Source: Streptomyces sp. CG1
Lineage (GTDB): Bacteria; Actinomycetota; Actinomycetes; Streptomycetales; Streptomycetaceae
Direction: 5' to 3'
NCBI RefSeq assembly: GCF_041080625.1
Contig: NZ_CP163518.1
Location: 1,798,001-1,862,000 of the forward strand
DNA length: 64,000 bases
The position numbers and the translations under genes are program-made. The notes under the pieces are model-generated. The model searched no databases, was not told where the DNA came from, and saw only the letters and a program-made list of their open reading frames with translations. Below, one piece after another: positions 1 through 64,000 of the stretch. Numbering within the stretch: the stretch's first letter is position 1; each line of letters starts with the position of its first letter.

Positions 1-801
1 GTGCCCGGTGCGCCCAGCGCCGCCGCGCGCAGCCTCGCCGAGGAGGTCGTGAGCATCGCCCGCTCCGAGCTGCCCGGTCTGGACGTCCGGATCGGGTACC
101 TGGACGGGGACGACGCCGAGTTCCCCACGCTCCGGTCCGTGCTGGTGCGCGCCGCCGAGGAGCGGACGGCCCGTTACGAGCAGGCCGTCGCCGCCGGAAT
201 CGAAGGGATCAGGGAGCCGGACGGCCCGGTCGCCGTCGTCGTTCCGCTGCTGGCCGGTCCGGACAGCGCCCTGCTGCGGCAGATCCGCCAGTCCGTGATG
301 GACAGCCGGGTCGCCGCCGATCTGACCGACGTCCTCGGTCCGCACCCGCTGCTCGCCGAGGCGCTGCACGTGCGGCTGTCCGAGGCGGGGCTGGCCCGTG
401 CCGACCGCGCCCGCCTGTTCACCGTGGCCACCGCGGCGGACGGCATCATCCTGGCGTCCGTGGGGGGCGAGGAGGCGGTGCAGGCGGCCGGGATCACCGG
501 CATGCTGCTCGCCGCGCGCCTGGCCGTGCCGGTGATGGCGGCGGCCCTGGACCAGGAGGGCTCGATCGCCTCCGTCGCCGAGCAGCTGCGCTCCTCGGGC
601 TCGCAGCAGCTGGCCCTGGCGCCGTATCTGGTCGGCCCGGAGATCGACCCGGCGCTGCTGGCGGCGGCCGCCGAGGAGGCGGGCTGCTCCTCGGCCGAGG
701 CGCTCGGCGCGTACCCGGCGATCGGCAAGCTCGCCCTCGCCAAGTACACGACGACACTGGGCATCACCCCGCAGCAGCCCCAGGGCATGCCGGTCCGCTG
801 A
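1..801 (+). CDS. CbiX/sirohydrochlorin chelatase-like protein, 5' end probably outside the window
   Basis: The 266 visible residues resemble the CbiX-type class II chelatase family, including the C-terminal half with alternating hydrophobic strands and a GPHPLLAEAL segment typical of the second chelatase repeat. Family members insert cobalt or iron (or occasionally nickel) into tetrapyrroles in the cytoplasm. The GTG at base 1 gives the first Val of a VPGAPSAAARSLAEE stretch. In streptomycete homologues, as I remember them, this stretch is internal, so the true start probably lies upstream. I cannot identify the metal ligands with confidence, so chelatase activity is not assured. A strong hairpin terminator follows 27 bases after the stop. 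Confidence 0.6.
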   Translation: MPGAPSAAARSLAEEVVSIARSELPGLDVRIGYLDGDDAEFPTLRSVLVRAAEERTARYEQAVAAGIEGIREPDGPVAVVVPLLAGPDSALLRQIRQSVMDSRVAADLTDVLGPHPLLAEALHVRLSEAGLARADRARLFTVATAADGIILASVGGEEAVQAAGITGMLLAARLAVPVMAAALDQEGSIASVAEQLRSSGSQQLALAPYLVGPEIDPALLAAAAEEAGCSSAEALGAYPAIGKLALAKYTTTLGITPQQPQGMPVR

Positions 802-828
802 CCCGCCCCACGGCACCCGCACGGCACA

Positions 829-857
829 GGGCCCGCTCCACGCCCCGGAGCGGGCCC
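829..857 (+). terminator. Intrinsic terminator after the CbiX-like gene
   Basis: A perfect 11-bp stem (GGGCCCGCTCC paired with GGAGCGGGCCC) closes a 7-nt loop and is followed by TTCGCGTT. It sits 27 nt after the stop codon, as expected for a GC-rich actinobacterial terminator without a long U tract. Confidence 0.8.
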
Positions 858-875
858 TTCGCGTTGCCGGGGCCA

Positions 876-1120
876 CTCAGCCGGCCACGCCTGCCGAGGA
901 GAGGCCGGCAGAAGACACCTGCCCCGGGAGACTGATCCGACGGCGCATTCCCGGCAGACTCGGCCGACGATGCCTGAAACGCCGGGCCTCGGCCGACGAC
1001 GAGCGACCCGCCAGGTCTCAGCGACCATGTCTGGGCCGGCCAGGCCTCAGCCGACCGCGCCCTGCCGGGCGGGATTCAGCCGACGCACCCGCGCCCCGCG
1101 CCCGCAAGACCTCAGCCGAA
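876..1120 (-). repeat. Degenerate ~29-bp tandem array downstream of the lactonase gene
   Basis: On the minus strand a motif close to TCGGCTGAGGCCTGGCGGG recurs. Its core (plus-strand CTCAGCCGAC or variants) begins near 876, 932, 959, 988, 1016, 1046, 1075 and 1111, mostly 27-30 bp apart. The last copy contains the TGA stop of the lactonase gene, so the array may have grown by duplication of the 3' end of that gene. Units are diverged and one is unclear (near 905). Confidence 0.5.
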
Positions 1121-2149
1121 GACGACGCACGAGGCCGCGGGAACGCGTACCGCGCCGTCGTAGCGCGGCAGTCCCGTCGCCTCGTCCACGGCGAACCAGG
1201 CCACATCCCCGGAGCGCTCGTTGGCCGTGTAGAGGAAGCCGTCCTGCTCGGCGAGTGCGCGGGGCCAGCGGCCGGCGCAGGGCACCGTGCCGATCAGCCG
1301 GAGCCCGTCGCCCTCGACGGCGAGGACCGACAGAACGTCCTCGCCGCGGGTCGCGGTCCATACGAAGCGGCCGTCGGGCGAGACCACGATCCCGGACGGA
1401 TAGGCGTCGCCGGCCGGGGCACCGGGCAGTACGGGGACCTCGGTCAGCGGCCTGAGGGAGCCCGCCTCGGGGTCCCAGCGGCACACGGTCACCGTCGGGG
1501 TGAGTTCGTTGACGACGTAGGCGTACGCACCATCCGGATGGAAGGCCAGATGACGGGGGCCGGAGCCGGGGCGCAGGGCGAACTCGCGGTGCAGGGCGGG
1601 CGCGCCGTCCGCGAGGGTGCAGACCCGTACCGAGTCCGTGCCGAGGTCCACGCTCACGGCCCACCGGCCGCTGGGGTCGGCCTGCACCTGGTGGGCGTGC
1701 GGGCCGCGCTGCCGCCGGTCGTGCGGGCCGGAGCCGGTGTGCTGGAGCCGTCCGGAGGGCTTGGCGGCGAGCGTGCCGTCCGGGCGCAGGGGTACGGCGG
1801 TGACACTGCCGCACCCGTAGTTGGCGGTGAGCACGTGCCCCGCGTAGAGGCCGAGGTGGGTCGGTCCGCTGCCGTCCACCGGCACGGGCGCCCCGGCGAG
1901 TGCCGGCCGTTCGCCGTCGACACGGTAGGCGGCCACGGCGCCCTCGGCGATCTCACTGACCGCGTAGAGCGTCCCGCCGTCGGGCGACAGGACCAGATAG
2001 GACGGGTCGCGTACGTCGTTCACGGCGACGCCGAGGGTGAGGGCGCCACCGTCCGGCGCGACATCGGCGGTCACGAGGCCGGGGCCGCCCGCTGCCGTGA
2101 ACGAGCCGATGAACGCCCGGAGCCTGCCGGACCTGCCGTCCTGTGCCAC
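1112..2149 (-). CDS. Lactonase family protein (6-phosphogluconolactonase-like seven-bladed propeller)
   Basis: The 345-residue protein has repeated beta-propeller blades with motifs such as LSPDGGTLYAVSE, VSPDGRFVWTATRGED and ending in FLYTANERSGDVAWFAVD. This is the signature of the YbhE/Pgl-type lactonase family (PF10282), which hydrolyses 6-phosphogluconolactone or related sugar lactones. The start was set at GTG 2149 because GAGAGGGGA lies 8 nt upstream and the family similarity begins there (RLRAFIGSF). The longer open frame upstream is Arg-rich and unlike the family. It stands alone, with a decayed transporter upstream and the 29-bp array downstream. The substrate is not certain. Confidence 0.8.
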   Translation of the reverse strand: MAQDGRSGRLRAFIGSFTAAGGPGLVTADVAPDGGALTLGVAVNDVRDPSYLVLSPDGGTLYAVSEIAEGAVAAYRVDGERPALAGAPVPVDGSGPTHLGLYAGHVLTANYGCGSVTAVPLRPDGTLAAKPSGRLQHTGSGPHDRRQRGPHAHQVQADPSGRWAVSVDLGTDSVRVCTLADGAPALHREFALRPGSGPRHLAFHPDGAYAYVVNELTPTVTVCRWDPEAGSLRPLTEVPVLPGAPAGDAYPSGIVVSPDGRFVWTATRGEDVLSVLAVEGDGLRLIGTVPCAGRWPRALAEQDGFLYTANERSGDVAWFAVDEATGLPRYDGAVRVPAASCVVFG

Positions 2150-2430
2150 CGCTGTCCCCTCTCGGTCGAGCCCGTCCGGGGCCGACGGTAGCAGTCGATC
2201 AAGGCGGTCTAGACCAAGGGGCCGGGCGTGGGGCCGATAGTTTTCCGCTGATTTCCTCGCCGGACTTTCCGCCGCTTTCCTGGCGAGTCGCGCTGTGGCC
2301 GCTCCTCGTGAGTCGTCGTGCGGGCACCGCGCGACTCGTAGTGCCGGGCGCCGTCCCCCGACGGCGTCCGGCTCCGACCCCGCCAACCGTGCCCGTGCAC
2401 CAACCGTGCCCCTGCGCCGGCCAGGACCGA

Positions 2431-3099
2431 TCAGGCCCCCACCAGCCGCGACCCCGACGGTTCCCGCAGGGGCTCGGCCAGGTCGGCGAGGGCTCGTTCC
2501 AGGCCGTGCAGGTGGGCCAGGGCGGGCTCGACGGGCGGCTCGGCGGGGCAGTGGACGGGCTCCGGGCGGCTCGTGGTGAGGGCCTCGACGGCGGCCTCCA
2601 CGCGCCGGCAGGCCGCGGTCAGCCGCGCGTCGTGTGAGGCCTCGGGATCCGCGTCGACCGTCACCAGGCCATGGACCTCGCGGGCGCAGTCGTCGAGGAG
2701 CGCGAGGACGCGGCGGGCGCGCGCCTTGCGGGCCGGCATCGGGTTCAGCGGGTGCACCAGCGGGGCCACCGCCAGCCGGACCCGGCCGAGCAACTGCTCC
2801 AGTTCGGCCACGCGCGGCGCCGGGTCTGCGGTCGCGGAGCCCGCGAGCCGGGCCGCGGCCTCGGCCGTACAGGCATGGACGCAGCGCAGGGCGCGCTGGA
2901 TCCAGGCGTCCGTGATGGCGTGGGTGGTGACCGGCAGGACGAACAGCACGGCGAGCGCGGCACCGAGCGCGCCCACGCCGGTCTCGGCGATACGCAGGAC
3001 GAGCAGTCCGGGGCTCAGGACGCCGAGGAGGCCGTAGAGCAGCTCGGCGAGCAGGGTCACGCAGAGCATCATCCAGTTGTTCGCCAGAGTTTCCGCAGG
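2431..3099 (-). pseudogene. C-terminal remnant of a FUSC/aromatic acid exporter family membrane protein
   Basis: The encoded segment NNWMMLCVTLLAELLYG begins a transmembrane stretch followed by a second hydrophobic segment (GVGALGAALAVLFVLPVTTHA) and a cytoplasmic helical tail. This matches the end of the long FUSC-type efflux proteins, which normally have 600-700 residues and two six-helix bundles. In the same frame, similarity runs a few codons past the only ATGs (3072 and 3069) and ends at a TGA at 3100, so the N-terminal two thirds are missing. A 213-residue product could still be made from 3072, but it would be two helices plus tail. The break coincides with the lower-GC patch at 3.1-3.5 kb. 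Confidence 0.6.
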
Positions 3100-3534
3100 T
3101 CAGGGCCTACGCAACACGTCCAAGGTCAGCAAAAGGTCAGCATTCACGCGGCATCCTCAGCCCGGAACTCCCTTTCGGAGTACACATCCACTGACCAGGG
3201 ACCCTACTCCAGCGACGGCCCTTTGGTGCTCGCACTCGAAAAACCACAGGCCGGAGCCCTTTGTGGCAGCTTTGAGGATCACCGCGCACTTCACGTGATG
3301 CGGCATAGAAACAATGCCAATCAAAAATATGCGAAAGGAAGCGACAAGCCGGCGCCACAGCAGGAGCAAGTCAGACCCAAGATCAATGTGCATTGTGTGT
3401 GCTATGGGCGCTACGGGCGGCCTCTTGACGCACGCCCTGGCCTCAGGACTCCCTCCCCGCTCGCCATCAAGCGGACTCAGGCGGGCATCGGCAAGGGTCT
3501 CGCCGTATGGCATTTGAAATGCCATATCCGTGCT
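3100..3534. other. Gene-free, lower-GC stretch between the truncated transporter and the toxin-antitoxin gene
   Basis: No convincing gene is seen on either strand. The stretch is visibly richer in A and T than its flanks (for example around 3305-3385) and has AGGTCAG repeated near 3097, 3124 and 3135. It joins a truncated native gene to a toxin-antitoxin gene, which fits an insertion or deletion junction. The only clear element is the palindrome at 3506-3526. Confidence 0.5.
3506..3526. promoter_or_regulatory. Palindromic operator of the VapBC-type gene
   Basis: A perfect inverted repeat, TATGGCATTT and AAATGCCATA around a central G, ends 8 bp before the ATG at 3535. Toxin-antitoxin operons are usually repressed by their own antitoxin bound to such a palindrome at the promoter. 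The AT-rich arm could also supply the -10 element, and the short distance suggests a leaderless transcript. Binding is inferred. Confidence 0.6.
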
Positions 3535-4215
3535 ATGGCTGACGACGACACCGACTTCCCGCCCGGCGACGGCCCCAGCAGCGGGATCTCCGTCTCCCTC
3601 ACTGCCGGCACCCTGCAGGCGATCCGCGAGCGGGTTGGCAAGCGGGGCGTGTCCGCCTACCTGGAGAAGGCCGCTCAGCGGCAGATCGAGCGCGACAACC
3701 TGGATGAGCTGATCGCCAGCTTCGACGAGGCCAATGGCCCAGCCGATCCGGAGGCCGTGGCCGCCAAGCGGGCCAAGCTCACTGGGTCTGCCCCCTCTTC
3801 GGGTGCTCGGGGCGGCGGCGTGAGCGGCGCCCTCATTCTGGACAGTGAGGGCCTGGCCAAGGCCGTTCAGCGCGATCGCGAGGTCCATCGGCTCACCGCC
3901 GCCCGCGACGCTGCCCTCCCGGTCATCACCTCTGCCGCGGTACTCATCGAGGTGATCCACCCCAGCATCAATGACGCCGCGCTGAAGTGGACGCTGTCCC
4001 AACTGAGGGTCGAGCCGGTCACCCAGGCTGTCGCCCAGTCGGCAGCGGCCCTGCTGCGCACAGCCGGGCTGCACGGCCACAAGTACGCCATCGATGCCGT
4101 GCTCTGCGCCACCGCCCTCACTCAACCTGGACGCATCACCATCCTGACCTCCGACGTCGAGGACATCGTCACACTCACCGCAGGCCATTCCCGGATCGTG
4201 GCCGAGAAGGTCTGA
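3535..4215 (+). CDS. VapB-VapC type antitoxin-PIN toxin encoded as one open frame
   Basis: Residues 1 to about 85 look like a VapB-like antitoxin: a short strand ISVSLTAGTL, helices RERVGKRGVSAYLEKAAQRQIERD, and an acidic tail. Residues 96-226 form a PIN domain with the expected acidic residues (LILDSEG near 103, VLIEV, YAIDAVL, TSDVED), typical of VapC ribonucleases that cut tRNA or other RNA. The two halves are normally separate genes. Here they share one frame without a stop across GSAPSSGARGGG. GTG 3820 could start the toxin alone. The embedded GTGA at 3820 suggests an ancestral 4-bp overlap turned into a fusion by a small indel. A palindromic operator lies just upstream. Confidence 0.65.
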   Translation: MADDDTDFPPGDGPSSGISVSLTAGTLQAIRERVGKRGVSAYLEKAAQRQIERDNLDELIASFDEANGPADPEAVAAKRAKLTGSAPSSGARGGGVSGALILDSEGLAKAVQRDREVHRLTAARDAALPVITSAAVLIEVIHPSINDAALKWTLSQLRVEPVTQAVAQSAAALLRTAGLHGHKYAIDAVLCATALTQPGRITILTSDVEDIVTLTAGHSRIVAEKV

Positions 4216-4337
4216 CCCGCCGCCCGTGTCTCTCCGCGTGGCGATCGCCCACCCCCTCCCCACCGGGACAGCTGTAGCGGGTTCTGCCGCGGTTGCGCTC
4301 GTGCTGGTGACAGCGAACGGCGCGCGTTTCATGATGG

Positions 4338-4747
4338 GTGGCGATGACGACTTCGACCTTTGTGTCCCGCCTGCGCCTGGTCGGGCGTGGATCGGCGGCG
4401 GTGTCGATGTCCGCTGTATGGGCAGGGCTGTTCGCGGTGTTCGGAACAGTGCTGGCTGTGGTGGCGCATCACGTGGTGTTCGACGACGCACTCTCTTGGA
4501 TCACGCGGGGGTCGCCATCCTCGTACTCTTCCTCTGTGCTCCCGGCGTGCATGAACCCGCCTCCCTGAAGCGTCAGTTGGCCGCAGCAACTGTCGCGCAG
4601 GCGGTGTTGGCGGGCCGGTTCGCATACTCGGCCAACGACACTGCGATTACTGCCGCGCACGGCGTCCGGCCGCTCGGTGAGGCATCCGTACGCCTCCTTG
4701 TACGGATGCACCGGCTCACGTGCTCATCCGGTGCCGTCCACCACTGA
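4338..4747 (+). pseudogene. Frameshifted small membrane protein gene
   Basis: From GTG 4338 or ATG 4344 the frame reads MTTSTFVSRLRLVGRG followed by a hydrophobic helix (AAVSMSAVWAGLFAVFGTVLAVVAHHVVF). At about 4506 a run of five G residues shifts the frame. Adding one G continues as GVAILVLFLCAPGVHEPAS and further helical sequence to a stop at 4747. Both parts look like pieces of one conserved streptomycete membrane protein of unknown function. The last 20 residues look less native, so the 3' end may also be altered. A sequencing error in the G run is possible. Confidence 0.4.
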
Positions 4748-4880
4748 GTCGGCGCGCGTGCAGGGCGAGTTCCCGGTTATGTGCACGTCACTCCTCAGGA
4801 GTATTACCTGCGACGCCGCCCGTCGTCGTTCGCCGGGCCGGGGGTGGTGACACGACGCTTCCCCGGCCCGGAGGTGGCGG

Positions 4881-6368
4881 TCAGCCGGTGGAGGTGGATC
4901 CGGCCGTACGGCGGCTCCGAAGGGCGCCCACGGCCAGGTCCACGGCGAGGAAAGCGGCCAGCGGTATGCCGCACAGGGGGATGACCCAGCCGACCACGGC
5001 GACCACGACGATGCCGACGGCGACGGTCCAGGACGGCAGGGTGCGCCAGGCTCCGCGGGCGGGCGGGGTGCCCAGGAGGGCACGACGGTCGGAACGGGTG
5101 GGGCGGCGCTGCCACCACATGCGATAGCCCCAGATGGTCACGCAGATCAGGCCGACGGCGAGGAGGGCCAGGAGGATCTGGTTGACCAGACCGAAGAGGG
5201 TTCCCATGTGGGCGTTGATGCCCCAGCGGGTGAGCTTGGCCATCACCGGCCAGTCGGCGAAGTCGACCCGGTCGGTCACCCGGTCGGTGGCTGCATCGAC
5301 GGCGACGCTGTCGCGTCCGACCGGCCAGAGGTTGCGGGTCTGCGTCACGGTCCAGGCGGTGGCGCCGTCCTGGGGCACGGCGATCGCCACCGGCCCGCCC
5401 ACGCCGTCGGCACGGGCCGCCTTCAGGACGCCGTCTATCGCGGCCGGGTCGACGCTCTTCGCGCCGGTACCTTTCGTGCCGGTCGTCAGGGAGGTGGCCA
5501 CCGCCGGCGTGTGGGAGTGCAGCGCGTCCAGCGCCTCGCCGAAGTTCGCTCCGGCGTAGCGCGACCACGTCAGACCGGTGGCCGAGAGGCCCAGCAGGCC
5601 GATGGAGAGCCAGAGTCCGGTCGCGGCATGCCAGCTGCGGGTGCGACGCACCCCCCTCTTGGCGGTCCGGTCCGGCAGCAGGAGGCGCCGCGCGGTCCGC
5701 TTGCCGTGCCGGCGGCGCCACCACAGGACCAGACCGCCGAGGACGAGCACCCACAGCCAGCTCGCGGCGATCTCCGAGTAGTACCGGCCGACGGTCCCGA
5801 GGTTCAGGTTGCGGTGCAGGGCGTCCAGCCACGTGGTGAGCGGGGTCTCGGCGTACCAGGTGGTCAGCTGACCCTTGGTCTTGCCCGTGTACGGGTCGAC
5901 GTAGACGGTGTGGGTCCTCTCGCCGAGTTCGGGCAGGGAGAAGTCCACCTGTGTCGTGTCGCCGCCGCTTCCCGGGCGTGCGGCGGTCAGCGTGCCCTTC
6001 GGATGCTCCGCGCGTGCGGCAGCGACCTGCCGGGACAGGGGCACGGTGCTGTCGCCGGTGTGAGCGACGTGGAGTTCCTTGCCGTAGACGAGCGAGTCCA
6101 GCTGGGGCGTGAAGGTGTACAGCAGACCGGTGACGGCCGCGACCAGCAGGAACGGCGCCACCAGGATCCCGGCGTAGAAGTGCAGCCGTGCCAGCAGGGC
6201 GCCGAAGCCTCCCGGTCGTCGGGCGGGGGCGGCCGTCGTCCCGTCGCGGTGGCCGTGGCCTCGGCTCCGTCCCCGGCTGCCGCGGGCGGGCTGGGCAGTT
6301 CCGAGTCCGTGGATGTCATTGATACCTCGTGCTGGGTGGGCGGTGCCGGGCACTCGTGCCGGACGCAC
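4881..6368 (-). CDS. PepSY domain membrane protein
   Basis: The protein has the PepSY-TM layout: an N-terminal helix (LHFYAGILVAPFLLVAAVTGLLYTF), a periplasmic PepSY-like segment, a YVDPYTGK stretch, LHRNLNLG, two more helices around ASWLWVLVLGGLVLWWRRR, a second PepSY-like repeat ending RWGINAHMGTLFG, and C-terminal helices. Such proteins are associated with iron or siderophore reduction and with folding or regulation at the membrane. The start is uncertain. In this frame the only starts are ATG 6368 or GTG 6353, which give an Arg-rich leader. A better ribosome site (CACGAGGT) precedes ATG 6319 in another frame (MTSTDSELPSPP), so a frameshift near the N-terminus is possible. Confidence 0.75.
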   Translation of the reverse strand: MRPARVPGTAHPARGINDIHGLGTAQPARGSRGRSRGHGHRDGTTAAPARRPGGFGALLARLHFYAGILVAPFLLVAAVTGLLYTFTPQLDSLVYGKELHVAHTGDSTVPLSRQVAAARAEHPKGTLTAARPGSGGDTTQVDFSLPELGERTHTVYVDPYTGKTKGQLTTWYAETPLTTWLDALHRNLNLGTVGRYYSEIAASWLWVLVLGGLVLWWRRRHGKRTARRLLLPDRTAKRGVRRTRSWHAATGLWLSIGLLGLSATGLTWSRYAGANFGEALDALHSHTPAVATSLTTGTKGTGAKSVDPAAIDGVLKAARADGVGGPVAIAVPQDGATAWTVTQTRNLWPVGRDSVAVDAATDRVTDRVDFADWPVMAKLTRWGINAHMGTLFGLVNQILLALLAVGLICVTIWGYRMWWQRRPTRSDRRALLGTPPARGAWRTLPSWTVAVGIVVVAVVGWVIPLCGIPLAAFLAVDLAVGALRSRRTAGSTSTG

Positions 6369-6597
6369 GACGCCCGGCAGTCGGACCGCCGTGACGTCGC
6401 TCCAGTGGCTCGATTCGGCCGCTGTCTTGAAACAGTCGGATGGAGGGACGCCCCAGTTCCCTGGCGATCGTTCGAAATTTCACCGACGCCGAAACCGGTG
6501 AGCCGGGGGTGCCGTACAGGGCGCCATCCCGACTGGACGCTGCGTGCGGGCCGTTCTCGCATAGTCGTCGGAGAGCGCCCTTCGGTTCCCCGGCGTC

Positions 6598-7124
6598 ACG
6601 GGGAGAATCCTCACGTAGGACAGACCCGCGTCGGCACTCCCGCCGGGTCTTGCCTCCTTGATCCGGCGCCCGTAGTAGTCCTGGGTGCGCGGGTCGACCC
6701 GCAGACGGGTGAACACGATGCGATGGAGCGCGGCATTTGCCTGACGGTCGCCACCACGGTTGAGGCGACGGAGCTGCCGGCGTCCCGAGGAACGCTCGAC
6801 AGGACCGACCCCGCACAGCGCAGCGAAGGACGCCTCACTGTCCAGACGTGCCGGGTTGTCCCCCACCGTGACCAGCAAAGCGACGGCCGTGTCCGGACCG
6901 ATCCCCACCACATCAGGCAGCTGCGGTGCGGGGGCATAACACTTGACGAGACGAGCCAGACGAGCGTCCACATTCCGGATCCGCTCGGAGAGCTGGCCGA
7001 TCCGGTGAGCCAGCAGCCCCAGCGTGATCCGAGTGGCCTGCAGCACCGCCTCCACGCCGACCTCCTCGTCACCGCCCACGTCGGCGAACCGCGTGTCGAA
7101 AAACAGCAGGCGTGTCGGTCGCAT
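6598..7124 (-). pseudogene. IS110-family transposase remnant (C-terminal half)
   Basis: The fragment contains the transposase_20 region typical of IS110 enzymes: LPDVVGIGPDTAVALLVTVGDNPARLDSEASFAALCGVGPV, then SSGRRQLRRLNRGGDRQANAALHRIV and YYGRRIKEA. Full-length family members have about 400 residues with an N-terminal DEDD nuclease domain, absent here. The 3' end also loses frame: KTRREC appears in another frame at the expected place. No terminal repeats were seen, as usual for IS110. This is an immobile relic between the PepSY and GtrA genes. Confidence 0.75.
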
Positions 7125-7139
7125 CGGGCGCGAGGGGGG

Positions 7140-7583
7140 TCATTGGTGGCGGCGTCCGAAGACGACCATCCGCAGGACCGTGAAACGCACCACGGTCACC
7201 AGGGCGAAGCTCGGCGCAAGTACCAGGGTCTCCGCTGCTGGTGAGGCGGTGGGCCGGTAGTGGCGGAAGAGCAGGAGGGCGCCTGAGGTGACCAGGTACG
7301 CCAGGACGAACAGGCCACCCGCGGCCAGATGCGCCTGGAGGACCCGGACCGGGGACTCGCGAAAGGTCAGCCGGCGGTTGGCCTCCGTGTTGAGGACGGT
7401 GACGACAACGAGGGAGGTGAAATTGGCCAGGATGGGCGGCGACCACTGGCGCAGAACCCAGTACAGCATGGCCTGGGCCGCCGTGGAGACGACGCCGATC
7501 ACGACGAACCAGAACACTTCCCTGGTCAGCGCGGTGCGGCCGAGCCAGGTGGTGGCGCTGCGCCGTGCGCTGAGGCGTCGCAC
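7140..7583 (-). CDS. GtrA family membrane protein
   Basis: The protein has about 147 residues and four predicted transmembrane helices (EVFWFVVIGVVSTAAQAMLYWVL, ILANFTSLVVVTVLNTEANR, LAAGGLFVLAYLVTSGALLLF and FALVTVVRFTVLRMVVF), with the NTEANRRLTF loop typical of GtrA/DPMS-type proteins. These act with membrane glycosyltransferases on lipid-linked sugars used for cell-envelope polymers. I chose GTG 7583 because GGTGG precedes it and the resulting length suits the family. The frame is open to ATG 7667. It is followed on its strand by the IS110 relic, so it appears to be a single-gene unit. Confidence 0.75.
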   Translation of the reverse strand: MRRLSARRSATTWLGRTALTREVFWFVVIGVVSTAAQAMLYWVLRQWSPPILANFTSLVVVTVLNTEANRRLTFRESPVRVLQAHLAAGGLFVLAYLVTSGALLLFRHYRPTASPAAETLVLAPSFALVTVVRFTVLRMVVFGRRHQ

Positions 7584-7794
7584 CCCACCATCATGAGGCC
7601 GCCGTGCGACCCGTCGAGCCGTGCGCAGCGCCGGTTCTACCGTTCGGCTGACGACGGACACCCGCATGCACGACAGGCGCGGAGAGCCGACCCGATCTGT
7701 GCCAGTTTGTGGCTGACGATTTGACAGGCACTGACGGAGCGGTGGGGTTCGATCCCCACGTTGAGGGACGGTCTGGGGACAGGGGAGGCAGTCG

Positions 7795-9228
7795 TTGGAC
7801 AGTGGCGGACGGCCACCGGCTGCGGGCTCCGGCGGGTCGCAGCGGCGGGGATCGGACGAGGGTCACGCGCAGGGGCTCCTCGAGCGCGTGCGCGCTGCCG
7901 CGGCGGCGCGGGCCGCCAAGGGGGCCGCTCATGCCAGGGCCCTCGTGCGCTGGGTCGAGCAGACTCCGCCACCCCCGGGTCCGTTCCGTCCTGGATTCTG
8001 GCGCAGTCCGATCCGCGGGCCTTGGCTGACCTCGGTGTTCGGCCTGGCCCTCCTGGTCGGCATTCCGCTGTTGTTCATCACCGGACTGCTCTCCTACGCC
8101 TCCTACAACCCCGACCTGAGCCCCCTCAACGACGAGACCCCCGACAAGGGTGTCCTGGGCTTCTACCTCTTCAGCTGGCCCACGCACCCGTACTGGCTGT
8201 ACCGACTGCTCCAGGGCGTGCACGTGACGCTTGGTGTGGTCCTGGTGCCGGTGCTGCTGGCCAAGCTGTGGTCGGTGATCCCGAAGCTGTTCGAATGGCT
8301 GCCGGTACGCTCCATCGCCCACGGCCTGGAGCGGCTGTCCCTGCTGATGCTGGTCGGCGGCGTCATCTTCGAGTTCGTCACCGGCATCGTCAACATCCAG
8401 CTTTACTACGTCTTCCCGGGCTCGTTCTACCGCCTGCACTTCTACGGCGCCTGGGTGTTCATCGCCGCCTTCGTCGTCCACGTGTGCCTCAGACTCGGCC
8501 GGATGATGCGGGCACTGCGTTCGCGCAGCCTGGGCGCCGAACTGCGCACCGACCTTGCCCACACCGTGCCCGAACCACCGGATCCCGACGGCCTGGTGGC
8601 AGCCGCTCCCGCCCCGCCGACGATGACCCGCCGCGGTGCGGTGGGCATGGTGGGAGCGGGATCGCTGCTCCTCCTCGTCGTGACCGCTGGACAGAGCATC
8701 GGCGGACGGTTGCGCGCCACCGCGCTGCTCGCGCCGCACAACCGCGACCCGGGCAGCGGCCCGAACAGCTTCCAGATCAACAAGACGGCGGCGAAAGTCG
8801 GCGTCACCCCCGCGCTCGTCGGACCCAACTGGCGGCTGGAGGTCCACGGACGCGGGGCGCCACGGGTCTTCACCCGCGAGCAGCTCCTGGCGATGCCCCA
8901 GCACGCCGCCGCACTGCCGATCGCCTGCGTGGAGGGGTGGTCCACCGAGGACCAGCACTGGAGCGGCCTGCGGCTGGCCGACCTCGCCGCTCTGGCCGGA
9001 ATGCCCGAGGCCGCAAGCGTCCTGGTTCAGTCCATCCAACCCCCCGGCCCCTTCACCAGAGTGGTGCTGCGGGGCAACCAGATCCACGACCCCCGAGCGC
9101 TGCTCGCCCTCCGCGTCAACGGCGCGGACCTCTCACTCGACCACGGCTACCCGGCCCGCATCATCGTCCCGGCCAACCCCGGCGTGAACAACACCAAGTG
9201 GGTTCACCGGCTCACCTTCAGGGCGTGA
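7795..9228 (+). CDS. Molybdopterin-dependent oxidoreductase fused to a cytochrome b-type membrane domain
   Basis: The 477-residue protein starts at TTG 7795 behind AGGGGAGG. The N-terminal half has several transmembrane helices with conserved histidines suitable for haem (GVHVTLGVVLVPVLLAKLW, FYGAWVFIAAFVVHVCL). After a linker (about 265-330) comes a sulfite oxidase-like Moco domain. Its cofactor cysteine lies in LPIACVEGW at about residue 378, and the domain ends LDHGYPARIIVPANPGV. It is therefore likely a membrane redox enzyme exposing its Moco domain outside. It is the first gene of a three-gene unit and is paralogous to the gene at 32227-33372. The substrate is unknown. Confidence 0.8.
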   Translation: MDSGGRPPAAGSGGSQRRGSDEGHAQGLLERVRAAAAARAAKGAAHARALVRWVEQTPPPPGPFRPGFWRSPIRGPWLTSVFGLALLVGIPLLFITGLLSYASYNPDLSPLNDETPDKGVLGFYLFSWPTHPYWLYRLLQGVHVTLGVVLVPVLLAKLWSVIPKLFEWLPVRSIAHGLERLSLLMLVGGVIFEFVTGIVNIQLYYVFPGSFYRLHFYGAWVFIAAFVVHVCLRLGRMMRALRSRSLGAELRTDLAHTVPEPPDPDGLVAAAPAPPTMTRRGAVGMVGAGSLLLLVVTAGQSIGGRLRATALLAPHNRDPGSGPNSFQINKTAAKVGVTPALVGPNWRLEVHGRGAPRVFTREQLLAMPQHAAALPIACVEGWSTEDQHWSGLRLADLAALAGMPEAASVLVQSIQPPGPFTRVVLRGNQIHDPRALLALRVNGADLSLDHGYPARIIVPANPGVNNTKWVHRLTFRA

Positions 9229-9230
9229 CC

Positions 9231-9734
9231 ATGGCACGAATCGTCCGCTGGTACGGCTCCGGCCCCCTGCATCTGCTCGTCCTGATCGCCTCGTTCGCCC
9301 TGACCGGCTACGCCATGATGCGCCTGTTCGCCGTCCAGCCCTGGGAGGTAGCGATCTGGTTCGTCGGCGCGGCGATCCTTCACGACCTCATCCTGCTGCC
9401 CCTGTACTCGCTCGCCGACGTGTCGGCCCTCTCCGTACTGCGGCACCGAGCCGCCGACAGCCCGACGGTGCCGTGGATCAACCACCTGCGCGTCCCCGCC
9501 TTCCTGTCCGGTCTGCTCCTGCTGGTCTGGTTCCCCCTCGTCTTCCGTCTGGCGGACCCCTACCCCGGCGACACTGGGCTGTCCGACAGCGCCTACCTCG
9601 GCCGATGGTTGGCGATCACCGGCGTGCTCTTCGCAGCCTCCGCGGTGGCCTTCGCGATGAGACTGCGCCGCGTGCGCCGGGCCGGCCGCGGCGACGAGAG
9701 CCAACCCGCCTCAGGTCATGGCGCAGCACCGTGA
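9231..9734 (+). CDS. Small membrane protein of the oxidoreductase unit
   Basis: The 167-residue protein has four predicted helices: PLHLLVLIASFALTGYAMMRL, VAIWFVGAAILHDLILLPLYSL, FLSGLLLLVWFPLVF and GRWLAITGVLFAASAVAFAM. Its ATG lies 2 nt after the stop of the oxidoreductase gene, and its own stop overlaps the GTG of the methyltransferase gene, so the three genes are one operon. An ILHDLIL segment resembles VVLHDALV in the smaller protein at 31817-32230, which also neighbours an oxidoreductase. It may be an electron-transfer or assembly partner; no catalytic motif is visible. Confidence 0.75.
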   Translation: MARIVRWYGSGPLHLLVLIASFALTGYAMMRLFAVQPWEVAIWFVGAAILHDLILLPLYSLADVSALSVLRHRAADSPTVPWINHLRVPAFLSGLLLLVWFPLVFRLADPYPGDTGLSDSAYLGRWLAITGVLFAASAVAFAMRLRRVRRAGRGDESQPASGHGAAP

Positions 9735-10453
9735 CAACGGACGAGGACGAGCTGTACGACGCCGACGAGGATCCCTACGCGCTCGCCCTGCGACCGGGCC
9801 GAGAACCGGTGTACCTACGGCTGGCCGACGGGCGCCGGATCCGGATGCCGGTCCACCGCTGGCACGAGCAGCCCACGGCGGCCGACAAGACCGTACTGGA
9901 ACGCTGCACCGGCCCCGCCCTCGACGTCGGCTGCGGCCCGGGCCGCATGTGCAGAGCACTCCTGAGCCGGGGAGTCTTCGCCCTCGGGGTCGACATCACA
10001 CCTCGCGCGGTCGCCCTGACCACCGCTCTGGGCGGGCTCGCACTGTGCCGATCGGTCTTCGACCGGCTGCCGGCCGAGAGAGGCTGGACGACGGTGCTGC
10101 TCATCGACGGCAATATCGGCATCGGAGGCGACCCTCGTGGCCTGCTGCGCCGCTGCGGCTGCCTTATCGCCCCCACCGGGCGCCTCATCGTCGAGGTCGA
10201 CTCCGACGACGTCGAAGAGCAGTGCACCGCCCGGTTCGAGAACTTCCAGGGCCAGAGCGGTCCGTTCTTTCCCTGGGCACGGCTCGGACGACGAGCACTC
10301 AACAGGATCGCCGCCAACCTTGCCCTCAGCGTCACCGACCAGTGGACGAGCGGGCACCGCTGCTTTACCACCCTCGCCCACCAGGGATCATCCTGGGACC
10401 GCCCTGACGAGGGCCCCGCAGTGACGGACGCCAGCGGGACAGAGGTCGTCTGA
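9731..10453 (+). CDS. Class I SAM-dependent methyltransferase of the oxidoreductase unit
   Basis: The 240-residue protein starts at GTG 9731, overlapping the previous stop (GTGA). It has a Rossmann methyltransferase core with motif I ALDVGCGPGRM, an acidic residue ending strand 2 (GVDITPRAV), and a conserved VLLIDGNIGIGGDPRGLLRR block in place of the usual motif IV. That block recurs in the methyltransferase at 25974-26843, so the two are clear paralogues in parallel gene sets. The acceptor is unknown. Context with a membrane redox enzyme and, in the paralogous locus, glycosyltransferases suggests a lipid or glycan substrate, but this is inference. Confidence 0.75.
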   Translation: MTTDEDELYDADEDPYALALRPGREPVYLRLADGRRIRMPVHRWHEQPTAADKTVLERCTGPALDVGCGPGRMCRALLSRGVFALGVDITPRAVALTTALGGLALCRSVFDRLPAERGWTTVLLIDGNIGIGGDPRGLLRRCGCLIAPTGRLIVEVDSDDVEEQCTARFENFQGQSGPFFPWARLGRRALNRIAANLALSVTDQWTSGHRCFTTLAHQGSSWDRPDEGPAVTDASGTEVV

Positions 10454-10590
10454 GCCGGATGCTGCCTCGCTTCCCTGCGCGACGTCGCCGCCCCTGGTGA
10501 TGCTGCTGCTCTGCCACCACAGCCATGCGGAGGGAACGTCCGTTCGCATCGAGTGGGAAGGCAGTGGCTTCGGCAAGGTACAAAGGACAC

Positions 10591-11127
10591 ATGCCGGAGC
10601 GCGAGATCCCCGTGGGAACCATGGACGACGTTGATGCTGTCACCCGGGCGGTCCTGACCGCGTCCCGGCTGCTGGTAGCGGTCTCCGCCCGTTCCCTCGC
10701 CGAGGTCGAGGAGCGTGTGACCCTGCCGCAGTTCCGGATGCTGGTCGTGCTGTCCACCCGGGGGGAGACCAAGCTGGTCGCGCTCGCAGAGCTGCTCCAG
10801 GTGGCCCCCTCCACCGCCATGCGCATGGTCGACCGGCTCATCGCCGCTGGGCTCGCCGACCGCAAGGCCAATCCCGCCAACCGTCGCGAGACCCTGCTGA
10901 CAGTGACCGAGGAAGGCCGGCGCACCGTCGAGGAAGTCACCGCCCGGCGTCGAGCCGAGATCGCCGGCATCGTCGAACGGCTCCGCCCGACCGAGCGCCT
11001 CGCGCTCGTCGAGGCGCTCAACGCCTTCAATGAGGCGGGAGGCGAGCCTTTGGCCCCTGCGGCGGACGCCCCGGAGCCGCACCCGCTCGGCTGGATCGTT
11101 GAGGGAGCGATGGCGCACGACGCCTGA
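10591..11127 (+). CDS. MarR family transcriptional regulator
   Basis: The 178-residue protein contains the winged helix-turn-helix of MarR regulators: LTASRLLVAVSARSLAEV, LPQFRMLVVLSTRGETKLVALAELLQVAPSTAMRMVDRLIAAGLADRKANPANRRETLLTVTEEGR. The start at ATG 10591 follows AAAGGAC. Just downstream, three promoters on the ClC side (11633, 13559 and 13814) share a 15-bp palindrome of the size and symmetry MarR dimers bind, and no other local regulator is obvious. Regulation of those genes by this protein is an inference from position only. Confidence 0.85.
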   Translation: MPEREIPVGTMDDVDAVTRAVLTASRLLVAVSARSLAEVEERVTLPQFRMLVVLSTRGETKLVALAELLQVAPSTAMRMVDRLIAAGLADRKANPANRRETLLTVTEEGRRTVEEVTARRRAEIAGIVERLRPTERLALVEALNAFNEAGGEPLAPAADAPEPHPLGWIVEGAMAHDA

Positions 11128-11170
11128 CACGGCAGGGCAGCCGGTCATGGCATGTTCGGGTCCGTGTTGC

Positions 11171-11605
11171 CTACCTCGATGCGTCGGCTGCCAGATTCGC
11201 GGCGATCCGGCCAAGCAGGCACACAGCGCCGCCCGCACAAGTGTTGCTCCACACGATCCCGGGCGATACGCCGTGGGATGCCGTCACGACCGTCGGGGAG
11301 AGAATCAGCCAGATGCCGAGCGGCACCATGGTCCATGCGAATCGGTGCATCCGCTGTGGCGCGAGGGGGGTTTCGATAGCGAGAAGGGCGACGCCGAGCC
11401 CCATGATCAGGTTGTTCGCCGTGAGATTGGGGTTCGTCCTGTAGAAGTGGATCACCCAGGGTGAGACCGCCGCATAGATGCCGGCCAGCAGCATGAACCC
11501 GTCAACGACGGCTGCCGGGTTGCTTGTGGTCGCGGCCTCGCGGCCAGCCTTCATCCCGGTCGATTCAGGCGCACGGAATACGGCCGAGTGGCGTGGATAC
11601 GACAT
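11171..11605 (-). CDS. SPW-repeat membrane protein
   Basis: The 144-residue protein has four hydrophobic segments and the diagnostic motif SPWVI in the first repeat (LLAGIYAAVSPWVIHF), echoed as LILSPTVV in the second (WTMVPLGIWLILSPTVV). SPW-repeat proteins are small actinobacterial membrane proteins of unknown role. ATG 11605 follows GAGGGG at a good distance. The TTTCCAT-T-ATGCAAA operator lies 28-42 bp upstream, shared with the neighbouring ClC and FAD monooxygenase genes, so it probably belongs to the same regulon. Confidence 0.75.
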   Translation of the reverse strand: MSYPRHSAVFRAPESTGMKAGREAATTSNPAAVVDGFMLLAGIYAAVSPWVIHFYRTNPNLTANNLIMGLGVALLAIETPLAPQRMHRFAWTMVPLGIWLILSPTVVTASHGVSPGIVWSNTCAGGAVCLLGRIAANLAADASR

Positions 11606-11632
11606 GGCAGTCGATCCCCTCTCATGACGACG

Positions 11633-11647
11633 TTTCCATTATGCAAA
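11633..11647. promoter_or_regulatory. Operator upstream of the SPW gene (TTTGCAT-N-ATGCAAA family)
   Basis: TTTCCAT-T-ATGCAAA matches the shared 15-bp inverted repeat with one mismatch in the left arm. It lies 28 bp upstream of ATG 11605, where it would cover the promoter. Confidence 0.55.
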
Positions 11648-11722
11648 GAAAGTGCGGATTGAGCTGTTGGTGGGTGTCACATCCGCCCTTTTCAGCAGGA
11701 TCGGATCAGCCAGCCGATGACC

Positions 11723-11744
11723 GCCGGGCCGCGAAGAGCCCGGT
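11723..11744 (-). terminator. Possible terminator after the ClC gene
   Basis: CCGGGC and GCCCGG pair around an 8-nt loop just past the ClC stop codon, with one extra G-T pair. The stem is short and has no U tract, so the call is weak. Confidence 0.3.
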
Positions 11745-11750
11745 GGGTGC

Positions 11751-13541
11751 TCAGGCGGTCACGTGCACCGCGCGCAACGCGCTCTGGTGGCTGAGCCAGC
11801 CCACCGGCTTGCCCTGCTCGGCGTCGAGCACGGGCACCCCGGTCCCGGCGGCCGACAGCAAAGTGTGCAGCGCCTGTGCGAGGGGCTGGTCGGCGGTGAC
11901 CGGCGCGGGCGGCGCGGCGAGCTGTCCGACCAGTGCCGGGGCGCCTTCCGGCTGTTCCGCGAGCGTCTCGGCCACCGCCTGCGCCGTGACGACGCCGACG
12001 TACCGGCCGGTGTCGTCCACGACGGGGAGGGCGCCGTGGCCCGAGAGGCTGAGCAGGTCGGCAGCGTCGGCCAGGGACATGGTCGCGGGCAGGGCGGAGG
12101 GGAGCGGTTCCATGACGCTGCCGACGTGCTGGGCGCCGATCGCCGCCCCGGGGGCCGGGCCTTCGAGGTCGATGCCGCGACGGCGCAGCTTGAGGGTGTA
12201 GATGGTGTCGCGGGAGAGCAGGCGGCTCGTGGCGGTGGCCAGCACGATGGCCAGCATCAGGGGCAGGATGATCGAGTACTCGCCGGTCAGCTCGAACAGG
12301 ATGACCACGGCGGTGATCGGCGCCCGGGCCGCGCCGGAGAAGGTCGCCCCCATACCGATCAGGGCGTACGCGCCCACCGCGCCGGCCGTGCCGGGTATCA
12401 GGTCATGGACGCCGATGCCGTAGGCCGAGCCGAGCATCGCGCCGATGAACAGGCTGGGCGCGAAGACACCGCCGGAGCCGCCGATGCCGATGGTCAGGCT
12501 GGTCGCCAGCATCTTGCCGACCAGGAGCAGGAGCAGGAAGCCGACCACGTAGCCGCCCTCCGTGGCCTTCTCTAGCACGGGGTAGCCGACGCCGTACATC
12601 TGAGGCAGGGCCAGCAGCACCAGGCCGAGCGCCAGTCCGCCGACCGCGGGGCGCAGCCACTCCGGGCCGCGCCACAGCCAGTCGCAGGCGTCCTCGACCA
12701 TGTACAGGATGCGGGCGAAGCCCATCCCGACCACGGCGGCGACCACGCCGAGGAGGGCGAACAGCCCGTACTGGGCGAGGTGGTCGACGTGGAAGGCGGG
12801 CAGGTTCAGGAAGGCGACGTCGCCGAAGGACGCGCGTCCGATGATGCTCGCGGTGACGCTGGCCAGCACGGTCGCGCCGAAGGCTTCCGCGCTGAAAGTA
12901 CCGAGGATCAGTTCCATGGCGAAAAAGACACCGGCCAGGGGAGCGTTGAAGGTGGCCGCGATGCCGCCCGCCGCTCCGCAGGCGACCAGGAGCTTCGTAC
13001 GGCCCTCCGTCGCCTTCGTCACGCGGCCGAGGGTGGAGCCGAGCGCCGAGCCGATCTGCACGATCGGCCCCTCGCGGCCCACCGAGCCGCCGGAACCGAT
13101 GGTCAGCGCGGAGGCCAGCGTCTTGACGACGGCGACCTTCGGGCTGATCCGCCCACCGCGCTGGGCCACGGCCAGCATCACCTCCGGCGCACCGTGCCCA
13201 CGGGCCTCCTTGGCGAACCGGTTCACGAGCGGGCCGTAGAGCAGACCGCCGATCACGGGGGTGAGCAGCACGAAGTACGGGCCCAGCCACGGCACGTGAG
13301 GATTGCTCGCGCCGGGGGAAGCGGAGTAGTCGGAGTGACCGGACAGCAGACCGGTGAAGGTCTTGATGCACCAACGGAAGACGACCGAACCGACGCCCGC
13401 TCCGGCGCCGACCACCACGGCCAGCGCCATCACACCCCATGGGGCGTTCCGCAGGCTCGCGATCGCCGGCGCCGGTGTAAGGCTCTTTGCCGTCGTGTCG
13501 GCCCCTTGCTCCCTGTCCGTTGCTGCCCGTATGCCGCTCAT
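11751..13541 (-). CDS. ClC-type chloride channel/transporter with C-terminal CBS pair
   Basis: The 596-residue protein has the full ClC fold: many helices and signature loops GSGGSVGREGPIVQIGSALGS (selectivity motif GREGP), GGIAATFNAPLAGVFFAMEL, and GIGGSGGVFAPSLFIGAMLGSAYG. About 130 C-terminal residues form two CBS domains (VGSVMEPLPSALPATMSLADAADLL and PAPVTADQPLAQALHTLLSAAGTGVPVLD), which usually sense nucleotides. It moves chloride, or exchanges chloride for protons, across the cytoplasmic membrane. A perfect TTTTGCAT-T-ATGCAAAA palindrome lies 17 bp before the ATG, so expression is probably under the shared repressor of this region. Confidence 0.9.
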   Translation of the reverse strand: MSGIRAATDREQGADTTAKSLTPAPAIASLRNAPWGVMALAVVVGAGAGVGSVVFRWCIKTFTGLLSGHSDYSASPGASNPHVPWLGPYFVLLTPVIGGLLYGPLVNRFAKEARGHGAPEVMLAVAQRGGRISPKVAVVKTLASALTIGSGGSVGREGPIVQIGSALGSTLGRVTKATEGRTKLLVACGAAGGIAATFNAPLAGVFFAMELILGTFSAEAFGATVLASVTASIIGRASFGDVAFLNLPAFHVDHLAQYGLFALLGVVAAVVGMGFARILYMVEDACDWLWRGPEWLRPAVGGLALGLVLLALPQMYGVGYPVLEKATEGGYVVGFLLLLLVGKMLATSLTIGIGGSGGVFAPSLFIGAMLGSAYGIGVHDLIPGTAGAVGAYALIGMGATFSGAARAPITAVVILFELTGEYSIILPLMLAIVLATATSRLLSRDTIYTLKLRRRGIDLEGPAPGAAIGAQHVGSVMEPLPSALPATMSLADAADLLSLSGHGALPVVDDTGRYVGVVTAQAVAETLAEQPEGAPALVGQLAAPPAPVTADQPLAQALHTLLSAAGTGVPVLDAEQGKPVGWLSHQSALRAVHVTA

Positions 13542-13558
13542 CGATTCCCCTTCCTTAC

Positions 13559-13575
13559 TTTTGCATTATGCAAAA
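13559..13575. promoter_or_regulatory. Operator upstream of the ClC gene
   Basis: TTTTGCATTATGCAAAA is a perfect 17-bp palindrome, 18 bp upstream of ATG 13541. It is the best copy of the element also seen at 11633 and 13814. Confidence 0.7.
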
Positions 13576-13813
13576 GATGTCAAGGGTGTGCACCATCTGT
13601 CCGCCCCTTGGGCCTGAACGGCCCTTCGGTGACCGCTCCCGTCCGCGCCAGCGGTGCTTTCGCCTGCATTTCCTCGGTTCGGTCGGTCGGCGCTGCGTGC
13701 AGCATGCCGCTGGCCCAGCCCTCGCATCCGTGGCGACGGCAGCCGACCTTCACCTGGTCGTCGATCCAGTCCGGTGTGGATTCATTGCCCTCGGTCCTTC
13801 TTGACGCACGAGC

Positions 13814-13828
13814 TTTGCATGGTGCAAA
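13814..13828. promoter_or_regulatory. Operator upstream of the FAD monooxygenase gene
   Basis: TTTGCAT-G-GTGCAAA differs from the perfect element by one base in the right arm. It lies 33 bp upstream of GTG 13861. Confidence 0.6.
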
Positions 13829-13860
13829 AATTAGGTGGCGGAGAGAGGTGGTGCACACCG

Positions 13861-15108
13861 GTGAGGGTCGTCATCTGTGGGGCCGGGATCGCGGGACTCG
13901 CGCTGGCCGGCCGGCTGCACAACGTGCTCGGCTGGGACGTCGTGGTCCTGGAGAAGGAGCCGCGGCCTCGCACCGACGGTTACATGATCGACTTCTTCGG
14001 GACCGGATACGACGCCGCCGAGGCCATGGGCATGCTGCCCTCCCTGGAGGAGCTGAGCTATCAGGTTTCCGAGGCGGCCCTCGTGGACGAGAACGGCGAG
14101 TGCCGGGTCGGGCTCCGCTACGACCGCTTCGCCCGCTTCCTGAACGGGCGCCTGCTGAGCATCATGCGGCCCGACCTCGAACTCGCCCTGCGGGAGCGGC
14201 TGTCCCTCGCGGTGCGTCTGCGCTTCGGCGTGGGGCCGGCCCACGTCGATGTCCGGCCGGACGGAGTGCGCGTCACCCTCACCGACGGCGACAGCATCGA
14301 CGCCGACCTGCTCGTCGGCGCCGACGGCATCCACTCCACCGTGCGCGCCCTGGTCTTCGGCGAGGAGGCGCGGTACGTCCACCATCTCGGCTACCACACC
14401 GCCGCGTTCACCTTCGACGACCCCGAGACGCACGCGGAAGTGGGCGACCGGTTCTGCCTCACCGACACCGTCGGCCGGCAGATGGGGCTGTACGCGCTGC
14501 GCGACAGCACGGTCGCCGTGTTCGCCGTGCACCGCGCCACCGACGCCCCTCGCCCCACGGACGTTCAGGCGGCGCTGCGCCACGAGTACGGCACGCTAGG
14601 CTGGCTCGGACCTCGCGTCCTGGCGAACTGCCCGCCATCTTCCCGGATTTACTACGACCATGTCGCACAGACGACCCTCCCGGCCTGGAGCCGCGGCCGG
14701 GTCGTCCTGGTCGGAGACGCCTGCCAGGCAGTCTCCCTCCTCGCCGCACAAGGCGCCTCCCTGGCGATCGGCGCCGCATACGTCCTGGCCGACCAACTCG
14801 CCCGCACCTCCCACATCGAGGACGCACTACACGGCTACGAACGGCTCTGGCGGCCCGTCATCACGCACAAGCAGCGCACCGCCCGGCGAGTCGCCCGCTG
14901 GTTCGTACCCGAATCACCACGACACCTGCGGATCCGCCGGACCGCCCTCCGGCTTTCCAACCTGCCCGGTGCGCAACGCCTCGCCGGCATCTCGCTCACA
15001 GGAAGGCAGGGACCACCTCTGCGTCGACTCGCCTCGGTTCCGTCGTGGGTGACCGAGAACCGTGGCTCCAGCGCCGTCCGGGAGGGAGCAGGCCCGGGCA
15101 GATCGTGA
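13861..15108 (+). CDS. FAD-dependent monooxygenase (PHBH fold)
   Basis: The 415-residue flavoprotein opens with the dinucleotide-binding motif RVVICGAGIAGLALAGRLH, followed by EKEPRPRTDGYMIDFFG. It carries the second FAD motif VVLVGDACQAVSLLAAQGASLAIGAAYVLADQL at about 280-315. This is the group A aromatic hydroxylase/TetX-like family, which hydroxylates small aromatic or polycyclic compounds using NAD(P)H and oxygen. GTG 13861 places the motif at the N-terminus as the family requires, although the frame is open further upstream. It is divergent from the ClC gene and shares its operator type, suggesting control by one ligand-responsive repressor. The substrate is unknown. Confidence 0.85.
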   Translation: MRVVICGAGIAGLALAGRLHNVLGWDVVVLEKEPRPRTDGYMIDFFGTGYDAAEAMGMLPSLEELSYQVSEAALVDENGECRVGLRYDRFARFLNGRLLSIMRPDLELALRERLSLAVRLRFGVGPAHVDVRPDGVRVTLTDGDSIDADLLVGADGIHSTVRALVFGEEARYVHHLGYHTAAFTFDDPETHAEVGDRFCLTDTVGRQMGLYALRDSTVAVFAVHRATDAPRPTDVQAALRHEYGTLGWLGPRVLANCPPSSRIYYDHVAQTTLPAWSRGRVVLVGDACQAVSLLAAQGASLAIGAAYVLADQLARTSHIEDALHGYERLWRPVITHKQRTARRVARWFVPESPRHLRIRRTALRLSNLPGAQRLAGISLTGRQGPPLRRLASVPSWVTENRGSSAVREGAGPGRS

Positions 15109-15575
15109 ACACGTTCGGGGTGTCGCCGGCCACGCGCCCCGGAAAGGTTCCGATGTCCTACAGCCCGAGCACCGTGACCGCCCGCCTAGGCAGAGCCGTC
15201 GAAGCCGCCCACTGGCAGTCATCGGCTGCGCTGCTGCATCCGGACGCGGCCCGCGTTCGTCTTGTCGGTCGGCTCTGATTGATTCCGTGCAGGTTCAGCG
15301 TGCCAGCACCGAGAGTGCGTCGCCTGGACGGGCCGTGTCCGCTGGGCCAAGAGCCCTGCCGCTCTCAATTCCCCGTCTTGCGGTGACGTGCGGGGGCTCA
15401 TCGGGCAGGTGTGGGACGCGGCGGGTACCGCTGTGGGTGGTGGCGATGGAGCGCGCATGCCGGAGCCGTTCGGCGGCGTCGGCGTGGCGGTTGCCGCGGG
15501 CGTCCCACACGCTGGAGCCGGATGTGGACGTGCGCCGCCGAGCATCGTGCTGCGCAGAGGGTTCCGGAGGACCGC
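15109..15575. other. Intergenic stretch without a firm gene
   Basis: No convincing gene. A 41-codon frame from ATG 15152 to a TGA at 15278 follows GGAAAGG and reads MSYSPSTVTARLGRAVEAAH, but it matches no family I know and could be chance. Confidence 0.3.
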
Positions 15576-16007
15576 GTGACTGCTTCGTCGCCCGCCACCG
15601 ACGCACCGCCGGCCCGGTACGACGACTTGCGTGCCCTGGTGATCAACTGCACCCTCAAGCGCTCGCCGGAGACCAGCAACACTCAGGGGCTCATCGACCG
15701 GAGCACCGCGATCCTGGACGCCCAGGGAGTGCATGTCGATGTCGTCCGGGCCGTGGACCACGACATCGCCACCGGGGTATGGCCCGACATGACGGAACAC
15801 GGCTGGGAGACGGACGCGTGGCCGGACCTGTACCAGCAGGTGATGAAGGCCGACATCCTCGTCCTGGCCGGCCCGATCTGGCTGGGCGAATTGCTGCACC
15901 TGGCACGGGTTCTGAAGGACCTCGGCGGCATTCCCGCCTACGGCAACCAGCGCACCGGCTGGGACGCCGGCTGCCACCGCGACTACGAGAACCCCGAACA
16001 CCGGTAG
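15576..16007 (+). pseudogene. Flavodoxin/NADPH-dependent FMN reductase family gene with a large internal deletion
   Basis: From GTG 15576 the N-terminal half is normal for the family: LRALVINCTLKRSPETSNTQ (phosphate-binding loop of FMN) through KADILVLAGPIWLGE. It then runs directly into LLHLARVLKDLGGIPAYGNQR and ends DYENPEHR, which in homologues is the extreme C-terminus. Roughly 90-110 residues between these blocks, including the second FMN loop, are missing, in frame. The 143-residue product is therefore probably inactive. A second, differently decayed copy of the same C-terminal region lies at 19676-19828. Confidence 0.6.
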
Positions 16008-16200
16008 GCACGGGAGCGGCAGGGGCAGCGGCGCCGGTTGGCAGCAGGGGTCCGTCCCTGTGCCGGCCGCGGCCCTGGCGCCGTCGCCGCTCGTGCGGTC
16101 AGGGGGGAGGAAGGGATGCAGTGGATGGGCTACGCGGCGTGTATGAGTTTGATCCCTATTCCGCGCCGACTACTGGTGGGTGACGCGGGAGCTGGCCAGG

Positions 16201-16821
16201 ATGGACGGGATGATGTCCCACACCACGACCGCCGGCGGAGAGCTGGACCCTGTCGTTGAGTCGGTCGCCGTCTACAGCGACCACGCCGGCGCATACGCGG
16301 CTGTGCATGCTCCGAAGATGGCGGATCGTGTCGAGCGGTTCGCGGGCTCTTTGCCAGCGCCTTCGTTGATCCTCGACGCCGGATGCGGTCCGGGCCGCGA
16401 CCTCGCGAGGTTCCGGGCGTACGGGCATGTGGCGCGCGGCGTCGACCTGAACCCGGTCTCCGTGACGATGGCCAACACGCACGCGCCCACATCGCAGTGC
16501 GATCTGCGTGAGGCCGGGACGCAGTTCCCGGCCGGAACGTTCGACGGCGTCTGGGCGTCCGCCTCCCTTGTCCACCTCGATGCGGTGGAGACGGTGGACG
16601 TGCTTGGGCAGTTCGCGGCGCTGCTGCGGCCCGGCGGCAAGCTGTACGTGTGTCTCAAAGCAACCGGGCACACGGGCTGGCTCGACGAACCTGACGGAAG
16701 ACGGTGGTACACCGTCTGGGATCCGGACGTGTTCGCCACCGCCGTGACGGGGGCGGGCTTCGAGGTCGACCGGGTGGATCCGGGCCCGTACGTCGAGGTG
16801 TGGGCCACCCGCAACGGCTGA
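16201..16821 (+). CDS. Class I SAM-dependent methyltransferase
   Basis: The protein has about 206 residues. It has methyltransferase motif I LILDAGCGPGRDLARF, the acidic strand-2 residue in GVDLNPVSV, motif IV FDGVWASASLVHLD, and motif VI LLRPGGKLYVCLK. GFEVDRVDPGPYVEVWATR is the usual last strand pair. Start choices are GTG 16180, ATG 16201 and ATG 16210; 16201 has GGGAG upstream at suitable spacing. It stands among remnants and has no operon partner, so the acceptor cannot be guessed. It is not closely similar to the two paralogous methyltransferases at 9731 and 25974. Confidence 0.75.
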   Translation: MDGMMSHTTTAGGELDPVVESVAVYSDHAGAYAAVHAPKMADRVERFAGSLPAPSLILDAGCGPGRDLARFRAYGHVARGVDLNPVSVTMANTHAPTSQCDLREAGTQFPAGTFDGVWASASLVHLDAVETVDVLGQFAALLRPGGKLYVCLKATGHTGWLDEPDGRRWYTVWDPDVFATAVTGAGFEVDRVDPGPYVEVWATRNG

Positions 16822-16929
16822 AGTCGGCAGCGCCGCGCGAACCGGGGCACACGCGCTCGCGGATGCGTTGGCCTGCGAAGGACCTGGGCAAAGTGACTGG
16901 CCATCCACGACTCCCACACACGAGACGAG

Positions 16930-17967
16930 CTATGCCGAACGCATTGAGGGATCTTGTCCGGTCTCCGGCGGGGAGGTGTCGGCCGGCTGCTGCGCGGCCA
17001 GCAGATCGCCTGTAGCGGTACGGCGGTAGACCACGCGACGGCCGACGCGCGCTCCGGTGATCAGGTCCGCGTTGCGCAGGACGGTGAGGTGACCGCCGAT
17101 GGTGCCGAGCGACTGACCCAGCTGAGCAGCGAGTTCGGTGCTGGTGGCGGGCTGGTCGAGTTCCTGCAGGATCGCTGCCCGGCCCGTACCGATCAGCCGT
17201 GCCAGGGCACTCGTGGGTTTCGTGGGCGGGGATGTGGCGGCGCTTCCACGGGCGGGGTAGACCAAGGCGTAGCGGTTCGGTGGTACTGAGCACAGCCAGC
17301 TGCCGGTGGAGCAGCTGACGGGCACGAAGAACATGCCCTCGTCACTCACGATGAGGTCGGAGCCCTCGTGGTGAGTGAAGCGGATGGCGTCGGTGCCCAC
17401 CCATGCGCTGCGGCGGGTCATCTGCTGCAGAGCGCGCGGCCAGCCGTAAGCGGCCAGCAGTCCCGCCCGGTACATGACGTCCCTTTCCAACAGTGCACGG
17501 CGGCGTGGCCAGTCCGGAGCCAAATGCGCCGCCCACACCGACTCGAGCAGGCCGGCCACTCGCGCCGCGAGTCTGTGTCCGGACAGCCAGCTCAGGTCGT
17601 GCTGTTTCCAGCTGTGCGCGAGTGACTTCTCCAGCCCGGCGCGCACCTCGTCATCGGTGGCACGGCTCAGGACGGTCAGTTCGTCGGCGATGCGTGTGCG
17701 CATGCCGCCCGGGGGCGGGCCGGCGATGAACTCGGGGATCCACTTGGTCGAGCCGAGGAGGGCGACCAGGCCCCTGGCGAAGGGGTCTGCCTCCAGAGCG
17801 GCGGCCAGGGTGCCGTGGTGCCGGGTGTGCCAGGCGGTCAGCCAGGGGTCGGTGCATGGCTTGCTGAGCACGAGCATCGAGGCGAAGGTTTCGGCCAGGA
17901 CGGTGCTGCTGGCCGCCAACCTCGGCTCGGCACTCACCCAGGCCACTGTCGCCGCCGTCCTGCTCAC
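16930..17967 (-). CDS. ArsR-type winged-helix regulator, N-terminus probably altered
   Basis: The C-terminal part is an ArsR helix-turn-helix: ARLIGTGRAAILQELDQPATSTELAAQLGQSLGTIGGHLTVLRNADLITGARVGRRVVYRRT. It is preceded by the long effector-like region common in streptomycete relatives (WIPEFIAGPPPG, MYRAGLLAAYGWPRAL, and a VSDEGMFFVPVSCS stretch). Homologues usually start with a short strand before ETxASLxxL. Here that point (ETFASMLVL) is preceded by sequence that overlaps the coding part of the neighbouring truncated MFS gene on the other strand. The original first 20 or so residues were therefore probably lost. ArsR-MFS divergent pairs are common, so one deletion may have removed both 5' ends. 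Confidence 0.6.
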   Translation of the reverse strand: MSRTAATVAWVSAEPRLAASSTVLAETFASMLVLSKPCTDPWLTAWHTRHHGTLAAALEADPFARGLVALLGSTKWIPEFIAGPPPGGMRTRIADELTVLSRATDDEVRAGLEKSLAHSWKQHDLSWLSGHRLAARVAGLLESVWAAHLAPDWPRRRALLERDVMYRAGLLAAYGWPRALQQMTRRSAWVGTDAIRFTHHEGSDLIVSDEGMFFVPVSCSTGSWLCSVPPNRYALVYPARGSAATSPPTKPTSALARLIGTGRAAILQELDQPATSTELAAQLGQSLGTIGGHLTVLRNADLITGARVGRRVVYRRTATGDLLAAQQPADTSPPETGQDPSMRSA

Positions 17968-18952
17968 GGGCTGTTACGCCCTACTCCCCGTGGCCTCGCT
18001 GGAATTCCTCAATGGCGTGCTCGCCGCCTTCACCACCCCGGCGCTGCGCGGCGTGGTGCCTCAGCTGGTCGACCAGGACCAGCTGAGGCACGCGAACGCC
18101 ATGCTGGGCTCGGTCCGCAGCGCGACGAAGATCCTCGGGCCGAGCCTCGGAGGCGTCATCGTCGTCACCGCGGGCAGCGGCATGGCCCTCGCCTTCGACG
18201 CCCTGACCTATCTCCTCGCAGCGGTATGCCTGGCCCGACTCCCCCTTACCGGCGCACTGCCCAAGCCGCGCTCGGTCACTCTGCGGTCCGACATCCGCGA
18301 CGGCTGGAGCGAGTTCCGGCGCATTCGATGGGTGTGGATCGGCACCGTGTCCTTCTGCGTGATCAACCTCGTCCAGACCGGAACCTGGCAGATCCTGGGC
18401 CCCACCCTCACCAAACAGCTCAGCGGCGAGACGACATGGGGATTCATGCTCAGCGCCCGCGGCATCGGACTGCTGGCGGCCAGCGCGCTGCTCTACCGCC
18501 TCACGATCACCCACCTGCTGCGCCTCGGCCAGCTGGCCAGCTCGCTCACCGCCCTGCCCCTGCTCGCCCTCGGCACCCGGATGGACACCCCTTGGCTGAT
18601 CACAGCCGCCCTGATCGCCGGTCTCGGCATGTCCATCACCGGCATCGCCTGGGAGACGTCACTACACGAACACGTCCCCCAACACGTGCTCTCCCGCGTC
18701 GCGTCCTACAACGACCTGCTCTCCTACCTCACCATCCCCATAGGCCAACTCGGCGTCGCACCCCTCACCCACGCCATGGGCGGCTACCGCCTCGCCGCCA
18801 TCGCCGGCGCCGTCTCCGCCACCGCAGCCGTGACCCCGCTGGCCTCCACCACCGTGCGCCGACTACGCGCGCACGGACATCCACAGACCAACACGCCGTC
18901 CCAGTCTGCTCGGGATCTTCGAATCGGAAAGCGGAGTGGGGGGCCTCCGTAG
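17890..18952 (+). pseudogene. MFS transporter lacking its N-terminal third
   Basis: The plus-strand frame resumes a major facilitator protein at about TM3 (VLLAANLGSALTQATVAAVLLTG) and runs through FTTPALRGVVPQLVDQDQLRHANAM, a feature of drug-efflux MFS proteins with about 400 residues, to the end of TM12. The usual start with TM1-TM2 and the GxxxDRxxRR loop is missing, and no start codon or ribosome site precedes the preserved part. The open frame upstream is the antisense of the ArsR gene. The product cannot be a complete transporter. Confidence 0.65.
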
Positions 18953-19030
18953 GCCCGGCCCTGGCAACCACCTCACGCGCGGCACACGCATGGCTCCCGA
19001 AAGCACGACGAGGGTGTTCAAGATCTCCGC

Positions 19031-19190
19031 GTGAACGACGAGCTGAACACCCTCATCACCGGAATTTCGTGAAGATCGATGACCAGATCGCCATGAGCCG
19101 AGCCCAAGGGAACCCGCCGCAATTTACCGATGCTGGGCGCAGGAGCCCGTCCCTGCGCCAGTTGCGGGATTCGCAGTCTGGGTGGACTGC
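19031..19190 (+). pseudogene. Transposase N-terminal remnant, IS982-like
   Basis: GTG 19031 begins MNDELNTLITGI, and after a small frameshift VKIDDQIAMSRAQGNPPQFTDA follows. Together they resemble the start of IS982-type transposases (short leader, then VKIDDxL...PPxLTDAELxCLAVAQ). The sequence breaks down after TDA, and nothing of the catalytic domain is visible. No terminal repeats were found. Confidence 0.45.
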
Positions 19191-19249
19191 GGACGGTGCC
19201 GCCAGAGTCGCAACGCTCAGCGGTCGTGGCTGAGCGGTAAGAAGGAAGG

Positions 19250-19666
19250 GTGACCGATAGGGGTGAACCGCACGAGGGCGCGTTCCTGCCGGATCTCTGT
19301 GATCTGTGCGGGGAGGAGATCTTCGACGATACGGAGGTTTCTGCGCTGGTGCCGGATTCGTCGGCGATCCATGGTCATGACCCGAAACTGGACGGGAAAC
19401 GGCGGCTGACCGCATGTTCGAGCGAGCACATGGCCGCGCTGGTCGATGCGTACGAACAGCGGCCGTTCGCGGACGCCGAGCTGTAGGCAGGCAAGATCGG
19501 CCGTGCGATCGAGACTCACCGTGGAAGGATCAGCCCGGAGGAGCTGGCCGAGGAGACGGGGCTCACCCAGGCACAGATCGAGCTTGCGATGTTGTGGCAG
19601 GAACTGGACGCCCAGCGCTGGCACCAGCGGTTCGGGAAGTATGACGGCCCGGAGTCCGCCGGGTGA
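19250..19666 (+). pseudogene. Conserved small gene split by an in-frame TAG (codon 79)
   Basis: GTG 19250 follows GAAGGAA. The frame encodes PDLCDLCGEEIFDDTEVSALVPDSSAIHGHDPKLDGKRRLTACSSEH and then hits TAG at 19484-19486. The same frame continues without interruption as AGKIGRAIETHRGRISPEELAEETGLTQAQIELAMLWQELDAQRW to a TGA at 19664. The join AEL-stop-AGKI matches a one-base TGG to TAG change in a conserved 139-codon actinomycete protein of unknown function with an N-terminal CxxC and a C-terminal helix-turn-helix-like segment. The 78-residue N-terminal part may still be made. Readthrough is possible but not indicated. Confidence 0.55.
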
Positions 19667-19675
19667 TCACAGAGA

Positions 19676-19828
19676 GACTTCACCAGCCGCGATACCACCT
19701 TCATGACCTGGAACGTGCTGCATGTGGTCCGCGCTGAAGGATCTTGGTGGCATCACCGGCCACGGGAACCAGGCACCGCCCGGGACGCCCGTTGCCGACG
19801 CGACCACGAGAACCCCGAACACTGGTAG
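19676..19828 (+). pseudogene. C-terminal remnant of a second flavodoxin/FMN reductase family gene
   Basis: The strand encodes DFTSRDTTFMTWNVLHVVRA, then in a shifted frame LKDLGGITGHGNQ, and after a second shift RRDHENPEHW and a TAG. Joined, these are the last 50 or so residues of the family represented at 15576-16007 (which ends ...LHLARVLKDLGGIPAYGNQR...DYENPEHR). No N-terminal part is present here. Confidence 0.55.
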
Positions 19829-20105
19829 GGACAGCAGCGGCAGACGCCGGCGCGCGCAGCGCGGCGCGGGGAGACACGACGTACGCCGAGCGCGGCACCA
19901 GCTCGTGCCACTCGGTCGGAGCAACCGTCGGCAACCGGCACGTGCGATTGACCGATCGTGCTGATTGGCTGGAGGGGAATCCGCTGTTCAGGGAGGCTGG
20001 GATCCATGTCACCCGTCAGGCACCTGGAGAGACCTGCGGCGCGGGCGACTGCTCACGTCGTCCCGGCCGGGCGGCGCTCGGCCCGAGGTGGACGGGCTGC
20101 GACGC

Positions 20106-21929
20106 ATGAGTGCGCGACCGATCGGTGACCACGCCCTGCTGTCAGACTGCCGCTCGGCCGCGCTGGTGACCTCCGACGGCTCGGTGGACTGGCTGTGCGT
20201 GCCCCGGTTCGACAGCCCGGCGATCTTCGCCCGGCTCCTCGACGAGGACGCCGGCCACTGGTCCATCCGCCCTGTCACCGGCGCGGTCGACATCAGCCGC
20301 CGTTACGTCGGGGACACCCTCGTTCTGGAGACGGCCTTCCGCACGACCGGGGGCACGGCAGTCCTGCGGGATGCCCTTGCCCTGGGACGGCGCGAACGCG
20401 GGCACGCGCTCGGCACCGCTTCCCCCGGAATGCTGCTGCGGCAGATCACCTGCACCGAAGGGCGGGTGGATATCGAGATCTCCTACGCGCCGCGCCCGGA
20501 GTTCGGACTCGTCCATCCAGTCCTCTCAGCCGTGCCGGGTGGGCTTGCGGCGTACGGTGGCGCCCATGTTTTGCTGCTGTCGAGCCCTGTCGACCTGCGG
20601 ATGAGCGGCTCCACGGCCCACGGCCGAATCCCGCTTTCGGCGGGGCACCGCCTCGCCTTCGCCCTGCACGTCGGGACGGCGTGGGAGAGGGAGCCGGCGG
20701 CCTGGCGGACGCGACGGATCCGGCGTCGCATGTCCGACACCGTCGAAGGCTGGCGCTCCTGGTCCAAGCTCCACCGCGGCTACGTCGGCCCCTGGCAGGA
20801 CGAAGTGAGCCACAGTGGACGCGTGCTGCGGGCCCTGACCTTCGCACCCACCGGGGCCATCGTCGCCGCGGCCACCACCTCTCTGCCCGAGAAGACGGGC
20901 GGAATGCGCAACTGGGACTACCGCTACACATGGGTCCGCGACGCCAGCTTTACCATTCAGGCACTGGCCACGGCCGCCTGCGAGAAGGAGAAGAACCGGT
21001 TCTTCGGCTTCCTCGCCCGGGCCGCGGCAACCCAACTCGACCGCGGCGCCGACCTGCAGATCATGTACGGCATCGGCGGAGAACGTGATCTGAGCGAGCG
21101 GCCCCTGCCTCACCTGACCGGCTGGCGCAACAGCAGCCCCGTTCGGATCGGCAACGACGCCTGGCGCCAACGCCAACTCGACGTCTACGGCGAACTCCTC
21201 GACGCCGCAGCCCAGACCCTTCCACCCGATGAGCCTCTCGACCCATCCACCCGCACCTTCCTGCTCCAGGCAGCCGAGACAGCCGCCCAGCGGTGGACCC
21301 AACCGGATCAAGGCATCTGGGAAAGACGCGGACCCAGCAGACACTTCCTCCACTCGAAACTGATGTGCTGGGTCGCCCTGGACCGCGCCATCAGCCTGGC
21401 CCCTGCCCTCCAGGCCGACGAACACCTGCCCCACTGGCAGCACGAGCGCGACCAGATCCGCCAAGCCATCGAACAACGCGGCTGGAACCCCGACCTGGGC
21501 GCCTTCACCCAGGCATTCGACACCGACGACCTCGACGCCTCCGCACTGATGCTGCCCATCGTCGGCTTCCTGCCACCACACGACCCCCGCATCCGGTCCA
21601 CCGTGCAGGCCGTCGCCACCCACCTGACCGACCACAACGGCCTGGTCCGCCGCTACCTCACCGACGAACTACAGGAAGAAGAAGGCACCTTCCTGCTGTG
21701 CACCTTCTGGCTTGCCCAAGCCCTCGCCCTCACCGGCCACACCACCCGTGCACGACACGCCTTCCAAACCGCCCTCGCACACGCCAACGACCTCGGCCTG
21801 CTGGCCGAGGAGACCGACTCCACCACAGCAGAGGCCCTCGGCAACTTCCCCCAAGCCTTCAGCCACATCGGGCTCATCAACGCCGCTCGCGCCATCCGCG
21901 ATGCCGAGCGACAGGAAATACACGCCTAG
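20106..21929 (+). CDS. Glycoside hydrolase family 15 protein (trehalase/glucoamylase type)
   Basis: The 607-residue protein starts MSARPIGDHALLSDCRSAALVTSDGSVDWLCVPRFDSPAIFARLLD, the classic opening of actinobacterial GH15 trehalases. An N-terminal beta domain is followed by an alpha/alpha barrel with MRNWDYRYTWVRDASFTIQAL, FHSKLMCWVALDRAI and the catalytic-region motif EEEGTFLLCTFWLAQALALTG. Members hydrolyse trehalose or other alpha-glucosides; no signal peptide is seen, so it is cytoplasmic. ATG 20106 was chosen because similarity begins there. The gene is complete and stands alone between remnants and the ECF41 pair. Confidence 0.85.
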   Translation: MSARPIGDHALLSDCRSAALVTSDGSVDWLCVPRFDSPAIFARLLDEDAGHWSIRPVTGAVDISRRYVGDTLVLETAFRTTGGTAVLRDALALGRRERGHALGTASPGMLLRQITCTEGRVDIEISYAPRPEFGLVHPVLSAVPGGLAAYGGAHVLLLSSPVDLRMSGSTAHGRIPLSAGHRLAFALHVGTAWEREPAAWRTRRIRRRMSDTVEGWRSWSKLHRGYVGPWQDEVSHSGRVLRALTFAPTGAIVAAATTSLPEKTGGMRNWDYRYTWVRDASFTIQALATAACEKEKNRFFGFLARAAATQLDRGADLQIMYGIGGERDLSERPLPHLTGWRNSSPVRIGNDAWRQRQLDVYGELLDAAAQTLPPDEPLDPSTRTFLLQAAETAAQRWTQPDQGIWERRGPSRHFLHSKLMCWVALDRAISLAPALQADEHLPHWQHERDQIRQAIEQRGWNPDLGAFTQAFDTDDLDASALMLPIVGFLPPHDPRIRSTVQAVATHLTDHNGLVRRYLTDELQEEEGTFLLCTFWLAQALALTGHTTRARHAFQTALAHANDLGLLAEETDSTTAEALGNFPQAFSHIGLINAARAIRDAERQEIHA

Positions 21930-22096
21930 CCCATGCCTAGCCCCAGATATCCCTACGGGGACGCCCGTTCCGAGCTGACAATCGGGGTGGCTGTCCCCTG
22001 AGGGAGGCCAACCGCCACCAGCCCGACTCCGAGAAGGCGTAACCAACGTCCTGGCCTCCTACACCTAGTTCGGTGACCCGCGTCACACCCGGCTCC

Positions 22097-22123
22097 TGTC
22101 AGCAATCGGGGCGCCGTCTCGTT
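22097..22123 (+). promoter_or_regulatory. Candidate ECF41 promoter of the FAD oxidoreductase gene
   Basis: TGTCAGC (22097-22103), 16 bases, then CGTT (22120-22123) lies about 34 bp before ATG 22157. The published ECF41 consensus, as I recall it, is TGTCACA-N16-CGTC, so each element is imperfect but the spacing fits. Confidence 0.35.
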
Positions 22124-22156
22124 CAAGGGGCACGTGAACGAGACAGGAGCAACGCC

Positions 22157-23347
22157 ATGAAGCACCGGATCGTGGTACTCGGCGCCGGATACGCCGGGGC
22201 CTTCGCCGCCGGAAACCTGGCCCGCCGGCTCTCTCCGGCCGACACCGAGATCACTGTCGTCAACGCCGTACCCGACTTCGTGGAGCGGATGCGGCTCCAC
22301 CAGCTCGCGATCGGTCAGGACGTCGCGTTCCGCCAGCTCGACGACGTATTCGCGGGCACCGGGGTGCGGCTGCGCCTGGCGCGCGTCGCCGGCGTCGACC
22401 CCGAGCACAGGACCGTCGCCATGACCGGCGAGAACGGCGACGGTGAGCTCGCGTACGACACACTTCTCTACGCGCTCGGCAGCTCCGTAGCCGACCATGG
22501 CGTCCCCGGAGTGGCCGAGTACGCCTTCGAAGTGACCGGCCTGTCCTCGGCGCTGCGTCTGCGTGCGCGCCTGGCCGGACTGGGTGAGAGCGGCACCGTG
22601 TTGGTCGTCGGTGAGGGGTTGACCGGCATCGAGACTGCCACCGAGTTCGCCGAGTCCCGGCCCGACCTCTCAGTCGCGCTCGCGGCCCGCGGCGAGCTGG
22701 GCGCCTGGCTCTCCCCGAGGGCCCGCCGTCACCTGCGCCTGGCCTTCGAGCGGCTCGGCATCACCGTCCACGAGCACACCGGCATCGAAGCCGTCGAGCC
22801 GACACGGGCGATCGCCGCCGACGGTACGTCCATCCCGGCCGACGTGACCGTGTGGTCGGCCGGGTTCGCCGTGCACCCCATCGCAGCCGCCAGCGGCCTG
22901 GAGGTATCCGAGACCGGCCAGATCGTCGTCGACCGCACCATGCGCTCCCTCTCGCACCCGGACGTCTACGCCGCCGGTGACAGCGCCTACGCGATCGGCG
23001 AGAACGGCCGGCCATTGCCGATGTCCTGCGCCTCGGCCGGCTACACCAACATGCAGGCGACCGCCGCGATCATCGCGCGCCTGAGGGGCAGCGAGGTCCC
23101 GACGACCGGGCTGAAGTACTACGGCAACCACATCAGCCTCGGGCGGCGGGACGCGATCTTCCAGATGGTGGACGGGGACGCCGTCTCGAAGTCCTGGTAC
23201 CTGGGCGGCCGGAGCGCCGCGCGGCTCAAGTCGGGCGTGCTCAAGGGGGCCGGGTGGGGCATCGCCCACCCGACCTTCGGCATGCCCAAGCGCAGGCGTC
23301 GCCTGGCCAACGCGCCTGACCGGGCCGGTGTGAGGGCCGCCGCATAG
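22157..23347 (+). CDS. NAD(P)/FAD-dependent oxidoreductase (NDH-2-like), partner of an ECF41 sigma factor
   Basis: The 396-residue flavoprotein begins HRIVVLGAGYAGAFAAGNLARRL (FAD-binding GxGxxG) and has a second nucleotide-binding motif GTVLVVGEGLTGIETATEFAE and the FAD-contact motif HPDVYAAGDSA. It resembles type II NADH dehydrogenases and ferredoxin-type reductases. The gene ends 10 bp before the ECF41 sigma gene. ECF41 sigma genes are characteristically paired with a carboxymuconolactone decarboxylase, oxidoreductase or epimerase (COE) gene, and this fits the oxidoreductase class. ATG 22157 follows ACAGGAGC. The natural substrate is not known. Confidence 0.8.
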   Translation: MKHRIVVLGAGYAGAFAAGNLARRLSPADTEITVVNAVPDFVERMRLHQLAIGQDVAFRQLDDVFAGTGVRLRLARVAGVDPEHRTVAMTGENGDGELAYDTLLYALGSSVADHGVPGVAEYAFEVTGLSSALRLRARLAGLGESGTVLVVGEGLTGIETATEFAESRPDLSVALAARGELGAWLSPRARRHLRLAFERLGITVHEHTGIEAVEPTRAIAADGTSIPADVTVWSAGFAVHPIAAASGLEVSETGQIVVDRTMRSLSHPDVYAAGDSAYAIGENGRPLPMSCASAGYTNMQATAAIIARLRGSEVPTTGLKYYGNHISLGRRDAIFQMVDGDAVSKSWYLGGRSAARLKSGVLKGAGWGIAHPTFGMPKRRRRLANAPDRAGVRAAA

Positions 23348-23357
23348 GCTGCTCCGC

Positions 23358-24296
23358 ATGGACAGCGCAGCCGTCGATCGGTTCGAGGCCGGCCGGGGCC
23401 GGCTGGCCTCGCTCGCGTACCGTCTGCTCGGCTCGGCGGCCGATGCCGAGGACGCCGTGCAGGACGCGTTCCTGCGCTGGCAGGCCGCGGACCGGGAACG
23501 TATCGAGGTGCCGGAAGCGTGGCTGACCAAGGTCGTCACCAATCTCTGCCTCGACCGGCTCCGGTCGGCGCAGGCGCGCCACGAGCGAGCGGCCGGTGCT
23601 TGGCTGCCCGAACCACTGCTTGAGGGTGACCCGATGCTCGGTCCGGCCGAAACCTTCGAGCAGCGCGAATCGGTGTCCTTGGCCGTCCTGACCCTCATGG
23701 AGCGTCTCTCGCCCATCGAGCGGGCCGCTTACGTCCTGCGCGAGGTCTTTTCGTACCCCCATGCCGAGATCGCCGGGATCCTCGACATCACCGAGTCCGC
23801 GAGCCAGCAGCATGTCCACCGGGCCCGACGCCGGGTCGCCGCCGAGCGCCGCGGCGGCGACGAGGTGGACCCCGCGTCCGCGCGCCGGATCGTCGAGGAG
23901 TTCCTCGCCGCTGCCATGTCGGGGCGCACCGAACGGCTGGTGGCGCTGCTCACCGGCGACGTGACCGCGGTCTCGGACGGCTACGGACTGGCCAGGCGGC
24001 TGCTGCGGTACAACACGCGCGAGCGCGTCGCCTCCTACGTGCGGGCCGGCTTCAAGCCCACGCCGGCGAAGCGGCGGCTGGCCGGCGGCTCCCCCGCGTT
24101 CCACATCGCGCTGGTCAACGGCTCCCCGGCCGTCCTCGCCGTGGCCGACGGCCGGGTCGTGGGCGCCGTGGCGTTCGAAGTCAGCGACGGCAGGGTGGCG
24201 TCCCTGCACGGCATCGCCGCCACGGACCGGCTCGCGCGCCTCAACGCGGCCTGGCGGCAGCACGAACCCGACGCGCCGGTCATCGAAGCATGGTGA
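23358..24296 (+). CDS. ECF41-group RNA polymerase sigma factor (SigJ-like)
   Basis: The 312-residue protein has region 2 (LASLAYRLLGSAADAEDAVQDAFLRWQ) and region 4 (LSPIERAAYVLREVFSYPHAEIAGILDITESASQQHVHRARRRV). These are followed by a SnoaL-like C-terminal extension of about 110 residues, the defining feature of ECF41 factors, which act without a conventional anti-sigma factor. The extension holds the segment ALLTGDVTAVSDGYGLARRLLRY, matching the DGGGK-type motif position, here DGYGL. It is probably cotranscribed with the FAD oxidoreductase 10 bp upstream and probably activates that gene's promoter. Confidence 0.85.
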   Translation: MDSAAVDRFEAGRGRLASLAYRLLGSAADAEDAVQDAFLRWQAADRERIEVPEAWLTKVVTNLCLDRLRSAQARHERAAGAWLPEPLLEGDPMLGPAETFEQRESVSLAVLTLMERLSPIERAAYVLREVFSYPHAEIAGILDITESASQQHVHRARRRVAAERRGGDEVDPASARRIVEEFLAAAMSGRTERLVALLTGDVTAVSDGYGLARRLLRYNTRERVASYVRAGFKPTPAKRRLAGGSPAFHIALVNGSPAVLAVADGRVVGAVAFEVSDGRVASLHGIAATDRLARLNAAWRQHEPDAPVIEAW

Positions 24297-24534
24297 CCAG
24301 AGCCATCGCAATCAAATGACGTGAGTCGGAGCGAGGACGGCACCCCCTTCGGCCTCCGCGCTCCACACGGTACGAGGCCGATGCACGTCGGTCTCCCGAA
24401 TCGGCGCACGGGCGCCGTATCCCAGCGCCATACAGTTCAGGCCCTCTGGTCACCCCTACGCCGCTTGCGTGCATGTGGCCCGGGATCGCCTCCTCCGGGT
24501 GCCGCTTATCACCACCCGCCCGCCTCACGGCCGA

Positions 24535-25977
24535 TCAGCAAGGGCTTCGTCGGCTCATGTCTCTCAGGCAGGCACCCAGTGCGACAGTGAGAGCGGCAGC
24601 GCCGTAGGCCCATGCCTGCAAAGGGAACCCGGGCAACAGTCGCCCGGCGAGGTAGAGGACTGTGCCGGCCACGGTGACGGCGAGCCACTCCCAGCGGCCG
24701 TCCAGAGCTGCGAGGGCGATGACGAGCAGGGAGTACCAGGGGTAGTTGGGCGAGAACAACAGCAGGGCCGTGCCGGTCACAAGGAGGGCACCGCTCCAGG
24801 GGCGTGTCGGGTCGCCGCGCCACCATACGAACAGGGCTGTCAGGGCGAGCAGGACGACAGCGGCGATTCCGGCGGCCGAGTCCGGCAGGATCAGCCGTAG
24901 CAAGGCGAAGCGCCGTACGTTCCCGGGTTCGTAGCCCTCTTCGTTCAGGTAGCCGGGGAGATAGCCGAGGACGCTGGTGCCGGAGGCCAGGACGTAGGGC
25001 AGGTAGGCGAGCGCGACCGCGCCGAGGGCACCCGCAGCCACGCTCCCGATGCGTCGCGCGCTGCGCTGTCCGGACAGGGCGCCGGGCAGCGCCAGCACGG
25101 GCAGCAGTTTGACCGCGATGGCCGCGCCGAGCAGGGCGCCGCGACGCGCCCCGGTGCTGACCGTGCCGAGTGCCAGCACGGTGAGCAGGACGCCGAAGGT
25201 GTCGATGTGGGCGTTGTTGACTGCCTCGAAGGGGACGGCCGGGCACCAGCCCCACAGTGCAGCCCGGGCAGGGGCTCGTTGCGGGTCGCCGCGTCGTCGC
25301 AGGACGGCGAGCAGGGCGATGGTGGTGCCGAACGCCAGTACCGCGCCGCCCACTTGGAGCGGCTTGTGACGAGTATCCGGTGGCGAGAGGGTGTGGACGG
25401 CGAGGAACCAGCCCTCGGCGACGGGCGGGTAGATCGTCGGCACGGTGGGCCGGTTGATGCGGACGCACGCGTCGCTGTCGGTGCGCCTCAGTCCCCAGCC
25501 GTCGCAGGCTCCATGGGTGGGAAAGAGCCACTCGTCCCGCAGATGGGCGAGTTGGGGGGCGGCCGGCGGGTGGGCGTAGGGGGAGATACCGGCCGCCTGC
25601 ACGCGGCCGTCCCAGGCGTAGCGGTACATGTCGTCGCTGGTGCGGGGCGGTGCCGCCAGGCCGGACAGTGCGACGGCGGCGGAGCCCGCGAGCACCAGGA
25701 AGGTCGCTGCGCGCGCGGGGACCTCGCGTACGGCCCACATGGCGGCGGCGAACAGTGCCCAGGCGATGGCGTATCCCACGAGCAGGCGGCCCGGGTCGCT
25801 CTGGTTGTCGCCGGCGTGGAGGGTGCCGATGACAACGGCGCTGAGTGCGACGAGCACCGCCACGACCAGGGTCGTACGCATACGGCCGGCGCGGCGGTTC
25901 ACCGGCTCTGCGGGGTGGTCGGGCAACGGCTCGGCGGGCCGGGGAGCCGACCAACGCGTTGTGGCGCTGTCGGTCAT
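24535..25977 (-). CDS. Polytopic mannosyltransferase-like membrane glycosyltransferase (GT-C fold)
   Basis: The 480-residue protein has about ten hydrophobic helices and an extracytoplasmic loop after helix 3 with the acidic motif PRTSDDMYRYAWDGRVQAAGISPYAHPP, typical of GT-C/DUF2029-like enzymes that use polyprenyl-phosphate sugars. A TIYPPVAE segment and FEAVNNAHIDTFGVLL match the same family. ATG 25977 overlaps the stop of the upstream methyltransferase (ATGA), placing it last in a four-gene operon (GT2, TIGR04282, methyltransferase, GT-C). It probably adds a sugar to a lipid or glycan outside the membrane; the product is unknown. Confidence 0.75.
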   Translation of the reverse strand: MTDSATTRWSAPRPAEPLPDHPAEPVNRRAGRMRTTLVVAVLVALSAVVIGTLHAGDNQSDPGRLLVGYAIAWALFAAAMWAVREVPARAATFLVLAGSAAVALSGLAAPPRTSDDMYRYAWDGRVQAAGISPYAHPPAAPQLAHLRDEWLFPTHGACDGWGLRRTDSDACVRINRPTVPTIYPPVAEGWFLAVHTLSPPDTRHKPLQVGGAVLAFGTTIALLAVLRRRGDPQRAPARAALWGWCPAVPFEAVNNAHIDTFGVLLTVLALGTVSTGARRGALLGAAIAVKLLPVLALPGALSGQRSARRIGSVAAGALGAVALAYLPYVLASGTSVLGYLPGYLNEEGYEPGNVRRFALLRLILPDSAAGIAAVVLLALTALFVWWRGDPTRPWSGALLVTGTALLLFSPNYPWYSLLVIALAALDGRWEWLAVTVAGTVLYLAGRLLPGFPLQAWAYGAAALTVALGACLRDMSRRSPC

Positions 25978-26843
25978 GAGTGGTGAAGCCTTTCGGTGAT
26001 CGGGGGCTGCGCGCCGGGGTGATGCGCGCGCCGGCGGCGCAGTTCCACGAACGGGCGCCTCTCGGCTGTCCACCTGCCGGTCAGGATCCAGCCGGCGGAG
26101 TCTGCCGCGTACAGGAGCGCGGTGGTGCCGAGCCTGGCCCAGGGGAAGGGCCGCCCATGGTGACCGTGAGCGTCCTCCACGCGCACGGTGAGGCGCTGGT
26201 CCACGTCCTGCGGGGCGGCCTCGGCCAGCAGGAGCCCGCCGGGGGCGATGAGTTCACCCATGCGGCGGAGCAGGGCGACGGGATCGCCGCCGATGCCGAT
26301 GTTGCCGTCCATCAGCAGCACGGTGCCCCAGCGGCCTTCGCCCGGGAGGCGGTCGAAGGCCGAGCGCTCGATGGCGGCGCCACCACTGCGCCGGGTGCGC
26401 TTCACGGCGTCCCGGCTGAGGTCCACACCCAGCGCCGGTACGCCGCGGGCGGCCAGTGCGGCCACCAGGCGTCCCGGTCCGCAACCCACGTCCAGGACGG
26501 AGCCCGTACATCGGCGCAGCACGCTGGTGTCCGCCGCGTCGGCAGGTGCACACCAGCGCTCCACGTCCAGCGGCAACATGTGCTCCTCGCCGAAGCCGTC
26601 GGTGCGATCGGGCTGTGACAGGTTGCGCAGGAACAGCGGGCCACGTCCGTTGCGCAGAGCGTGGGCATAGGGATCGTCGATCCACGGGGTGCCTGGTTCC
26701 ATGGGTCCGGTGGGGCGGACGGAAAGCGTCGGCATGTGCTTCCTGGCCTTGACTACCGTCGGGCCCTCCGCCCAGGGCTCCGCGGTCGCCGGTTCCGGCC
26801 GCTCGGCCACGGCGGAGTCGATACCGACCGCCGTCCCGCTCAT
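25974..26843 (-). CDS. Class I SAM-dependent methyltransferase of the glycosyltransferase operon
   Basis: The 289-residue protein has motif I VLDVGCGPGRLVAALAARGVPALGVDLS and the distinctive VLLMDGNIGIGGDPVALLRR block shared with the methyltransferase at 9731-10453, including the following APGGLLLAEA and PFPWARLGTTAL segments. The start ATG 26843 overlaps the stop of the TIGR04282 gene and its stop overlaps the GT-C gene, so translation is coupled on both sides. It probably methylates the product of the neighbouring glycosyltransferases. The N-terminal 85 residues are longer than in the paralogue. Confidence 0.8.
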   Translation of the reverse strand: MSGTAVGIDSAVAERPEPATAEPWAEGPTVVKARKHMPTLSVRPTGPMEPGTPWIDDPYAHALRNGRGPLFLRNLSQPDRTDGFGEEHMLPLDVERWCAPADAADTSVLRRCTGSVLDVGCGPGRLVAALAARGVPALGVDLSRDAVKRTRRSGGAAIERSAFDRLPGEGRWGTVLLMDGNIGIGGDPVALLRRMGELIAPGGLLLAEAAPQDVDQRLTVRVEDAHGHHGRPFPWARLGTTALLYAADSAGWILTGRWTAERRPFVELRRRRAHHPGAQPPITERLHHS

Positions 26844-27481
26844 CGGACCACCTCTGCCATCGAGTTGAGGACGGCGGCGAAGCGGGAGCCGCGTGCACAG
26901 AAGGCGGCGACCGCGGCAGCGTCGGCTGCGGTGTCCACGTCACGCAGTACCGGCAGGTCGTTCACGGCCAGTCCTGCCTCGGCCAGGCGGATGCGCTGGA
27001 TCGCGCCCGTACGGTCCGTCGACATCGGCACCCCGCGGACCAGGGCACCGGCCCGGGCGGGATCGGCGAGGCCGAGCGCCCAGAACCCGCCGTCCGCGGC
27101 CGGACCGAACCAGGCATCGTGGCCGTCGCGGCCGACTCCGGCGATCATGTCGGCGGTCAGTTGCGGGGTGTCCATGCCGACCAGGAGCGCCGGGCCGTCA
27201 CAGTGAGCGAAGGCGGCGACGATCCGCTCGTCCAGGCCGCCGGGGCTCTGAGCTACGACATCGTAGCCTGGCGGCAGCCAGGGACCAGGGGTGCCGTCGA
27301 GAGCGAGGACACGACGGCGTGCGGGGGCTTGCAGCAGGGTATGGAGCGTGTCGGTGAGGGCGGCCTCGGCCAGGGTGGCCGCTTCCTGGGGGGTGTAGGG
27401 CGGGGTGAGCCGGGTCTTGACGCGGCCGGGCACGGGTTCCTTGGCGATCACCAGCAGGGTCACCGGGGGCAGGGCGTTCAT
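26840..27481 (-). CDS. TIGR04282/DUF2064-type glycosyltransferase A family protein
   Basis: The 213-residue protein starts VTLLVIAKEPVPGRVKTRLTPPYTPQEAATLAEAAL, the signature of the DUF2064 nucleotidyl/glycosyltransferase family, with LLVGMDTPQLTADMI, AWFGPAADGGFWALGL and MSTDRTG as further conserved blocks. Databases label such proteins as arsenosugar-biosynthesis glycosyltransferases, but no arsenic genes are present here, so that name should not be taken as function. ATG 27481 overlaps the stop of the GT2 gene and its own stop overlaps the methyltransferase start. Confidence 0.8.
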   Translation of the reverse strand: MNALPPVTLLVIAKEPVPGRVKTRLTPPYTPQEAATLAEAALTDTLHTLLQAPARRRVLALDGTPGPWLPPGYDVVAQSPGGLDERIVAAFAHCDGPALLVGMDTPQLTADMIAGVGRDGHDAWFGPAADGGFWALGLADPARAGALVRGVPMSTDRTGAIQRIRLAEAGLAVNDLPVLRDVDTAADAAAVAAFCARGSRFAAVLNSMAEVVR

Positions 27482-28204
27482 CGTCCGCCTCCCCGCACGC
27501 CGGTGACGGCGGTCGTGGTGGTGGGCGTCTCGGCGAGCACGGCGCGCATGTCGTGTACCGCCTGCCAGGTGCCCCGCCAGGTGCCGGTGACCTTGGAGCG
27601 GCCGGTGCGCGGGTGATAGGGCACCTCCGTCTCGAGCACCCGCCAGCCGGCGTCGGCGCCGCGCACCACCATCTGCAGCGGGTAGCCGGAGCGCCGGTCG
27701 GTCAGGTCCAGGGCGAGCAGGGCTTCGCGGCGGACGGCGCGCATCGGGCCCAGGTCGTGCAGGCGCACTCCGGTGCGCCTGCGGATGAGCCGGGCCAGCT
27801 CCAAGGTTGGCCAGGCGGGCGTGCACGGGCCACGCCCTGGGGGACGTGGGGCGCCGCCGGCCCAGCACCAGATCGGCGGTGCCGCACAGCACGGGTGCGG
27901 CGATGTCCGGCAGCAGGGCGGGGTCGAGGGAGGCGTCGCAGTCGCAGAAGCACACGACGTCGGCGGTCGCGGCCATGAGGCCGGCGTGGCAGGCGGCGCC
28001 GAAGCCGCGCACCGGCTCTGTCACCACGTGGGCGCCGAGTGCGCGGGCGATGTCCGCCGAGCCGTCAGCGGAGCCGTTGTCGACCACGATGGCGCGCCAG
28101 CCGGGCGGGATCCGGTCGAGCACCCACGGCAGGGCCTCGGCCTCGTCCAGACAGGGCAGCACCACATCGACCCGGGCGGGAGAAGAAGGGGAAGTCTCGA
28201 TCAC
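27478..28204 (-). pseudogene. GT2 family glycosyltransferase with a single-base frameshift
   Basis: From GTG 28204 (AGGG upstream) the protein reads VDVVLPCLDEAEALPWVLDRIP, IVVDNGSADGSADIARALGA and VVCFCDCDASLDPALLP, a normal GT2 nucleotide-sugar domain. After HARLAN (about 27805) the frame is lost; the adjacent frame continues ELARLIRRRTGVRLHDLGPMRAVRREALLALDLTDRRSGYPLQM to the stop at 27478. One extra base in the CCTTGGAG stretch explains the shift. The downstream ATGA coupling to TIGR04282 is intact, so either the mutation is recent or this is a sequencing error. Homologues transfer sugars to polyprenyl phosphate or glycolipids. Confidence 0.65.
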
Positions 28205-28249
28205 CCCACTCACCCTACGAACACAAAAGGGACGTAAGGGACTTGGTGT

Positions 28250-28298
28250 CCTTACAGATCTCTGACGTCGGCGGCAGTCCTTACGGATCTCTGACGTC
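28250..28298. promoter_or_regulatory. Paired direct repeats upstream of the two-component system
   Basis: CCTTACAGATCTCTGACGTC at 28250-28269 and an almost identical copy (one mismatch, CCTTACGG...) at 28279-28298 are 29 bp apart, 34 bp before GTG 28332. A reverse partial copy, GACGTAAGG, lies at 28231-28239. Tandem sites of this kind are typical binding sites of OmpR-type regulators, here plausibly the RR encoded next door, and could serve both divergent promoters. Confidence 0.5.
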
Positions 28299-28331
28299 CG
28301 CCACCACTCCCCCTGACAGCCGAGGGGCGGT

Positions 28332-29075
28332 GTGAGACTCGATACCGTGAAACGCGTACTCGTCGTGGACGACGACCCGACCGTCTCCGAGGTCGTCGCC
28401 GGATATCTGACCCGGGCGGGCTTCGACGTCGATGTGGCCGCCGACGGTCCCTCCGCCGTGGCCAGGGCCATGGCACAGCCGCCGGAACTGGTGGTGCTGG
28501 ACCTGATGCTGCCCGGCATGGACGGGCTGGAGGTCTGCCGCCGTATCCGCGAGACCGGTCCGCTGCCCGTGATCATGCTGACGGCGCGGGGTGACGAGGA
28601 GGACCGCATCCTCGGCCTGGAGGTCGGGGCCGACGACTATGTCACCAAACCTTTCAGCCCGAGGGAGCTGGTCCTGCGGGTGGAGTCGGTACTGCGCCGT
28701 GCGGGGACGCTGGCGGCGGTGCGGAGCGCACCGTCCGTACCGCGCCTGACCGGACTGCGGGCCGGACCGCTCGCTGTGGACCCCACGGCTCGCCGGGCCA
28801 CCCGCCGCGGCCAGGAACTTGCCCTGACCATCAGGGAGTTCGATCTACTGGAGTTCTTCCTGCGCAATCCCGGGCGGGCCACCAGCCGGGAGGAACTGAT
28901 GCGTCGCGTGTGGGGCTGGGAGTTCGGTGACCTGTCCACCGTCACCGTCCATGTACGTCGGCTGCGCGAGAAGATCGAGGACGACCCTGCCCGCCCCCGG
29001 CTGATCAACACCGTGTGGGGCGTCGGCTACCGCTTCGATGTGCCTGCGGCGAGCGGGGCGGACGATGCTGCGTGA
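28332..29075 (+). CDS. OmpR/PhoB-family response regulator
   Basis: The 247-residue protein has a receiver domain (RVLVVDDDPTVSEVVAGYL, phosphoacceptor Asp in LVVLDLMLPGMDG, VIMLTARG, and Lys in YVTKPFSPRELVLRV) and a winged-helix output domain (LTIREFDLLEFFLRNPGRATSREELMRRVWGWEFGDLSTVTVHVRRLREKIE...TVWGVGYRF). GTG 28332 is the annotated start; GTG 28347 is an alternative. The gene overlaps the sensor kinase gene by 11 bp. It stands between the two divergent arms of the sugar/oxidoreductase locus and probably controls it. Confidence 0.9.
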   Translation: MRLDTVKRVLVVDDDPTVSEVVAGYLTRAGFDVDVAADGPSAVARAMAQPPELVVLDLMLPGMDGLEVCRRIRETGPLPVIMLTARGDEEDRILGLEVGADDYVTKPFSPRELVLRVESVLRRAGTLAAVRSAPSVPRLTGLRAGPLAVDPTARRATRRGQELALTIREFDLLEFFLRNPGRATSREELMRRVWGWEFGDLSTVTVHVRRLREKIEDDPARPRLINTVWGVGYRFDVPAASGADDAA

Positions 29076-30177
29076 CACCTTCCTGATCGCCCTGTACGCG
29101 GCGATCGGCGCGGGCGCCGCCGGACTGCTCGGTGTGGCCGCGCTGAGGCTGCTGCGCAACCGCTCGGTCGCGCTGTCGCTGGCCGTGGTCGCCGCCGTCG
29201 CCGTGGCGGCGATGCTCGCCGGGACGATGCTCGTGTCGTGGGCGATGCTGCTGTCGGATCACGACCTGTGGGTCGTCACCATGGTGTGCTCCATAGCGGC
29301 GATCGTCTCCCTCGTGGTGGCGCTCGTCCTGGGCCGCAGCGTCGTCAAGGGCAGCCGAGCCCTCGCCGAGGCCACCCGCGCCCTCGGTGACGAGGGCCGC
29401 TTCACCCCGCCCAGCACCGCTCCCACGGCTGAACTGGCCCAACTAGTCTGGGAGTTGGACGCGACCAGTGCGAAGCTGGCCGCCTCCAGGGAGCGAGAGC
29501 GGGCCTTGGAGGAGTCCCGACGGGAGCTTGTCGCCTGGATCTCCCACGACCTGCGCACACCGCTCGCCGGGCTGCAGGCGATGACCGAGGCGCTGGAGGA
29601 CGGCGTGGTCGACGATCCGAGCGTCTACCACGCCCGGATCCGCACGGAGGTCGGGCGGCTCAGCGAGATGGTCAGCGACCTGTTCGAACTCTCCCGCATC
29701 CAGGCCGGCGTACTCGCTCTGAACACAGCCCGCATGTCGGTCTACGACCTCGTCGGCGACGCGATCGCGGGCGCCGACGCCCTCGCCAGGGAACACGGCG
29801 TACGGATCATCGGCGACGGAGTCGAGCCGGTGCCGATCGAGGTCGACGGCCGCGAGATGTCCCGCGTCCTGGCCAACCTCCTCGTCAACGCCATCCACCG
29901 CACGCCCACCGACGGAACGGTCGCCGTCTCCGCCCGGGAGGAGGGCGGCAGCGTCGTCGTCTCGGTGACCGACGGCTGCGGCGGCATCCCGTCCGAGGAC
30001 CTGCCCCGCGTCTTCGACACCGGCTGGCGCGGCACCGACGCCCGCACCCCGCCCGCCGGTGCGGGCCTGGGACTGGCCATCGTGCGGGGCATCGTCGAGG
30101 CCCACAGCGGCCGGGCCGCCGTCCACAACGTGCCTGGCGGCTGCCGCTTCGAGGTCCGCCTGCCGACAGCCGCCTGA
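29065..30177 (+). CDS. Membrane sensor histidine kinase
   Basis: The 370-residue protein has three N-terminal hydrophobic helices (LIALYAAIGAGAAGLLGVAAL, ALSLAVVAAVAVAAMLAGTMLV and LWVVTMVCSIAAIVSLVVALVLG). Next comes a HAMP-like segment, then the H-box WISHDLRTPLAGLQAM near 155-170, the N-box VLANLLVNAIHRTPTDG and glycine-rich ATP lid GLGLAIVRGIV. Almost no extracytoplasmic loop is visible, so it may sense membrane state. ATG 29065 lies inside the end of the response regulator gene, giving tight coupling. Confidence 0.9.
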   Translation: MLRDTFLIALYAAIGAGAAGLLGVAALRLLRNRSVALSLAVVAAVAVAAMLAGTMLVSWAMLLSDHDLWVVTMVCSIAAIVSLVVALVLGRSVVKGSRALAEATRALGDEGRFTPPSTAPTAELAQLVWELDATSAKLAASRERERALEESRRELVAWISHDLRTPLAGLQAMTEALEDGVVDDPSVYHARIRTEVGRLSEMVSDLFELSRIQAGVLALNTARMSVYDLVGDAIAGADALAREHGVRIIGDGVEPVPIEVDGREMSRVLANLLVNAIHRTPTDGTVAVSAREEGGSVVVSVTDGCGGIPSEDLPRVFDTGWRGTDARTPPAGAGLGLAIVRGIVEAHSGRAAVHNVPGGCRFEVRLPTAA

Positions 30178-30199
30178 GTGCACTTCCCGGTCCGGAGAA

Positions 30200-30230
30200 G
30201 GGCCGTCCCCGTGGAGTACAGGGACGGCCC
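30200..30230. terminator. Bidirectional terminator between the kinase and the epimerase genes
   Basis: GGGCCGTCCC and GGGACGGCCC form a perfect 10-bp stem around an 11-nt loop. It lies in the 76-bp gap between convergent genes, so it can serve both. Confidence 0.75.
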
Positions 30231-30253
30231 CCCGGGTTGTCACCGGAGAAGGC

Positions 30254-31306
30254 TCAGCCGGCCCTCAGCGCGGCCTTCGCGAACTCCGCCATTCCGTCGG
30301 CGAAGTCCACCACCGGTTTCCAGCCCAGCTCGTCGCAGAGCCTGCGCGAGGAAGCGGTGATGTGACGGACGTCGCCGAGCCGGTACTCCCCGGTGACGAC
30401 GGGTGCGTCGCCGCCGTGTGCCGCGGCCAGCGCGGCGGCCATCTCCCCCACCGTGTGCGGGTCGCCGCTACCCACGTTGTACGCACGCAGGCCGCCCTCC
30501 GGCAGAGCGGACAGCCCGTGCATGGCCGTGAGGTTGGCCCCCGCGACGTCCCGCACGTGCACGAAGTCCCGGCGCTGACCGCCGTCCTCGAACACACGTG
30601 GTGCCTCGCCGCGCGCGAGCGCGGACCGGAACAAAGAGGCGACTCCCGCGTACGGGGTGTCCCGCGGCATACCCGGCCCGTACACGTTGTGGTACCGGAG
30701 CGCCGCCACCCCTCCACCGGTCGCCCGCGCCCACGACGCGGCCAGGTGCTCCTGGGCGAGCTTGGTGGCCGCGTAGACGTTGCGCGGATCGCTCGGCGCC
30801 TCCTCCCCCACCAACCCGGCGGACAGGGGCTCGCCACAGTGTGGGCACGGCGGTTCGAAGCGGCCCGCGTCCAGATCGGCGATCCTTCGCGGCCGCGGCC
30901 GCACGACGCCGTGCCGGGCGCACTCGTAGCGGCCCTCGCCGTAGACCACCATGGAACTCGCCAGCACGAGCCGGCGTACCCCGGCCGCAGCCATGCCCGC
31001 CAACAGTACGGCCGTGCCGAGGTCGTTGCAGCCGACGTAGTCGGGCGCGTCCGCGAAGTCCTTGCCGAGCCCGACCATCGCCGCCTGATGGCAGACGGCG
31101 CCCACGCCCCGCAGTGCGTCCACCACCGCTCCCCTGTCGCGCACATCCGCGTGGCGCCAGTCGACACCATCAGGAACGGGCGGCGGCGTACGGTGGGCGG
31201 CGGGCAGGAGCGCGTCGAGCACGCGTACCTCGTGCCCAGCGCCGGTGAAAGCGCTGACGATGTGCGAGCCGATGAAGCCCGCACCTCCGGTGACCAGGAT
31301 CAACAT
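30254..31306 (-). CDS. NAD-dependent sugar epimerase/dehydratase (extended SDR) with a zinc-ribbon-like insert
   Basis: The 350-residue protein begins ILVTGGAGFIGSHIV (NAD-binding), has the SSMVVYGEGRYE strand and the YAATKLAQE catalytic YxxxK, as in dTDP-rhamnose 4-epimerase and UDP-glucose epimerase relatives. Between residues 130 and 165 an insert, CARHGVVRPRPRR...FEPPCPHCGEPL, carries three cysteines that may bind a metal; this insert is seen in some actinobacterial NAD-epimerases. It probably supplies a nucleotide sugar to the glycosyltransferases of the locus. Confidence 0.85.
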   Translation of the reverse strand: MLILVTGGAGFIGSHIVSAFTGAGHEVRVLDALLPAAHRTPPPVPDGVDWRHADVRDRGAVVDALRGVGAVCHQAAMVGLGKDFADAPDYVGCNDLGTAVLLAGMAAAGVRRLVLASSMVVYGEGRYECARHGVVRPRPRRIADLDAGRFEPPCPHCGEPLSAGLVGEEAPSDPRNVYAATKLAQEHLAASWARATGGGVAALRYHNVYGPGMPRDTPYAGVASLFRSALARGEAPRVFEDGGQRRDFVHVRDVAGANLTAMHGLSALPEGGLRAYNVGSGDPHTVGEMAAALAAAHGGDAPVVTGEYRLGDVRHITASSRRLCDELGWKPVVDFADGMAEFAKAALRAG

Positions 31307-31358
31307 GCTCCGACGCTAAGCCTGGCTGCGTGTCTGCGGATGCCTGGACGAAGAACCG

Positions 31359-31742
31359 TCAGGGGTTCGTAAGCCCTTCGGACCGGACCGACTCGTCACC
31401 GGTCGAGAACAGCCACCCCACCGCCCCATGCACCCCATGTACCGCCACCGTCCCGGCAGAGATACCGGCCACCGCGTCCAGCCCCGAGCAGTAGGCCGCG
31501 TAACCAAGACACCCGGCCCAGACCACCACGGTGAGTGCGCCGTCGACGTCACGCCCCGGTCTGCCCCACAGCGGCACCAGCGGGCCGAGCGCCGGCAGCG
31601 CAAAGGCGGGCAGCAGGGCGACGCGCAGCCCCGCCCGATGAGCGGCCGTCGACGCAATGAGATGCCGCGGGTGGGCCAGGCCCGCCACAGCCAGAAACAG
31701 GGGCGGAGCCGATACGAGGACCACCGTACGAAGAGTGCGCAT
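31359..31742 (-). CDS. Small membrane protein of unknown function
   Basis: The 127-residue protein has four hydrophobic segments (TVVLVSAPPLFLAVAGLA, AGLRVALLPAFALPALGPLVPLWG, ALTVVVWAGCLGYAAYCSGLDAVAG, VAVHGVHGAVGWLF). It has no enzymatic motif. It lies between the epimerase and the small membrane protein/oxidoreductase pair in the same orientation, with 74 bp to the upstream gene, so it probably belongs to the same transcription unit. Confidence 0.65.
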   Translation of the reverse strand: MRTLRTVVLVSAPPLFLAVAGLAHPRHLIASTAAHRAGLRVALLPAFALPALGPLVPLWGRPGRDVDGALTVVVWAGCLGYAAYCSGLDAVAGISAGTVAVHGVHGAVGWLFSTGDESVRSEGLTNP

Positions 31743-31816
31743 GGCGCCACCGTAGGAATGCCCTACGCCAGGCGGGGCCCGCCGGTGGTGCGTAAGACAC
31801 CCGTAAGACGCCGCCG

Positions 31817-32230
31817 TTACGAAGGTGGACGCCGTCGGCTGCGACGGACCTCCTTCGCCACCACCAGCAGGGCCGTGAACGTGGCCACGGCCACCAGGGT
31901 CAGTAGCCAGTTGCGCGGGTAGTCGAGCGGCAGCACCGTCGAGTTGGCCCGCGGCCCCGGTCGAAGCAGCACCGGCAGCGCCACCACGGTAAGGGCACCC
32001 CCTACGAGCAGCGCCCCGCGGATGGGCCCCCGCACCCCGCCACGGACCAGCACCAGTCCGACGAGCAGCATCAACGGCGCGACCAGCGCGTCGTGCAACA
32101 CCACCGCCCCGCCGAGCCACTCCAGCACACCCATCAGGTCCCGCTGCCTGTCCAACAGCAAGGACGCGCCGACACCCATCAGCGCCAGCCCGGCGGCACC
32201 GGCCAGCAATCGCAGCACCGTGACTCTCAT
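31817..32230 (-). CDS. Small membrane partner of the molybdopterin oxidoreductase
   Basis: The 137-residue protein has four helices (LRLLAGAAGLALMGVGASLLL, GGAVVLHDALVAPLMLLVGLVLV, GALLVGGALTVVALPVLL, NWLLTLVAVATFTALLVVA). ATG 32230 overlaps the stop of the oxidoreductase gene (ATGA), so the two are coupled, mirroring the arrangement at 9231. A shared VLHD motif in the second helix points to a common ancestor with that protein. Confidence 0.75.
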   Translation of the reverse strand: MRVTVLRLLAGAAGLALMGVGASLLLDRQRDLMGVLEWLGGAVVLHDALVAPLMLLVGLVLVRGGVRGPIRGALLVGGALTVVALPVLLRPGPRANSTVLPLDYPRNWLLTLVAVATFTALLVVAKEVRRSRRRPPS

Positions 32231-33372
32231 GACAACACCTCCAGTCGGCCGACCCACTTGGTCTGCAGCACGCCCGGACGGTTCGGAGCGATCAGGCGCA
32301 CCGGGTATCCGTGGTCGGGCGACAGTTCCTCACCGTTCAGCCGCAGTGCGAGCACGGTCAGCGGGTCCCGGGCGTGCTCGTGACCCATCTCGGAGACCCG
32401 GTAACCGCCCCGGGTCTGCAACGACACCACCCGTACCCGCGCATGGACCGGGGCTCCCACGCGCTCCAACAGGTCCACGACGCGCACGCCTGTCCAGTGC
32501 GCCGACTTGCTCCAGCCCTCCACGCAGGCGATCGGCAGCTCGACCTCGTGCTGGGGCAGTGCGCGCATCTCGTCCAACGTCAGCATGTAGGACCGCGGTC
32601 CGGCGACGGTCAGGCGGTAGCGCTCAGCGTGGATCAGGCCGACCCCGGCCGCGGCGGCAGTCCGGTTGACCGGCAGGCCCTCGGGACCATGGTCAGGATG
32701 GCGGGTCGCGAGGAGAGTCAGGTCCTTCAGCGGGGTGAAGGACTGCCCCACCGTGGTCACAGTGACGGCGCCGACCGCCGCTGCCACCGCGGCGAGCAGG
32801 GAGCGCCGATCCGGGGCGTCCTCGGCGGGCAGGGACAGCGTGCCCGCCGAGCGACGGCTCCAGTGTGCCGCGATCTCAGGTGCCTTGACCGCGATGTGGA
32901 GCACCAGCGCTCCTATCAGCAGCCAGGCCACGGCGTAGTGCACCTCCACGAAGGAGAAGGGCCACGGGTACCACTGGGCGGTGTTCAGCAGGCCGGTCGC
33001 CAGCTCGAAGAGGGCGACCGCGACCAGGACGGCCACCGACACCCGTTCCAAGGCGTGCCGCACCGAGCGCACCGGCGGCCACTCGAACAGGCGGGGATAA
33101 ACCGTCCACAACTTGGCGAGCAGCAACGGGATCGCCGCGATACCGGACGCGACGTGGAGCCCCTGCGAGAACCGGTAGCCCCACACCGGACGGCTGGGCA
33201 ACTCGCCCGCGAGCCACCCCGGCGGGTGCTGCATGAAGTGACTGATCAAACCGGTGCAGAAGCACACCGCGAACGCCAGGCCGAGCCACCGCCCGATCGA
33301 GGTCGCCGTGCGGGCATCGTGCAGTCGGCCCTTGAACACGGGCGGAAAGAAGCGCGATCTCATGCCTTCCAT
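32227..33372 (-). CDS. Molybdopterin-dependent oxidoreductase with N-terminal cytochrome b-type domain (second paralogue)
   Basis: The 381-residue protein has about four to five transmembrane helices with histidines fit for haem binding (GLHVASGIAAIPLLLAKLW, VEVHYAVAWLLIGALVLHIAVK), a LFEW-P-VRS loop identical in kind to the paralogue at 7795, and a sulfite oxidase-like Moco domain with the cofactor Cys283 in LPIACVEGWSKSAHW and LSPDHGYPVRLIAPNRPGV. ATG 33372 or 33360 could start it. It heads the minus-strand arm of the locus. The electron acceptor and substrate are unknown. Confidence 0.8.
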   Translation of the reverse strand: MEGMRSRFFPPVFKGRLHDARTATSIGRWLGLAFAVCFCTGLISHFMQHPPGWLAGELPSRPVWGYRFSQGLHVASGIAAIPLLLAKLWTVYPRLFEWPPVRSVRHALERVSVAVLVAVALFELATGLLNTAQWYPWPFSFVEVHYAVAWLLIGALVLHIAVKAPEIAAHWSRRSAGTLSLPAEDAPDRRSLLAAVAAAVGAVTVTTVGQSFTPLKDLTLLATRHPDHGPEGLPVNRTAAAAGVGLIHAERYRLTVAGPRSYMLTLDEMRALPQHEVELPIACVEGWSKSAHWTGVRVVDLLERVGAPVHARVRVVSLQTRGGYRVSEMGHEHARDPLTVLALRLNGEELSPDHGYPVRLIAPNRPGVLQTKWVGRLEVLS

Positions 33373-34611
33373 CCCACCCGGAGGAAGGCCGCCATGGAAC
33401 GTCCGACCGCCTTACGGAACAGGGACATCTCCCGGCCACGGGGCACGCCCGACATCTGCGGCACTCCACCCGTCGCCGTCCTGACCATCCGCGTGACAGG
33501 CACTTGGCGGAAGCTGGGAACCTGTCCGGCGTCCGCGCTTCGCAATACGGCCGTCACTCCGTCCGGCACCTCGAAGCCTCCACAATGGCCTCCCAGGAGC
33601 ACCTCCTGCGAGGCGGTCGGGCCGGTGCACAGCCTTGCCGCTGCCCGGCCAGCGTCGGCCACGTGGCCGCGAAGTCGACCTCCGACTCCTCACCCGCAGC
33701 TTTCGACCGACGGAGCGTGCCATCCGGGAACCGCCGGGCCGCCGTGGCCTCCGCCCCAACGGGCGTCCCTCTCGCAGCGGTCCTGACAGCCCGGAACAGG
33801 TCAGTGCGTACCCAAGATGCCGAACTGTCGACTCCAACGATGTGCACCCGATCCGGGCGGCCGAATTCCTTTCGAGAGCATGACGTTTCCCGATGCCGTG
33901 ATCTCGAACCGTGCTGGCGCGGCTAGCGTGCTGGGCATGACGAACGCGGAGATCGGTGTCATCGGCGGGTCCGGCTTCCGTGCGGGTCCACGCCCAGGAC
34001 GGCCTCACCCGGAACGGGAGGATCCGTGCTGGAGGAGGTGCTGCGTTGTCTGGTCGTCATGGTGGCTCGCCTCCTGCGTGGTGACGTGCTGGGTGGATGG
34101 CACCGGGCTGCTCGGGCGGTCTGGACCGTGATGGCGCCTGATCGTCGGCAAGGCCCTACCGGGACACGCTCCGTCGGCCCGGCACCGACAACGCACCATC
34201 CCCAGCCAACGGCCGACACTGTGAGACCGGGACACATTGGTCAGAGATGTCAGGAGTCAGGCCAGGCCCCGGGACAGCACCCACCCATCCTCCCGCCCGT
34301 CGCAGCACCCCCACCCAGAACCACAGAGCATGCTCAGTCCCAGCTCCCGGAGCACCATGGATCTGACAACGGCCGATGATTCCGCGGAACAGAGACCGAC
34401 AGCTTGGTTCAGGTTGCTCCACCACCAGTGCGGCGCCTCTCGACGGCTGTTGGGCAGGGCACCACGCAGACGCCGCAGCAGGATCGAGGAGCGGACGCTC
34501 GCTGCTCGGGAAGGCTGAGGCCCTCGCCATCATCTGACCGGCAGGGGTCTCAGTGCCCCATCACCTGTCACAGCCGTCACCATCCGATGTATCCCGCACC
34601 ATTGAAGATCT
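33373..34611. other. Gene-poor junction between the oxidoreductase locus and the biosynthetic cluster
   Basis: About 1.2 kb without a convincing intact gene. The only recognised element is the promoter and first 14 codons of an MTA phosphorylase gene at 33937. A 117-codon frame from GTG 34026 has a good ribosome site (GGGAGG) and a plausible beginning (LEEVLRCLVVMVARLLRGD), but its later codon use is poor and it matches no family I know. This stretch probably marks the left boundary of an inserted or rearranged segment. Confidence 0.5.
33937..33978 (+). pseudogene. 5' stub of an S-methyl-5'-thioadenosine phosphorylase gene
   Basis: ATG 33937 starts MTNAEIGVIGGSGF, the nearly invariant N-terminus of MTA phosphorylase (MTAP), which recycles methylthioadenosine. 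Homology stops after codon 14 (33978), where the family would continue with Tyr and the substrate-binding region. A -10-like TAGCGT lies 11 bp upstream of the ATG, suggesting that the native, possibly leaderless promoter is also kept. The stub is too short to be functional and marks a breakpoint. Confidence 0.5.
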
Positions 34612-35397
34612 CTAGCCCGGAAGGATTGCCGACGGCCCGCAGAGTGCGGGGTCCTGAGCGAGGATCCGGGCGTGGCAGGCGCGCAGGCCGTGGCCGGGCG
34701 GCACCCCCAACTGTTCGTCAAGCCGACGGCCCACGACTCGAAAGGCTTCCAGTGCCTCACCCTGCCGCCCGGTGCGGTAAAGGGCGAGCATCAACAGCTC
34801 AGAGAAACGTTCCCTGAGCGGAAACTGGGCGACGAGCCGCTGAAGTTCGGGAATTGCCTCGTTCTCACGGCAGGTAGCGAGCCGAGCACTCGCGAGCTCC
34901 TCCAGAACCACTAGGCGGCGCTCCTCGAATAGCGCCGCCGCCCCACGGCAGCGCAGACCGTCGCCGGCATCCAGCAGGGCGGAACCCCTCCAGAGCGACA
35001 GACTCGCCTCCAGAACACGTACAGCACGCTCAAGCCTCTCCCGTAACGCCGCGGTACCTTCGGCGGCCAGGTCCAGGAACCGGTTGCCGTCGATGCACTC
35101 GGGCGGGACAGTCAGCACATAGCCGTTGTGCACCGCTTTGAGCATGCTGGCACCACTCGACCGCCCGGCCACCCGGTCGAGCACCTTGCGCAGCCGGGTC
35201 ACCGTCACCTGAAGGGCGTTCAGCGTGTTCTCCAGCGGGTTGCCGGACCACAGTTCGTCGACCAGCTCTGCATGGGAGATCGCCATTCCCGCCTCGAGAG
35301 CCAAAGTAGCGAGTAGCGCCCTCACCTTATTGGCGCCGATTCCCGCACTGACGCCATCATTCTCCACCGATATCGGGCCCAGCAGATTTATCTCCAT
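34612..35397 (-). CDS. SARP-family pathway activator with a TTA codon
   Basis: The 261-residue protein has the SARP layout: an OmpR-like DNA-binding domain at 1-100 (MEINLLGPISVENDG, ANKVRALLATLALEAGMAISHAELVDELWSG, NALQVTVTRLRKVL) and a bacterial transcriptional activation domain (RFLDLAAEGTAAL to LGVPPGHGLRACHARIL). SARPs such as RedD and ActII-ORF4 recruit RNA polymerase at heptameric repeats in cluster promoters. Codon 118 is TTA (35044-35046), so translation should depend on the bldA leucyl-tRNA. It lies at the left end of the red-type cluster and is its likely activator. It has no ATPase extension. Confidence 0.85.
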   Translation of the reverse strand: MEINLLGPISVENDGVSAGIGANKVRALLATLALEAGMAISHAELVDELWSGNPLENTLNALQVTVTRLRKVLDRVAGRSSGASMLKAVHNGYVLTVPPECIDGNRFLDLAAEGTAALRERLERAVRVLEASLSLWRGSALLDAGDGLRCRGAAALFEERRLVVLEELASARLATCRENEAIPELQRLVAQFPLRERFSELLMLALYRTGRQGEALEAFRVVGRRLDEQLGVPPGHGLRACHARILAQDPALCGPSAILPG

Positions 35398-36240
35398 AAC
35401 GCATCCCCCGTACTGAACTCACCGTCATAGGTGGATCACCGATCGGTCCTGATTCAAGCTGATGCCCGTTCCGCTGCAACTGTGTCGACCAGGGTTCGGC
35501 ATGACGATGTGGCCGGTATTGGCCCTTGCTCGCGTTTGGCCGAGTCTGACAGAAAGCAAGTTCGATGTCATCCAACAACCGGACCGGTCCCACCGCGCAG
35601 CTTGGTCCGCACGGACTCTCCCCTCGTCCATCTGGCGTTGAGTCGCGGAACCCGCCTCTGCAACGTTCGTTGATGAACGGGGCGTATGTTTCCTGGGTGC
35701 GGAATCTCGACTCGGGCTGTTTGTCCGCGTAGGGCAGGTCCATTCCGGCCTCTTCCAGCAAGAGCGACCAGCCACCGGCCCAACCGGAGCGGTCGCCGGT
35801 AGCTGAACCGGCGCTCTACAGGGTCGCCATCGGCCACATGCGCCTCCTCCGACCGACCACCGACCACATGGCCCGGCGCACCACCGAGGGCAAGGTGGAA
35901 TCGGTCCCGGCCTCCGCATTGCGTAAGCCACGAAGGCAGAGCTCGGCACGGCTTCCGCCGACGCCTCCGAAGCGTTGTTCCGTGCCGTTGCACGGATGGC
36001 CGCACCTCTTTGCTACCCCACACCCCCACCCATGCCGGCTCGGGTAACAGTGGCTCCCCAGAAAGGCAGGCAGTCCTCGGTATGAAGTCTCCGAAAAATC
36101 CCTGCCTTGAAGCAAGCCAGGCCCACCCGCGCCAAATACGCTGACCAACGGCGTGATCAAAAGAGGCCGACATTTCGGGGAAGTACAAGCAGACAGCTCG
36201 GGGTGGGCTGGCGGTGAACATCACCGAGTGCTGAAGAAGC

Positions 36241-36285
36241 AGGCCCTGACCAGCGCGTTATTTTCTTTCGACGCTGTCAGGGCCT
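36241..36285. terminator. Hairpin with AT-rich loop between the SARP and MMPL genes
   Basis: AGGCCCTGAC(C)AGCG pairs with CGCTGTCAGGGCCT, 14 pairs with one bulged C, around a 16-nt loop containing TTATTTTC. It could end transcription of the MMPL operon, though it lies 414 bp past that stop, or be an end of a vanished element. Confidence 0.35.
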
Positions 36286-36406
36286 TCGCCGCCTAGGTGG
36301 TGGAAGCTTCCCAGGAACTCCGATGAGATGAGCCTGTCTTGGGGTTCATCGGCAAATCGGTTACTCTCTCCGTCATCCACTGCGCCGTGGAGGCGGTGCT
36401 CGGCTG

Positions 36407-36593
36407 ACGACCGGCGCCACAATCGACACCACCGTCGGCCGCGACTATAACGACCTGCGTAACCCGGCCCGCTGCGGCAACCCGTCCGCAGACGAGGTCA
36501 TGCTCGTCCTCGAAGTTTCCCGAACGCCTCATCCTCAAGGCCAGCCTGCCGCTCGCAAAGTTCGGCGCGCGCCGGCTGACCCACGACATATGA
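36407..36593 (+). pseudogene. Uma2-like nuclease fragment
   Basis: TTGATIDTTVGRDYNDLRNP then NPSADEVMLVLEVSRT in one frame, followed after a shift by RLILKASLPLAKFGARRL, resembles the central part of Uma2-family proteins (restriction endonuclease-like, VxVVEVxSxS then a KxxxYAxxGxxxYWIVD block). No start and no rest of the domain are seen. The assignment is tentative. Confidence 0.3.
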
Positions 36594-36698
36594 CGGTGGT
36601 GGATCTCCGGTAGCCGAGAGGCCGTTCGTTCCGCCACTGAAGCGGTCCCGGCCTCGCGAAAGCGATGGGCAGGGACCGCGAGGGGCGCTCGAAGGTGC

Positions 36699-38885
36699 TC
36701 AGGTCGCGGCGGGTTCCTGGCCGCCCTTGCGGACCGGGACGGACGACTCGCCGTCCTCGGGGACTTCGTCACGCTTGCGGGCCAGGGGGCTCGGCCACCA
36801 GACATGACGGCCGACGTCCAGGTTGAGGGCGATGACCATCACCGAGCGGACGAGGAACGTGTCGAGCAGGATGCCGAAGGCGACGGCGAAGCCCAACTCG
36901 GCGAACTGGGTGAGCGGCAGAGTGCCCAGTACCGCGAAGGTACCGGCCAGCACCATGCCGGCGGAGGTGATGACGCCGCCGGTCACCGCGAGACCGGTGA
37001 TGGTGGCCCGATGGGTGCCGTGACGGCTCGCCTCTTCCCTGATCCTGGTCATCAGGAAGATGTTGTAGTCGATGCCCAGAGCGATCAGGAACACGAAGAC
37101 ATACAGCGGGAAGGACGTGTCCTCGGCCCCGAAGTGGAAGAGGTGGCGGAAGACCAGCGCACTCACGCCGAGCGTGGCCAGACACGACAGTACGACCGTC
37201 GCGGTGAGCAGCAGGGGTGCCACCAGAGCGCGCAGCAGCAGGGCGAGGATGAACAGGATCACCACGAGCACGATCGGAATGATCAGGTTGCGGTCGTTGT
37301 GCGCAGCGGTTTTGGCATCAAGGTGCATGGCAGTGTCACCGCCGACCTGTGCGTGCGCGCCGGGGATGGCATGCAAGGCGTCGCGGGCGTGGTCCACCGT
37401 GCCGAACGCGGCCTTGCTGTCTGCCGGATCGGAGAGGGTGGCCTGCAGATACGCGTCGCCGTCCTTGACCATCGGCTTGGTGACCGTGCTGGCTTCGATG
37501 CCGGGAAGAGCGAGCAGCCGCTCGTGGAGAGCGTCGGCATGGGTGGCGTTGCCGGTGACCACCAGCGGGCTGCCGGCACCCGCGTCGAACTGCTTGGCGA
37601 GGATCGTCTCCCCGCGCACGGAGTCCTGCGAGATGGTGAAGGACTGCTTGTCAGACAGCCCGTTCGAATTGAGCTGCCCGATGCTGATCCCGACGGCGGC
37701 GAGCACGAGAGCCGTGACGACCCAGGTGGTGCGGGGCCGACGGGCGATCCGGTGGCCCAGTGCCGCCCAGCGGCCGGTGGCGTGCGGCTCGGCGCTGCCC
37801 ACCTTCGGCTTGGCAGGCCAGAACACCCAGCGTCCGACGACGATCATGAGCGCGGGGAAGAGGCTGAGCATGGCCAGGGCTCCGACAGCGATGCCGACGG
37901 CGAACACCGGGCCGAGGCCGCGGGTGGAGTTCATGTCCGCGAGCATCAGGCAGACCATGCTCACGGCGACCGTTGAAGCGCTGGCGATGATCGCAGGTCC
38001 GGAGCGGCGCAGGGCCACTGCCATTGCCTCGTGGCGGTCCTGGTGGCGCCTCAGCTCCTCGCGGTAGCGGGCGATGAGCAGCAGCGAGTAGTCGGTGGTC
38101 GCACCGAAGACAAGGATGGTGAGAATGCCCGCGCCGTCCGCACTGACTGTCAGGCCGCCGTGCCTGGCCAGGGCGTAGATGAACGCCTGGGCGACTTCCA
38201 GGGACACCCCGGCGCAGGCGATCGGCATCAGCCACAGGATCGGGCTGCGGTAGGTGGCCAGCAGAATCGCCACCACGACGATCAGGGTGAACAACAGCAG
38301 CGTGGTATCGATGCCGCCGACGGCCTTGCTGAGGTCGGACTCGTAGCCCGCGGGTCCGGTGATGTGCACTGTCAGCCCGTTGTCGCCGTGTGTGGCGACA
38401 GCGCGGACGGAGGCCACGGCGTCCTTGGACTTGTTGAAGTAGTCGGGGCCGAGGTTGAGCGGCACGATCGTCTGGGCGGTGGTGCCGTCCTTGGAGGTGA
38501 TTGGTCCCGCGACGGGGCCGTCCAGGTCGTGCCGGGCGCCGAGCGCTTTGGCGTCGGCCGCGGCCTTCTGGCGGTCCTGAGCGGTCAGCCCGGCAGGCCG
38601 CTGATAGATGACGACCGCAGGCACGGTGTAGGGGGACCCGAACTTCGCCTGGATGTTGAAGACCTGAGTGGACTCGGCGCTGCTGGGCAGTGACGACTTG
38701 ACGTCGTTCTTCTCGGCCCCAGACAGTTTCCCCGCGAACGGGCCGGTGACGGCGAGGATGATGAGCCACAGGCCGATCACTACGTACTTGGTGCGGCGAC
38801 CGGTGATGAAGGCGACGAGCGACCTTCCGCTCGGCGGGGTCGTTCCGTGCCCGGACCGAGAGGTCTGGGGGTGGTTTTCGATCAT
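36699..38885 (-). CDS. MMPL/RND-family exporter of the red-type cluster
   Basis: The 728-residue protein has two repeats of the MMPL layout: a first helix (KYVVIGLWLIILAVTGPFAGKL), a large extracytoplasmic loop, a block of six helices with GATTDYSLLLIARYREELRR, then a second loop and helix block with GIDYNIFLMTRIREEASRHG. The Asp-Tyr pairs in helices 4 and 10 are the proton-relay residues of the family. It lies 60 bp downstream of redY in the same direction, so it is probably cotranscribed with TetR-redX-redW-redY and exports the cluster's product or protects the cell from it. The S. coelicolor red cluster has no such transporter as far as I recall. Confidence 0.85.
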   Translation of the reverse strand: MIENHPQTSRSGHGTTPPSGRSLVAFITGRRTKYVVIGLWLIILAVTGPFAGKLSGAEKNDVKSSLPSSAESTQVFNIQAKFGSPYTVPAVVIYQRPAGLTAQDRQKAAADAKALGARHDLDGPVAGPITSKDGTTAQTIVPLNLGPDYFNKSKDAVASVRAVATHGDNGLTVHITGPAGYESDLSKAVGGIDTTLLLFTLIVVVAILLATYRSPILWLMPIACAGVSLEVAQAFIYALARHGGLTVSADGAGILTILVFGATTDYSLLLIARYREELRRHQDRHEAMAVALRRSGPAIIASASTVAVSMVCLMLADMNSTRGLGPVFAVGIAVGALAMLSLFPALMIVVGRWVFWPAKPKVGSAEPHATGRWAALGHRIARRPRTTWVVTALVLAAVGISIGQLNSNGLSDKQSFTISQDSVRGETILAKQFDAGAGSPLVVTGNATHADALHERLLALPGIEASTVTKPMVKDGDAYLQATLSDPADSKAAFGTVDHARDALHAIPGAHAQVGGDTAMHLDAKTAAHNDRNLIIPIVLVVILFILALLLRALVAPLLLTATVVLSCLATLGVSALVFRHLFHFGAEDTSFPLYVFVFLIALGIDYNIFLMTRIREEASRHGTHRATITGLAVTGGVITSAGMVLAGTFAVLGTLPLTQFAELGFAVAFGILLDTFLVRSVMVIALNLDVGRHVWWPSPLARKRDEVPEDGESSVPVRKGGQEPAAT

Positions 38886-38945
38886 GACGTGTACTTCCTG
38901 CGTGTAGGCGTCGCGGAGCGTCCGGGGGCGAGCGTCGAAGTAAGG

Positions 38946-39263
38946 TCAGACGGCGAGGTAGCCGGGTTCGATGGGCTCGCCGGTCAACTCATCGACCACG
39001 GATGCGAACTTGGCGAAGCCGTTGCTCAGTTCGCGGAAGACGTCGGTGTCCATGTCACGGCTGAAAGCCTCCCGACTGGTCGCCCAGATGATCTCGAAGA
39101 AGTGGACGGGCGCACTGCTGTCCTCCGAGACCCGGTGCACGGTGAAGGCGTTGACGCTCGGCAGTTGGGGGCACGCGCCGTAGTCGTACTCCCTGACCCA
39201 CGCCTCGAAGTGGGACGGCTCGACTCCCGCGTGCAGTTTGATGCCGTGGACGATGACCTGCAT
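38946..39263 (-). CDS. redY: RedY/HapK-family protein
   Basis: The 105-residue protein begins MQVIVHGIKLHAGVEPSHFEAWVREYDYGACPQLPSVNAFTVHR and continues VHFFEIIWATSREAFSRDM. This matches the RedY/HapK family of dimeric ferredoxin-like fold proteins found in prodiginine clusters (RedY of S. coelicolor, HapK of Hahella). Related family members act as cyclases in other pathways, but the role in prodiginine synthesis is unsettled. The gene lies 22 bp after redW and before the MMPL gene. The X-W-Y gene order matches S. coelicolor. Confidence 0.8.
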   Translation of the reverse strand: MQVIVHGIKLHAGVEPSHFEAWVREYDYGACPQLPSVNAFTVHRVSEDSSAPVHFFEIIWATSREAFSRDMDTDVFRELSNGFAKFASVVDELTGEPIEPGYLAV

Positions 39264-39285
39264 CGATCAGCTCCTCGCTTCCGGG

Positions 39286-40485
39286 TTAGGGCACGCGGAC
39301 CGGGCGGCGGCCCAGTCCGAGTGCTCGGGCGATGTTGTTGCGCTGGATTTCGTTGCTGCCGGAGAAGATCCGGGACGGCAGGGCGTCGCAGAGGAGGGTT
39401 TCGGCCTCCCCTTCGATCACTCCCATGCCGCCGCGGAGCTGGACCGCGTCCAGTCCGATCCGGACCGCGGCCTCGCTGACGGCGATCTTGGCCAAGGCGG
39501 GCGCGACGGTGTCGTCGCTGCCGCGGGCGAGCCCCGCGGCAGCCTTGTAGAGCAGCAGCCGGGCCGACTCGTAGGCCAGAGTCATGTCCACGATGCGGTG
39601 GCTGACCGCCTGGAAACTGCCGATCGGTGCGCCGAACTGCTCCCGCGCCCTGACGTGCTGGACGGTGCTGTCCAGGAGGCGCTTCATCGCACCGACATAG
39701 GCGGCGAACAGGCAGGTCCGCTCCCAGTTCATGGACGCGGTGAAGACGCCCGCGCCGCCGCCGGGCGAGCCGAGCACCTGGTCGGCGGGCACCACGCAGT
39801 TGTCGAAGTGCACCTCGGCCATGGGCGAACCGCGCAGCCCGGCCTTGCGTTCGGGGGCGCCGACGGTCAGGCCGGGAGTTCCAGCCGGCACGATGAAGGA
39901 GGTCAGCCCGAAGATGCCGCCCCCGGGCCGGGTGGCAGCCTGGACGAGGAAGACGTCCGCAACCGGCGCATTGGTGGTGAAGCATTTGCCACCGTTGAGG
40001 AGATAGCTCCCGTCGTCGCCCCGTTCGGCCCTGGTACGCAGGCTGAGCGCGTCGGAGCCTGACTCCGGTTCGGTGATGGCGTGCGCGGCGATGTGCTCGC
40101 CGGAGCACATCGCCGGCAGCCACCGCTGCTTCTGTTCCTCGGAGCCGAAGTCGACGATGGGCAGCAGGCAGGCGAACTGGTGGGCGGCCATCGAGAAAAC
40201 GAAACCGGTGTCAGGGCAGCCCTCGCCGACGGCCTCGATGAGCGCGGTGGTGGCGACCGCGTCGAGTCCGCCGCCGCCGTAACGGGTGGGCACGGAAGTG
40301 GCGACCAGGCCGTGGCCGGCGGCGATCTGCCACTGGTGGCGGAAGACGTCGGGCGAGAAGCCGTGGCCACGGCCCGGTGATACGTCGTCACCACTGCTGG
40401 CATCCGTGCCCGCGAGCTTGTTCTGCGCGAAGCGCCTGACGGAGCGGGCCATCTCTTCTGTGTCCGCGTCGAGTTCGAAGTTCAT
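39286..40485 (-). CDS. redW: Prolyl-carrier protein dehydrogenase (acyl-CoA dehydrogenase family)
   Basis: The 399-residue flavoprotein has the acyl-CoA dehydrogenase signatures [22 protein letters not shown] and a C-terminal [24 protein letters not shown], with [11 protein letters not shown] before it. RedW/PigA homologues oxidise L-prolyl-S-carrier protein to pyrrolyl-2-carboxyl-S-carrier protein in two steps, the first committed step of the bipyrrole branch. ATG 40485 overlaps the redX stop (ATGA); the open frame upstream lies inside redX. The substrate would be prolyl-RedO (61766-62026). Length and motif order are normal. Confidence 0.85.
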
Positions 40486-43319
40486 CCGGAACCGTCCAAG
40501 TGTTCTTCGACGAGCAGGTGGTAGTTGATGCCGCCGGTGCCGAACGAACTCACTCCCGCGCGCCTGGGGTGACCAGGCCGGGTATGCCACTCGACGGGGC
40601 GGTCGGGCACCATGGCGGGGATGGCGTCCAGGTCCAGCGAGGGCTCGGGGGTGTCGAGATTGGTGTGCGGGGGCAGGGTGCCTGCCCGGATCGCGAGGAG
40701 GACCCTCAGCAGGCCGGCGGCCCCCGCAGCGGCGAAGGTATGGCCGAGGAAGGACTTCGCCGAGCCGATGTGCAGTGGCTGCCGACGCCGAGGGGTGCCG
40801 TACGTAGCGGCCGTCGCGGCCACCTCCACGCGGTCGCCGACCCGGGTGCCGGTGCCGTGCGCCTCCAGGTAGTCAACGGCCCCCGGGTCGAAGCCCACTT
40901 GGCCGAAGGCGTCCCGGATGGCGCGCGCCTGGCCTTCGGTGTCCGGTGCGATGAGCGACTTGGCGTCGTTGGAGGCGCCGATGCCGCACAGGACCGCGTG
41001 AACGATGTCGCCGTCGCGGACCGCGTCCCGAAGTCGCTTCAGAAGGAAGAGCCCGCATCCGTCGCCGGGGGTGAACCCATCCGCGGACCGGTCGAACGGC
41101 GTGATCCTGCTGTGCGAGAGCAGCCCGAGTGCCGAGCACAGGATCATGTCCCTTGGGTTGCAGGGCAGTTCGACGCCGCCCGCCAGCGCGAATTCCGCGG
41201 CGCCGGAGCGCAGCGCGGTGATCGCCACATCCAACGCAGCCATCGACGACGCGCACGCGGCCTCGACAGCCATCGGTACCGCGGCCAACCGGTACTCGTT
41301 GGCGAGCACTGCGGCAACCCCGCTGGCCAGACAGCCGTCGGGGTCGGCGGGGCCGAGCGGGGGGACCTGCCCGGCGCACCGGCTGCGCGCCTGAGCTGCC
41401 AGCGTCTTCCTTTCCTGGCTGGGCAGTTCGGCGAGTGCCGCCAGTTCCTCGACGGCAGCCTCCAGGTCGTCCGCGCACAGCGCCGCGTTGAGCAGCCGTT
41501 CCCGGGTCAGGCAGAGGTTGCTACCGACGGCAACGATGCCGTGACCGGCCAGTACAGGTCCTGGACCACCGCGGAGACCTTCTGAGCTACGACGGCTCAG
41601 GAACTGTGCGGCCACCGTAAGAGTGAGCCGCTGGGCCGGGTCCATCGCTGCCCACCGCGCCGGGGTGACGGGAACTCCGTCCGGTGGTTCTCTCGGCGGT
41701 GCCATCCAGGCGCCCAGGTCGGTGTAGGTGTGGCTGAGGCTCAGCGCTCCGGGCGCGTGGTGCAGGCGGCGTTCGAGTACCTCGCGCGGTAAGGGGGCGA
41801 AGCGGTCACGGCCGGAGATAAAGGTCTGCCAGAGGCTGTGAGGGTCGGGCGAGCCGGCGAAGGCACCGCCGTAAGCGACCACCGCGATCGGCTCCGCGGC
41901 GGCCGCCTGCGGCGGCTGAACCGCGCCGTGTCGGGCACGGCTCGCGTCGTACTCCTCCACGACGAGGTGAGCGACCGAGCCGGTGAGCGAGGTGCCGCCC
42001 AGGACGGCACGACGCGGCCCCCCGCCGATGCCGGCCGGCCAAGGCCGGGCTTCGGGCAAGGTATGGAAGACGGAGCCGGCCAGGTCCAACGGGCGGCTTC
42101 CGCGCGGCGCCCAGTGCGGCGGCAGCCGTCGGTGGTACAGGGCGAGCGCGACCTTGGTCAGGCTGGCGAGGCCGCTGTTGGCGAAGGTGTGGCCGAGCCG
42201 GTCGCGGACGCTGCCGACAGCGACCGAACCGAGCGTCGACTGCGGCAACAGCCCATTCAGCGCGCCGAGTTCAGCCGCCGTGACACCGGCGACGCCGGTG
42301 CCGGAGCATTCGACGTACTGCGGGGCGCATCCCCGCTGGGACAGGGTCCGGTCGGCGGCGCGGGCTGTGCGCTCGTGCAGTAGGGGCGAGACGGAGTAGC
42401 GGAAGGTGCCGGGGCGCGGGTCGTGGCCCAGGGCGCAGCCGCGGACCAAGGCGTAGATCCGGTCACCGTCGTGTACCGCGGTGGACAGCCGCTTGAGCAG
42501 CACCGCGCCCACGCCTTCGCCCAGCGGGTAGCCCTGGCCCTCCTCCTCGAGCGGGTGGACACAGTCGGCGCCCAGTCCCTTGGCGGCCAGGGCCCGGCCG
42601 GGCAGCGGCCCTTCGTCCGCCTGCCCGGCCAGCACCAGCACGGCGTCGGACCCGCCGCAGCGTAGGGCGCTGACCGCATGGGCGAGCAGGGCGTACGAGG
42701 TCAGGTCGGCGGACTCCACAGCCATGGTGCGGCCGCGCAGCCCGAAGACGCCGGCGATCCTGGCGGGGATGGTGCTGGCCATCTCGCCGACCCTGTCGTG
42801 CGGTGACTCCCCCAGAGTGCGGCGCATTACCGCCGCCAGTTCCTCGCCCGCTGCGGCTGCGGCCCCTCGGGTGTCGGCGAAGTCCGACTCCTCTGCCGAG
42901 GCGCGCAACTCGTCGGCGTAACGAGTGGCTTCAACCCGGCGGGCGTTGGCGTACTGCCGATCGAGGCCGAAGCAGACGCCGGCCAGCACGTCCGTACGGT
43001 CGCTGGGCAGGGGGCGTTCTGCGTAGCCGGCGTCGGTGAGACAGTGCCGAGCCGCTTCGAGCATCAGCTTCTGCATCGCTGCCATGGAGCCGGCTTGCGC
43101 CGGGGGGATGCCGTAGCGCGAGACATCGACGCTCTCGGGATCCAGGCCGGCAGCCGGGTGGGCCGACGTGCAGGCGCAGCCGGGGGCCGGCTCCAGCATC
43201 AGGGACCAGAAGGCGTCGACGCCCTGGGCCTGCGGGTACAGGGCCGAGATACCCACGATCGCGACAGGCTCCGGGTCCGTCCCCCTGTCGTCCGGGAGCG
43301 GATCGGTTAAGGAGCTCAT
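40482..43319 (-). CDS. redX: Fused ketosynthase pair for bipyrrole assembly (dead KS then live KS)
   Basis: The 945-residue protein contains two ketosynthase domains. The first (about 18-440) lost its active site: the usual TACSSS position reads [11 protein letters not shown] and EAHGTGT reads ECSGTGV. The second (about 470-940) is intact: [11 protein letters not shown] with Cys near 690, [11 protein letters not shown], and [11 protein letters not shown]. This is the RedX/PigJ layout. The enzyme transfers the pyrrolyl group from RedO and condenses it with malonyl on the RedN carrier domains. ATG 43319 follows AGGAGTG. Codon 4 is TTA (43308-43310), giving bldA control right at the start. It overlaps redW by 4 bp. 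Confidence 0.8.
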
Positions 43320-43383
43320 AGTTCGGTCACTCCTGTCCTTCGAGGCTGGGCGGTGCGGTGGGGCCGGCGCCGGTCGGCCGGGC

Positions 43384-44019
43384 TCAGCCAGGGGCCGGGC
43401 CCGATGCCGGACGGCCGGATCCCTCTGGGTCACTCGGGGCGGGGCCGAGCGGCAGACCGAGCAGGCGCTGCAGCGGGCCCTCCAGCCGCACCTCGGCGAG
43501 CCTGGGGTCGATCATGCGGTGAAGCAGCAGGCCGTCGATCGCCGCGCCCATGAGCAGGGCAGTTCCATCGGAGTCCTGCGTATTGCCATTGGCTGCCAGC
43601 CAGCCGGCGACGGCCGAGCGCCATCGGCCGAGCAGGTCGGTCAGTCCGGCCCGCAGTCGCTCGTTGCGAGTAGCGGCGAGGATCATCTCCGTGCTGAGGA
43701 CGGCCGCGTCCTGGTCCACGGAGTAGGCGGCCAGTCCGGCCATCACCTGCCCCACTCCCTCGGGCCCCTGCGAGGCTCCGGCCAGCATCTCCAGCAGTTG
43801 TTCGACCTCCCGCCTCACCGCGCGCAGCGAGGCGTCGACCAGCAGGTCGGTGACGGTACTGAAGTGGTAGTGCACAAGCCCTGGGCGAAGCCCCGCCTGG
43901 GCAGCGACCTTGCGGGTGGTGACCGCCCCCCAGCCCTCCTTGACGATCAGCCGCACGGCGGCTTCGTAGAGGCGTGCGCGGGTCTCCTCACCGCGCTCTG
44001 CCGACGTGGCGGCCATCAT
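43384..44019 (-). CDS. TetR-family regulator of the redX-MMPL operon
   Basis: The 211-residue protein has a TetR N-terminal helix-turn-helix (ETRARLYEAAVRLIVKEGWGAVTTRKVAAQAGLRPGLVHYHFSTVTDLLVDA) and an all-helical ligand domain. It is the first gene of the group TetR, redX, redW, redY, MMPL, with 64 bp to redX. A perfect 24-bp palindrome lies 85 bp upstream of its start. TetR regulators next to MMPL exporters commonly repress them until the exported compound binds. No TetR gene of this kind is in the S. coelicolor red cluster as I know it. Confidence 0.85.
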   Translation of the reverse strand: MMAATSAERGEETRARLYEAAVRLIVKEGWGAVTTRKVAAQAGLRPGLVHYHFSTVTDLLVDASLRAVRREVEQLLEMLAGASQGPEGVGQVMAGLAAYSVDQDAAVLSTEMILAATRNERLRAGLTDLLGRWRSAVAGWLAANGNTQDSDGTALLMGAAIDGLLLHRMIDPRLAEVRLEGPLQRLLGLPLGPAPSDPEGSGRPASGPAPG

Positions 44020-44056
44020 TTCCCGTGCTCTCCTGTCCCTCGCGCCTCGATCGCAT

Positions 44057-44097
44057 CCAGCTGGTTGCCCTGACGGGGGTCCAGGGCAACCAGCTGG
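44057..44097. terminator. Perfect 16-bp-stem hairpin upstream of the TetR gene
   Basis: CCAGCTGGTTGCCCTG and its exact complement CAGGGCAACCAGCTGG enclose a 9-nt loop. On the minus strand it follows the redG stop and the palindrome at 44104 and precedes the TetR start by 38 bp. It may terminate the redP-redG operon, or, if the TetR promoter lies in the palindrome, be a structured leader of the TetR mRNA. Confidence 0.6.
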
Positions 44098-44103
44098 GGC
44101 TAA

Positions 44104-44127
44104 TGACCAAGGCGAACGCCTTGGTCA
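44104..44127. promoter_or_regulatory. 24-bp perfect palindrome, probable TetR operator
   Basis: The arms TGACCAAGGCG and CGCCTTGGTCA flank a central AA. Size and symmetry suit a TetR dimer. It lies between redG and the TetR gene, where it would cover the promoter of the TetR-redX-redW-redY-MMPL operon. Confidence 0.65.
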
Positions 44128-44183
44128 ATCAACTTGGGCGATCGACCTAACGGGAAGAGTGTAGCCCCGCGGCGGCTCGCATG

Positions 44184-45278
44184 TCATTCCCGTGCCGCCG
44201 CCGTCTCCAGGGCGTCGTTGTCGTCATCGCTGTCGCGGTCACCGTCGGAGAGGACACCGCCCTTGCGTTTGAGCTGGTCGCGCATGACGACGTACTTGGC
44301 GTTGAGCTCGTCCACGGCGACAAAGCGGTTGACGCCTCGGCCGGTGATCTTTGGCTCGATCTTCATCACGACGTTCATGTCCTGGACCTCCTGGACGCGT
44401 TTCTGCGCGAACAGGGCCAGCCGCGGGATGAGCAGCCGCAGTCGCTTGGAACGCAGCACGTTCTTCAGATGCGGGTCCTCCCACCACCGGAACATGACCT
44501 GCGTGTTCTCCTCGTCGATCGGCGTCATCCAGATCGTCACGTCGAACGGTGCGGTGTGGATGTGGACCATGCCCGGGAAGGTGAAGGTGACGTTGAGGAA
44601 GTTCCGGTTGGTCGGGTCGCCCTCCTGGCACAGATCGAAGAAGTGCCGAAGCGTGGTGCCGTCGACCTCAAGCCGGCTGTTCTCCACCTTGGTCATGGAG
44701 ATGTAGCGGCGGCGGCCGTCGAGCCCGAGCTTCTTGAGGGTGCCGCCCCAGCCGAGGTAGTCCGCGTAGTTGAACCAGTGGTCCCGGTGCACGACGGGCA
44801 CGTGGTAGAAGTCCAGCAGGCTCTCGATGTACCGGGTGTAGTGAACCGGCTGGCTCCAGGTGGCCGTCGCGGACAGCGCGGGCTTCTCGGCGACCTCCGG
44901 CGGGATCTGTACGTCCGGCAACGGGTCGCGGTCGTCGCCCCACCACATCCATATCAGGCCGTTCTGCTCCCGGATCGGGTAGATATCCAGGCGCATCGAC
45001 TTCGGGATGCGGGCGCCGGCCCCCAGGCAGGGCGCGAGCGTGCAGTCGCCTTCGGCATTGAACCTGAAGTCGTGGTAAGGGCAACCGATGGTGTCGCCGC
45101 GCAGCCGGCCGTCGGACATGTTGGCGCCCTTGTGCGGGCAGCGGGCCGACTGGCAGATGACCTTGCCCTCGGTGTCGCGCCACAGGACGAGCTCCATGCC
45201 GAGACGGCGGGCGCCCGTGGGCCTGGTCGTGCCCACGTCCTCGGAGCGGAAGATCGCGTACCACTGGTTGGGAATCAC
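44184..45278 (-). CDS. redG: Rieske oxygenase for oxidative carbocyclisation
   Basis: The 364-residue protein has a Rieske [2Fe-2S] site (Cys47, His49, Cys66, His69 in CPH and CPYHDF) and a mononuclear iron triad D156-x2-H159-x4-H164 (SLLDFYHVPVVH). RedG and McpG close the alkyl chain of undecylprodigiosin onto a pyrrole by C-H activation, giving streptorubin B or metacycloprodigiosin. The gene overlaps redH (ATGA) and is the last of the long operon. Only one paralogue is present, so one cyclisation type is expected. The ring size cannot be predicted by eye. Confidence 0.85.
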   Translation of the reverse strand: MIPNQWYAIFRSEDVGTTRPTGARRLGMELVLWRDTEGKVICQSARCPHKGANMSDGRLRGDTIGCPYHDFRFNAEGDCTLAPCLGAGARIPKSMRLDIYPIREQNGLIWMWWGDDRDPLPDVQIPPEVAEKPALSATATWSQPVHYTRYIESLLDFYHVPVVHRDHWFNYADYLGWGGTLKKLGLDGRRRYISMTKVENSRLEVDGTTLRHFFDLCQEGDPTNRNFLNVTFTFPGMVHIHTAPFDVTIWMTPIDEENTQVMFRWWEDPHLKNVLRSKRLRLLIPRLALFAQKRVQEVQDMNVVMKIEPKITGRGVNRFVAVDELNAKYVVMRDQLKRKGGVLSDGDRDSDDDNDALETAAARE

Positions 45279-48016
45279 AGCTCTGTCTCCTTGTCCTCGA
45301 GGATCTCGACGACGCCGGCGTCGCCGTCCACGGCTATGAGGTCGCCCGTCGTGATCCGCTCGGTCGCGTGCTTGGTGTTGACCACCGACGGCACGTTGAA
45401 CTCCCTGGCCACAATGGAGCTGTGGGAGAGCATCGACCCGATGTCCGTGACCACCCCGCCGGCGATGGCGAACAGCGGGGTCCAGGAGGCGTCGGTGAAG
45501 CGGGCGACGATGATCTCGTCGGCCTTGAACTCGTCGGCCTGCCAGACCAGGTCCTCAATGACCCGGGCCCGGCCGACCACCCGGCCGGGACCGGCGCCCA
45601 GCCCCTCCAGGCGTTCACGCCCGGCACCGCTGGAATCGGCGGCGCGGGTCGGCGCCCGCGCAGGGTCGTACTCGCCGATGATGGTGAGTGGCGGCTCCGG
45701 CAGCCGGTCGTGGTGGCGGACCAGTCGCCGGGCTTCGTCCAGCCGCTGCCGGGAGAAGACGGCGCTGGCGTCCACGTCGCTGTCGAGATAGCGGAGTACA
45801 TCGGCGAAGTCGACGAAGGCTACCTCGTCCAGGGAGTGCAGCACGCCCTCCTCCACCAGGCGTCGCCCCACCTCGTACACCACGTTCCTGACCAGCCAGA
45901 TGGACGTCACCATCGACATGCGGGTGGTCTCCCGCAACTCGCTGCACAGGACGTACAACGAGATGACCTTCTCGATCACCTTGCGCTTGGCGACCGGCAG
46001 TTGTTGGAGCACTGTGGCGGCATCGCCGTCCTGGTACGCGCGGCTGCGCTCGAGGATCTCGTCGATGGAGAAACCGTCCTCGGCGTAGCGACGGATCATC
46101 TGGAAGACGTAGGACGGGTCGTCGATCCACCGCGGGTGGGTGAGCTCCATCTCCTGGCGGCCACGGGTGCCGTTGACCCGCAAGAACTCCTCGACGTGGT
46201 CGTGCCAGAACGCCCGGCCCTCCTGGTCGCCCTGCAGCTTGTCGACGATCTGCTCCAGCGGACTTTCCCGGATGATCCGCATCACCCGCGGGCGGTCCTT
46301 CGCGGCCTGAGCCAGCACCCACAGGTCGCGCGCGGACTCCACGGTGCGCAGGCTCGACATGTCGGTCTTCACGCGGTTCTGCAGGTTCTCGCCCGCGCTG
46401 CCCAGCCACTTCGGGCACAGCTCGGCCAGTACCCCGTAGAACCCGAAGGCATTGATGTAGTACGGCATGTAGCCGACGTGCATGTCGTGGAACCAGCCCA
46501 GGTGGCGGGTGAGTTCGGCGTTCAGCTCACGACGGTCGAGCCTCTCGAGATCGATCCGCCGAGCCCGGTCGAACTGGTACAGCCGGGCGGCGACCATCTC
46601 CTTGGACCGCTTCTTCATGCCCGCCATCTCCTTGGCGGTGTGCTTGGCCCAGTACAGCAGCGCCTTGACGTCCTCGGCGCCGCCGGGGAAGCGGCCGAAG
46701 GGGTTGCGGTAGTCCGCCAGGTCCACCTCCTCGCTGACGAAGCGGGCGGTGAAATGACGCTGGTCGCGGGTGGGCAGACACTGGCCGAGCATGTAGGCGG
46801 TGTAGGAGATGTTGAGGTAGACGTGCCCTTGGAGGTAGCCCATGTGCAGCGCCACCGGGCCCGGGTCACGGACTCCGACCGCCGAGGCACAGTCCGCGTG
46901 CACGTTCATCTGGTAGTACTGAGCGAACGACTGGCCCAACGGGGTCATCACGCCGGTGAAGATCTCCCCGATGTCCATCCGGGACCACAGGGTGTTCCGG
47001 GAGATTTCAGGAGAGACCGGGGTGATGTACGGGCTGCGGGAAGCGGCGGCGGGTGCCGCGGTGGTGATCGGACGGGCTTGCAGCAGGTGGAGCCGTTCGT
47101 CCTGCACTACCCACTCGATGTCCTGCTCGGTGCCGTAGTACTCGCGGACCCTGACCGCGAGGGCGGCAAGTTCGGTGAGACGGTCGGCCGTCAGGCAGGG
47201 CGAGTTACGGGCAGCGGCGTCCACCTTGGCGATGCCGACACGGCCGGGTTCCAACGGCACGCACTTGGTGACCTTGTGGCGGATCCGCTCCTCGACGACC
47301 TGCAGGGTGCGGTCGTCGACCACGAAGAGGTCGGCCGTGACCCGCCCGGCGACCAGGCCCTCACCGAGTCCCCAGCACGCCTCGACCACCATGCGGTGCG
47401 GGTCGCGGCTGGTCGGGTCGGTGGTGAAGAGGACGCCTGCGGCGTCGGGGTGGATCATCTGCTGCACGACGACCGCCATCGCGCCGGGGTCCTCGGCGCG
47501 CTCGCGGTAGACCGCGGCACGGTCCGACCACAACGAGGCCCAGCAGGTCTTCACCGCATCGAGCAGCGCCTCGTCCCCGGCGATGTCGAGAACCGTGTCG
47601 TGCTGGCCGGCGAAGGACTGGCCTGCACTGTCCTCCTTGACCGCCGAGGAGCGTACCGCCACCCGCGGCCGGCCGAGTTCGGCGTAGGCGGCCAGCACCG
47701 GATCGCGGACCGGGGCCGGCAGCTCACTGCCGGCGATGAGGGCGCGCACCTCTTCGGCTGAGCGACCCCTGATACGGGCGGACAAGCCACTCTCGGTGAG
47801 GAACAGCTCGAAGAGGCCGGTGGTCAGACAGAAGGCGGGCGGTACCGGCAGGCCCGCGTCCATCAGCTCGGAGAGCCGGGCCGCCTTTCCCCCCAGCTGC
47901 CTCTCGTCGGTCTTCTCGGAGCGCCCGAGGACGACCGTCAGCTCACCGTGCGGGGAGTCGTGTGTGCCGCCCGCCCCCTCGGGCGCAGCGGCCGATTTCG
48001 CGGTCCTGGTTGTCAT
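45275..48016 (-). CDS. redH: Prodiginine condensing enzyme (PEP synthase-like)
   Basis: The 913-residue protein resembles phosphoenolpyruvate synthases and rifampin phosphotransferases: an N-terminal ATP-binding domain (LGGKAARLSELMDAGLPVPPAFCLTT, VAVRSSAVKEDSAGQSFAGQHDTVLDI), a large central part, and a C-terminal swivelling domain with the catalytic His865 in GSMLSHSSIVAREFNVPSVV. RedH/PigC use ATP to condense 4-methoxy-2,2'-bipyrrole-5-carbaldehyde with the alkylpyrrole, forming the tripyrrole pigment. It starts 6 bp after the redI stop and overlaps redG by 4 bp. Length is as in RedH. Confidence 0.85.
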   Translation of the reverse strand: MTTRTAKSAAAPEGAGGTHDSPHGELTVVLGRSEKTDERQLGGKAARLSELMDAGLPVPPAFCLTTGLFELFLTESGLSARIRGRSAEEVRALIAGSELPAPVRDPVLAAYAELGRPRVAVRSSAVKEDSAGQSFAGQHDTVLDIAGDEALLDAVKTCWASLWSDRAAVYRERAEDPGAMAVVVQQMIHPDAAGVLFTTDPTSRDPHRMVVEACWGLGEGLVAGRVTADLFVVDDRTLQVVEERIRHKVTKCVPLEPGRVGIAKVDAAARNSPCLTADRLTELAALAVRVREYYGTEQDIEWVVQDERLHLLQARPITTAAPAAASRSPYITPVSPEISRNTLWSRMDIGEIFTGVMTPLGQSFAQYYQMNVHADCASAVGVRDPGPVALHMGYLQGHVYLNISYTAYMLGQCLPTRDQRHFTARFVSEEVDLADYRNPFGRFPGGAEDVKALLYWAKHTAKEMAGMKKRSKEMVAARLYQFDRARRIDLERLDRRELNAELTRHLGWFHDMHVGYMPYYINAFGFYGVLAELCPKWLGSAGENLQNRVKTDMSSLRTVESARDLWVLAQAAKDRPRVMRIIRESPLEQIVDKLQGDQEGRAFWHDHVEEFLRVNGTRGRQEMELTHPRWIDDPSYVFQMIRRYAEDGFSIDEILERSRAYQDGDAATVLQQLPVAKRKVIEKVISLYVLCSELRETTRMSMVTSIWLVRNVVYEVGRRLVEEGVLHSLDEVAFVDFADVLRYLDSDVDASAVFSRQRLDEARRLVRHHDRLPEPPLTIIGEYDPARAPTRAADSSGAGRERLEGLGAGPGRVVGRARVIEDLVWQADEFKADEIIVARFTDASWTPLFAIAGGVVTDIGSMLSHSSIVAREFNVPSVVNTKHATERITTGDLIAVDGDAGVVEILEDKETEL

Positions 48017-48022
48017 GAACGA

Positions 48023-49081
48023 TCACTCCTTGGCTGTCAGGACCTGGGCCGCGGATCGGCGGGCGGGCTGGTTGGTGCCCACGAAGGCGCGGAACTGTTC
48101 ACCGGGGATCAGGGTGTGCGCGGCGACATCGGCGAAGCCGGCGTCGGCCAGCTGCGCGAGGAGTTCGTCGGCGTGCGGCAGCGGCCCGCCGAACTCGGCG
48201 TAGCTGAACCACAGGTTGAGCACTTCCAGGCTCAGCCCGCCGCCCTGGCAAGAGGTGGTGAGCAGCAGCTTTCCGCCCGGCGCGAGGAGCGACCTGGCGT
48301 GCCGCAGCACGGCGGTGCGCTCCTCCACGGGAAAGTAGTAGATGTTGTTGTGCAGGGTCACCAGGTCGAACTGCGGCTCCAGGTCGAGTGTGCGGATGTC
48401 GCCCTGCCGGGTCTCGACTCGCCCGGCCAGCCCCCACACCGCCATGTTCTCTGCGGCCTCGGCAGCGACGTCGGGCTGCAGGTCTATGGCAAGTGCGCTC
48501 AGCCGGGGGTTGAGTTCCGCGGCGTAGCGGACGTAGGTGCCGTTGCCGCAGCCGACCTCGAGCAGACGGATCGGGTTACGGCGGTCGAGCACACGGCGGA
48601 CGGCCTCCTCCACGAACGGCTGGATCACCCGAGTGGAACGGGCGATGACCGAGCCGTCCTGGTCGCCGAGTTGCAGCCGCCGGCCGTCCTTGAGCATGGC
48701 GGGGGCGTCCAGCATGACCGGGATGTGGAAGCGCAGCACCTCCTCCAGGGCGGCTGCGACGGCGTCGCCGCGGGGGCCGGCCAGTGCCTTGGCGGTGCGT
48801 CCTCGCAGTCGGTAGCAGTCGTCGAACCAGGAGAGTTCGCCGGTCCGCACCCCGATGTCCAGCCAGCGACGGAGCAGGTCGGTGTCACCGTCGATGCCCG
48901 CTGCCCGGGCCAGGCTCGCCAGGTCGCAGGGCCGGGCCCGGAGGCGTTTGAGGATGCCCAGGCGGGTCGCAGTGGCGAGAAAGGCGGCACGGTAGACCGG
49001 GGTGGCAAGGCTGCGGCTCAGCGAGACGAGCAGTGGGATCTGACGTTGCCTGACGATCTTGGTCAGAGTCGATGCGTCCAT
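48023..49081 (-). CDS. redI: SAM-dependent O-methyltransferase of the bipyrrole branch
   Basis: The 352-residue protein has an N-terminal helical dimerisation region (TATRLGILKRL) followed by a SAM-binding core with LLEVGCGNGTYVRY at 173-186 and LLAPGGKLLLTTSCQ. RedI/PigF homologues methylate the 4-hydroxyl of the hydroxy-bipyrrole intermediate. The gene lies 10 bp after redJ and 6 bp before redH. Gene order J-I-H-G is identical to S. coelicolor, which supports the assignment. Confidence 0.8.
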   Translation of the reverse strand: MDASTLTKIVRQRQIPLLVSLSRSLATPVYRAAFLATATRLGILKRLRARPCDLASLARAAGIDGDTDLLRRWLDIGVRTGELSWFDDCYRLRGRTAKALAGPRGDAVAAALEEVLRFHIPVMLDAPAMLKDGRRLQLGDQDGSVIARSTRVIQPFVEEAVRRVLDRRNPIRLLEVGCGNGTYVRYAAELNPRLSALAIDLQPDVAAEAAENMAVWGLAGRVETRQGDIRTLDLEPQFDLVTLHNNIYYFPVEERTAVLRHARSLLAPGGKLLLTTSCQGGGLSLEVLNLWFSYAEFGGPLPHADELLAQLADAGFADVAAHTLIPGEQFRAFVGTNQPARRSAAQVLTAKE

Positions 49082-49091
49082 GACGATTCCT

Positions 49092-49919
49092 TCACGTCCG
49101 GGTGGTGGTCAGCGCTTCGGGGGCCCGAAGCGGGGCGACGCGGTCGAGTTCGGCGCGCAGCTCGCGCAGCAGACGAAGGCGGGAGGGACCGGTGAGATAG
49201 AAGTGGCCGCCCGGCAGGTGTCTGCGCAGCAAAGAGCCATCGGTGTACTCCCGCCAGGCGTCCATTTGTTCGGTGGTGGCGATCGGGTCGCCGGCCGCGG
49301 AGAAGGCGGTCATCGGGCAGTTCAGCGGCGCCCTGGGCTCCCACCGGTAGTTCTCACAGGCGGCCAGGTCGGCACGCAGTACCGGCAGTCGGCGTTCCAG
49401 GTAGGCCCGGCCCATGGCCTCGTCCGCGCCGAGTCCGCCGAGTTCGGCCACCAGGCGGCGCAGCCCGTCGTCGTCCAGCGAGCGGCGCATCGGCACGCCG
49501 TAATGGTGGGGGGCCCGGCTGCCCGAGACGAACAGGTGCTTCGGCTCCCGGGCACCGAGCACGCGTAGCCGACACGCCGTCTCGTAGGCGAGGAGAGCTC
49601 CCATACTGTGCCCGAACAGCACGTAGTTGTCGGCGAGTCCGCACCCCAGCAGAGCCTCCGCGGCGTCCTGGGCGAGCGACGCCATCACGCGGTACGGCTC
49701 CTCGCTCATCCGCAGACCCCGGCCGGGCAGGAGCACGGCCACCACCTGGACCCGCTCTCCCAGTCGGGCGGCCCAGTCGTGGTAGACCGACGGGGTGCCG
49801 CCCGCATGCGGGAAGCAGATCATGCGTACCGCACCCGACCGTGGTCTGCTGTCCCCGTGGAACCAGCGCTCCGGGAGCCGCTGCCCGGTTGCTGTGACGG
49901 CTCGTTCAGTGACCGGCAC
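49092..49919 (-). CDS. redJ: Type II thioesterase
   Basis: The 275-residue alpha/beta hydrolase has the GrsT-type fold with VRMICFPHAGGTPSVYHDWA, nucleophile Ser105 in LFGHSMGALLAYE, and the C-terminal catalytic His in GGHFYLTG. In S. coelicolor RedJ releases dodecanoate from RedQ for use by RedL. GTG 49919 follows GGAAAGGGAC. It follows redL after an 89-bp gap, the longest gap in the operon between redP and redG, so an internal promoter is possible. Confidence 0.8.
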   Translation of the reverse strand: MPVTERAVTATGQRLPERWFHGDSRPRSGAVRMICFPHAGGTPSVYHDWAARLGERVQVVAVLLPGRGLRMSEEPYRVMASLAQDAAEALLGCGLADNYVLFGHSMGALLAYETACRLRVLGAREPKHLFVSGSRAPHHYGVPMRRSLDDDGLRRLVAELGGLGADEAMGRAYLERRLPVLRADLAACENYRWEPRAPLNCPMTAFSAAGDPIATTEQMDAWREYTDGSLLRRHLPGGHFYLTGPSRLRLLRELRAELDRVAPLRAPEALTTTRT

Positions 49920-50008
49920 GTCCCTTTCCGTCCTTTCCGTTGCCGTGTGTTGGTTCGGAGGTGCGGCGTTCCGAGGTCTGCGGGGGCGAGTGCCCGCAAC
50001 GCCGCCGG

Positions 50009-53000
50009 TCACCGTCCGGTGCTGCGCCGGCCCTCTGCGGAGTCGAGCCAGGCGAGGGTGCGCCGCATGCCCTCCTCGAAGGAGACGGAGCTCTTGAACC
50101 CGAAGTCGGTGCAGGCCCGGTCGATGGGGTACGACTGATCGCGCTCGAAGAGGTGCACCGCGTGCCGGGTGAGCACCGGACGGGACTTGATCCGCAGCGC
50201 GCCGTAGGCCTTCTCCGAGACGGTTGCGACGCCGGTCGCCACCGATGCCGGGAGGCTGAACGAGGGCGCCCCGACGCCCAGCCCCGCAGCCAGCGCCTCC
50301 ATGTACTCGCGCCAAGTGGTCGTCTCGGGGTCCCGCAGGTTGTAGACGTTGCCGACGGTCTGCGCCGAGTTGCAGGCGGCGATCAGGCCGTCCACCGCGT
50401 TCTCCACGTAGAGCAGCCCGGCCGGAACGTCGCCGCGGCGGATGTACACCATCTGCTTCTGCAGCAGCAGCCCGGCGAGTTCGACCACGAAGTCCTTGCT
50501 GCGCGGCCCGTAGACCGAGACCGGACGGATGACGGTCAGCGGCACGCCGGTGCGCTGGGCGGTCTCCCGGACCACGATCTCACCGAGCACCTTGCTGCGG
50601 TTGTAGGGCAGCCCGATGTCCTGGATGGGGGCGCTCTCGTCGCACGGCCGTACTGGGTAGCCGTACACGTCGGTGGTACTGACGTGCAGGAAGCGCTCGA
50701 CGGTGCCGGCGGCGTGGGCGGCGTCGATCAGGTTGCGACTGCCCTGTACGTTGACCTGCTGGAAGGACTCCCAGGGGCCCCAGTCCGCCGACATGCCCGC
50801 GCAGTTGTAGACGTGGCTCACGCCAGCGGTGGCGCGGCGCAGGCTGTCCGTGTTCTCCAGCGAGCCCACCTCGATCTCGACATCCAGGTCCTCGAAGGCC
50901 GAGCGGTCGCTGTTCTCCCGGACCAGAACCCGCACCCGGTGTCCTTGTTCGGCCAGCCGACGCGTGAGGTGGCCGCCGATGAAGCCGCTGGCGCCGGCCA
51001 CCAGTACATCAGCGGTCCGCCGGGACGTCGGCGCGGCGGAGGAAGAGGGCGCAGGGCGAGCAGCAGAGGCGGAGTCCATCGCGGTCGGGGCGCCGGGCGC
51101 CGGCCTGCCGACCGTGACAGCCGTACCGTTGGTGTCGCTGCTCGGCAGGCGGGGCGGCAGGTGACGATCCGATTCGGCGGTCATGGCGTGTCCCAACAGG
51201 TCGAGCGAGCGGACCAGGTCCGCCTCGCGGTGGTCGACGTTGATGAAGAAGCGCAGTCGGCACTGGTCACGTGCGACCGCCGGATATCCGATGGGCATGA
51301 CGTTCACGCCACGCTCGAGCATCCAGTTGGCGATCCACATGGCCCGGTCCCAGCTGCCGAGGATGACCGGGACAACCGCCGACGCCCGGGACACGCCGAT
51401 GTCGAGGCCGCGGGCGCGCGCCTGCTCACGGAAGAACTCCGACAGTTCCTGCACCCTGGCGACCCGCTCCGGTTCGTCGCGGATCACCCGGAACGCCTCC
51501 AGCGCGGCGGCGGTGTTAGCCGGCGAGATGCCTGTGCTGAAAATGAAGAGCGGGCAGGTGAACTTCAGGTATTGGATGACCGGTTGGCGCGCAGCGATGT
51601 AGCCGCCCAGGCTGCCGATCGCTTTGCTGATGGTGCCCATCCAGAGGTCCACGTCGGCGCGGTCGACGTCCCAGTGCTCGCCGATACCCCGGCCCGTACG
51701 GCCCAGTACGCCGATCGAGTGCGCCTCGTCGACCATGAGCCAGGCGTTGTGCCGCTTCTTGACCTCGATGAAGCGCGGCAGGTCGGGGATGTCGCCGTCC
51801 TGGCTGTAGGCGCCCTCGATGACCACCACCGCCCGGCGGTACTGCCCGCGCATCGCGTGCAGTAGCCGGTCCAGGGCCGCCCAGTCGTTGTGCGGGAAGG
51901 GACGGCGGCGGGCGCCGGACAGGATGGCGCCTCGCACGGAGCTGTCATGGATCCACTCGTCGTGCAGGATCAGGTCCTCCGGACCGAACATGTGGCCGAC
52001 GGTCGCGACGTTGGTGGCGTGGCCCCCGGCGAACACGATCGCGGCCTCGGTGCCGAGGAATGAGGCGATCTCGGCATCGAGTTCGTGGTGCAGGGGCGTC
52101 TCGCCGCACAGCAGCGGGGTCGCCGAGCAAGATGTGCCGTAGCGCTCCACAGCCTCCTTGGCTGCGGCGATCAGCCTCGGATGCTGGGAGAGCGCCAGGT
52201 AGTTGAAGGCGGAGTAGTTGACCACTTCGCGGCCGTCCATCGAGATGCGGCCGGAGTTGAAGCCCTCGTGCACCCGGCCGTACGCGTTGGCTCCGCTCGC
52301 CTCGATCTGCCGGATCCGGCCCTGGATTTCTGCGAACTCGGCCCACTCCTCGATGTGCAGTTCATGCCGCACGGGTTGGGTGTGCGCCGCGGTCGCCTGT
52401 ACGGGGGGCGCGGCCGTCGTGCCTGCCCAGCCGTCGGAAGCCTGGATTCGGACGGCTGACTCGGCAGGGATCGGGCCGTATGGCGCCGACGGCGCAGGGA
52501 GAGGCGTAGACGTCGCTTCCTGCGCGGTCGACCGGGGCCGATCTGCGGCAGCGTGGCCGGGCCCCACGGCACGGATGACGTCGAGCACCGTCGGATCATC
52601 GGGCAGCGACCGGCGCAGTTCGGCGAGGCGGTGCGGGTACTTCGCCGCGATCCTGCGCTCCAGTTCGGTCTTCATCAGCGAGTCGCAGCCGAGGTCCGCG
52701 CCGAGGCGGGCGTCCAGCGGGATCTCCTCGGCCGCGAAGCCGCTCACCTGCTGTACGTAGCCCAGCACGTCGGCTCGCGCCATGGGCACCGGCTCTGCGC
52801 CAGATGGCCGTTCCGCCTGCGAGGTCGATTGCGTGGTCACTGCACTCCCCAATCCCTGCTCGTCCGCCTGCTGTTCCGGGTGAGCGGCGGGGTGGTCGTG
52901 GTAGGGAATTCCTCCGTCACGGCCTGCCTGCTGCTCTGTCGCGAGCGGTTCGCCTGCTGCGGGCTCGAGCTGTTTCCGCATCGCCACGTCCCACCAGTAC

Positions 53001-56000
53001 GGCTGCCGCTCGAAGACGGTGTGGGGCACCGGCACCCGGTCTGGGGCGTAGGGACGGTCCAGGGCCGCCCAGTCCACGGCTCCTCCCGCGCAGTGCAGCC
53101 GGCCGACCGAGCGCAGGAACGTCTCCCAGTCGCCGGCCTGGCGGTGCGCGGTGGCCAGCCGCAGTTCGGTTGTGGCCCGGTCCTCGGGGGCAGTTGCCCG
53201 GACGAAGCTGAGCAGCACCGGGTGCGGGCCGACCTCCACGAAACCGTCGCAGCCCAGCTCTCGCAGGGTGCCGAGGCCGTCCGCGAAGCGGACCGTGCCT
53301 GTCAGGTGGTCGGCCCAGTAGCCGGGCTCCACCCGGCCGTTGGGGCGACCGGTCAGGTCGGACACCCATGGGATCTCCGGCTCGGTGACTGCGCATGCAC
53401 CGGCCGCGTCGCTCAGGGCCGTGACGGCCCCCGCCATCTGCGCCGAGTGGAAGGCGTGCGAGACCTTCAGCGGCCGCATCGCGACGGACCGCGTCCGCAG
53501 ATACTCGGCCGCCCGCTCGACATCCTGGGCCGGTCCGGACAGCACCAGGTGCTCCGCCGAATTGACCGCAGCCAGCGAGAGTGACGGGTAGGCGGCCGCG
53601 ACCTCGCGAATCGCCTCCGGATCCCCGGCGCACGCGACCATCGCGCCGTCACCAGGCTGAGCGTCCATGGCCGCGGCTCGCGCCACGGTCAGCCGCAGTG
53701 CGTCCTCCAGGCCGATGGCACCCGCCACATGCGCGGCGGCGAAGGCGCCCACACTGTGCCCGAGCACCGCGGCCGGCTGCACTCCGGCCGACTTCCACAG
53801 TTCGGCGAGCGCGATTTCCAGGGCCACCAGCGCGGGCTGACAGTACCGGGTGCGCTGCAGCCGTTCGGCTCCCTCCGGAACGAAGAGCAGTTCGTCCAAC
53901 GGGATACCGAGCAGGGGCCGCAGCACCTCGTCGCTGCGCCGCAGGCTCCGCGCCACGGCGGGATGGGAGTCGTACAACTCCCGTCCCATGCCCGGGTACT
54001 GACTGCCCTGCCCGCTGAAGAGGAAGGCGATCCGCGGCCCTGGCGTTCCCCGCACGACGCGGCCACGGGCCACAGCCGCCGACGCCTCGCCGCTCACCAC
54101 GGCAGCGAGTTGCTGGTCCAACGACTGGCGGTCGGCCGCGGTGAGGACGGCCCGGTGCGCCAGATGCGTGCGCCCGGTGTTGGCCGAGTGACACAGATCC
54201 ACGAGCGACACCTCGGTGTGCGCGGCGAGGTGCGTACGGTAGGCACGGGCCAGTGCAGCGAGCGACGAATCGGAGCGACCCGACAGGCACAGTGCGTGCA
54301 CGGGGCGGACGGGCGCCGGGGCGGCGGTACCGGGCGCGCGGGCCGGACGCGGCGGCGACTCCAGCACTGCGTGGGCGTTGGTGCCGCCGAATCCGAAGGA
54401 ACTGACCGCGGCACGTACGATCGCGTCCTCGGGCAGCGCGCGCCGGACGGTGGGCACCTCCAGGCCGGAACCCTCCCAGGACAGTCGCCTGTTGGGCTTC
54501 TCAAAGTGCAAGGACGGCGGAACCTCCCGGTCGCGCACCACCAAGGCCGCCTTGATGAGCCCGGCGATGCCGGCAGCCGCCTCCAGATGGCCGATGTTGG
54601 TCTTGGCCGAGCCCACCAGGCAGGGCCTGCCGGTTGCCGGGTCACGGCCGTAAGCACGGGCCAAGGCGTCCCATTCGATGGGATCGCCGAGTTCGGTGCC
54701 GGTTCCGTGGGCCTCGACGTAGTCGACCGCCGCACCGGGCAGCCTGGCCTCCTCCAGCGCCCGTTCGATCACTGAGTGCTGGGCCGAACTCCTTGGTGCT
54801 GTGAGGCCGTTGGCGCGTCCGCCGTGCCCGATCGCGGAGCCCCTGATCACGGCGTGTATCCGGTCGCCGTCGGCCAGCGCGGCCGACAGCGGTTTCAGGC
54901 ACACCAGCCCGACTCCCTCGCCCCGCACATAGCCGTCGGCGGTGTCGTCGAAAGTGCGGCAGCTGCCGCTGTCCGACAGCATCCCGCCATTCCCGAAGGC
55001 CACCGAGAGGGCGGGGGTGAGCATGAGGTTCACCCCACCGGCCAGAGCCGTGCGGCATTCGCCCGTCCGCAGGCTGTGGCACGCGGTGTGCACCGCGACC
55101 AGTGAGGACGAGCAGGCGGTGTCCACCGCGAGGCTCGGTCCTGTCAGGTCCAGCGTGTAGGACAAGCGGTTGGCGGCGACCGACTGCGCGTTGCCGGTGG
55201 CCGCGTGGACATCCACCGCATCCAGGTCGCGCATCTGCAGCTCGTAGTAGTCGTGGCTGCTGATGCCCACGAAGACCCCGGCGTCGGAGCCGGCCAGGCT
55301 CTCAGGCGCGATCCCCGCGTCCTCCAGAGCCTGCCACGCAGTCTCCAGCAGCAGCCGCTGTTGCGGGTCCATCCTGGCGGCCTCGCGGGCTGAGATGCCG
55401 AAGAAGCGCGCATCGAACTCCTCGATGCGGTCCAGGAATCCGCCGTGGCCCGGAGCCTCGATCCGGCGGGAGTCCCAGCGTTCCGGTGGGACCTCGGAGA
55501 CGGCCGAGCGACCGTCGAACAGCAGGCGCCGGAAGCTCTCGACGTCAGGTGCGCCGGGAAAGCGGCAGCCGATGCCCACCACGGCGATCGGCTCGGCAGT
55601 CCCCGAGCCGGCCCTCTGTCCGCCCTCCGGCCCGGCACCGATAGCAGTGCACATGTCTCGGGCCCCGCTCAGCGTCGGACCGCCGAGTGGCCGGTCGTGT
55701 CGCACGCCCGGCTCCGCCACGATCGCGCGGGCCAGCCCCATCGGGGAGACGTGGTCGTACGCCAGCCTCGGTGACACCTCGCAGCCCAGGTGCTCACTCA
55801 ACTCCTCGCACGTGGCGATGAGTTGCTTGGAGTCCAGGCCCAGGGCGGCGAACGGCTCGGTCGGCTCGATCTGTGCGGCGGGCAAGCCGAGTCGGTCGGC
55901 GATCCGCTCACTGAGCCAGCGCACCAGCCCTTCGGCGCCCTCACGGTACGGCACCACGAGGGGGGTCTTTGGCGTGACCGCCGAGCCTGGTGTTCCGCTG

Positions 56001-58078
56001 GGGGGCGGCACAGGGGCAGGTCCGCCTCCGGCGGGAGGCGGACCGTCCCCGTCCAGCAGGGCCAGCAAGGTGCCGACCCGGGGCCGGGCCAGCAGCTCCC
56101 CCACCGGAATCCGGGAACCGAATCGGCGCTCCAACTTCTCTACGGCAGAGAGGAGTTGGGCGTAGTCCACGCCCAGGTCGGCGAGCGAAGTGCTCGGCTC
56201 GGCCTGGTCCACGCGGCCACCGGCGAGCACGTCGGCCACCACGTGGGCTGCCAATTCTGAGCCCTCCGGCTTCAAGGGACCGACCTCACCGGGGTCGACC
56301 GTTGGCTCCGCCCTGACCACGCTGGCCGCGATCACCGGCAGGCCCAGTGCCATGAGATCCTGGCGGCAGGCGGCCCGCTGGACCTTGCCGCTCGTCGTGC
56401 GGTGCACCGCGCCTCGCTTGAGCAACAGAACGGCGTGCGGCGCGACCTCGTGTTCCAGTTGGATCGCGGCACGCAGCTTCGCCAGCATCGAGGCCGGATC
56501 GTCTGCCACCGCGCGGGAATCCACCTCGTAGGCGACGACGAGGTGTTCGGTGTCGTCCAGGACGATGCCGAACGCTGCGCCGGCGTTCGGCCGGAACCGG
56601 TCGTCGGCCTTCTCTACGGTCAGTTCGATGTCGTGCGGGAAGTAGTTGCGCCCCTGGACGACGACCACGTCCTTGGTGCGGCCGGTGACGTAGAGTTCGC
56701 CGTCGCGCAGGAAACCCAGATCACCGGTGCGCAGGTAGCGGGTGCCGGAGCGGGGGTCGAGCCGTGCCTGGAAGGTGTCCCGGGTCGCGTCAGGCCGGCG
56801 CCAGTAGCCCCGGGCAACGCTGGGACCGGCGGTCCAGATCTCGCCTATCCGCCCGTCGGGCAGTGCCCGCCTGGTGTCGGGGTCCACAACGGCGACCTCG
56901 ACTCCCTCGGCCACCGGGCCGCAGGACACGACGCGGGTGGCACGCGGAGAGTCGGGCAGGGCGGGCCGGGCGACACGTTCCTCGAGCACTGCGGAGTCGA
57001 AGGTTCCGACCCGCGGCCGACGCTCCGGCAGCGCCCCGGTGACCAGCAGGGTGGCCTCGGCCAAGCCGTAGCAGGGTGTGAGCGCGCGCCGGTCGAAGCC
57101 GCTGGGCGCGAAGAAGTCGGCGAACCGCTCCATCGTGTCGGCCCTGACCGGCTCCGCACCGTTGAGTGCCAGCCGCCAGCCGCTCAGGTCCAGCCGGTCG
57201 CGTTGCGTGGGCGTGACCCTGCGCAGGCACTGTTCGTAGCCGAAGTTGGGTGCGATGGCGGTGGTCGCGCAGGTGGCGGCGATGGTCTCCAGCCACAGCA
57301 GAGGGCGCTGCACGAAGGTCATCGGGGCCATGAAATGCAGCGGGATGCCGCCGTGGAGTGCGTTGAGTATTCCGCCGATGAGACCCATGTCGTGGTAGGG
57401 CGGCAGCCACAGGGCCATCGCCGAGTCCTCGTCATGGCCCAGCCGTTCGTGGATCGCCCGCAGGTTGGCGATCAGGTTGGCGTTGCTGACCATGACGCCT
57501 TTGGGCGTCGAGGTCGAGCCGGAGGTGTACTGCAGGAACGCGAGCGAGTCGGGGCGGCCCACGGTCTGGGCGGTGACCGCGGGCTGTGACCGGTCGATAT
57601 CGGTGGGGCCGAGGAAGACCAGGTCGCCCAGGCCGGACTCGCGCAGCTCGGCACGCCGGTTCTCGGCGAACTCCTTGACCTCGTCGGTGGTCAGCGCATG
57701 GGTGGCCCTGCAGTCCCGGGCTATGGCGGCGAGCCGGGGCACCGTCTGGCCGAAGCGCATGGTGTCCGGCGGGTACGCGGGCACGGCGATGGCGCCTGCC
57801 ACCAGGCAGCCGAGGAACGACGCGATGTAGTCCAGGCCGGGCGGATGAAGCACCAGCACGGTCTTGTTGCGCAGGTTCTCGGCACGCAACCGGTTCGCGA
57901 CCTGTTGGGCCCGCAGATCCAGCTCACGATAGGTCCACGACTCGCTGCTTCCGTCGATGCCGGTCAGGAAGCGATAGGCGAGGGCGTCGGGCTGCCGCTC
58001 GGCCTGTGCCTGGAGCACCTCGGCGACGCTGGTGGCGCCGGTCACCGGCCGACGGTCACTGATCAGTCCTGTGCTCAT
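50009..58078 (-). CDS. redL: RedL-type PKS/oxoamine synthase fused to a RedK-type reductase
   Basis: The 2689-residue protein reads, in order: fatty acyl-AMP ligase (1 to about 600; YTSGSTSTPKG near 190); carrier-like domain with GVDY in place of the GxDS serine (about 638); active carrier domain LGLDSKQ (about 748); KS (830-1240; DTACSSS, EAHGTGT, NIGHLE); AT (1349-1630; GHSVG, malonyl-type HAFH); carrier LGCDSLM (about 1797); PLP oxoamine synthase (1902-2298; DEAHSIG, SKAIGSLGG); and extended SDR (2354-2689; GASGFIGGHL, YNRSKVLGE). RedL turns dodecanoate, malonate and glycine into a 4-keto-2-alkylpyrroline; RedK then gives the alkylpyrrole. Here both steps sit on one chain. ATG 58078 overlaps redM. 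Confidence 0.85.
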   Translation of the reverse strand: MSTGLISDRRPVTGATSVAEVLQAQAERQPDALAYRFLTGIDGSSESWTYRELDLRAQQVANRLRAENLRNKTVLVLHPPGLDYIASFLGCLVAGAIAVPAYPPDTMRFGQTVPRLAAIARDCRATHALTTDEVKEFAENRRAELRESGLGDLVFLGPTDIDRSQPAVTAQTVGRPDSLAFLQYTSGSTSTPKGVMVSNANLIANLRAIHERLGHDEDSAMALWLPPYHDMGLIGGILNALHGGIPLHFMAPMTFVQRPLLWLETIAATCATTAIAPNFGYEQCLRRVTPTQRDRLDLSGWRLALNGAEPVRADTMERFADFFAPSGFDRRALTPCYGLAEATLLVTGALPERRPRVGTFDSAVLEERVARPALPDSPRATRVVSCGPVAEGVEVAVVDPDTRRALPDGRIGEIWTAGPSVARGYWRRPDATRDTFQARLDPRSGTRYLRTGDLGFLRDGELYVTGRTKDVVVVQGRNYFPHDIELTVEKADDRFRPNAGAAFGIVLDDTEHLVVAYEVDSRAVADDPASMLAKLRAAIQLEHEVAPHAVLLLKRGAVHRTTSGKVQRAACRQDLMALGLPVIAASVVRAEPTVDPGEVGPLKPEGSELAAHVVADVLAGGRVDQAEPSTSLADLGVDYAQLLSAVEKLERRFGSRIPVGELLARPRVGTLLALLDGDGPPPAGGGPAPVPPPSGTPGSAVTPKTPLVVPYREGAEGLVRWLSERIADRLGLPAAQIEPTEPFAALGLDSKQLIATCEELSEHLGCEVSPRLAYDHVSPMGLARAIVAEPGVRHDRPLGGPTLSGARDMCTAIGAGPEGGQRAGSGTAEPIAVVGIGCRFPGAPDVESFRRLLFDGRSAVSEVPPERWDSRRIEAPGHGGFLDRIEEFDARFFGISAREAARMDPQQRLLLETAWQALEDAGIAPESLAGSDAGVFVGISSHDYYELQMRDLDAVDVHAATGNAQSVAANRLSYTLDLTGPSLAVDTACSSSLVAVHTACHSLRTGECRTALAGGVNLMLTPALSVAFGNGGMLSDSGSCRTFDDTADGYVRGEGVGLVCLKPLSAALADGDRIHAVIRGSAIGHGGRANGLTAPRSSAQHSVIERALEEARLPGAAVDYVEAHGTGTELGDPIEWDALARAYGRDPATGRPCLVGSAKTNIGHLEAAAGIAGLIKAALVVRDREVPPSLHFEKPNRRLSWEGSGLEVPTVRRALPEDAIVRAAVSSFGFGGTNAHAVLESPPRPARAPGTAAPAPVRPVHALCLSGRSDSSLAALARAYRTHLAAHTEVSLVDLCHSANTGRTHLAHRAVLTAADRQSLDQQLAAVVSGEASAAVARGRVVRGTPGPRIAFLFSGQGSQYPGMGRELYDSHPAVARSLRRSDEVLRPLLGIPLDELLFVPEGAERLQRTRYCQPALVALEIALAELWKSAGVQPAAVLGHSVGAFAAAHVAGAIGLEDALRLTVARAAAMDAQPGDGAMVACAGDPEAIREVAAAYPSLSLAAVNSAEHLVLSGPAQDVERAAEYLRTRSVAMRPLKVSHAFHSAQMAGAVTALSDAAGACAVTEPEIPWVSDLTGRPNGRVEPGYWADHLTGTVRFADGLGTLRELGCDGFVEVGPHPVLLSFVRATAPEDRATTELRLATAHRQAGDWETFLRSVGRLHCAGGAVDWAALDRPYAPDRVPVPHTVFERQPYWWDVAMRKQLEPAAGEPLATEQQAGRDGGIPYHDHPAAHPEQQADEQGLGSAVTTQSTSQAERPSGAEPVPMARADVLGYVQQVSGFAAEEIPLDARLGADLGCDSLMKTELERRIAAKYPHRLAELRRSLPDDPTVLDVIRAVGPGHAAADRPRSTAQEATSTPLPAPSAPYGPIPAESAVRIQASDGWAGTTAAPPVQATAAHTQPVRHELHIEEWAEFAEIQGRIRQIEASGANAYGRVHEGFNSGRISMDGREVVNYSAFNYLALSQHPRLIAAAKEAVERYGTSCSATPLLCGETPLHHELDAEIASFLGTEAAIVFAGGHATNVATVGHMFGPEDLILHDEWIHDSSVRGAILSGARRRPFPHNDWAALDRLLHAMRGQYRRAVVVIEGAYSQDGDIPDLPRFIEVKKRHNAWLMVDEAHSIGVLGRTGRGIGEHWDVDRADVDLWMGTISKAIGSLGGYIAARQPVIQYLKFTCPLFIFSTGISPANTAAALEAFRVIRDEPERVARVQELSEFFREQARARGLDIGVSRASAVVPVILGSWDRAMWIANWMLERGVNVMPIGYPAVARDQCRLRFFINVDHREADLVRSLDLLGHAMTAESDRHLPPRLPSSDTNGTAVTVGRPAPGAPTAMDSASAARPAPSSSAAPTSRRTADVLVAGASGFIGGHLTRRLAEQGHRVRVLVRENSDRSAFEDLDVEIEVGSLENTDSLRRATAGVSHVYNCAGMSADWGPWESFQQVNVQGSRNLIDAAHAAGTVERFLHVSTTDVYGYPVRPCDESAPIQDIGLPYNRSKVLGEIVVRETAQRTGVPLTVIRPVSVYGPRSKDFVVELAGLLLQKQMVYIRRGDVPAGLLYVENAVDGLIAACNSAQTVGNVYNLRDPETTTWREYMEALAAGLGVGAPSFSLPASVATGVATVSEKAYGALRIKSRPVLTRHAVHLFERDQSYPIDRACTDFGFKSSVSFEEGMRRTLAWLDSAEGRRSTGR

Positions 58079-59733
58079 TCCGGCCTCCTGGGGGCGGTGC
58101 CCACGCTCGCGGCCAGTCGGTGGTAGTCGATCTTCCCGTTGGGGCTGTGCGGCAGCTCCTCCAGGCACTTCGCGACCCGCGGCACCATGTACGCGGGCAG
58201 GTACTCGGCGCAGTACTGCTTGATCTCCAGCAGGCCGGGCCGGGTCGCCCCCGGGGCCAGGGTGTAGCAGGCGAGGATCCCGGCCTGGGCGCCGTCGCCG
58301 GTGACCACGACGCCGGCGTCGCCGACAGCCGGGTGCCGCACCAGCACCGCCTCGATCTCACCGAGTTCGACGCGATAGCCGTTGAGTTTCACCATCCTGT
58401 CCTTGCGGCCTCGGTAGACGAGACTGCCGTTCTCGTAACTCACCAGGTCGCCGGTGGCATGGCGGCCTTCGTGGTGCCCGGCTGCCTCGGATGCGGCCTC
58501 GCGGCCCCAGTACCCCGGGGTGACACAGTCGCCCTCGATGATGAGCTCTCCCACGACGTCCGTCCCGGGGCCGTCCTGGCCGTCGGCGTGCAGGACGCGG
58601 GCCCGGACGCCGGGCAGCGGCACGCCGATCGGCACGGGCTCGGTGCGGGCGGTGTCCTCCGGCCGGACCCGGTGGTAGGTGCAGACGTTGGTCTCGGTCG
58701 GGCCGTAGAGGTTGTAGAGCACCGTCGACGCGGGCAACCTGGCGACCGTCTCGCGCAGTTGCGGGATCGGGAACACCTCGCCCGCGAAGAGCACGTAGCG
58801 CAGCCCTGCCGCGGTGTCGGGGGTGAGCGCGCCGGACACCGTGAGCAGGTTGAGCACCGACGGCACCGAGTACCAGACGGTGACGCCGTGGTCGCGGATG
58901 CCCTGGGCGAGCGCGTTGACGTCACGGGTGCGTGCGTCCTCGACGATCCATACGGCCGCGCCCACGGAGATCGCCGTGAACAGGTCGAAGGTGCTCAGGT
59001 CGAAGTTGAAGGACGCGTGATTGGCGAACACGTCGTCGGGTCCGACGTCCAGTTCGGCGCGTGCCCACCCGACGAAGGCGGTGAGATTGCGGTGCGTGAT
59101 GCGCACGCCTTTGGGCACACCAGTGGATCCGGAGGTGTAGAGAAGCGCGGCGAGGTCGTCCGGCTCTGGCTCCCGCCTGACAACACTTCTCTCTCCGCGA
59201 GTCGCGAAGTCCTCCCAGGCCAGCGCCTCGGGGCCGGAGTCGCCGGGCGGCTTCGTCAGGCGGTCCGTACTGGGGCCCCGGGCAGCTCCTGCGACGACCA
59301 GCACCCGTACGGAGAGTGGGAGTTCGGTGATGTTGAGCTTGCCGAAGGTCTGCATGTCGGTAAAGAGAGCGATGGGCTCGGCGTCATGCAGGATGTGCGC
59401 GACCCGGCTGCTGGGCTGCCCCGCGTCGAGCGGCACATACGCGCAGCCGGCCTGCAGGACGGCGAGGATCGCCTCGGCATACCGCGGGCCCTTGTCCATC
59501 CAGATCGCGATCCGCTCGCCGGTCGCGACGGCGCCCCGCAGCCGGGTCAGGGCGGCGGCCAGATCGTCCACCCGCTCCTTGAGTTCGCCGTACGTCACCG
59601 GGGTGCGCCCGGCGAAGGCGGTCCTGGCTGCCTGCGCGTCAGTGAGTTCTGCCGGCAGCAGGAGGAACGAGGGCACATCGGCCGACGGAGCGACGGCGGT
59701 GTGCGTCGCGTCGGAGCTGGTCGTCGTGTTCAC
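58075..59733 (-). CDS. redM: L-prolyl-AMP ligase loading the carrier protein RedO
   Basis: The 552-residue protein is an NRPS-type adenylation enzyme with core motifs LLYTSGSTGVPKGVRITHRN, NFDLSTFDLF, YNLYGPTETNVCTYH, GDLVSYENGSLVYRGRKDRMVKLNGYRVELGEIE and the C-terminal Lys in NGKIDYHRLA. RedM/PigI activate L-proline and load it on RedO/PigG. It stands alone without a carrier domain, as in other red clusters. GTG 59733 overlaps the redN stop (GTGA) and its stop overlaps redL (ATGA). Pro specificity is taken from context, not from a residue code. Confidence 0.85.
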   Translation of the reverse strand: MNTTTSSDATHTAVAPSADVPSFLLLPAELTDAQAARTAFAGRTPVTYGELKERVDDLAAALTRLRGAVATGERIAIWMDKGPRYAEAILAVLQAGCAYVPLDAGQPSSRVAHILHDAEPIALFTDMQTFGKLNITELPLSVRVLVVAGAARGPSTDRLTKPPGDSGPEALAWEDFATRGERSVVRREPEPDDLAALLYTSGSTGVPKGVRITHRNLTAFVGWARAELDVGPDDVFANHASFNFDLSTFDLFTAISVGAAVWIVEDARTRDVNALAQGIRDHGVTVWYSVPSVLNLLTVSGALTPDTAAGLRYVLFAGEVFPIPQLRETVARLPASTVLYNLYGPTETNVCTYHRVRPEDTARTEPVPIGVPLPGVRARVLHADGQDGPGTDVVGELIIEGDCVTPGYWGREAASEAAGHHEGRHATGDLVSYENGSLVYRGRKDRMVKLNGYRVELGEIEAVLVRHPAVGDAGVVVTGDGAQAGILACYTLAPGATRPGLLEIKQYCAEYLPAYMVPRVAKCLEELPHSPNGKIDYHRLAASVGTAPRRPE

Positions 59734-61769
59734 CGGCCGGCCCACCGTTCCCCGGCGCCGGGCATTGCGGTGTCCCGACCGCGGGCGGGCAGCACACCGG
59801 TTTCCCGCCCCGCGTCCTCGAAGATCTGCGCCGCCTCGTCAAGATCCTGCGGGGTGTGCTCACTTGTGACACTGATCCGCAGGCGAGCATCGCCGAGCCC
59901 GACCCCGGGAAAGACCACGGTCTGGCAGAACAGGCCACGGGCCCGAACGGCGCGGCCCATCTCCATCGCCCTGCGCTCGTCGCGGATGACGATGGGCAGG
60001 ATCGCGCTGTCGGTGTTCTCCAGGTCGAAGCCGGTGTCCCGCAGCCGACTGCGCAGGGTGCGGATGTTGGACCAGAGCCGGGCGATCCGCTCGGGCTCCC
60101 TCTCGATCACGTCGATGGCAGCGATCAGCCCGGCGGCGATGCCGGCGGGGATGGTCGCGGCGAAGACGTAGGAGTGGGCGTAGAAGCGGAGGTACTCGAT
60201 GACGTCCTCGTCGCCGACGACGAAGCCGCCCATCCCGGCGAGGGTCTTGCTCATGGTGCCGAGTTCGAGGTCTACCTCGCCCTTGAGACCGAAATGCTCG
60301 GTGGTACCGGAGCCGCGGGCGCCGAGTACGCCGGTTGAGTGCGCGTCATCGATCAGTACGCGGGCGCCGTACTGCTTGGCCAGCCGCACGATGCCCGGCA
60401 GGTTGCACACGTCACCGTGCATGCTGAATACACCGTCGGCGACGATGAGCTTGCCCGCCAACTGGTCGGGGCAGCGTTCCAGTACCCGCTGCAGATCGGC
60501 CATGTCGTTGTGCTGGTAGATCTTGCGGACGCCGCCGGAGATCCGGGCACCGTCCACGATGCTCATGTGGTTGTACTTGTCGACCACAACCGCGTCGTAG
60601 CTCTTGACCAGGGCGGAGATCGCGCCGAGGTTCGCGGAGTAGCCGCCCGGAAAGACGATGCAGGCGGGGCGCTGTTTGAAGGCGGCCAGCCGCCGTTCGA
60701 GTTCCTTGTGCAGCACGTTGGTGCCGCCGATGAGCCGGCAGCCGGTGTTGGTGGCGCCGTATACGCGGGTCGCGTCGCAGATCGCGTCGATGACCTTGGG
60801 GTGGTTGGCGAGACCGAGGTAGTTGTTCGAGGCGAACATGAGGTATTCGCGGGTACGCCCGGTGAGTTCGTCCTGGATGACGGCCCGGTTCTCGCACCGC
60901 GACTGCAGCGGCATGCCGTACCAGTACAGCTGCTCGTCCTCGCGCCGGCGCAGGTAGCCGCGGAAGCTGCGGACCTTGGCGAAGAGGTCGGAGTCGCGCT
61001 CCTCGGTGAAGTCCCGCATCGACCGGTCGTCCCAGGGCCCGTCGGTGGCCGACACCGTGGGTGCCTGCTCGGACGGGCGCCGCGCAGGATCCGGTGCCGG
61101 CAGCCGTGTGGGCGCCGGACGGTGTGCGTGCTCGGCGCGTTGAACGGGCACGGAGCCGGGTTCCGCGGACTGCGGGGGTGCGGTGTCCGGGGCTGATCCG
61201 GCGAGTGCGGCGCCCAGGCTGCGCAGAGTGGTCGCCGAGATGTTCTGCGTCTGTGCGGTGGGTCCGTCGATCTCACGGGACACCTCTGCGACGATGGAGG
61301 CCAGGACCACGGAGTCGATGCCGAGCTCGCCCTCCAGGTCGGCATCGGGATCCAACTGGTGCCGCTGGTACTGGGTGTGGCGCATCGCCACGTCGAGCAG
61401 CAGGTCCATGACCGTGTCTCGGCTCCGGGCATTCCGCTCGGGACCATCGCCGACCGGACGGCCGTCGGCCGGACGGTTGGCGCGCTCGACTGCCTGGACC
61501 AAGTCGCCGATGGTGGGTGGCGCGGCGGGCAGCTCGACGGTGATGCCGAACTGGTCGCGCACCGCGGCAAGTATGGACTCCATGATGACCGAATCGATGC
61601 CGAGCTCGCCCTCGAAGTGGCTCTCCAGCAGAAGCTGTTCGTGGTCGTAGAGGGTGTACCTGGCAATGATGTCCACGATGCGCAGGTAGGTCTCCCCGGC
61701 CGTGGTCCCGGAGGCCGCCGCGGCGGAGGGCTGGTCGGACCGGGCACTGCCGGTCAGGGTCTCCGTCAT
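59730..61769 (-). CDS. redN: Tandem carrier protein-oxoamine synthase for the bipyrrole branch
   Basis: The 679-residue protein has two carrier domains, each with GELGIDSV (Ser60 and Ser153), a linker, and a PLP-dependent alpha-oxoamine synthase domain (about 265-660; SNNYLGLANHP, DDAHSTGVLG, and the PLP lysine in GTMSKTLAGMGG). This is the RedN/PigH layout. Malonyl on the carriers is condensed by RedX with the pyrrolyl unit, and the C-terminal domain then condenses the product with serine to give 4-hydroxy-2,2'-bipyrrole-5-methanol. ATG 61769 overlaps the redO stop. Confidence 0.85.
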   Translation of the reverse strand: MTETLTGSARSDQPSAAAASGTTAGETYLRIVDIIARYTLYDHEQLLLESHFEGELGIDSVIMESILAAVRDQFGITVELPAAPPTIGDLVQAVERANRPADGRPVGDGPERNARSRDTVMDLLLDVAMRHTQYQRHQLDPDADLEGELGIDSVVLASIVAEVSREIDGPTAQTQNISATTLRSLGAALAGSAPDTAPPQSAEPGSVPVQRAEHAHRPAPTRLPAPDPARRPSEQAPTVSATDGPWDDRSMRDFTEERDSDLFAKVRSFRGYLRRREDEQLYWYGMPLQSRCENRAVIQDELTGRTREYLMFASNNYLGLANHPKVIDAICDATRVYGATNTGCRLIGGTNVLHKELERRLAAFKQRPACIVFPGGYSANLGAISALVKSYDAVVVDKYNHMSIVDGARISGGVRKIYQHNDMADLQRVLERCPDQLAGKLIVADGVFSMHGDVCNLPGIVRLAKQYGARVLIDDAHSTGVLGARGSGTTEHFGLKGEVDLELGTMSKTLAGMGGFVVGDEDVIEYLRFYAHSYVFAATIPAGIAAGLIAAIDVIEREPERIARLWSNIRTLRSRLRDTGFDLENTDSAILPIVIRDERRAMEMGRAVRARGLFCQTVVFPGVGLGDARLRISVTSEHTPQDLDEAAQIFEDAGRETGVLPARGRDTAMPGAGERWAGR

Positions 61770-62026
61770 CGAGCCGCTCCTTCGGCCTGCCGCAGCCGTT
61801 CGACCAGCGAGGCGATCGACTTGACGGTCTCGAAGTTCTCCGGGACGACCTGGTTCAGGGGCACGGTGATCCCGTAGGTGCCCTGCAGGTGGTGAACGAG
61901 GTCGAAGATCGCCGCGGAATCGATGACGTTCAGCTCGGTGAGCGACACGTCCGCGTCCAGTCCTTCGGCATCGCCGTCCAGCCATGCGTCGGCGATGTGA
62001 GTGATCAGTGCCTGCTGAATGTTCAT
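61766..62026 (-). CDS. redO: Peptidyl carrier protein for proline
   Basis: The 86-residue protein is a free-standing carrier protein with the phosphopantetheine Ser37 in LNVIDSAAIFDLVHHL. It carries L-proline, then pyrrole-2-carboxylate. The frame is open to 62080; ATG 62026 gives the usual RedO length and start (MNIQQALITHIADAW), although its ribosome site is weak. It overlaps redN by 4 bp and follows redR after 71 bp. Confidence 0.8.
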   Translation of the reverse strand: MNIQQALITHIADAWLDGDAEGLDADVSLTELNVIDSAAIFDLVHHLQGTYGITVPLNQVVPENFETVKSIASLVERLRQAEGAAR

Positions 62027-62097
62027 GGCGTTCTCGGTCTCGCTTTCCTGGAAAGTGCTGACGTCTCTGTCCCGCGACACCCACCGCGGCCGGGGGC

Positions 62098-63348
62098 CTA
62101 CGCGGCGGTGAAGACCAGGACCGCGTTCTGGCCGCCGAATCCGAAGGAGTCGCTCACCGCGACCTGCATGTTTTTGTGTCGGGGATGTCCGGCGACGATG
62201 TCGAGGTCGATCTCTGGGTCCTGCTTTTCGAGGTTGGCCGTCGGCGGCACGGTCGAGGTCTGCAGTGCCAGCACGCTGAAGGCCGCCTCGATGGCGCCGG
62301 CGGCTCCGAGGGTGTGGCCTACCACGCCCTTGGTGGAGGTGACGACGGGCCGGTCACCGAAGACCGACCGCAGTACCCTGGCCTCCGCCGCGTCGTTGAG
62401 GGGCGTCGAGGTGCCGTGCGCGTTGACGTGGTCCACCTCGTCAGGTGCCACACCGGCCTGCGCCAGCGCGGTCAGCATGGCCTGGCGCACGCCGGTGCCC
62501 GCCGGGTCCGGCGCTGTGATGTGGTGCGCGTCGGCCGAGGCTCCGTATCCGGCGACGCGGGCCCGGACCGTGGCGCCGCGAGCCCGGGCGTCCGCCTCGC
62601 GTTCGAGGATGAGGATCCCGGCGCCCTCCCCCGTGACGAAGCCGTCCCGGTCGGCGTCGAAGGGCCGGGAGGCGGCGGAAGGGTCGTGAGTTCGCCGGGA
62701 GAGGGCCCCCATCCGGGTGAAGCCGGTCACGATCAACGGACTGACAGCGGCCTCGCCCCCTCCGGCAATCACCACATCGCAGATGCCGTCACGCAGTAGG
62801 TGCAGCGCCGTTCCGATCGCAGTCGCCCCGGATGCGCAGGCTGTGCTGGTGACGAGGTTGGGCCCGGTGGCACGGAACTCCATGGCCAGGTGACCGGCCA
62901 CCATGTTGGGCACCAGCAGCGGGATCAACAGCGCCGACACCGCCTGCGGGCCCTTGTCCAGCATGGTCCGCAGCTGCCCCTCGCCCGAGGAGGCGCCGCC
63001 GACACCGCAGCCAATGACGACACCGACCCGCCCGCCGTCCCAGGTCAGCGGATCCAGGCCGCAGTCGGACACCGCCTCACGTGCCGCAGTGATGGTCAGC
63101 TGCACGAACCGGTCGTGGACCAGCCGGCTGCGCCGCCCCACGTGCCGGGCCGGGTCGAATCCGGGCACTGTGCAGGAGATGTCCACCGGCAGCCCGGCGA
63201 GCACCGGGTCCCGTCGGCACACGGACGTGCCCGCGCACACACCCTGCCAGCTGGCCTGCGTGCCGATGCCCGCGGCGGTGACCAGACCGAGACCTGTGAC
63301 CGCGATGGGCGGGACGGCGCGGCCGTTGACCGCCGGGGCGACGGTCAT
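62098..63348 (-). CDS. redR: 3-oxoacyl-ACP synthase II (FabF type) for the alkyl chain
   Basis: The 416-residue ketosynthase has Cys171 in STACASGA, HGTST (His near 308) and GHTLGAAG (His near 345), the intact FabF triad. With RedP and RedQ it builds the dodecanoyl (or similar) chain using primary fatty-acid reductases. The start ATG 63348 overlaps the redQ stop. Transcription order here is P, Q, R and then O. Confidence 0.85.
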   Translation of the reverse strand: MTVAPAVNGRAVPPIAVTGLGLVTAAGIGTQASWQGVCAGTSVCRRDPVLAGLPVDISCTVPGFDPARHVGRRSRLVHDRFVQLTITAAREAVSDCGLDPLTWDGGRVGVVIGCGVGGASSGEGQLRTMLDKGPQAVSALLIPLLVPNMVAGHLAMEFRATGPNLVTSTACASGATAIGTALHLLRDGICDVVIAGGGEAAVSPLIVTGFTRMGALSRRTHDPSAASRPFDADRDGFVTGEGAGILILEREADARARGATVRARVAGYGASADAHHITAPDPAGTGVRQAMLTALAQAGVAPDEVDHVNAHGTSTPLNDAAEARVLRSVFGDRPVVTSTKGVVGHTLGAAGAIEAAFSVLALQTSTVPPTANLEKQDPEIDLDIVAGHPRHKNMQVAVSDSFGFGGQNAVLVFTAA

Positions 63349-63599
63349 GACGTCCCGGCCGCGGCGTTCACCTGTTCGGATATCAGCTCCACGGCCCGCT
63401 CCAGCGAGTCGCGGGGGGTCGCGGTGTCCTCGCTGATCTCCACGCCCACCTCCGACTGGATGACCAGCAGAAGTTCGACGAGGAACAGGGAGTCCACCTC
63501 CAGTTCCTCGAAGGTGACACCGGGCCGGATCTTGGCGGCGTCCACCTCGAACCGGTCCACCAGCAGTTCGGCCAGCCGGTCATACGTCAACGTTCGCAT
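63345..63599 (-). CDS. redQ: Acyl carrier protein for the alkyl chain
   Basis: The 84-residue protein is an ACP with phosphopantetheine Ser37 in LEVDSLFLVELLL and a D/E-rich surface. It would hold the growing fatty chain made by RedP and RedR, which RedJ then releases. It is tightly coupled to redR through ATGA. The gap to redP is 87 bp. Confidence 0.85.
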   Translation of the reverse strand: MRTLTYDRLAELLVDRFEVDAAKIRPGVTFEELEVDSLFLVELLLVIQSEVGVEISEDTATPRDSLERAVELISEQVNAAAGTS

Positions 63600-63686
63600 T
63601 GCTCCGCTGTCCTCTCGTCATCGTCGTCGTCTCGTCGTCCCCGGCGGTCCCCGCGCATGGACGCGAGCGCCGTGCGGCTCCCTTAG

Positions 63687-64000
63687 TCAGCCGATCGGCA
63701 GCTGCGGCCAGGTGAGTACGGCCGAGCCCCAGGTCAGGCCGCCGCCGAAGGCGGTGAGCAGCAACCGCTCCCCAGCCGCGATCCGGCCCGCGGCGTGCGC
63801 GTGGTCCAGGGCCAGCGGTATCGAGGCGGCGGCCGTGTTGCCCACCTCGGCGATGTTGCCGACGCAGCGTTCGGGGGCGATGCCCAGTTCGTGGGCGAGC
63901 GCCTTGAGAATCCGCAGGTTCGCCTGGTGGCAGACCAACCGGTCCACGTCCCCCGGAACCCGGCCGGCGCGGTCGAGCGCGGACCTCGCCGACTCCCGCA
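63687..64000 (-). CDS. redP: 3-oxoacyl-ACP synthase III (KAS III), C-terminal part, cut by the window edge
   Basis: Only the last 103 or so codons are inside. They hold two of the three catalytic residues of FabH enzymes: His in CHQANLRIL and Asn in VGNTAAASIP, followed by the canonical GERLLLTAFGGGLTWGSAVL end. RedP starts the alkyl chain from acetyl-CoA and malonyl-RedQ. The active-site Cys and the start lie beyond 64000, as may redU, redV, redF and other missing genes. Confidence 0.85.
   Translation of the reverse strand, partial: RESARSALDRAGRVPGDVDRLVCHQANLRILKALAHELGIAPERCVGNIAEVGNTAAASIPLALDHAHAAGRIAAGERLLLTAFGGGLTWGSAVLTWPQLPIG

What the first reader, a model, noticed from the sequence alone, without database searches (positions are those of the whole stretch)
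34612..64000. A prodiginine-type cluster with a different layout from the S. coelicolor red cluster
Fourteen genes match Red enzymes by domain order and catalytic motifs: P, Q, R, O, N, M, L, J, I, H, G, X, W and Y. All lie on one strand. Relative to S. coelicolor (established order D-X-W-Y ... R-Q-P-O-N-M-L-K-J-I-H-G-F), the X-W-Y block has moved downstream of G, separate redK is gone, a TetR gene and an MMPL exporter are added, and F, V and U are not in the window. A single Rieske enzyme suggests a cyclic prodiginine.
Basis: partly seen in the sequence, partly recalled or inferred. Interest (0 to 1): 0.8.

Follow-up and report, generated by a model that had tools for sequence, protein, structure and literature searches.

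The report
Catenulispora-type red pigment gene cluster
This Streptomyces stretch carries a nearly complete set of genes for a red prodiginine pigment whose order and sequences match those of distant relatives (Catenulispora, Actinomadura) better than those of ordinary Streptomyces, and its likely ring-closing enzyme belongs with that of a strain known to make an unusual cyclic pigment.

Summary
In detail: P-Q-R-O-N-M-L-J-I-H-G and X-W-Y homologues lie on one strand, with TetR and MMPL genes. Corrections: redK is not lost but fused to the C-terminus of RedL, a fusion already published for a metacycloprodigiosin producer (PMC8102152) and seen in 54 of the 120 listed relatives; redU, redV and redZ lie just right of the window; RedF has no match in this genome, as published for MBK6. 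The layout is not unique: two Catenulispora genomes show P-Q-R-O-N-M-LK-J-I-H-G-TetR-X-W-Y-MMPL. A tree of five proteins places the cluster with Catenulispora and Actinomadura; keeping it among Streptomyces is rejected, so horizontal transfer is likely. Its RedG falls in a group (100/100 support) with Actinomadura sp. BRA 177, a cyclononylprodigiosin producer, and not with McpG or S. coelicolor-type RedG; 36 positions distinguish the group from three others, among them Asp156 where 78 of 97 sequences have Glu. Most likely it makes a cyclic, cyclononyl-type prodiginine; chain length and ring position are inferred. A new variant of a known kind, of moderate interest.

The parts
34612..35397 (-). 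redD-like SARP activator; TTA codon at position 118
   Evidence: BTAD and Trans_reg_C; TTA
36699..38885 (-). MMPL-family exporter
   Evidence: PF03176; 67% to Catenulispora NH11 MMPL in the same place
38946..39263 (-). redY (REDY/HapK family)
   Evidence: PF11639, 1.8e-39
39286..40485 (-). redW, L-prolyl-PCP dehydrogenase
   Evidence: NF045652 just over its cut-off
40482..43319 (-). redX, tandem ketosynthase; by motif the first KS lacks the active-site Cys; TTA at codons 4 and 510
   Evidence: (PigJ model matched at 371 bits, below its 900-bit cut-off)
43384..44019 (-). TetR-family regulator
   Evidence: PF00440, PF17940; 60-62% to TetR in the same place in four Catenulispora-group loci, two of them NL8 and NH11
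44104..44127 (.). perfect palindrome TGACCAAGGCGTTCGCCTTGGTCA in the redG-tetR gap; candidate TetR operator
   Evidence: only exact copy of its 18-bp core in the window
44184..45278 (-). redG-type Rieske oxygenase (candidate ring-closing enzyme)
   Evidence: PF00355; fold; group
45275..48016 (-). redH, MBC-alkylpyrrole ligase
   Evidence: NF052632 over its cut-off
48023..49081 (-). redI, O-methyltransferase
   Evidence: 59-72% to RedI in the actinobacterial loci
49092..49823 (-). redJ, type II thioesterase
   Evidence: PF00975
50009..58078 (-). redL-redK fusion: AMP ligase, carrier domains (one without the Ser), KS, AT, carrier, oxoamine synthase, NAD-dependent dehydrogenase
58075..59733 (-). 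redM, proline adenylation
   Evidence: AMP-binding domains; substrate by homology
59730..61769 (-). redN, two carrier domains plus oxoamine synthase
61766..62080 (-). redO, prolyl carrier protein
   Evidence: PP-binding; 65% to Catenulispora RedO
62098..63348 (-). redR, ketosynthase II
63345..63599 (-). redQ, carrier protein
63687..64000 (-). redP, ketosynthase III (continues to 64751; beyond the window on the plus strand: DUF6206 65365-66255, redU 66252-67073, redV 67080-68321, redZ 68606-69289)

Best explanation
A nearly complete actinobacterial prodiginine cluster of the Catenulispora/Actinomadura lineage in a Streptomyces genome, probably gained by horizontal transfer. Shown by sequence: RedM/O/W/X/N/I/V homologues for the bipyrrole half (MBC), RedP/Q/R/J and the RedL-RedK fusion for the alkylpyrrole half, RedH to join them, RedG to oxidise, RedU to prime carriers, RedD and RedZ homologues to activate, TetR and MMPL for regulated export. 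Inferred: L-prolyl-RedO is oxidised by RedW, condensed by RedX and RedN and finished to MBC; RedL builds an alkyl-pyrroline that the fused RedK domain oxidises to the pyrrole; RedH ligates; RedG closes a carbocycle by C-H activation of the alkyl chain, giving a cyclononyl-type cyclic prodiginine. TetR is predicted to repress its own tetR-X-W-Y-MMPL unit through the palindrome before tetR, and to be released by the product or an intermediate. Part estimates: prodiginine cluster 0.97; Catenulispora/Actinomadura lineage 0.9; cyclic product 0.75; cyclononyl-type rather than metacyclo- or streptorubin-type 0.45; TetR autoregulation 0.5.
For: Domains and curated models. Order matches Catenulispora NL8/NH11. 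Tree of H, I, J, K, L (23 rows, 3926 columns): window with Catenulispora (100 SH-aLRT), So13.3 (99), then Actinomadura (100); AU tests reject a Streptomyces-only group, p 4e-60 with So13.3 and 2e-10 without. RedG grouped with BRA 177 at 100/100 in 42 rows; joining the window RedG alone to the McpG clade rejected, p 4e-5. BRA 177 makes cyclononylprodigiosin (PMC8342005 passages: HRMS 364.2382) and, by review, methylcyclooctyl- and nonylprodigiosin (PMC10951976 passage); its genome has one RedG match at E <= 1e-40. Rieske Cys/His, H159, H164 and D300 kept. Palindrome-like repeats in the same gap of four Catenulispora-group loci.
Against: No product, expression or activity data for this strain. 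No paper read ties the BRA 177 pigment to this gene cluster; the link is one Rieske match in that genome. A clade need not fix the product: S. tauricus SL01 was reported to make streptorubin B (PMC13136089, passage) while S. tauricus RedG (P0285) sits in the McpG clade, though those pigments are isomers (recalled). Nearest RedG relatives in Streptomyces (So13.3, rectiverticillatus) have no product known to me. Catenulispora and window repeats are similar in letters, not identical. RedF is missing, as in MBK6.
Confidence: 0.7

Rival explanations
1. The cluster makes metacycloprodigiosin or streptorubin B (undecyl chain, ring closed onto the C-ring pyrrole) like other Streptomyces, in spite of its divergent RedG.
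For: The core pathway homologues are shared with those clusters; the L-K fusion and missing redF also occur in the metacycloprodigiosin producer MBK6 (PMC8102152). A C9 ring closure on an undecyl chain would give metacycloprodigiosin (recalled chemistry).
Against: RedG only 49-56% identical to those two clades and outside both with strong support; 36 diagnostic positions, with Asp156 for Glu in the iron-binding motif.
Confidence: 0.3
2. RedG is MarG-like and the product is a premarineosin-type spiroaminal.
For: MarG and PmaG are Rieske enzymes that bicyclise 23-hydroxyundecylprodiginine (PMC12680612, passages and section 6). One of two Rieske proteins of a MAR4 strain (P0302) falls next to the window group, on a long branch.
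Against: No gene for 23-hydroxylation was recognised, though none was searched for by sequence; MarG itself could not be placed, its sequence not being reached here; the P0302 join is a long-branch join and P0302 has Glu, not Asp, at position 156.
Confidence: 0.08
3. Only linear prodiginines are made: RedG is inactive on the native substrate or poorly expressed.
For: Linear congeners accompany cyclic ones in producers (PMC10951976, PMC8102152 passages).
Against: RedG is intact, overlaps redH by 4 bases and has all metal ligands.
Confidence: 0.15
4. The lineage is an old Streptomyces-resident paralogue, not a transfer.
For: A second Streptomyces (So13.3) branches in the same group; cluster GC 69.8% equals the window's 70.0%.
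Against: Catenulispora is the sister of the window, with So13.3 outside the pair (midpoint root); of 392 Streptomyces genomes sampled 19 hold RedH, this one included, and among the loci of the other 18 the RedG is 47-55% identical in 17 and not seen in one.
Confidence: 0.2

Closest known systems
Catenulispora pinistramenti NL8 / C. pinisilvae NH11 clusters (public genomes, L013, L014, L130, L131)
   Same: NL8: V-U-DUF6206 divergent from P-Q-R-O-N-M-LK-J-I-H-G-TetR-X; NH11: M-LK-J-I-H-G-TetR-X-W-Y-MMPL; RedG 77%
   Different: in NH11 redZ lies after MMPL and a redD-like match is on the other strand; in the window redZ follows redV and redD is on the operon strand
Actinomadura sp. BRA 177 (cyclononylprodigiosin producer) and A. 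spongiicola clusters (L034, L134, L024)
   Same: L-K fusion, G directly before X-W-Y, RedG 77% and 75%
   Different: no TetR between G and X; D follows Y, and in A. spongiicola P-R follow D; an MMPL only about 30% alike lies beyond V in both, with a 28% TetR seen in A. spongiicola only
Streptomyces sp. MBK6 / S. griseoaurantiacus and S. longispororuber metacycloprodigiosin clusters
   Same: L-K fusion and no redF in MBK6 (PMC8102152)
   Different: RedG 51-55% identical and in another clade; MBK6 cluster described as essentially collinear with S. coelicolor
S. coelicolor red cluster (stand-in: Streptomyces G246, separate 2297-aa RedL and RedK; S. coelicolor itself was not fetched)
   Same: same core enzyme set, DUF6206, U, V, Z, D
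   Different: D-X-W-Y apart from P...G, R-Q divergent from P, separate K, redF present, no TetR/MMPL in the operon

Membership tests
Actinobacterial prodiginine (red-type) cluster | RedH-type ligase | tested here: met
   NF052632 1579 bits over 1350
Actinobacterial prodiginine (red-type) cluster | MBC branch: RedM, O, W, X, N, I | tested here: met
   RedW over cut-off; others by domains and 44-72% blast identity to actinobacterial clusters. RedX matches the PigJ model below its cut-off.
Actinobacterial prodiginine (red-type) cluster | Alkylpyrrole branch: RedP, Q, R, L, K, J | tested here: met
   K is fused to L
Actinobacterial prodiginine (red-type) cluster | RedU, RedV, RedZ, RedD | tested here: met
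   47%, 46%, 39% to G246 U, V, Z right of the window; SARP gene in the window
Actinobacterial prodiginine (red-type) cluster | RedF | tested here: not met
   0 matches in own genome at E <= 1e-5; of 15 genomes searched 4 match, 3 strongly (one of them the source of the query) and one at 30%; also absent in MBK6 (PMC8102152), so not a defining feature
S. coelicolor red layout | D-X-W-Y separate from P-G; R divergent from P | tested here: not met
   6 of 6 ordinary Streptomyces clusters mapped have it, the window does not
Metacycloprodigiosin-type (McpG) | RedG in the McpG clade | tested here: not met
   (AU p 3.6e-5)
Cyclononylprodigiosin-type (Actinomadura) | RedG in the group of BRA 177 | tested here: met
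   100/100
Cyclononylprodigiosin-type (Actinomadura) | nonyl chain and ring position of the product | not testable with these tools
   needs chemistry
Marineosin-type | MarG-like RedG, MarA, MarE | not tested
   mar sequences were not fetched; section 6 of PMC12680612 read

The most novel reading that the evidence does not exclude
The window RedG and its Actinomadura/Catenulispora kin are a separate class of prodiginine carbocyclase that closes the ring from the chain to a different site than RedG or McpG, perhaps across to the far (A-ring) pyrrole as in the macrocycle nonylprodigiosin, using an Asp in the iron-binding motif where 78 of 97 aligned RedG homologues have Glu; the fused RedL-RedK hands the pyrroline on within one chain. 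The A-ring structure is recalled, with only the words 'tris-pyrrole macrocyclic pigment' seen in PMC4660986.
Probability: 0.3. Interest if true: 0.6.

Novelty: new variant of a known kind. Interest (0 to 1): 0.36.

Why it matters
RedG-type enzymes forge C-C bonds at unactivated C-H positions, and which residues set the ring position is a live question. This group gives a compact test: intact relatives with 36 fixed or nearly fixed differences, several next to the iron ligands in sequence, and a producer strain (BRA 177) with a known product. It also suggests that a whole prodiginine pathway with its own regulator and exporter moved between distant actinomycetes.

Tried and rejected
Loss of redK: rejected, it is fused to redL. 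A unique rearrangement in this strain: rejected, Catenulispora shares it. A second Rieske gene like RedG in the genome: none at E <= 1e-40. RedF elsewhere in the genome: none at E <= 1e-5. A known domain in the 1.3-kb gap between redD and MMPL: three minus-strand frames there, and one left of redD, have no Pfam match at E <= 0.01; plus-strand frames were not scanned. Further copies of the TetR palindrome core before other operons: besides the exact one only three matches with three mismatches (4 found, 0.9 expected, 1 of 100 shuffles reached 4). Papers on Catenulispora prodiginines or a BRA 177 cluster: none seen in the listings (5 of 1,171 listed; 5 of 5; 7 of 7; 15 of 159; 10 of 11); this library lacks most subscription journals, and the prodiginine Chem. 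Rev. article is not held. The class-wide sample held only 2 of 394 genomes with the enzyme, this one included, too few to map the group.

Rows dropped: in the 89-row RedG tree eight of the 93 proteins were left out beforehand (the three most distant and five shorter ones) and four were added; one search used 42 rows chosen from the named clades, without the long-branch rows; one search used 47 rows of five clades, and its diagnostic positions were required to differ from three of the other four; one search used all 93 plus four. The concatenated tree used 23 clusters, So13.3 without I and J. One search was run while checking this report; it confirmed Asp156 as the sharpest difference and showed that Pro161 is less specific (30 of 97 rows have it).
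Full report
WHERE IT LIES. The window is bases 1,798,001-1,862,000 of an 11.04-Mb contig of an 11.1-Mb genome. I take it as a Streptomyces.

THE GENES. On the minus strand, read 5' to 3': redP (64751-63687), Q (63599-63345), R (63348-62098), O, N, M, L-K, J, I, H, G, tetR, X, W, Y, MMPL (36699) and, after a 1.3-kb gap, redD (35397-34612). Six neighbouring pairs among them overlap by 4 bases (coordinates), as in an operon. RedH and RedW pass curated models for undecylprodigiosin ligase and prolyl-PCP dehydrogenase, RedW narrowly. RedY is of the REDY/HapK family.

REDK IS FUSED TO REDL. The RedL frame (50009-58078) is 2689 aa from its ATG: AMP ligase, carrier domains, KS, AT, carrier, oxoamine synthase, then an NAD-dependent epimerase/3-beta-HSD domain. 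That domain is 66-77% identical to RedK, fused or separate, in 16 loci. Motifs GxxGxxG and YxxxK are kept. Of the 120 best listed relatives of the C-terminal part (572 found), 54, the window's own protein included, carry the dehydrogenase domain and 66 do not (counted from the listing, which favours fused proteins because the query spans the fusion). The fusion and the loss of redF were described for Streptomyces sp. MBK6, which makes metacycloprodigiosin and undecylprodigiosin (PMC8102152; passages and section 18 read). These two points are therefore not new.

BEYOND THE WINDOW. On the plus strand, divergent from redP: a DUF6206 gene (65365-66255), redU (66252-67073, phosphopantetheinyl transferase), redV (67080-68321, nitroreductase family) and redZ (68606-69289), at 67, 47, 46 and 39% identity to the homologues of Streptomyces genome G246. 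RedF has no match in the genome.

LAYOUT COMPARED. In 6 of 6 ordinary Streptomyces clusters mapped on 53 kb each, the order is D-X-W-Y, then Z, V, U, DUF6206 and R on the other strand, then P-O-N-M-L(-K)-J-I-H-G; my simple gene caller missed a few genes (such as redV in G225, redU in G351, redY in G007 and redJ in G364). L and K are fused in 4 of the 6. In Catenulispora NL8 the order is V, U, DUF6206 (divergent), P-Q-R-O-N-M-LK-J-I-H-G-TetR-X, where the contig ends; in NH11 it is M-LK-J-I-H-G-TetR-X-W-Y-MMPL-Z with a redD-like match on the other strand. Together this is the window's layout, apart from the places of Z and D. Actinomadura spongiicola has G-X-W-Y-D-P-R without TetR in between; BRA 177 has G-X-W-Y-D on one contig and P-R on another.

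LINEAGE. A tree of RedH, I, J, K and L from 23 clusters groups the window with Catenulispora (SH-aLRT 100), So13.3 (99) and Actinomadura (100), apart from 17 other clusters of Streptomyces or Streptomycetaceae. AU tests reject all 19 Streptomyces-side rows as one group (p 4e-60), and also the same group without So13.3 (p 2e-10). Of 392 Streptomyces genomes sampled, 19 including this one hold RedH; among the loci of the other 18, 17 show a RedG at 47-55% identity and one shows none. Transfer from a Catenulispora-like donor, or from an unsampled relative, explains this best. GC does not mark it as foreign (69.8% against 70.0%).

THE RIESKE ENZYME. RedG has the Rieske ligands C47-H49 and C66-H69 and the iron ligands H159, H164 and D300 (assigned by motif). 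The predicted structure (mean pLDDT 89.3) matches Rieske oxygenases, SxtT first (Foldseek E 4e-22), as expected. In an 89-row tree it sits in a 17-row group (SH-aLRT 97) with So13.3, S. rectiverticillatus, Catenulispora, Actinoallomurus and Actinomadura; in a 42-row bootstrap tree the group (13 rows) has 100/100 support, and joining the window RedG alone to the McpG clade is rejected (p 4e-5). The group includes Actinomadura sp. BRA 177, from which cyclononylprodigiosin was isolated (PMC8342005, passages) along with methylcyclooctyl- and nonylprodigiosin (PMC10951976, passage); that genome has one RedG match at E <= 1e-40. In 47 rows of five clades, 36 positions are fixed or nearly fixed in this group (14 rows) and absent from three others (McpG, S. 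coelicolor-type and verticillate-type), while some recur in the fourth (S. griseoviridis-type). The sharpest is Asp156 in the DxxHxxxxH motif: over all 93 homologues plus four added rows, 17 of 97 have Asp, all in or next to this group (one group member, the odd P0322, has Ala), 78 have Glu and one has a gap. Val162 (or Ile) between the two His ligands, Gly176-Trp177 and Glu297 near Asp300 are also largely group-specific; Pro161 is not, 30 of 97 having it.

MECHANISM. Steps shown by sequence are the enzyme set and the fusion. Inferred steps follow the red pathway as generally known (recalled): MBC from proline, malonate and serine; the alkylpyrrole from a fatty acyl starter on RedL with oxidation by the K domain; joining by RedH; oxidative carbocyclisation by RedG. 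The chain length (nonyl as in BRA 177, or undecyl) cannot be read from sequence. TetR and MMPL: the gap before tetR holds a perfect 24-bp palindrome at 44104-44127, and the same gap in four Catenulispora-group loci holds similar CCAAGGC and CGCCCAA/CGCCTAA repeats; tetR, X, W, Y and MMPL follow closely on one strand, so a product-released repressor over its exporter is a reasonable proposal, not shown.

AGAINST. No product of this strain is known. Clade-to-product mapping is not airtight: S. tauricus SL01 is reported to make streptorubin B (PMC13136089, passage), yet S. tauricus RedG (P0285) is in the McpG clade. MarG and PmaG could not be placed. That nonylprodigiosin's chain spans rings A and C is recalled; PMC4660986 (passage) says only that it is a tris-pyrrole macrocyclic pigment made by ring-closing metathesis.

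VERDICT. A real, nearly complete prodiginine cluster of a Catenulispora/Actinomadura type in Streptomyces. Layout and fusion are not unique; the separate RedG group with its iron-motif difference is the most interesting part.

Noticed in passing
window 69683-70735 (right flank; L009:5683-6735) and G000:C1:1870411-1870660: An IS-like DDE transposase gene sits right beside redZ; 250 bp spanning its upstream side and first codons recur 100% identical and inverted about 1.65 kb beyond it, with a patatin-like gene (71096-71926) between. It may mark the edge of the acquired segment.
   Followed up: partly
window 50009-58078, residues about 625-720 of RedL: An extra carrier-like stretch before the first KS lacks the phosphopantetheine Ser (LGVDY); Catenulispora RedL has LGLDY in the same place (by motif).
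   Followed up: partly
window 44057-44097 (redG-tetR gap): Next to the palindrome is a 16-bp-stem hairpin (CCAGCTGGTTGCCCTG...CAGGGCAACCAGCTGG) before tetR; role unknown.
   Followed up: no
   Followed up: no
G000:C1:531816-551048: A very large NRPS (8075-aa open frame) with six condensation-domain matches.
   Followed up: no
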